Of a stretch of DNA of 19,882 bases, positions 1 to 19,882 are shown piece after piece. The notes beneath the pieces were generated by a model, which saw only the letters and a program-made list of their open reading frames with translations, ran no database searches and was not told where the DNA came from. The translations under genes were made by a program, and so were the position numbers. Source of the stretch: an uncultured Ruminococcus sp. (GTDB taxonomy: Bacteria > Bacillota > Clostridia > Oscillospirales > Ruminococcaceae). The stretch lies in NCBI GenBank assembly GCA_947175005.1, contig CAMWLD010000006.1, positions 1 through 19,882 on the forward strand, given 5' to 3'. The stretch's first letter is position 1, and every line of letters begins with the position of its first letter.

Positions 1-187
1 TTCACTGAATATTTACAGCAGCAAGCTTGCTGCAAGCATTGATTCGGATAAAGCCTCGGGTAATATTGCTAAGTGCATAAATCCGCCAATTGAGAAAGTC
101 GGTCCGGGTGTCGGCAAGATTATTCCTATAAATAATATTATGCAAGAAAATCAAAGCATTTCAGAAAAAAGTGAGGTTGAGAACAAA
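1..187 (+). other. Left edge: open frame leading into the HAAS gene
   Basis: The frame of the downstream gene is open from base 2 to its ATG at 188, with another in-frame ATG at 140, so a longer protein beginning outside the window cannot be excluded. A second frame is open from base 1 to a TGA at 40-42 and could be the last 13 codons of an upstream gene; in related genomes a PadR regulator often sits there, but too little is present to name it. A perfect 16-bp palindrome (GCAGCAAGCTTGCTGC) lies at 18-33. I treat the region as a leader because the encoded residues before position 188 look unstructured. Confidence 0.35.
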
Positions 188-883
188 ATGAAAAACAGTT
201 TGAGAGTTTATGTAGACAGCCTTTTCCAAGGCGCACCCCAAAGCGAGCCTGTGAGGGAATTGCATGACGAAATTTTATCCAATCTGGAGGAGCGTTACGA
301 CGACTGCATTGCAGGGGGCATGACCCCGCAGCGCGCGTATACGGCGGTTGTGGGCACAATGGGGGATATTGGCAAGCTTATCCGCCAGGTCAGCGAGGAA
401 AACAGGCACCCCGGGGGACTTTTTGAGCGCAGTTCTCCCACAGGCAAGGGCATTTTCAAAAAGTACAGCTATATTTTCACCGACAAGAACCTTAAAATAA
501 TAAAGCGCAGTGCAATTGCCGTTATGTGGATATTGCTTGTGGCGTTTTACTTTATGATAAGCTTCCATACCGATCAGTGGGATTTCACTTGGTTGGTTTT
601 CCTTGTGGGCGCAGGGCTGAACGTTGCCATTAATATGGCAGGGGACATTGCCCGTTTCAGCCGCAGAGGGGACGACAGCGAGAGCAGGATCAAGATCTTA
701 AAGTCGATACGCGGGTCAATGTCGGCAATTTTATGGCTTGCCACAACGTTTTTCTTCTTTATGATATGCGAGAGCCACAATTATATGTTTGACCGTGCAT
801 GGATAATTTTCATTCTGGCGGCCGCCGTGCAGGTGATGCTCAATGCTGTGATGAAGATACAAATAAACAGGTATAAGGATTGA
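188..883 (+). CDS. HAAS (DUF1700-type) domain protein with four membrane helices
   Basis: Unknown-function membrane protein of 231 residues from ATG 188. Residues 1-70 form the helical HAAS/permease-prefix domain, with the typical opening (MKNSLRVYVDSLF), a central EILSNLEERYDD segment and a closing GDIGKLI. Such domains are commonly encoded next to PadR-type regulators and are thought to act in membrane-coupled signalling. Four hydrophobic helices follow, near residues 108-126, 134-152, 177-194 and 203-222. The two helix pairs look like an internal duplication, because each is preceded by a similar basic stretch (KIIKRS and KILKSI). ATG 188 is preferred over ATG 140 because the domain starts there and a GAGG lies 11 bases upstream. 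It converges with alr and shares its terminator. The domain call is fairly secure; the physiological role is not known. Confidence 0.7.
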   Translation: MKNSLRVYVDSLFQGAPQSEPVRELHDEILSNLEERYDDCIAGGMTPQRAYTAVVGTMGDIGKLIRQVSEENRHPGGLFERSSPTGKGIFKKYSYIFTDKNLKIIKRSAIAVMWILLVAFYFMISFHTDQWDFTWLVFLVGAGLNVAINMAGDIARFSRRGDDSESRIKILKSIRGSMSAILWLATTFFFFMICESHNYMFDRAWIIFILAAAVQVMLNAVMKIQINRYKD

Positions 884-897
884 ATTTTGCATACCCA

Positions 898-932
898 AAA
901 AATCCGTCGGTCGGGCAGACTGACGGATTTTT
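898..932. terminator. Bidirectional terminator between HAAS gene and alr
   Basis: A 15-bp stem with one G-U pair (898-912 with 918-932) closes a five-base loop. An A-run leads the left arm and a T-run ends the right arm, so it can act as a Rho-independent terminator in both directions. It begins 14 bases after the HAAS stop and serves the convergent alr transcript from the other side. Confidence 0.88.
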
Positions 933-956
933 GTGCATATTGACGAATTTAAAATT

Positions 957-990
957 CTCTAACCTCTTACCTCTCACATCTAACCTCTTA
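957..990 (-). repeat. Heptamer array, copy 1 (alr stop)
   Basis: Read on the minus strand, the alr stop TAA runs straight into four seven-base units and a partial fifth: GAGGTTA, then GATGTGA, GAGGTAA and GAGGTTA. The same unit order recurs at 8207-8240 with single-base differences. A 13-bp AT palindrome (GAATTTAAAATTC, 945-957) touches its far end. Confidence 0.85.
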
Positions 991-2184
991 ATAATACTCT
1001 ACCACTGCCGTTATCTGCCCGCCTCTGCGGATAACACGGGGTATCCTTTTGGATATGCCGCAGACGGTCTCATATCCGATAGTGCCGTACATTGCGGCAA
1101 GCTCGTCGGCGGTTACGGTTTCCTCCCCGTCGCTGCCTATGAGGGTGACCGTTGTCCCCTCTTTCACATTGTCGATACCGCTTACGTCCGCCATAAGCTG
1201 ATCCATGCAGATACGTCCTATTATAGGGGCTTTTTTGCCGTTTATCAGAACATATCCTCTGCCCGATATCCCCCTTGCGTAGCCGTCGGCATAGCCTATG
1301 GGAACAGTGGCGGCGGTTATGTTGCTCTGCGCACAGTATGTGCGTCCGTAGCTTACAAAGTCCCCCGCTTTCAGCTGCTTGACATAGGACACGGCGGCTT
1401 TAAGCTCCATAACGGGCTTTAGCTCGACGGGCATTTCCAGCGAAATATCGGGCTTTAATCCGTAGAGCATTATTCCCAGCCTGTAAAGGGTACTGCGGCG
1501 GTCATAGCAAAACGCCCCTCCCGCACTGTTAAGGCAATGGGTATGGCGCAGGGCAACGCCCATTTCCCGTGCTTTATCGCATACCTTGAAAAAGCGGTCG
1601 GTTTGCGCAGCAGTATAGGCACGGTCGTCGGGGTCAATGCTGTCGGCGGAGGCGTAATGGGTAAATGCGCCGTCCAAAACAACGCCGCCAAGTTCGGAGA
1701 TACGCACAAGCGCCTCTGCAGCTGCATTTATGCCGTCATCGTCAGCCCTTATGCCTATCCTGCCCATGCCTGTATCCACGGCAGCATGAACCTTTACCCG
1801 AACCCCGGCCCGAGCCGCCTCCGCCGACAGACGGGCGGCATATTCGTCGGAAACGCAGGCGCAGATAATATCATTCTCCGCCAGCTCCGCCGCAAGCTCG
1901 GGGGGGGTATATCCCAAAATGAGTATCTCACCTTTAACCCCGTATTTACGCAGCTTCTGGGCTTCTCTGATGTTTGAGACAGCAAAAAATCCCACTCCCA
2001 GGCTTTCCAGAAAAGGAGCTATATTTTCATCGTCATGGCCGTAGGCGTTTGCCTTTACCACGCAGGCAATCTGCGTAACATCGGTATTTATAAGGGTTTT
2101 GGCGGCATTCAGATTGTACTCGAGCTTGTCAAGGTCGATCTCTGCCCATGCCCTTCGTAAAAATTCGGTTTTTGTGGTATTCAT
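988..2184 (-). CDS. alr: Alanine racemase
   Basis: PLP-dependent enzyme interconverting L- and D-alanine, which supplies D-Ala for peptidoglycan; cytoplasmic. The 398-residue length is normal for the family. Lys44 in VVKANAYGH is the PLP-binding lysine, and the N-terminal barrel continues through DTGMGRIGI (Arg142). Arg235 (YRLGIMLYG) is placed to contact the pyridine nitrogen. Tyr298 in VPIGYADGY is the second catalytic base, and GRICMDQ near 323-329 completes the active-site entrance. The start ATG has a good SD (AAGGAG, 8 bases upstream). The gene stands alone: a divergent SLOG gene lies upstream and a shared terminator downstream. Its leader would contain an AATTAAT heptamer array, and its stop codon is the first codon of a GAGGYWR array. 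Assignment is secure from motifs; a separate catabolic role cannot be ruled out. Confidence 0.96.
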   Translation of the reverse strand: MNTTKTEFLRRAWAEIDLDKLEYNLNAAKTLINTDVTQIACVVKANAYGHDDENIAPFLESLGVGFFAVSNIREAQKLRKYGVKGEILILGYTPPELAAELAENDIICACVSDEYAARLSAEAARAGVRVKVHAAVDTGMGRIGIRADDDGINAAAEALVRISELGGVVLDGAFTHYASADSIDPDDRAYTAAQTDRFFKVCDKAREMGVALRHTHCLNSAGGAFCYDRRSTLYRLGIMLYGLKPDISLEMPVELKPVMELKAAVSYVKQLKAGDFVSYGRTYCAQSNITAATVPIGYADGYARGISGRGYVLINGKKAPIIGRICMDQLMADVSGIDNVKEGTTVTLIGSDGEETVTADELAAMYGTIGYETVCGISKRIPRVIRRGGQITAVVEYY

Positions 2185-2205
2185 TAAAAATGCTCCTTGA
2201 TAGAA

Positions 2206-2318
2206 AATTAATAATTAATAATTAATAATTAATAATGATTTAAAAACATTATTAAGCATTTTGCAACAAATATTTTCGCTTGTTTAATTATTAATCATTA
2301 ATTATTAATTATTAATTA
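2206..2318. repeat. Inverted pair of AATTAAT heptamer arrays
   Basis: The left array has four exact AATTAAT units at 2206-2233 plus a variant (AATGATT, 2234-2240). The right array has five TTAATTA units at 2284-2318, one of which is TTAATCA. They are inverted with respect to each other, so about 34 bases can fold back with few mismatches around a 43-base loop. The arrays fill the divergent alr/SLOG intergenic region and would lie in or next to both promoters. Confidence 0.85.
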
Positions 2319-2327
2319 ACCAAATAG

Positions 2328-2336
2328 TGGTATAAT
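2328..2336 (+). promoter_or_regulatory. Extended -10 promoter of the SLOG gene
   Basis: TGG followed by a perfect TATAAT (2331-2336) matches the extended -10 consensus TGnTATAAT. No convincing -35 is present because the upstream sequence is the heptamer array. Transcription would start near 2343, leaving a leader of about 25 bases with a GAGGGGA SD at 2356-2362. Confidence 0.7.
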
Positions 2337-2367
2337 AATTTCAGAAAAATGATTCGAGGGGAACAAT

Positions 2368-3333
2368 ATGGAAATGGATAACAGCATTATCTTGCGCAGA
2401 GAAACAACAGCCTGTTTTACGGGACACCGCCCTCAAAAGCTGCCCGACGGCGGAAGCAGGAATTCTACTGCGACCCGTGTTATAAAAAGTATGCTTTATG
2501 CCTGTGTCAGCGAGGCTGTCAATGACGGCTACGATACTTTTATTACCGGTATGCAGCGTGGCATTGACCTGTGGGCGGGAGAGATCGTATTGTCTCTTAT
2601 GGCCGGGAGCAATCTGCGTCTCATCTGTGCAATGCCCTATGAGGGCTTCGGCAAGGAATTCACGGGTGTTGACAAATGGACATTCGAGCGGATACTGGAG
2701 GCTGCCTCGGCAAAGGTCACTCTTTGTCCCCGTTACACCAAGGATTGTATGGCTTTGCGCAATAAATTCATGGTGGACAATTCCTCCCGTCTGATAGCCG
2801 TGGCAGACGATCTGAAAAGCGGTACGGGACAGACCCTGCGGTACGCACGCAGCTCAAATCTGGATATACGTTTGATAGACCTGGGCGAATTATTCCGCAA
2901 AAATAATACCGACACCCGTGATTTTGCTGACGCTGAAGCAAATAAACAAAGCTATGATGTGATAACCTTTGACGGCATGGAAGAGGATATGTCCGTTGCT
3001 TCCCGCAATGAAAATCCACTGCCGGTCGAAACGGATAAAAGTGAACTTGCAGACCTGTTTGGAGAACCGATCTCCGAGCTTGAAATTTTGGGAAATTCAT
3101 TTTCAAAAATGCCCGACAAAACGTCTGCCAAGCCAAGTGCCGAAAAATCGGAAATGTCACACGCGGAAAAGTCTGTCGGAAAATCATCGGTGCTGCCACG
3201 CAGCAGAACTGCCGAAACATTTTCGGAAAAAATCCCCGAAAATGCGAACCGCAGGCAGGAGACCCCTGCGGCAGACCTTGAGATCGACGAGCGCTACAGC
3301 GCCGCAAACGACCCGACGCTTACCTTGCTGTAA
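2368..3333 (+). CDS. SLOG-family protein (YpsA/DUF1273-like) with long disordered tail
   Basis: Residues 14-174 form a Rossmann-like SLOG domain. The family start (CFTGHRPQKLP, 16-26), the helix segment ITGMQRGIDLWAGEI (59-73) and the later MVDNSSRLIAV (135-145) followed by a GTGQTLRYA glycine turn (152-160) all match the YpsA/DUF1273 pattern. SLOG domains bind nucleotides or nucleotide-derived ligands; YpsA of Bacillus has been linked to cell division and stress, and the role here is unknown. Usual family members end near residue 180-190. This one continues for about 140 residues rich in Ser, Lys, Glu and Pro with no recognisable fold, ending in two leucines. The start ATG 2368 is followed by ATG 2374; both fit the SD. 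It is transcribed alone from an extended -10 promoter. Confidence 0.82.
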   Translation: MEMDNSIILRRETTACFTGHRPQKLPDGGSRNSTATRVIKSMLYACVSEAVNDGYDTFITGMQRGIDLWAGEIVLSLMAGSNLRLICAMPYEGFGKEFTGVDKWTFERILEAASAKVTLCPRYTKDCMALRNKFMVDNSSRLIAVADDLKSGTGQTLRYARSSNLDIRLIDLGELFRKNNTDTRDFADAEANKQSYDVITFDGMEEDMSVASRNENPLPVETDKSELADLFGEPISELEILGNSFSKMPDKTSAKPSAEKSEMSHAEKSVGKSSVLPRSRTAETFSEKIPENANRRQETPAADLEIDERYSAANDPTLTLL

Positions 3334-3341
3334 GCTGTAAA

Positions 3342-3365
3342 GCGCTGTGCAGTGCGCAAGTTTTT
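3342..3365 (+). terminator. Weak possible terminator after SLOG gene
   Basis: A short GCGC/GCGC stem (342-345 with 354-357 of this kilobase) is followed by AAGTTTTT. A competing five-base pairing CTTGC/GCAAG (3324-3328 with 3356-3360) ends right at the T-run. Either could terminate, but neither stem is strong. Confidence 0.35.
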
Positions 3366-3554
3366 GTCTGACTTCAAGTCCAATTTAATGTCGTTTACTA
3401 TAATTATAATCCACAAAAAGGAAAATTGCAACCGTCATAATAGATAAATATGCGGGAAAAATATCTTATAAATTTTTGCTTGATAAATTGCATAGTGTAA
3501 TATTGCAGCCGTGTATTTGCTGTAGGGCAGCGGCAGTGCACTTGCAATCAAGGC

Positions 3555-3581
3555 GTTTGCAAGCAATATGTTTGCAAGCAA
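3555..3581 (+). repeat. Tandem 12-mer upstream of glgP promoter
   Basis: GTTTGCAAGCAA occurs at 3555-3566 and again at 3570-3581, separated by TAT. Each copy contains the palindrome TTGCAA, and the outer CGTTTGC and GCAAACG can pair. The pair lies about 100 bases upstream of the best glgP promoter, where regulator sites are possible. No regulator is recognised. The rest of 3366-3655 shows no gene. Confidence 0.55.
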
Positions 3582-3659
3582 ACGGCTCGGAATTGTTGAC
3601 AAATCGGCCGATGCTTGCCAAAGGCTGCCAAAATTTCAATATTTTGTATAATATGCCTA

Positions 3660-3688
3660 TTGAAAAATTCGTCAAAATGGTGTATAAT
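3660..3688 (+). promoter_or_regulatory. Candidate glgP promoter
   Basis: TTGAAA (3660-3665) and TATAAT (3683-3688) are separated by 17 bases, close to the ideal vegetative promoter. A second TATAAT at 3647-3652 with CTGCCA 16 bases upstream could be an alternative. The predicted leader is about 125 bases long, holds no clear terminator or known riboswitch, and ends in AAGGGG before the coding region. Confidence 0.7.
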
Positions 3689-3821
3689 ATTTTGTAAGGT
3701 TTTTTGTAAATATTTTTAGCAAAGGTTATCATTACGGTAACATTTGCCGGGGAACTGTCGGACGGTGTCTTTTTAAAGGCGGCGGACGGCAAGTCCCACA
3801 AATTTCAAAAGCAAAGGGGAA

Positions 3822-6224
3822 ATGAATGTGTCATCCGTAAATAAAGAAGAATTTGAGGAAAAGCTGCGTTCGGAATTGCAGACCGAATTCAACGTAACAC
3901 CCGTGGACGCCTCGGATAATCAGATCTACAAGGCGCTTTCGGCTGTTGTCGTTAAGCAGCTGCGTGCTAAAAGAAGAAAATTCGTGAACCAGGTACACTC
4001 TGCGGGAAAGAAAGAGATCTACTATCTTTCCATGGAATTCCTTATGGGAAGATCTCTCAAAAGCAGCCTTTACAACCTGGAGCTTAACACCGTTGTTGAG
4101 GAAGTCCTCAAGAAATGGGACGTAAATATCGAGCGCATTTATGATTATGAAAGCGACGCAGCCCTCGGAAACGGCGGTCTCGGCAGACTTGCCGCCTGCT
4201 ATCTGGACGGTCTTGCCACTGACGGCTACCCTGCAATGGGTTACTCCATATGCTATGAGTACGGCATATTCAAGCAGCATCTGGATGAGGGCTGGCAGAC
4301 GGAGGAGCCCGATAACTGGCTTCCCGGCGGAAGTTCATGGCTCGTGCCCAAAACCGACAGTGCCATTGAGGTGAATTTCGACGGCGAGCTTCAGGAATAC
4401 TGGGACAATCAGTATCACCAGGTGACTTATAAGAATTACAATACGGTTGTGGCTGTGCCCTTTGATATGTATGTTCCCGGCTACGGCAGCAACGGCGTTT
4501 CGGTGCTCAGACTGTGGCAGGCTAAGGTGCCCTCCTTTGATATGAATATGTTCAATCAGGGCGATTATGCCAAGGCGCTGGGTCAGAATACCATTGCCCA
4601 GTCCATTTCCAAGGTGCTTTATCCCAATGATAATCACCTGGAGGGCAAGAGCCTTAGATACCGTCAGCAGTATTTCCTCTGTGCGGCTTCCGTTGGCGAT
4701 ATTGTAAACCGCCATATGTCCGTTTACGGCACTCTGGACAATCTTCACGAAAAGGTTGCCATTCATATCAACGACACTCACCCCACCCTTGCTATCCCCG
4801 AGCTTATGCGCATTCTGCTTGACGACTGCGGCTACAGCTGGGACAAGAGCTGGTATATAGTAACCAACACCTTTGCCTACACCAACCACACGGTAATGGC
4901 TGAGGCACTGGAAAAATGGGACGTTAATCTTGTCCGTCAGATAACTCCGAGAATTTATGATATTATCTGCGAGATAAACCGCCGTTACTGCGAGGAAGTC
5001 AAGGAGCGCACAGGGGACGACAACAAGGTTTCCAGAATGTCCATTATTCAGAACAATCAGATACACATGGCGCTGCTTTGCGTATGCGCTTCTCACTGTG
5101 TAAACGGCGTTTCCAAGCTCCATTCGGAGATTATCAAGGAAGACGTTTTCGCAAACGAATACAGCTACACTCCTCACAAGTTCCAGAACGTTACCAACGG
5201 TATTGCCTACAGGCGCTGGCTTTTGCAGTCCAACCCCGGGCTTACAAAGCTGCTTGAGGAGACCATTGGTTCGGATTTCAAGCACAATGCATGGGATTTG
5301 GCAAAATTTGCAAAGTTCGACACCGACAAGAAGGTGCTTGACAAGCTGGCTAAGATAAAGGCTGAAAACAAGGCAAGATTTGCAAAGTATGTCAAGTCCA
5401 ACTTTGGCGTTGAGCTTAACACCGACGCTATCTTTGACGTTCAAGTAAAGCGTCTCCACGAATACAAGAGGCAGAACCTTAACGCGCTTAATATTATTGC
5501 CGAATACAACGCCCTGCTGGAAAATCCCGATATGGATTTTGTGCCCAAGACCTATATTTTCGCTGCAAAAGCAGCTCCCGGGTACTATCTTGCAAAGCAG
5601 ATAATCAAGCTTATCTGGGCGCTGGGCGAGGAGATCCGCAAGAACAAGGAAATAAGCAAGAAGCTTCAGGTATTTTTCCTGGAGGATTACAGAGTTACCA
5701 TGTCCGAGTTGTTAATGCCCGCAGCGGAGGTTTCCGAGCAGATTTCTTTGGCAGGCACAGAAGCTTCGGGTACGGGCAACATGAAGCTTATGCTCAATGG
5801 TGCGCTGACTCTTGGTACTCTTGACGGCGCAAACGTGGAGATAAGGGAGCAAGTAGGGCCTAACAACATCTTCATTTTCGGTATGACCACCGAGGAAGTG
5901 CTGGCAAAGAAGGCGCAGGGCTACCGTCCCGAGCATTATGTAGAGAACAACGAGGTAATCCGCAAGGCTCTTGACAGGATGTACAGCGGTATCAACGGCT
6001 GCTCCTTTGAAGAGGTTGCAAATGCGCTGAAGTTCAAGGATCCTTACATGGTTCTTGCTGATTTTGACGCATACCAGTCCGCTCAACAGTATGTTTCCGA
6101 GTGCTACAAGGATAAGTACAAGTGGAACACTATGTCCCTTAACAATATTGCCAATGCGGGTATTTTCTCCGCTGACAGGGCTGTTGACGAGTATGCCAAG
6201 AATATCTGGAAGCTTAGCAAGTAA
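3822..6224 (+). CDS. glgP: Glycogen/alpha-glucan phosphorylase
   Basis: Cleaves alpha-1,4-glucan with phosphate to release glucose-1-phosphate; a GT35 family enzyme acting in the cytoplasm on stored glycogen or imported maltodextrin. The 800 residues match family length. Visible landmarks are YYLSMEFLMGRSL near the N-terminus, ALGNGGLGRLAACYLDGLA in the glucan/phosphate site, HINDTHPTLAIPELMR, NVTNGIAYRRWL, VKRLHEYKRQ and the PLP site EASGTGNMKLMLNG, in which Lys655 is the PLP-binding residue. The start is uncertain. ATG 3822 has only two bases between it and AAGGGG (3814-3819), whereas in-frame GTG 3828 has eight, so the protein may begin two codons later. The gene probably reads on through a small membrane-peptide gene to the terminator at 6490. 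Family is certain; substrate preference (glycogen, starch or maltodextrin) cannot be told. Confidence 0.97.
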   Translation: MNVSSVNKEEFEEKLRSELQTEFNVTPVDASDNQIYKALSAVVVKQLRAKRRKFVNQVHSAGKKEIYYLSMEFLMGRSLKSSLYNLELNTVVEEVLKKWDVNIERIYDYESDAALGNGGLGRLAACYLDGLATDGYPAMGYSICYEYGIFKQHLDEGWQTEEPDNWLPGGSSWLVPKTDSAIEVNFDGELQEYWDNQYHQVTYKNYNTVVAVPFDMYVPGYGSNGVSVLRLWQAKVPSFDMNMFNQGDYAKALGQNTIAQSISKVLYPNDNHLEGKSLRYRQQYFLCAASVGDIVNRHMSVYGTLDNLHEKVAIHINDTHPTLAIPELMRILLDDCGYSWDKSWYIVTNTFAYTNHTVMAEALEKWDVNLVRQITPRIYDIICEINRRYCEEVKERTGDDNKVSRMSIIQNNQIHMALLCVCASHCVNGVSKLHSEIIKEDVFANEYSYTPHKFQNVTNGIAYRRWLLQSNPGLTKLLEETIGSDFKHNAWDLAKFAKFDTDKKVLDKLAKIKAENKARFAKYVKSNFGVELNTDAIFDVQVKRLHEYKRQNLNALNIIAEYNALLENPDMDFVPKTYIFAAKAAPGYYLAKQIIKLIWALGEEIRKNKEISKKLQVFFLEDYRVTMSELLMPAAEVSEQISLAGTEASGTGNMKLMLNGALTLGTLDGANVEIREQVGPNNIFIFGMTTEEVLAKKAQGYRPEHYVENNEVIRKALDRMYSGINGCSFEEVANALKFKDPYMVLADFDAYQSAQQYVSECYKDKYKWNTMSLNNIANAGIFSADRAVDEYAKNIWKLSK

Positions 6225-6235
6225 GCTTTTATTAC

Positions 6236-6304
6236 GGAAACAAGCCGCTTACAGCAACAAATGATGAATCGTCTTAAAAGCGTAATTTGCGGCTTGATGT
6301 TTCC
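6236..6304 (+). other. Intercistronic hairpin after glgP
   Basis: GGAAACAAGCCGC (6236-6248) pairs with 6289-6304 over 13 bp, interrupted by a three-base bulge. No T-run follows, so it is unlikely to terminate. It may stabilise the 3' end of glgP mRNA or set the ratio to the downstream small gene. Confidence 0.5.
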
Positions 6305-6331
6305 GCGAATATGAAAAGGTGGAAAGGCATT

Positions 6332-6466
6332 ATGGATAAAAAAACCGAAAGTATAAGTTTCGGCGTATGTATTGTGTTAATTGTTTTTGGTATGATCTTT
6401 TCTGCATATGCCGGTACTCAAATAGGCTCGGATATAGGCGAATTTATTTACAATATTATGCACTAA
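6332..6466 (+). CDS. Small single-helix membrane protein (44 aa)
   Basis: A 44-residue ORF with a charged start (MDKKTES), one hydrophobic helix near residues 9-27 and a short tail with two acidic residues (IGSDIGEFIY). It starts at ATG 6332, nine bases after AGGTGG and four after AAAGG; the upstream in-frame ATG 6311 has no SD. It sits between glgP and the terminator at 6490, so it is probably the last cistron of the glgP transcript. I do not recognise the family. Coding status rests on the SD, the clean membrane-helix pattern and the terminator directly behind it. Confidence 0.6.
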   Translation: MDKKTESISFGVCIVLIVFGMIFSAYAGTQIGSDIGEFIYNIMH

Positions 6467-6489
6467 AAGCTATTAAGACTATAGCATTT

Positions 6490-6515
6490 AAGGGGCTGTT
6501 TTTACAGCCCCTTTT
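6490..6515 (+). terminator. Rho-independent terminator of glgP transcript
   Basis: A perfect 10-bp stem (6490-6499 with 6504-6513) closes a TTTT loop and is followed by TTTTGCTTT. It begins 24 bases after the stop of the small membrane protein. Confidence 0.9.
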
Positions 6516-6523
6516 GCTTTGGT

Positions 6524-6932
6524 CTTTTCGTTTGTCAGCTTTAATGGGAGAGTGACATCTTCCGTCACATAGTGCGCCCTTACGGGCGGCAGCATGAAAC
6601 GCGTGACATTCGTCACACGTTTCTATGCTGCTGCGCCGCCCGACGTGGGTTTGTTCTAAGCTATGAGACTGCAAGTATAACGTTCATTCACTGTAACCCT
6701 TTTCCGAACGTCGGGCGGCGGTTTTCTAGGGGTTATCTTGAAGCGCTTTTGTTTGTCAGCGGCTGTTAGAGGGGGCGCTGCCCCCCGACCCCCGCAAGAG
6801 CGCTGCCCTTGACCCGCCAAAGGCTCCGCCCTTGGAACCCGAGTGAAGTGTGTGCTCTTGTTTATGTTAGTTTGCTTGCTTACTGTTTTGTGCAATTTGA
6901 CGGAACCCGCTCTAACCTCTTACCTCTAACCT
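6524..6932. repeat. Gene-free structured GC-rich repeat region
   Basis: About 400 bases between two convergent genes hold no credible ORF but dense secondary structure. A large imperfect hairpin spans 6584-6641; its core pairs GAAACG and GTGAC with their complements around ATTC. A 13-bp perfect inverted repeat (634-646 with 708-720 of this kilobase) shares its left arm with that hairpin, so the two folds exclude each other. GTTTGTCAGC occurs at 6530-6539 and 6751-6760, flanking most of the element. From 6770 to 6840 a run of small GC hairpins follows (for example GGGGGC-GCT-GCCCCC), of a style common in clostridial intergenic repeats. The right end is the heptamer array at the phosphofructokinase stop. 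Confidence 0.65.
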
Positions 6933-6935
6933 CTA
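6910..6935 (-). repeat. Heptamer array, copy 2 (phosphofructokinase stop)
   Basis: On the minus strand the stop TAG of the phosphofructokinase gene overlaps the array: TA followed by units GAGGTTA, GAGGTAA, GAGGTTA and a partial GAG. This is copy 1 without its GATGTGA unit. Confidence 0.85.
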
Positions 6936-8192
6936 CTGATTCAATCTAAAATGCACCGGGATTCCGTTTCTGTACTCCGTCTGCACCTCTCCTTGAATAA
7001 GGGGCAGAAAATAGCTCATAGCGTCCATGGTAACGTCGCAAAGGTCACGGGTTATCCATTTTTCGGGAAAGAATTTCTCCGAATTTGCTGCCAGCTCCAC
7101 ATCAAAGGGTATGATCTCCACCCGATAAGGCTCGCTGCTTATGCGGCGGAAACCCATCATCTTACCGCTTTCTCCGCCAAGTGCACAGTGCACTGCCGCT
7201 GCGCCTATCTTTTCCGCTTCCTCAATATCCGTTAAAGAGGCAATATGCGCCCCGCACCGCTGCATGACGTTAAGCTCCACCGAACGCACCTTACAGCCGA
7301 ACTTGTCGCGGCAAATTTTCTCCAGATATTTTGCCACTCCCGAATTATCCGTATGCCCGAAAGCGTCCGCCCCAAGCTTCACATAATCCCTGTCACGGGG
7401 GACTATCCCCTCGGAAACCGCTATAATGACTGCTCGATAGCGTTTCATCATACGGGAAACGTCCTCTAAAAATTTTTCCGTATCAAACCCCTCGGGACAG
7501 CTTTCGGGAAGATAAATAAGGTGAGGCGCAGGCTCGCCGTTCGCCCGCAGCACGCTTGTGGAGGCGGTCAGCCACCCTGCATTCCTGCCCATGATCTCCA
7601 CAATGGTAATGGACTGAATGCTGTAAACACGGCTGTCGCGGATAATTTCCTGCAAGGTCGTGGCAACATATTTTGCCGCCGAGCCGAAGCCGGGCGTATG
7701 GTCGGTGCAGGGCAGGTCGTTGTCAATGGTTTTCGGCACGCCGATCACCTTGATATCCTTGCCCACCGCCTTGATATAGCGGTTCAGCTTCATAACCGTA
7801 TCCATGGAATCGTTGCCGCCTATGTAAAAGAACGCACCTATCCCGTATTCCTCAAAGGTGTTTATGATATTCATATATTCCGACTCGGTCACGCTGTCGG
7901 CAGGGTCGTACTCCGCCAACTTGTATCGGCAGGAGCCGAGCACCGTGGAGGGCGTTTTTTTCAGCAGCTCAATATCCGACTCCGATGTGAGAATGCTGTC
8001 CAGCGGCACAAGGTTGCCGCCGATAACTCCCTCGATGCCGTTCACAGCGCCGTATATCCGCTCAATATCGGGATTGTCCCTTGCCGCTCTGAACACTCCC
8101 GCCAGTGAGGAGTTGATCGCCGCAGTAGGCCCGCCCGACTGGGCAACCGCTATGTTCATTCGTTTGCTCATATTTTCGGATAATGTTGACAT
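6933..8192 (-). CDS. pfp: Phosphofructokinase, pyrophosphate-dependent type
   Basis: Phosphorylates fructose-6-phosphate to the 1,6-bisphosphate in glycolysis; cytoplasmic. The 419-residue protein shows the PFK fold: SGGPTAAINSSL (19-30), GGNDSMDT (125-132), PKTIDND (153-159), PGFGSA (167-172) and MGRNAGW (201-207). Asp157 is the expected catalytic base. Two positions indicate pyrophosphate rather than ATP as donor: Asp128 where ATP enzymes have Gly, and Lys154 where they have Gly before TIDND. The first motif is GGND rather than the more usual GGDD, a mild variation. The start at 8192 has a well-spaced SD (AAGGCGG). It is monocistronic, with a heptamer array on each side. Its leader holds a promoter-like palindrome and a cre-like site. 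Donor specificity is inferred from residues, not measured. Confidence 0.9.
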   Translation of the reverse strand: MSTLSENMSKRMNIAVAQSGGPTAAINSSLAGVFRAARDNPDIERIYGAVNGIEGVIGGNLVPLDSILTSESDIELLKKTPSTVLGSCRYKLAEYDPADSVTESEYMNIINTFEEYGIGAFFYIGGNDSMDTVMKLNRYIKAVGKDIKVIGVPKTIDNDLPCTDHTPGFGSAAKYVATTLQEIIRDSRVYSIQSITIVEIMGRNAGWLTASTSVLRANGEPAPHLIYLPESCPEGFDTEKFLEDVSRMMKRYRAVIIAVSEGIVPRDRDYVKLGADAFGHTDNSGVAKYLEKICRDKFGCKVRSVELNVMQRCGAHIASLTDIEEAEKIGAAAVHCALGGESGKMMGFRRISSEPYRVEIIPFDVELAANSEKFFPEKWITRDLCDVTMDAMSYFLPLIQGEVQTEYRNGIPVHFRLNQ

Positions 8193-8206
8193 TATAATAC
8201 CGCCTT

Positions 8207-8240
8207 TTAGAGATTAGATGTTAGAGGCAAGAGGTTAGAT
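8207..8240 (+). repeat. Heptamer array, copy 3 (phosphofructokinase leader)
   Basis: Units GAGATTA, GATGTTA, GAGGCAA and GAGGTTA at 8210-8237, then GATATTT. The unit order parallels copy 1, and the right end resembles copy 4. Here the purine-rich strand is opposite to the gene, and the array overlaps the region just upstream of its SD. Confidence 0.8.
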
Positions 8241-8293
8241 ATTTAAAGGCTTCCAATTGCACAGTGCCTTACAAAGTTCTGCCTCATGTAATA

Positions 8294-8302
8294 ATTTTAC
8301 CA
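8294..8302 (-). promoter_or_regulatory. Second candidate promoter (extended -10) for pfp
   Basis: On the minus strand TGG precedes TAAAAT, an extended -10 match with no good -35. It would give a leader of about 95 bases that includes the heptamer array. Confidence 0.4.
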
Positions 8303-8379
8303 TATTTTTTATCTGTTTTTCTATCCGCAGACTGTACGATATTTTAAAAGAAATCCCGTCAATCTTTAGCGGAAATAAC

Positions 8380-8393
8380 CGCAAACGTTTACA
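8380..8393 (-). promoter_or_regulatory. cre-like site near pfp promoter
   Basis: On the minus strand TGTAAACGTTTGCG matches the CcpA/cre pattern TGNAANCGNTNNCA at all fixed positions except the last. The core AAACGTTT is a perfect palindrome. It lies just downstream of the -10 at 8406-8411, a position where CcpA or another LacI-family repressor would block transcription. Confidence 0.4.
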
Positions 8394-8405
8394 GCCGAAA
8401 AAGAC

Positions 8406-8434
8406 CATATACATTCACTGCACCGTGCAGTCAA
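8406..8434 (-). promoter_or_regulatory. Candidate pfp promoter containing a 15-bp palindrome
   Basis: On the minus strand TTGACT (8429-8434) and TATATG (8406-8411) are 17 bases apart. The perfect palindrome ACTGCAC-C-GTGCAGT (8417-8431, plus strand) overlaps the -35 and fills most of the spacer, as a repressor operator would. The predicted leader of about 205 bases carries no other recognisable element except the cre-like site, the second promoter candidate and heptamer copy 3. Confidence 0.45.
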
Positions 8435-8451
8435 TTCATTATTAATTAATT

Positions 8452-8485
8452 TTGGCGGCTTCCGAACAAACGGAAATGCCGCCAA
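8452..8485 (-). terminator. Terminator of the chemoreceptor gene
   Basis: A 13-bp stem with one bulged base (8452-8464 with 8471-8485) lies six bases after the stop and is followed, on the minus strand, by an AT-rich stretch (AATTAATT). That stretch belongs to the AT heptamer family. Confidence 0.85.
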
Positions 8486-8490
8486 TAATT

Positions 8491-10293
8491 TTAATATTTG
8501 CTTTTCACATTCTCAAAGTCGTCATCATCAAGAACGATCTTCGCAGGTTTGGGACGTGCCGTGACCGCAGGAGCTGTGGCAGACACTGCCGTAGACGTTG
8601 CGAACGGCGTTGCGGCAGACACCGGCGCAGATTCGGTGATCTCATTGGTGAAATCAATGGGAGAAAATCCGCTGTCCGCTGCTGTGTCCAGACCAAGCGC
8701 CTTTTTGAGGCTGTCCGAATTGCTGCTGTTACCCGAGAATATCGAGGAATCCTTAGCCATATCGTTGAAATCGTCCGAGAAAGAAGTTGACGGAGAGAAA
8801 TCATTATCGAGATCTATGTAAGGTTTTTCCGACGGCTCTTCATAGCCGCTGTAGGAATAATCGTCATCATATCCGCCGCCTCCGAAGCTGTCATCGGAGC
8901 TGCTGTAGCTATCGTCATAGCTGCTTACATAATCATCATTGCTGTAGCTGTCATAACTGCCGTAGCTGTCGTTGTCACCGGATGAATAGCTGTCGGAATA
9001 ACCGCCCCCGCTACTGTAGCTGTTATCATAGCTTCCGTAGGAAGAACTGTCATAGCTTTCGCCATCAAAACGGAAATGAGAAAGCAGCTTTGAGAGGATT
9101 CCCGACTGCCCCGACAGATCCTTTGAAGCCGCCGCCGACTGCTCTGCCGTCTGCGTGTTGCTCTTTACCACCGAGGATATCTTCGCAACCCCGTCCGTAA
9201 CTCGCTTTATCTCCTGCGCCTGATACTCCGAGGTCTCGCTTATGCGGGCGACCCCCTCCACGATCTGAGCGGAATCCGTCACGATCTCCTCCAATATTTT
9301 AGCCGTTTCCTTGGCAATTTCCGAACCCTTTCCTACATTTGCAACGGAATTTTCAATAAGGGATGTTGTCTGACTGGCTGCCTCTGCGCTCTTGACCGCA
9401 AGATTACGAACCTCGTCAGCCACTACAGCAAAGCCCTTGCCCGCCGCTCCCGCTCTTGCCGCCTCAACGGCTGCATTAAGCGCAAGAATATTTGTCTGAA
9501 AGGCTATATCGTCAATAACTTTAATAATTTTTGAGATCTCCTCGGATGATTTGTTTATATCGTTCATAGCGGAAAGCATAGCTTCCATTTTGGTGCTGCA
9601 CTCCGCTACTCTTGCACCCGTTATCTCGACTATCTCCGAGGTGCTCTTTGCAGACTCCGCCGTGCCGGTGACCTTGTCGGAAATATCGGCGATCTGCGCT
9701 GTAAGCTCTTCAATAGAAACCGCCTGCTCCGACGCCCCCTGAGAAAGAGTAACCGCTCCGCTTGCCACCTGCTCCGTACCGCTGGTGACCTGGCTCGAAG
9801 CCTGCGCTATATCCTTAAAGGTGCTGCCCAGAGCGTTTGCCACAGCATTATATTGCTTTGCGATCTTTCCGAAATCACCGTTCCAGTCGGACGGCAGCTT
9901 GTGATTAAGGTTTCCGTCCGCCAGCTGCCCGAGACCACGACCCAACTCATTTACAATACTGTCCATTTGAGCGCTGTACTCGTCAATAGCAATTATCAGG
10001 CCGTCAAGCTCGGTGCTGTCGGAGATTTTTTTATGCTCAATATGCATATTGCCGTTCTGTAACGCTTTGAGCCGCTCCCTTGCAGTATCAAGCCTTGCGC
10101 TGACAGTGCTTCCGAGGTATACCGATACCGCCGCAAACACAACCACTGTTACCACGCCTGCGATCACGACCGGCGCAGCGCTTTCCGCTCTGCTGCACAG
10201 CCCCATAATAACTGCGCATATCACTGCAGTGACGGTAAAAGCGGCTGTCATGATACCTGTGACAGTCTGAAAAAAGCCACGATTGTTGTTCAT
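8491..10293 (-). CDS. Methyl-accepting chemotaxis protein without external sensor, Ser/Tyr/Asp-rich tail
   Basis: A 600-residue chemoreceptor that would signal to CheA/CheW. Two membrane helices (about 12-32 and 41-60) are separated by only about eight residues, so there is no periplasmic or extracellular ligand domain. Residues 61-160 form a HAMP-like linker region and 160-405 the coiled-coil signalling domain, with the conserved hairpin tip ([20 protein letters not shown], 260-279, then [15 protein letters not shown]). Residues 411-485 are a low-complexity stretch made almost only of Ser, Tyr, Gly, Asp and Asn, followed by an acidic and Ala/Thr/Pro-rich end (KSKY). No CheR-binding pentapeptide is evident at the C-terminus. 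The start has a purine-rich SD (AAGGAAAG). It is monocistronic, with its own promoter and terminator. Signal sensed: unknown, probably cytoplasmic or membrane-related. Confidence 0.92.
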
Positions 10294-10500
10294 AATGAAT
10301 CTTTCCTTTCTCCTTTTTTTCTACATAATAACAAAATAACAGCACGGCGGAGTTTTCTTTATCGGGCAAGCCCAAATCTCCTGCCTTTGTGTCTGAAAAT
10401 ATTTACTGTAACAATCAAATGGGGCAAATCCCCCGAAATATAGGGATTTTCGGGACATTCCAAGCCCTAAGATCTGCATAAAAACATTATAACCCTTAAT

Positions 10501-10529
10501 ATTATACCACAACAGGCAAAAAAAAGCAA
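10501..10529 (-). promoter_or_regulatory. Chemoreceptor promoter
   Basis: On the minus strand TTGCTT (10524-10529) and TATAAT (10501-10506) are 17 bases apart, and TGG directly precedes the -10, making it an extended promoter. The leader is about 200 bases and contains small stems (CCCGAAA/TTTCGGG and GGGC/GCCC). I see no conserved c-di-GMP riboswitch core in it. Confidence 0.72.
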
Positions 10530-10610
10530 GAGTATTTTCACATTATCCGACATTTTTTCATATAATTTTACGGACAATTTTTTGTTGATTTTGCACAAGT
10601 TGCACAGTGC

Positions 10611-10632
10611 CGCTGCGATGCAGCGTCGCAGC
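10611..10632. other. Two mutually exclusive small hairpins
   Basis: GCTGCGA (612-618 of this kilobase) can pair with TCGCAGC (626-632), or CGCTGC (611-616) with GCAGCG (620-625). The flanking word TTGCACAGTGCC (10600-10611) also occurs at 8257-8268. Apart from the chemoreceptor promoter, no gene is seen in 10530-10735. Confidence 0.4.
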
Positions 10633-10735
10633 CAATCGCTGTGTCAGACGGAGGCGTTATGTATTTTGCCGCACGGTAACGCAAAAATGTGTATGCTCAC
10701 AAATCGTAATTTAACGTAAATATCCCCGAAATATC

Positions 10736-10772
10736 AAAAAGCAAGCCGCAGAAAAACCTTGGCTTGCTTTTT
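10736..10772 (-). terminator. Terminator of the cwlJ-gerQ pair
   Basis: A perfect 12-bp stem (10736-10747 with 10761-10772), with an A-run on one side and a T-run on the other, works in either direction. GCAAACGC (10773-10780) and GCGTTTGC (10810-10817) form a further inverted repeat between it and the stop codon. Confidence 0.88.
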
Positions 10773-10822
10773 GCAAACGCTTTGCAAATGCTTTGCGTTG
10801 TGAAAATTTGCGTTTGCGAGGC

Positions 10823-11314
10823 TCACTCCCCCGCATTGTAAATGCTGTTGAAGTTCCTGCCCGGCCGCTGCCCGGGGAAATAGAAGTAAACGAATTTTAT
10901 GGAGAAAATGTCGCATACAATGAAGTTGTTGATCTCATCGTCGTAAAGGGTTATGTAGCTTGTGCCCACATGGTAAAGCACTCCCTGCTTGCGCATGAGC
11001 CGCTCCGTGCCGATAAGGAATTCCACCAGCACATATTCCCCGATGTTGTGGGAAAGAACCATTTGCATGGACCCCTGCATTTCGGGGGTGTCGAAATTCT
11101 GCTGAGGTATCTTTGTCATGTTGAAGGAGGGAGGGTTGTTGGGAGACTGCACGGTCACCGTTTCGGGAGGATTCTGATTATACCCCTGCCCTGCCATATT
11201 CTGCCCATTGCAATTTGAATTCCGATTGTTGTTTTGCATTTGCATTCCCTGATTATTGCTTCGTCCGTTCTGGTTCATAGCCGCACGGCCCATGTAGTCG
11301 CAGCCTGTCATCAT
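10823..11314 (-). CDS. GerQ-like spore coat protein candidate
   Basis: A 163-residue protein in two parts. Residues 1-75 are low complexity, rich in Asn, Gln, Met and Pro. Residues 80-150 form a compact beta-rich domain: MQMVLSHNIGEYVLVEFLIG, then RKQGVLYHVGTSYITLYD and IVCDIFSIKFVYFY. This layout (N/Q-rich head, then a small domain with G-V-L, I-T-L-Y-D and I-K-F-V positions) resembles GerQ, the coat protein that holds the hydrolase CwlJ in place during Bacillus spore germination. The gene lies 38 bp downstream of a CwlJ-like gene, the same order as cwlJ-gerQ, which is the strongest support. An AAAGGAA SD precedes ATG-ATG at the start. The assignment is by pattern and context, not by alignment; a general coat or envelope protein is the alternative. 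Confidence 0.55.
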   Translation of the reverse strand: MMTGCDYMGRAAMNQNGRSNNQGMQMQNNNRNSNCNGQNMAGQGYNQNPPETVTVQSPNNPPSFNMTKIPQQNFDTPEMQGSMQMVLSHNIGEYVLVEFLIGTERLMRKQGVLYHVGTSYITLYDDEINNFIVCDIFSIKFVYFYFPGQRPGRNFNSIYNAGE

Positions 11315-11352
11315 AAAAGATCATTCCTTTCGGTTATTTTTCGGAAATTTTG

Positions 11353-11790
11353 CTATGTGTCCGCATACGCGTCGGTGGGATTGTAGAAACAGTGATCGCC
11401 GATACGTATGACAAACCTGCCCACCCTTGAAGGGAAATACTGGCGGCATTCGGTAGTAAAGGGATTGAAATACCAAAGTGCAAAACCAAGGTTGGTAAGC
11501 CTGTTGCCCGCTATGGCCCAGGAGGCAATGTCGTAGTGCACCTGATCGGGGCGCATATTGTAAATGGTCTGAGTGTTGTACTTGCCCCCCACCGTTTCCC
11601 TTACGCAGTCGAACTGCCCCGGCTGGTAGACAATCGCTCTTATGGTATGTTCAAGCCTGCCGTATTCCCCGTAGGTGATGTGGACGCGGTTCATGACCAC
11701 GCACGCCACCGCTTTCATGCCCGTTTCGCCCTCGCCCCCCGCCTCGCACTGGACTATTCGGGCAAGTATGTCAATGTCGGAATAAGCCAT
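11353..11790 (-). CDS. cwlJ: Cell wall hydrolase, SleB/CwlJ type
   Basis: A 145-residue Hydrolase_2 domain protein that would cleave cortex or cell-wall peptidoglycan. Glu16 in CEAGGEGETGMKAVACVVMN is the expected catalytic glutamate. Further family blocks are GQFDCV (58-63), ALWYFNP (104-110) and IGDHCFY (130-136). There is no signal peptide and no extra binding domain. This compact form and length match CwlJ (about 142 residues in Bacillus) rather than the secreted SleB. The SD (GAGGTGAT) is near perfect. The next gene downstream resembles gerQ, forming a two-gene unit ending at the 10736 terminator. A heptamer array lies just upstream of the SD; I could not find a clear sporulation-type promoter. 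SleL or a vegetative hydrolase are less likely alternatives. Confidence 0.85.
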   Translation of the reverse strand: MAYSDIDILARIVQCEAGGEGETGMKAVACVVMNRVHITYGEYGRLEHTIRAIVYQPGQFDCVRETVGGKYNTQTIYNMRPDQVHYDIASWAIAGNRLTNLGFALWYFNPFTTECRQYFPSRVGRFVIRIGDHCFYNPTDAYADT

Positions 11791-11806
11791 TTTATCACCT
11801 CGCTGC

Positions 11807-11844
11807 TAGAGGCAAGAGATTAAGAGGCAAGAGGCAAGATATTT
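11807..11844 (+). repeat. Heptamer array, copy 4 (cwlJ leader)
   Basis: GAGGCAA at 11809-11815, an eight-base variant GAGATTAA, then two further GAGGCAA units, ending in GATATTT as copy 3 does. It lies 17 bases upstream of the cwlJ start in the same relative position and orientation as copy 3. Confidence 0.8.
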
Positions 11845-12212
11845 TGTGTGCGGGATTTGCTTTTCATTTCGCCAATGCGCCAATCGTCTAATGCATTGTG
11901 CACACGCCTTGCCAATCATCAAAACTCTACAGTGCATTTACAGTCTCACTTTATTTGCATACAGCAACCAAGCAGCATACAAAAAAAGCAAGACGTTAAG
12001 CATTAAGAATTTCAAATTCTTTCAGCCTTTAAACATCTTGCCGTGTTTTGCCTCATTTTTTCCTGCCTCAATTTAATTTTTTCCTCTGCTTTAAATATTA
12101 TGAGGTGATTTTTGTAAATATTCCACTTTTAATGAGTAATTTTTATAAATTATAACGGTCATTCCAACAATCGCCAACAGGAGATGTGTAAATCATGCAT
12201 AGACTTAATGAA
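11845..12212. other. AT-rich intergenic region without a gene
   Basis: About 370 bases between the cwlJ leader and the LRR gene. It should hold the cwlJ promoter, but no clear -35/-10 pair stands out. A tandem ATTGGCG/CATTGGCG is visible on the minus strand near 11870-11885. No convincing terminator follows the LRR gene. Confidence 0.5.
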
Positions 12213-13118
12213 TCACATACATATCCTGCGCCATTCCGGTATAGCTTCGTTGCCTAATACCACATTTTGTTCTCTTTTTAAATCGTCGTCTTTTTGATTA
12301 TAATGTCTGCGATTTTGTAAAATGCTTGCGTACAGCAATTTCAGCAGCGGCTTAATATTTCCGTCCAGCACATTATAATCCGAAACGAAAAATTTCAGAT
12401 CGGGCAGTTCATCAATGAAGTCAAGATTTTCAAGTATACCGTTGTACCCGCATATTGAAAGCGATTCCAGTTTTTTTAGTTTGCTAAGCACAGAAAAGTC
12501 CTTGATATTAGGGCAGTATTCGATCCTCAAAAATTTCAAGGTATCCCTTGACGCCTCCAGACTGCTTATGTCTGCGAGCTTTTTTAACGATTCAAGACAC
12601 ACACATTGCAGCTTCATATTTTCAATTCCCGCCAATGATCGAAGGCGCTTGCCGCCGACTGCCAAGGAATCAAGGTTATTCAAATGCGATAAATAAGACA
12701 GATCTGAATTCACCGTTTCTATTCCCAAGGTTTGCAGCGATTTGGCATAGGGCAGATTCACCACATTATATTCCCATGTAAACAAGGAACGTATATTCGG
12801 AAACTCATTAAGGTCGATCACTCCCTCCGTATCATCTTTGGAGGAAACATAGTTTATATCAAAGCAAAGCGCCTCAAGCTGCTTGTGACGGTAAAGATTT
12901 TCCAAGCCTTCCCGAAAAAATTCACCACAAAGTATTGTAAGCCTTTTAAGATTGGGAAATATCGGAAGATATTTAAAATCACCGATTGAAGCAGCCATTT
13001 CATCGGTACAGATCAGCTTTTGAATTATTTCACTGACATCTTCATCGTCATATATTGTGATATACGGACATTCCGATTTTAAGCCCATAAAATGTGACCT
13101 TTTATACTGTATAGGCAT
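12213..13118 (-). CDS. Cytoplasmic leucine-rich-repeat protein
   Basis: A 301-residue protein built from about nine leucine-rich repeats of 20-25 residues. Successive strands are visible as LKRLTIL, LEALCFD, IRSLFTW, LQTLGIE, LDSLAVG, LQCVCLE, LKFLRIE, LESLSIC and LKFFVSD. There is no signal peptide or membrane anchor, unlike secreted BspA or internalin proteins, and the C-terminus is basic/acidic and ends WRRICM. ATG 13118 is chosen over GTG 13130 because AGGGTGG lies eight bases upstream of the ATG but touches the GTG. It follows an unknown gene after 57 bases and is probably cotranscribed with it. Base composition looks more AT-rich than in the neighbouring metabolic genes. Possible role: protein binding, perhaps an immunity or scaffolding protein; function unknown. 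Confidence 0.7.
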   Translation of the reverse strand: MPIQYKRSHFMGLKSECPYITIYDDEDVSEIIQKLICTDEMAASIGDFKYLPIFPNLKRLTILCGEFFREGLENLYRHKQLEALCFDINYVSSKDDTEGVIDLNEFPNIRSLFTWEYNVVNLPYAKSLQTLGIETVNSDLSYLSHLNNLDSLAVGGKRLRSLAGIENMKLQCVCLESLKKLADISSLEASRDTLKFLRIEYCPNIKDFSVLSKLKKLESLSICGYNGILENLDFIDELPDLKFFVSDYNVLDGNIKPLLKLLYASILQNRRHYNQKDDDLKREQNVVLGNEAIPEWRRICM

Positions 13119-13175
13119 TATTGAAACCACCCTGCAAATATTGTCGCCGTCAGAACAGAATTGCCTGTCATTGCG

Positions 13176-13748
13176 CTATTTTAATATCTTCTCATCATTT
13201 GTGCCGTAAGAAATGCAAATAAAAAATCTGTCGCTGTCAGATGTAAAAAAATCTATGCCGAGATCATATGTTTTTTCACCGATCATATTTTCGGCCTCGT
13301 ATTCAAAGAGAACTCTCATTTTTGAACCGTTTATTACACCGCCTTTTATTTTTGGTTGTTGTTCACTGTCTTTTATTCTGCGGGAAATCTCCGTGCACAG
13401 GCTTTCATCAATTCTACAGCAAAGCTCCGTAAAAAGGCTGTCATTAACAGAAAAAGAAACCTCCAGATTTTTTATAATGTCATCTTTATAGTGAAATTCA
13501 ACCTTTTCAATGTTACCCCCCTTTATATCCACGTACTTATATCCAACGGGACTTCCGTTAAAATAACATAAGCTTTTTTGGTCATAACACGGAATAGTGA
13601 TTATCATCTTTGAAATACAATTCTCGACGATAAAATCTGCATCATCAAGTTCAATACAGTCACCGTCATAATATTCATTCAGCGGGTATGTTCTTTCGGA
13701 AAAAAGTTTATCCCCGGAAAAAGTTTCGATCAACGCAAATTCATTCAT
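13176..13748 (-). CDS. Unknown beta-rich cytoplasmic protein
   Basis: A 190-residue protein I do not recognise. It has no signal peptide, no membrane helix and no known catalytic motif. It is acidic, with alternating hydrophobic strands (for example FIVENCISKMIITI, VEFHYKDDIIKNLEVSF and MRVLFEYEAEN), suggesting an all-beta or beta-sandwich fold. ATG 13748 is preferred over ATG 13772 because AGGAGA lies about ten bases upstream. It is AT-rich like the LRR gene downstream and shares its strand and likely transcript. Such pairs of small unfamiliar cytoplasmic proteins occur among orphan immunity genes, but nothing here proves it. Confidence 0.6.
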   Translation of the reverse strand: MNEFALIETFSGDKLFSERTYPLNEYYDGDCIELDDADFIVENCISKMIITIPCYDQKSLCYFNGSPVGYKYVDIKGGNIEKVEFHYKDDIIKNLEVSFSVNDSLFTELCCRIDESLCTEISRRIKDSEQQPKIKGGVINGSKMRVLFEYEAENMIGEKTYDLGIDFFTSDSDRFFICISYGTNDEKILK

Positions 13749-13764
13749 TTCAAAATATCTCCTG

Positions 13765-13863
13765 TCACACATTTAACGTATGTCCCATATTCTTGATCCT
13801 GTTTTCGGGCACATTTGCCATAAGTTGGCAGCCATAAAACTTCCCCATGCAAGCTCCGATCAT
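13765..13863 (-). other. Possible 32-residue ORF overlapping the aldo/keto reductase stop
   Basis: The aldo/keto reductase stop overlaps an ATG in an ATGA arrangement that would allow translational coupling. The reading frame runs 32 codons (MIGACMGKFYGCQLM and on) to a TGA just before the next gene's SD. It has no SD of its own. It may be a coupled leader peptide, the remnant of a longer gene, or chance. Confidence 0.25.
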
Positions 13864-14975
13864 TGCTTGCCGAACTTCTCGGAGATCTCACCCATAAGCT
13901 CGGGAATCTTTATGCTTTGAGGGCAGTGCTCTGTGCAAACACCGCAGGAAACGCAGCCCGAGGGCTTTCCCTCGCTTTTGATATGCTCAAATTCCCATGA
14001 AGCCCAGTCGCCGTCGGTCTTGATGTGGTTGTAGACCCGCAGAAATTCGGGAATGTTTATCTGTGACGGGCAGCTGTCCGTGCAGTACCGACAGGCAGTG
14101 CAGGGAATGACAAGCTTGTTGCGGAACACGTCGCAGGCGGTAAACAGCAGCCTTTCCTCTTCTTCGGTCAGGGAAGCATCGTCCGCAAAGGTGTTCAGAT
14201 TATCCTCCAACTGCGACATGTCGGACATTCCGCTGAGTATCATCATAACATTGTCCAGACCTTTCAGCCACCTGAACGCCCATGAAGCAATGCTCCTATC
14301 GGGGTAACGTTTTTTCAGCAGTTCGTTTGCCTCGGGGGAAAGCTCCGCCAGTCTGCCGCCCCGCACAGGCTCCATTACGACCACGGGAATGCCCATACTC
14401 TTCAGCAGCTCATACTGCTCCTTTGTATTGCCGTATTTCCAGTCATAGTAATTGATCTGAAGCTGTGCAAAATCCCACTTGCGGTATTCTGCAAATTCTT
14501 TTAAGGTCTTAGTGGAGCAGTGAGCGGAAAAACCTAAATATTTTACCTTGCCCAGCGCTTTTTGTTCCTCGAAATATTTTACCGAGCCGCCGTCAATATA
14601 TTTCTTTGCCGAATCGTCCCCCACTGAATGGATAAGGTAAAAATCCACATAGTCGGTTTTCAGTTTCTTCAGCTGCTCTGCAAAAACCGCCTTATAATCG
14701 GGGTTTGCGGCAATAAAGAACTTTGTCGCCAGATAAAAGCTTTCCCTGGGGTAGCGGCTCACAAGAGCGTCTCCCAAAAAGCTTTCCGACTTGCCGCTGT
14801 GGTAAACATATGCCGTATCGTAGTAGTTGACCCCTGCCGCCATTGCCTTGTCGATAATAGCAGAAGCACGTTCGAAATCAATGTCGCCGTCGCCCTTTCC
14901 CGGTATCAGAGGCAGCCGCATATTGCCCATGCCCAGCCCCGACAGCTTGATGTTTTGGAAATTTTTCATCATCAT
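13860..14975 (-). CDS. Aldo/keto reductase with C-terminal 2x[4Fe-4S] domain
   Basis: A 371-residue oxidoreductase of the COG1453 type, cytoplasmic. Residues 8-285 form the aldo/keto reductase barrel, with the catalytic tetrad visible as Asp53, Tyr58 (DTAYVYHSGKSE), Lys85 (ATKF) and His116 (YLIHS). Residues 292-351 hold two ferredoxin-type cluster motifs: C292-x2-C295-x2-C298-x3-C302 and C341-x2-C344-x2-C347-x3-C351. Fusion of the barrel to ferredoxin clusters is common in anaerobes and suggests coupling to ferredoxin; the substrate is unknown. The frame is open for 21 more codons upstream, but ATG 14975 is chosen because GGGAGGAT lies five bases before it and the protein then begins at the normal family position. 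It is first of a likely unit with the unknown and LRR genes, as no terminator separates them. Confidence 0.9.
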   Translation of the reverse strand: MMMKNFQNIKLSGLGMGNMRLPLIPGKGDGDIDFERASAIIDKAMAAGVNYYDTAYVYHSGKSESFLGDALVSRYPRESFYLATKFFIAANPDYKAVFAEQLKKLKTDYVDFYLIHSVGDDSAKKYIDGGSVKYFEEQKALGKVKYLGFSAHCSTKTLKEFAEYRKWDFAQLQINYYDWKYGNTKEQYELLKSMGIPVVVMEPVRGGRLAELSPEANELLKKRYPDRSIASWAFRWLKGLDNVMMILSGMSDMSQLEDNLNTFADDASLTEEEERLLFTACDVFRNKLVIPCTACRYCTDSCPSQINIPEFLRVYNHIKTDGDWASWEFEHIKSEGKPSGCVSCGVCTEHCPQSIKIPELMGEISEKFGKQ

Positions 14976-15005
14976 AAAATGATCCTCCCTTTCTCGGACA
15001 GATTC

Positions 15006-15022
15006 TGCCAAAGTCATTGGCA
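15006..15022. promoter_or_regulatory. Operator-like palindrome upstream of aldo/keto reductase
   Basis: TGCCAA and TTGGCA form a perfect six-base inverted repeat around five bases, about 30 bases upstream of the start codon. It could be an operator or a leader hairpin. No regulator is encoded nearby. Confidence 0.4.
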
Positions 15023-15057
15023 AAACCGATCCTAACATACTTTTTTATAAAAACCGT

Positions 15058-15675
15058 TCATTCAAAGTAACCCCTGAACCGCTTATCTGTCGTACAAACC
15101 AGATAAACACCGCCAAATCCTACAATTCCCAAAAAAATATTGGGGATATAAAATGCACATTTCAGCTTGAAAAAATAATCCGAAGCGTCCTTAAGCTCAT
15201 ATTCCGTATTGCTGCTTTTTTCCGTTAATACCAGCTTTTCATAACCGAATTTATTTTTATATTGCAAAATATAGTTATCGTTTTCCTTTTTCATTCCCCT
15301 CAGTTTCCGTGTAAAACTGTCTTGTCTGACGTGATCGCCCTTTGATATTTCGGGTTTGTTGGTTTTTGATATTTCATTACCGTAAAAATCACATTCGATA
15401 TAATCGTAAGAGCCTCTTTTGATATAGAGCCTGTCATTGGAATTTACATGTTCGATCAAATATACTTTATGGGAAAAGTCTTTGCAGTCGGCAAGTTCTT
15501 CATCGTCGAAAAAATACAGTTTCTTGTATTGATAATTTATAATATATTTTCCGTCACCGGATAATGCAAATTCTACAACATTATCACCTGTAATAAAACC
15601 AGCAAAAAGCAAAGTTTCCCACAAAATTATACAAATAACAGCGAATATCTTGAATGTTTTTTTGCTGACTTTCAT
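15058..15675 (-). CDS. Unknown protein with two membrane helices
   Basis: A 205-residue protein of unknown family. A basic N-terminus (MKVSKKTFK) leads into a membrane helix at about 9-29, and a second helix lies at 172-194, followed by a short basic tail. The segment between them (31-170) would lie outside the membrane; it is rich in Tyr, Lys and Asp, with beta-propeller-like phrases such as FALSGDGKYIINYQYKKLYFF. ATG 15675 is chosen over TTG 15696 because the AAGGGAG SD overlaps the TTG and suits the ATG. It lies between the GNAT gene and the aldo/keto reductase on the same strand with short gaps. No function is suggested by motif. Confidence 0.6.
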   Translation of the reverse strand: MKVSKKTFKIFAVICIILWETLLFAGFITGDNVVEFALSGDGKYIINYQYKKLYFFDDEELADCKDFSHKVYLIEHVNSNDRLYIKRGSYDYIECDFYGNEISKTNKPEISKGDHVRQDSFTRKLRGMKKENDNYILQYKNKFGYEKLVLTEKSSNTEYELKDASDYFFKLKCAFYIPNIFLGIVGFGGVYLVCTTDKRFRGYFE

Positions 15676-15813
15676 ATTTATATCATCTCCCTTCAATGCA
15701 TTTAATAAGGAAGCTTGATATTTCTTTTAAAATATCATACTCATTCCATGATTTGGAAATTTTTTATAATCATAATATAAATCCTTCTTTTCGGATAGAT
15801 ACTACCCAAGTTA

Positions 15814-16338
15814 CTAATATACTTTTTTGTATATCAGCATTCCATTGCCGTAAGGGTCATCTTCCGCTCCCGATTCTTCCCTGACAAATTCATAGCCGTT
15901 TTTTTCAAGAACTCTCACCGATGCATTATTCCCGTGCATGACCCGACCGTATAAAATATTTATTCCGAAGGTTTCGGCAATATAATTTGTCATTGCCCCT
16001 AAAAGCTCGGTAGCATAGCCCTTTCCGCTATACCTTTTACAAATCCCGTAGCCTATTTCCACCTCATTCGGATTCCCCAGAGCTTCATTTACACCCGTAT
16101 CGCCTATCAATTCGCCCGTACTCTTTAATTCAACAGCCAGCACATACGGCAAATGCTTGTTCTTTACACAGTCAATGTAGAAATCGACCGCTCCCCTTGC
16201 TTCTTCAATATCTGCATAGCTTTCATTGGGGATCCACTTTTTTACATCTTCCTCCAAGTGGTTTTTATACAGATCTATAGCGTCGTCAGGCTCAAATTTT
16301 CTGATCTTCAAATGCTCTGTTTCAAATATGTACTCCAT
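15814..16338 (-). CDS. GNAT acetyltransferase, RimJ/RimL-like
   Basis: A 174-residue single-domain N-acetyltransferase (Acetyltransf_3 type) using acetyl-CoA. It opens with the family phrase TEHLKIRKFEPDDA (7-20). The acetyl-CoA pyrophosphate-binding motif is RYSGKGYATELL (102-113), preceded by the strand EVEIGYGI. The later NNASVRVLEKNGYEFV (137-152) is the usual Asn-x-x-S helix and following strand. The target may be a ribosomal protein, another protein N-terminus, or a small amine; sequence alone cannot tell. The start has a GGGGG-containing SD about seven bases upstream. The stop is followed by no clear terminator. Confidence 0.9.
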   Translation of the reverse strand: MEYIFETEHLKIRKFEPDDAIDLYKNHLEEDVKKWIPNESYADIEEARGAVDFYIDCVKNKHLPYVLAVELKSTGELIGDTGVNEALGNPNEVEIGYGICKRYSGKGYATELLGAMTNYIAETFGINILYGRVMHGNNASVRVLEKNGYEFVREESGAEDDPYGNGMLIYKKVY

Positions 16339-16350
16339 TTACTATCCCCC

Positions 16351-16435
16351 TGACAGAAGCAAGAATTCATGAAAAAAGAAATTTCATGATTTGCACGGCA
16401 TAATGCAGGTTTTTTCTTGCCTCCTGCCTCTGTCA
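16351..16435. repeat. Palindromic element with heptamer copy 5 (FNT stop)
   Basis: The ends form an imperfect inverted repeat: TGACAG...GCAAGAA on the left (16351-16365) and TTCTTGC (16414-16420) with TCTGTCA (16429-16435) on the right. Inside is a second stem, TCATGAAA with TTTCATGA (16367-16374 with 16382-16389). On the minus strand the FNT stop TGA is followed by CA and then units GAGGCAG and GAGGCAA, so this is the heptamer family carried in a hairpin. Confidence 0.6.
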
Positions 16436-17056
16436 ACTTTTAGCAAAACCCTTGCGCACAAACGGAATAAACATTCCACCCAGCGCATTTCCCGCCGACA
16501 TGACCAGCAGATAGCCGAAAGCCTTTGCCGACCAGCAAGCGCCCACCGAGAAATAGAACATATTCGCAACGCAGTGTTCATATCCGCTTAATATAAACAC
16601 CATAACAGGCAGGAAAACCGCCAGCATTTTTCCCACGGGGTTTTCGATCTTCTTGAACCCGTCCGCCGCAATGAACATAAGCATTCCGCAGAAAAATGCC
16701 AGTATCAGAATGCTGACAAGATTATCCGCAAGCTTTGTTTCGCACAGTCCCGCAGCCTTTTCGCTTATCCCGCTTATGCGTGTGCAGAGTATCATGCAGC
16801 CCATAATAAACGTTCCCGCAAGATTTCCCGCCCAGATTATCAGCAGGTCAAGCAGATATGAGGGCTTGTTTTCCACAGCATAGCCCACTTTGCCCGTGAA
16901 CAGGTTGAAACCGAACGAAAGTATGACGAAAAGTCCCGTGCCGAAAAGGAACGACCCTACATACTTGCTGTCGCAGGAAAGGTAGACAACTCCCCCTATC
17001 CCGATAGCAAAGCCCGTCAGCACCGCTCTAAGAAAAATATCAATAAATCTTTTCAT
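16433..17056 (-). CDS. Formate/nitrite transporter (FNT) family channel, short form
   Basis: A 207-residue membrane protein of the FNT family, which moves small monovalent anions such as formate, nitrite or hydrosulfide. About six helices are visible. Diagnostic blocks are GYEHCVANMFYFS (158-170), with the central channel His161, and GNALGGMF near the C-terminus (189-196). The protein is shorter than the usual 250-285 residues, mainly in its loops and termini. ATG 17056 is chosen over GTG 17065 because GTGGGGTG precedes the ATG at suitable distance and overlaps the GTG. It lies about 80 bases downstream of the ABC ATPase with no terminator between, so read-through is possible. Formate is the most likely substrate in a fermentative anaerobe, but this is inference. 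Confidence 0.85.
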   Translation of the reverse strand: MKRFIDIFLRAVLTGFAIGIGGVVYLSCDSKYVGSFLFGTGLFVILSFGFNLFTGKVGYAVENKPSYLLDLLIIWAGNLAGTFIMGCMILCTRISGISEKAAGLCETKLADNLVSILILAFFCGMLMFIAADGFKKIENPVGKMLAVFLPVMVFILSGYEHCVANMFYFSVGACWSAKAFGYLLVMSAGNALGGMFIPFVRKGFAKS

Positions 17057-17137
17057 TATGTACACCCCACAGGTTAATTTATAATTATTTTATATTCTCA
17101 AATTTTTATATATGTCCGAAAAACTGTGATTCATTGG

Positions 17138-17767
17138 CTAAAGCTGCACGATCTCGCCCTTGAGCAGTTCACAGTCCTCCTTATGGTGAGTGACACCTAT
17201 AAACAGGCGGTCTCCAAGGCTTTCACGAATGACCTTTCCCGTTGCAAGACGGTTTTCGGGGTCTATACCCGTGAAAGGTTCGTCCATGAGCACCAGTCCC
17301 GAGGGAACGCACAAAGCCCGTACTATAGCCGTCCGCCGCTTCATTCCTCCGGAAAATCCCCTGACGGGGCGGGTCATATCCTCTTCGGGTATTCCCGTTG
17401 CCACGAGCATTTGACGGATATGCTGCCGTTCATTCCTGCGGCGTTCGCTGCGTTTTTCGCTGCGAGAATCGCAATGGCGCTCACTATGGGAGTTCAGAGC
17501 AAGCAGGCAGTTATCCTCGGGGGAAAGCTCCTCGAAAAGTCTGTCCTCCTGAAACACCATGGAAACTCCCCCGGGAGGGATATCCTCAATGCTCCCCTCA
17601 AAGCTTTCCAGCCCTGCAATTATCCGCAGCAGGGTGGTCTTTCCGCAGCCCGACTCCCCCATTATCCACACAGCGCCGCTGTTCGGCAGTTCAAGACTGT
17701 AATTATCCAAAACCCTTTTTTCTCCCGAATCCGTGGGATAGGTTTTGGTGATATTTTTAAGCTTCAT
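17138..17767 (-). CDS. ABC transporter ATPase, nitrate/sulfonate-type
   Basis: A 209-residue ABC nucleotide-binding protein. Walker A is GESGCGKTT (37-45), the Q-loop glutamine is Gln73 (VFQED), the signature is FSGGMKRR (138-145), Walker B is LVLMDEP (158-164) with Glu163, and the switch histidine lies in VTHH (192-195). The ATP-binding machinery is therefore complete. The signature has Met where Gln is usual. The helical domain contains a strongly basic insert (about 95-115, RSEKRSERRRNER). Sequence style is closest to SsuB/TauB-type importers. No permease or binding protein is present beside it. Its ATG overlaps the flippase stop in an ATGA, so the two are translationally coupled. Partner unknown. 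Confidence 0.88.
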   Translation of the reverse strand: MKLKNITKTYPTDSGEKRVLDNYSLELPNSGAVWIMGESGCGKTTLLRIIAGLESFEGSIEDIPPGGVSMVFQEDRLFEELSPEDNCLLALNSHSERHCDSRSEKRSERRRNERQHIRQMLVATGIPEEDMTRPVRGFSGGMKRRTAIVRALCVPSGLVLMDEPFTGIDPENRLATGKVIRESLGDRLFIGVTHHKEDCELLKGEIVQL

Positions 17768-19263
17768 CGCCGTTCACCGTAGTCAGAATGGGCATGGGCA
17801 TTGCCGACATTGCCCGCATTGCCCATATTGCCCTGTGCATTTTGAGGCTGTCTGACAGTTCCCCGTGAAAGTATCTTCCGCAGGGTCTTTATCACAGCGT
17901 CCATATTGTAAATAAGGCTTACCGCAAAGCAAAGTATCACCCACAATACCCACAGCTTGGGAGCTTTTGCGATTAGAACGCACATAAACACGGTTATCCC
18001 CGTGTTGACTATCAGCCGCAGGTAATCCACCTTAAAGAAAATATACTGCCTTGCGTCAAACAAGCGCACCGCAAAGCAAGCGAAATAAGCCGCCGCCGTG
18101 GCAATGGCTGCGCCGTACATTCCGTGCTTGGGGATAAGGACAATATTTAATATAATGTTCACAACTGCCGCAATAAGGGCGGTAACACAGGAATTGACCG
18201 ACTTTTTTTTGGTAGTGTAGACCGATGAAAGGAACTGGCAGAAGCACTGGAAAAGCATTGCCGCCACCAATATCGGCACAACGGGGTATACGGTAAAATA
18301 ATCCTTGCCGTTTTCGCCGTTGCCCGTAAGTACAAAGGTCAGGGGCTTTATAAGCATAATAAGCCCTGCCGCCGCTATGAACATAAGGGAGGTATACGCC
18401 CCGAAAACATTTTCGTAAAATTTCCCTAAAGTGCGGCTGTTGCGCTCTTCAATGGAGGACATCTGCCATGCCTGGTAAAATATGGTTGTGACCAGCATCA
18501 GCAGGGTGGGCAGCTTATATCCCGAGGAATATATCCCGCTTTCGCCGCTTCCGACCATATATGTCATGAACCACCTGTCCGAAGAAGATGTGACCCACCA
18601 AAGCATATATGTGGGAATGAGAGGGGCTGCAAAACACAGCATTTCCCATGCGGTCTTCCTGTCGAAAAATTTCATATGCAGGCACTGCCCCAGCCTTGCA
18701 ATGACCGTAAGCAGGGCAAGAGATATGGCGTCGGAAATGATAAAGCCCATAACATAGCCCTTTACGCCCATATGCAGCCCTGCCACCATAATAAGATTTA
18801 CGATAAGCTGCACGAACACGGCAAAAACGCCGTCCGCAAGATAAAGCTTTATAGCGCCCTGCGCCCGCACGAACTGGGACGCAATTTGTCTGAAGCAGCT
18901 GAAATAACAGTAGACATACAGCAGAAAGCTGTAGCCCGCAAACACGCTGATATTGGCAACCAAGGGCGTAAACAGCATAAAAATGCTCATGCCGCCCAGC
19001 ACGAAAAGGCAAGCGCAGGTGTAGATCTTCCGTTTGTCGTATTCCTTTGCCATGCCGAAGCGGATAACAGCGTCCGCCATGGAGAATGTGACCATGGGCA
19101 CCAGCATATTGACCGTGCTGTAAATAAGCTCGGCGATGTTGAATTCTTCCTTGGGAATGTATCTGAGGTACAGCCCCGTAAGCAGAAATCCCACAAGCTT
19201 CGACAGCAGCTGACCCACGCCGAAGATAAGGGTATTTCCCATTAGCTTTTGATATTTATTCAT
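17764..19263 (-). CDS. Polysaccharide flippase (MOP superfamily)
   Basis: A 499-residue membrane protein with about 12-14 hydrophobic helices. It begins with the family opening (NKYQKLMGNTLIFGVGQL) and is most like Wzx-type flippases that move lipid-linked sugars across the membrane. The frame is open for 19 more codons upstream, but ATG 19263 is chosen because AGGGAG lies nine bases before it and the family begins there. The cytoplasmic tail ends in a short repeat of Gly-Asn-x, encoded by 9-bp tandem units at about 17791-17834, then HAHSDYGERR. Glycosyltransferase genes that usually accompany such flippases are not in the window. The stop overlaps the ABC ATPase start by four bases. Confidence 0.9.
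   Translation of the reverse strand: MNKYQKLMGNTLIFGVGQLLSKLVGFLLTGLYLRYIPKEEFNIAELIYSTVNMLVPMVTFSMADAVIRFGMAKEYDKRKIYTCACLFVLGGMSIFMLFTPLVANISVFAGYSFLLYVYCYFSCFRQIASQFVRAQGAIKLYLADGVFAVFVQLIVNLIMVAGLHMGVKGYVMGFIISDAISLALLTVIARLGQCLHMKFFDRKTAWEMLCFAAPLIPTYMLWWVTSSSDRWFMTYMVGSGESGIYSSGYKLPTLLMLVTTIFYQAWQMSSIEERNSRTLGKFYENVFGAYTSLMFIAAAGLIMLIKPLTFVLTGNGENGKDYFTVYPVVPILVAAMLFQCFCQFLSSVYTTKKKSVNSCVTALIAAVVNIILNIVLIPKHGMYGAAIATAAAYFACFAVRLFDARQYIFFKVDYLRLIVNTGITVFMCVLIAKAPKLWVLWVILCFAVSLIYNMDAVIKTLRKILSRGTVRQPQNAQGNMGNAGNVGNAHAHSDYGERR
17791..17834 (-). repeat. In-frame 9-bp minisatellite in flippase tail
   Basis: Nine-base units beginning ATTGCC (plus strand) repeat about four times and encode Gly-Asn-x on the minus strand. 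Unit length is a multiple of three, so copy-number changes would keep the frame and the ATGA overlap with the ABC ATPase. Confidence 0.65.
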
Positions 19264-19367
19264 TTTGTTTTTCTCCCTGCTGATTGTGGCAATTTGCCTT
19301 TGCCTGCAATTTGCCTGCACATTGCTGCTTAAAGCACATAGGTGCGTTCATAGGTATATATATTTTA

Positions 19368-19376
19368 ATTATAGCA
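19368..19376 (-). promoter_or_regulatory. Flippase extended -10 promoter
   Basis: On the minus strand TGC precedes TATAAT (19368-19373), an extended -10. The -35 region (TTCCAT) is weak. The leader is about 100 bases and contains the repeated word GGCAAATTGC. Confidence 0.65.
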
Positions 19377-19474
19377 TACTCTTCCCGAAAATGGAAGTGG
19401 ATTGACGAATTTTTTATAAATTGTTAATATTTTGCACGCTGTGTTTATTTCGGCAAACCGTTTAATATGATAAA

Positions 19475-19528
19475 AGGCAAGAGGCAGGACAAAAAATCCT
19501 GCTTCCTGCCTCTTGCCTCCTGCCTCTA
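19475..19528 (-). repeat. Heptamer array copy 6 forming a hairpin (BspA-like stop)
   Basis: On the minus strand the stop TAG begins the array: TA followed by units GAGGCAG, GAGGCAA, GAGGCAG and GAAGCAG. Beyond it, 19475-19489 is the exact complement of 19504-19518 over 15 bp, so part of the array exists in both orientations and folds into a strong hairpin with T-runs. It probably doubles as the gene's terminator. Confidence 0.8.
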
Positions 19529-19882
19529 ATTGCGGTCATCTGCGCCGCAAACGGTGCAGATACCATTTACATAATCGTGACCCGCAGAGTTTTGGGGATA
19601 TTCACAAATATATTTGAAGGGTATTTTTTCCTTTTCGGCGTAACGTTTCACATTCTCACCGCTGCAGCCGTAGATCGTTAGCCCGGTGCAGCCGGAAAAT
19701 GTGCCTCTCCCTATTATGACGCTTTCGGGAATTACTGCGCTTTTTAAACCGGTACAGTTCATAAAAGCATTCCAACTTATGCTTGTAACACTGTCGGGAA
19801 TTATTATTTTTTCCAATTTTTCACACGATCTGAAAGCATTATCCCCTATAGTCATAAGACCCTCCGAAAATACTGCGCTTGT
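19526..19882 (-). CDS. BspA-type leucine-rich-repeat surface protein, C-terminal part
   Basis: Partial gene: the reading frame is open to the right edge of the window, so the start is missing. The 118 visible residues hold BspA-type repeats (LRR_5), recognisable by IGDNAFRSCEKLEKIIIPDSVTSI and GRGTFSGCTGL, with about 23 residues per repeat. The repeats end in the typical cap IYGCSGENVKRYAEKEKIPF. A short tail follows (HDYVNGICTVCGADDRN) with a Cys-x2-Cys pair, a tail type seen in clostridial surface proteins. Secretion cannot be judged without the N-terminus. Such proteins usually act at the cell surface in adhesion or binding. Unlike the LRR gene at 12213-13118, this one belongs to the secreted BspA class by its repeat consensus. 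Confidence 0.85.
   Translation of the reverse strand, partial: TSAVFSEGLMTIGDNAFRSCEKLEKIIIPDSVTSISWNAFMNCTGLKSAVIPESVIIGRGTFSGCTGLTIYGCSGENVKRYAEKEKIPFKYICEYPQNSAGHDYVNGICTVCGADDRN

Follow-up and report, generated by a model that had tools for sequence, protein, structure and literature searches.

Cyanobacteria carry STRR heptamers and small dispersed repeats, which are short, scattered, heptamer-linked sequences considered to be mobile. A precedent for the arrays described here comes from Xanthomonas and Nostoc, where GGGAATC and GGGGA(C/T)T heptamers follow a gene-edge rule (Rehm et al. 2015, PMC4692102). Four units are preferred, the repeats lie antisense upstream or sense downstream of an ORF, few occur between divergent genes, convergent inverted pairs are seen, and the GGG-containing unit can form G-quadruplexes; in the part of that paper drawn on here, neither function nor origin was found. 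In marine Beggiatoaceae, MacGregor (2015, PMC4679880) describes 169 tandem sets of TAACTGA with 2-6 units, 36 of them split by related heptamers. These sets are mostly intergenic, next to start codons and sense toward the start; in the largest class the repeat stops 1 nt short of the start codon, a ribosome-binding site being usually absent, and 12/170 are directed toward stops. Among mobile repeats, the MITEs Correia, RUP and BOX are described as small, non-coding, mainly intergenic, hairpin-forming, nested and variable in copy number, with BOX and RUP over-represented between convergent genes (PMC10969869, PMC3049150). The REP/REPIN sequences are short extragenic high-copy repeats, single or in inverted pairs, with RAYT transposases (PMC2817692, PMC3116915).

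The DNA analysed here, the window, comprises positions 1 to 19,882 of the forward strand of contig CAMWLD010000006.1, from an uncultured Ruminococcus sp. (GCA_947175005.1, here G000; assembly 83% complete). The original prediction, made from these letters, placed six heptamer arrays in it, and all six are present (Table 1), beside neighbour genes whose naming as alanine racemase, phosphofructokinase (PFK), formate/nitrite transporter (FNT) and BspA-type LRR is correct by Pfam. Four arrays do sit at stops (0 nt from the alr TAA, one base shared with the PFK TAG, 2 nt from the FNT TGA, and the unit run of array 6 overlapping the BspA TAG), and those at 8207 and 11807 lie 5' of opposite-strand gene starts, just beyond the Shine-Dalgarno sequence. 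The positions were right; the details overlooked were an 8-nt step among the heptads of array 4, the presence of just two full units in array 5, and the inverted partners, one of which (19475-19489) matches array 6 as a 15-bp perfect inverted repeat.

Table 1. Heptamer arrays and inverted partners in the window, with their state in the relative G006.
Feature	Position	Strand	Units and setting	In G006
Array 1	957..990	-	TAA + GAGGTTA GATGTGA GAGGTAA GAGGTTA GAG; left end flush with alr stop codon	recognisable at same site, below calling threshold
Array 2	6910..6935	-	TA + GAGGTTA GAGGTAA GAGGTTA GAG; first G common with PFK TAG stop	present
Array 3	8207..8240	+	TTA GAGATTA GATGTTA GAGGCAA GAGGTTA GAT; adjoins PFK Shine-Dalgarno 5', antisense to PFK	units changed, mostly still consensus-compatible
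Array 4	11807..11844	+	CTA GAGGCAA GAGATTA A GAGGCAA GAGGCAA GATATTT; adjoins 5' side of Shine-Dalgarno of cell-wall hydrolase gene 11353-11790	found; sequence to its right differs
Array 5	16417..16435	-	TGA CA GAGGCAG GAGGCAA; at FNT stop, 2 nt from TGA	one unit shorter
Inverted single-unit partner of array 5, GACAGAAGCAAGAATTC	16352..16368	+	opposite end of same gap, near GNAT gene start	
Array 6	19497..19528	-	TA + GAGGCAG GAGGCAA GAGGCAG GAAGCAG GA; overlaps BspA-like TAG stop	one heptad fewer
Inverted partner arm of array 6, AGGCAAGAGGCAGGA	19475..19489	+	hairpin possible after BspA-like stop codon	
(AATTAAT)n array	2206..2236	+	left end 21 nt from alr start codon	
(AATTAAT)n inverted copy	2284..2318	-	faces gene starting at 2368 (49 nt)	

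Genome-wide, the tandem GAGGYWR pattern GAGGYWRGAGGYWR has 116 matches with overlapping ones counted, and its reversed form 0; the wider unit GARGYWR gives 84 arrays in 616 kb and 0 in the reversed sequence. The six arrays of the window are real copies and not chance. A typical arm has four heptads of the form GA[A/G]G[C/T][A/T][A/G], among which a deviant one is common, followed by GA and A/T-rich bases, and four units is the mode of array length (38/109 in G000, of which 107 were countable, and 33/81 in G006). One could imagine that such arrays arose by ordinary tandem-repeat slippage, as microsatellites do, at many independent sites, and orthologous arrays do at times differ by whole heptads. 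Yet only 7 of the 35 alignment gaps inside 38 aligned arrays are 7 or 14 nt, so that whole-unit length change does not dominate array divergence. Unit order, including the deviant unit, also recurs at several loci, and a closely similar order is found in another genus; arrays 1 and 3 of the window have it in common, down to the GATGTGA/GATGTTA second unit that the original prediction had singled out. Together with an orientation rule and the mode of four units, this makes slippage very improbable; the recurrent unit order supports the proposal that the arrays are copies of one element.

The orientation rule can be stated simply: when an array is read as GAGG, its left end faces a gene, at the stop codon or outside the Shine-Dalgarno sequence. 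Of 102 left ends in G000, 56 are no more than 12 nt from a permitted edge (null 12.1, SD 3.0), as are 39 of 78 in G006 (null 9.1), and for right ends the counts are 0/102 and 1, respectively; in a profile-based G006 set, stop-facing right ends lay less than 20 nt from the stop in 5/83, which counts against reading the arrays as elements. Few arrays lie between divergent genes (start/start 5/165 in G000, 12/144 in G006). Gene borders came from a simple in-house caller, so that start distances are approximate; the caller put the PFK start at 8159, and the ORF with a Shine-Dalgarno sequence begins at 8192. The predicted link to gene ends is strong, and it was not refuted by a test of stop-codon enrichment and sister-strain absence covering one third of the genome, but it concerns either gene edge and some RNA genes: the stop-codon link is part of a wider gene-edge rule. 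Five arrays stand at the ends of tRNA and tmRNA genes, at -2 to +5 nt, and since arrays adjoin even these few RNA genes, translation is unlikely as the reason for placement. The suggested role of supplying stop codons is not supported either, since eight other members of the genus have no array at the PFK stop and yet end the gene at the same codon, which rules it out for that gene, and many arrays lie at starts.

Nor is the link unusual, as had been supposed, since Rehm et al. (PMC4692102) give the same rule for their heptamers; the likeness to known bacterial heptamer repeats is upheld. The present arrays share with that type the four-unit preference, the orientation on the ORF side and the convergent inverted pairs, and differ in the unit, in their Bacillota host and in the near absence of GGG tracts (3/109 arrays in G000, 3/81 in G006), for which reason G-quadruplex formation cannot explain the rule. 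That the rule recurs in a Bacillota family, for an almost GGG-free unit and at some tRNA and tmRNA genes, argues against quadruplexes and translation alike. With TAACTGA the arrays have in common that they are tandem heptamers and mostly intergenic, whereas their unit is different and they occupy both stop and start contexts. The likeness to the cyanobacterial repeats would lie in being short, dispersed and heptamer-linked.

The position of the arrays beside Shine-Dalgarno sequences and stop codons would also suit RNA-level signals, controlling translation before starts and serving as terminators or mRNA stabilisers after stops. Some post-stop pairs do form hairpins by eye, several with a T run (19475-19528; L040, L054, L058). 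However, one DNA rule places opposite strands in the RNA in start and stop contexts, tRNA and tmRNA genes are adjoined too, and most arrays have no inverted partner; we regard such signals as improbable.

The rule extends to a second heptamer family of the same genome, (AATTAAT)n, for which 16 of 26 left ends and 2/26 right ends are no more than 12 nt from an edge; a placement null was used (4.1, SD 1.5), because the unit is mirror-symmetric and a reversed-sequence control is invalid for it. That unrelated heptad arrays (GARGYWR, AATTAAT, GGGAATC, GGGGA(C/T)T) share one DNA-level rule, the left end lying against a gene edge and the array reading outward from it, could conceivably reflect a single, as yet undescribed machinery of bacteria by which DNA with heptad ends is made or inserted. 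We hold this to be doubtful; if true, the machinery would be independent of base composition, G-quadruplexes and translation.

The arrays reported here are further tied to wider gaps and to palindromic repeats, which set them apart from the Rehm type. Array-bearing gaps have a median of 181 nt vs 63 nt in array-poor relatives and are more than 10 nt wider at 25 of 28 boundaries, whereas gaps without arrays measure 81 vs 44.5 nt and are wider at 14/25; the p value of this contrast (3e-4) is optimistic because both boundaries of one gap were counted. At three syntenic sites, gaps that measure 28-47 nt in G002, G009 and G018 are 74, 284 and 159 nt long in G000, and at a fourth the figures are 62-74 and 178 nt. 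The synteny script gave no comparable pairs for L033 and L045, and gap comparison therefore went from gene to gene, where the relative's neighbour is not always the same gene. Replacement of a riboswitch by the L033 array pair was considered on account of a TPP-like sequence in G006, but was set aside because Rfam gave no such riboswitch in L207 at gathering score. None of the G000 arrays could be dated as an insertion, which counts against the element reading; only three of the 43 arrays comparable between G000 and G006 have no trace in G006, by gain in one genome or loss in the other.

Inverted partners within 350 nt, both members of a pair being counted, accompany 19 of 96 arrays in G000 and 16 of 69 in G006, against 1 in each reversed control; the 77 G000 arrays without one count against the element reading. 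The palindromic repeats were seen in another genus, g118, where arrays are the inverted arms of palindromes in 5 of 10 stretches chosen for their arrays; the other five, with no nearby inverted pair, again count against it. When g118 regions were tested for an inverted repeat, arms were found in 4/5 and none in 1/5. Copies in g118 can be near-identical: G136 has inverted arms of 62+62 nt and 48+48 nt, and five further placements there match one composite at 92-96% identity. A convergent gene pair lies 213 nt apart in G136, with arrays, and 103 nt apart in G330, without; in this single comparison with an array-less gap, the gap was replaced and not cleanly inserted into.

These observations incline us, at slightly better than an even chance, to the reading that the arrays are the outer arms, turned toward genes, of small non-coding elements resembling MITEs or foldback elements, which are dispersed, have spread in several lineages of the family and enlarged or replaced intergenic DNA as they did so. 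A full element would consist of a short or nested middle flanked by two inverted arms. Surviving copies would be confined to the dispensable DNA between stop codons, Shine-Dalgarno sequences and RNA-gene ends, so that the outer end abuts a gene. Most copies in G000 would keep a single recognisable arm, solo arrays presumably deriving from loss of the second, and the resemblance of some copies to terminator stems may be a side effect. A shared right-hand body was not evident among the G000 copies in the best 60 of 203 matches reaching at least 25 nt past the array; those inspected were other arrays, within-contig duplications, a 290-bp repeat, or weak. Likewise in G000, no other common end was seen by eye at the far gene edge of single-array gaps, and a second terminus there is weak at best, a single facing unit occurring at 9/75 other ends vs 35/696 ends of array-free gaps. 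As regards target-site duplication, TA flanks are present at arrays, but TA is also part of the unit.

Such elements would share with Correia, RUP and BOX their small size, non-coding and mainly intergenic nature, hairpins, nesting and variable copy number, and differ in having heptad arrays as terminal arms, with one arm in most G000 copies. With REP/REPIN they share high copy number, extragenic position and occurrence singly or in inverted pairs; unlike REP, one arm taken alone is no palindrome, and the search for the IS200-like transposase family Y1_Tnp gave 0 in G000 (83% complete), G006 and G007. Y1_Tnp is present in 2 of 20 genomes of the genus, G011 and G017. The other enzyme family searched, the reverse transcriptase RVT_1, gave 0 in G000 and G006, so that neither a RAYT nor a reverse transcriptase was detected as a mover in these two genomes; mobility may depend on a transposase or like enzyme acting in trans. 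Phages, plasmids and IMG/VR contigs gave no array match at the sensitivity used.

Comparison of G000 with G006 shows 14 differences among 306 sites at the core positions G1, A2 and G4, 60/408 at the degenerate positions and 354/2529 in the aligned flank (37 aligned arrays, picked in either genome, since choosing from one biases the count), and the core is conserved beside starts as well as stops. Plain decaying relics would lack such conservation, which counts against the element reading and suggests an alternative, in which selection would maintain the arrays as cis-acting sites in the DNA, bound at gene borders by a protein that recognises tandem heptads and serves, for example, in nucleoid organisation, insulation or partition. 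Proteins of this kind exist, as at parS of pSM19035, where tandem heptads are bound. The counts, however, come from those 37 arrays only, and ongoing copying or conversion between arrays would preserve the core too. Patchy copy number and wider gaps suit spread and not a fixed function, and we consider maintained sites unlikely. The unit is abundant, with at least 20 matches per genome, in 15 of the 297 sampled genomes of the family, which belong to eight genera. Within g118 alone, the four sampled species hold 572, 271, 6 and 0 matches, a spread that makes the origin of the arrays directly testable through strain comparison.

All six heptamer arrays of the original prediction are present as described and adjoin the genes that it named. 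The contig, number 6 in the fragmented, Ruminococcus-type assembly G000 (2.47 Mb in 394 contigs, 83% complete), is far from alone in carrying them. Tandem GAGGYWR units match 116 times in this genome and the reversed pattern not at all; 84 arrays were found in 616 kb (none in the reversed sequence) and 109 in 819 kb (one in the reversed control), and a profile search with a cut-off of 12 bits gave 176 sites, 170 of them intergenic, compared with 2 in the control. GA[A/G]G[C/T][A/T][A/G] describes the unit best, and four heptads is the commonest array size, both here (38 of 109) and in G006, a relative of the same genus (33 of 81). The two right-hand heptads, with the array read as GAGG, look the most regular, which is partly due to seeding on two strict units; neither the GA directly after them (98% and 95%) nor the A/T-rich sequence that follows stems from this seeding. 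Arrays frequently contain one deviant heptad, such as GATGTTA, GAGATTA or GAAGTTA, and at times an extra base; a GGG tract occurs in only 3 of 109. A T-rich order, GAGGTTA GATGTKA GAGGTAA GAGGTTA, is found at window position 957 and in two other sequence pieces (L035, 16977; L067, 5176), and slightly altered elsewhere. Since this order recurs across loci and is nearly matched in another genus of the family, g118 (GAGGTTA GATGTAA GAGGTAA GAGGTAA), the order of units seems to have been copied.

With the array read as GAGG, it is the left end that lies toward a gene. Of 84 arrays, 78 are intergenic and have a neighbour on each side; for these the left neighbour is a stop codon in 34 cases, 15 of them at -1 to 4 nt, and a start codon in 44, of which 18 lie at 15-23 nt, just outside the Shine-Dalgarno; the right-hand gene is never nearer than 27 nt. 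Taking the stop codon, or the outside of the Shine-Dalgarno, as the permitted edge, 56 of 102 left ends in G000 fall within 12 nt of it, compared with a mean of 12.1 (SD 3.0, maximum 24) in 5000 random placements within the same gaps, and 0 of 102 right ends do so; seven of the 109 arrays were left out as lying in a gene, lacking a neighbour or having no room. G006 gave 39 of 78 left ends (null 9.1) and one right end, and its looser profile set placed five right ends less than 20 nt from a stop codon. Sites are rare between divergent genes (5 of 165 in 19.4 kb in G000; 12 of 144 in G006) and common between convergent ones (29 of 165 in 8.1 kb in G000), and in gaps with both orientations they point inward from the two genes (14 of 15 in G000, 17 of 17 in G006).

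The edge need not belong to a protein gene. Arrays adjoin the 3' ends of tRNA-Tyr and tRNA-Pro in G006 at 3 and -2 nt (2 of the 16 tRNA/tmRNA genes in the sequence sets examined), and in G136 and G330, two genomes of g118, they lie within 5 nt of the 3' ends of tmRNA and tRNA-Ser and of a tRNA-Tyr 5' end, in stretches picked for containing arrays. Because arrays abut RNA genes, translation is unlikely to be the cause of the edge placement. An array also lies just after a putative RNase P RNA gene, recognised by eye, in L045, a further sequence piece (about 8500-8970). A second heptamer, AATTAAT, is placed by the same rule in these genomes: of its 26 left ends in the G000 and G006 sequence examined, 16 lie within 12 nt of the edge (null 4.1), as do two right ends. 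Many of its arrays end in TAATGA.

Heptamers of the unit TAACTGA are reported to adjoin start codons (MacGregor 2015). The edge rule itself is already known from GGGAATC and GGGGA(C/T)T repeats, which lie close to an ORF, antisense to it when upstream and sense when downstream, with an average in Xanthomonas of 28 nt to the 5' neighbour versus 160 nt to the other (Rehm et al. 2015). These repeats prefer four units, form convergent pairs and are few between divergent genes; no function was found for them (Rehm et al. 2015). As the placement rule is the same, the GARGYWR arrays are a further form of this kind of repeat. Among the papers listed in literature searches, judged by title or abstract start and with subscription papers mostly outside, none described arrays of this type in Ruminococcus or other members of the family.

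Comparison with relatives shows arrays both shared and absent. In the examined part of G006, 71 of 109 G000 arrays have a match, 43 with both flanks alignable; 30 of these 43 have an array in G006, and the other 13 comprise nine with remnants, three without trace by eye and one unalignable. In the reverse direction 45 of 81 match, and an array is found in 31 of 35 two-sided ones. The phosphofructokinase stop codon stands at the same place, with no array there, in eight other genus members; in G007, of the same genus, an array-like run lies about 24 nt beyond it, and one relative sequence (L076) has a single unit right after it. Three gaps that measure 28-47 nt in the relatives G002, G009 and G018 are syntenic with array-bearing gaps of 74, 284 and 159 nt in G000; a fourth (62-74 nt in relatives) and a fifth (125-178 nt) reach 178 and 218 nt there, again with arrays. 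Over comparable boundaries in four contigs, both sides of one gap being counted, array-bearing gaps are 181 nt versus 63 nt in relatives and more than 10 nt larger at 25 of 28 boundaries. For gaps without arrays the figures are 81 versus 44.5 nt, with 14 of 25 boundaries larger and 8 smaller. Only G000, G006 and G007 are array-rich within the genus (116, 92 and 230 matches); G008, G003 and G016 are moderate, and the remaining members have 0-4. A family-wide search with another pattern of the unit gave matches in 50 of 297 genomes; 15 genomes in eight genera have at least 20 matches. The highest count is 572, and sister species stand at 6 and 0.

A palindromic form is seen in g118. Ten stretches of G136 and G330 were picked for arrays; five have inverted array pairs nearby, two of the five being the same copy, and in the others arrays are lone or distant. 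Inverted repeats were found in four of five regions tested, including a 241-nt stretch with two nested sets of arms, 62 and 44 nt long, and a region with 48-nt arms. Folding energies predicted with RNA parameters go down to -118 and -93 kcal/mol, and shorter repeats give -24 to -40. A 381-nt query has five further placements at 92-96% identity plus many shorter ones, and half-elements of about 105 nt recur, each with a conserved middle that has an array on its outer side and a two-unit array on its inner side. Between one pair of convergent genes, the distance from one aligned gene end to the other is 213 nt in G136, where the gap contains the array palindrome; in G330 it is 103 nt, and the gap has a terminator-like hairpin and lacks an array. 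A second palindromic dispersed repeat in G136, with a left part of about 70 nt (query positions 11-81), flanks several heptad elements (pieces L367-L369), and many of its copies stop where the heptad element starts in the query.

An inverted partner within 350 nt exists for 19 of 96 G000 arrays (control 1). We infer, in what is the weakest link of the account, that small non-coding elements carry the arrays as their arms and that many second arms have been lost or have decayed in G000. A rival candidate is that the arrays are maintained protein sites. Its main support is that, for units intact in either G000 or G006, the two genomes differ at 14 of 306 core sites, 60 of 408 degenerate sites and 354 of 2529 sites of aligned flank, and core conservation holds in both start and stop contexts. 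The core is kept either by selection or by continued copying.

The window holds other repeats as well. The dispersed repeat of about 290 bp has 15 alignments in the G000 sequence examined, window copy included, several partial and all intergenic; it is also in G006 and, more weakly, in G007 and G008, and several copies form inverted pairs about 100 nt apart.

Other repeats in the window
Feature	Position	Context
Dispersed repeat, ~290 bp	6561-6890	between glgP and the phosphofructokinase gene
AATTAAT arrays, inverted order	2206-2236 and 2284-2318	between divergent genes
Short tandem 15-mer TTGCAAGCAAGACGT	3542-3581	
Short tandem 11-mers TTTGCAAACGC and TTTGCCTGCAA	10770-10796, 19299-19325	
Short tandem 9-mer CATTGCCCA	17799-17833
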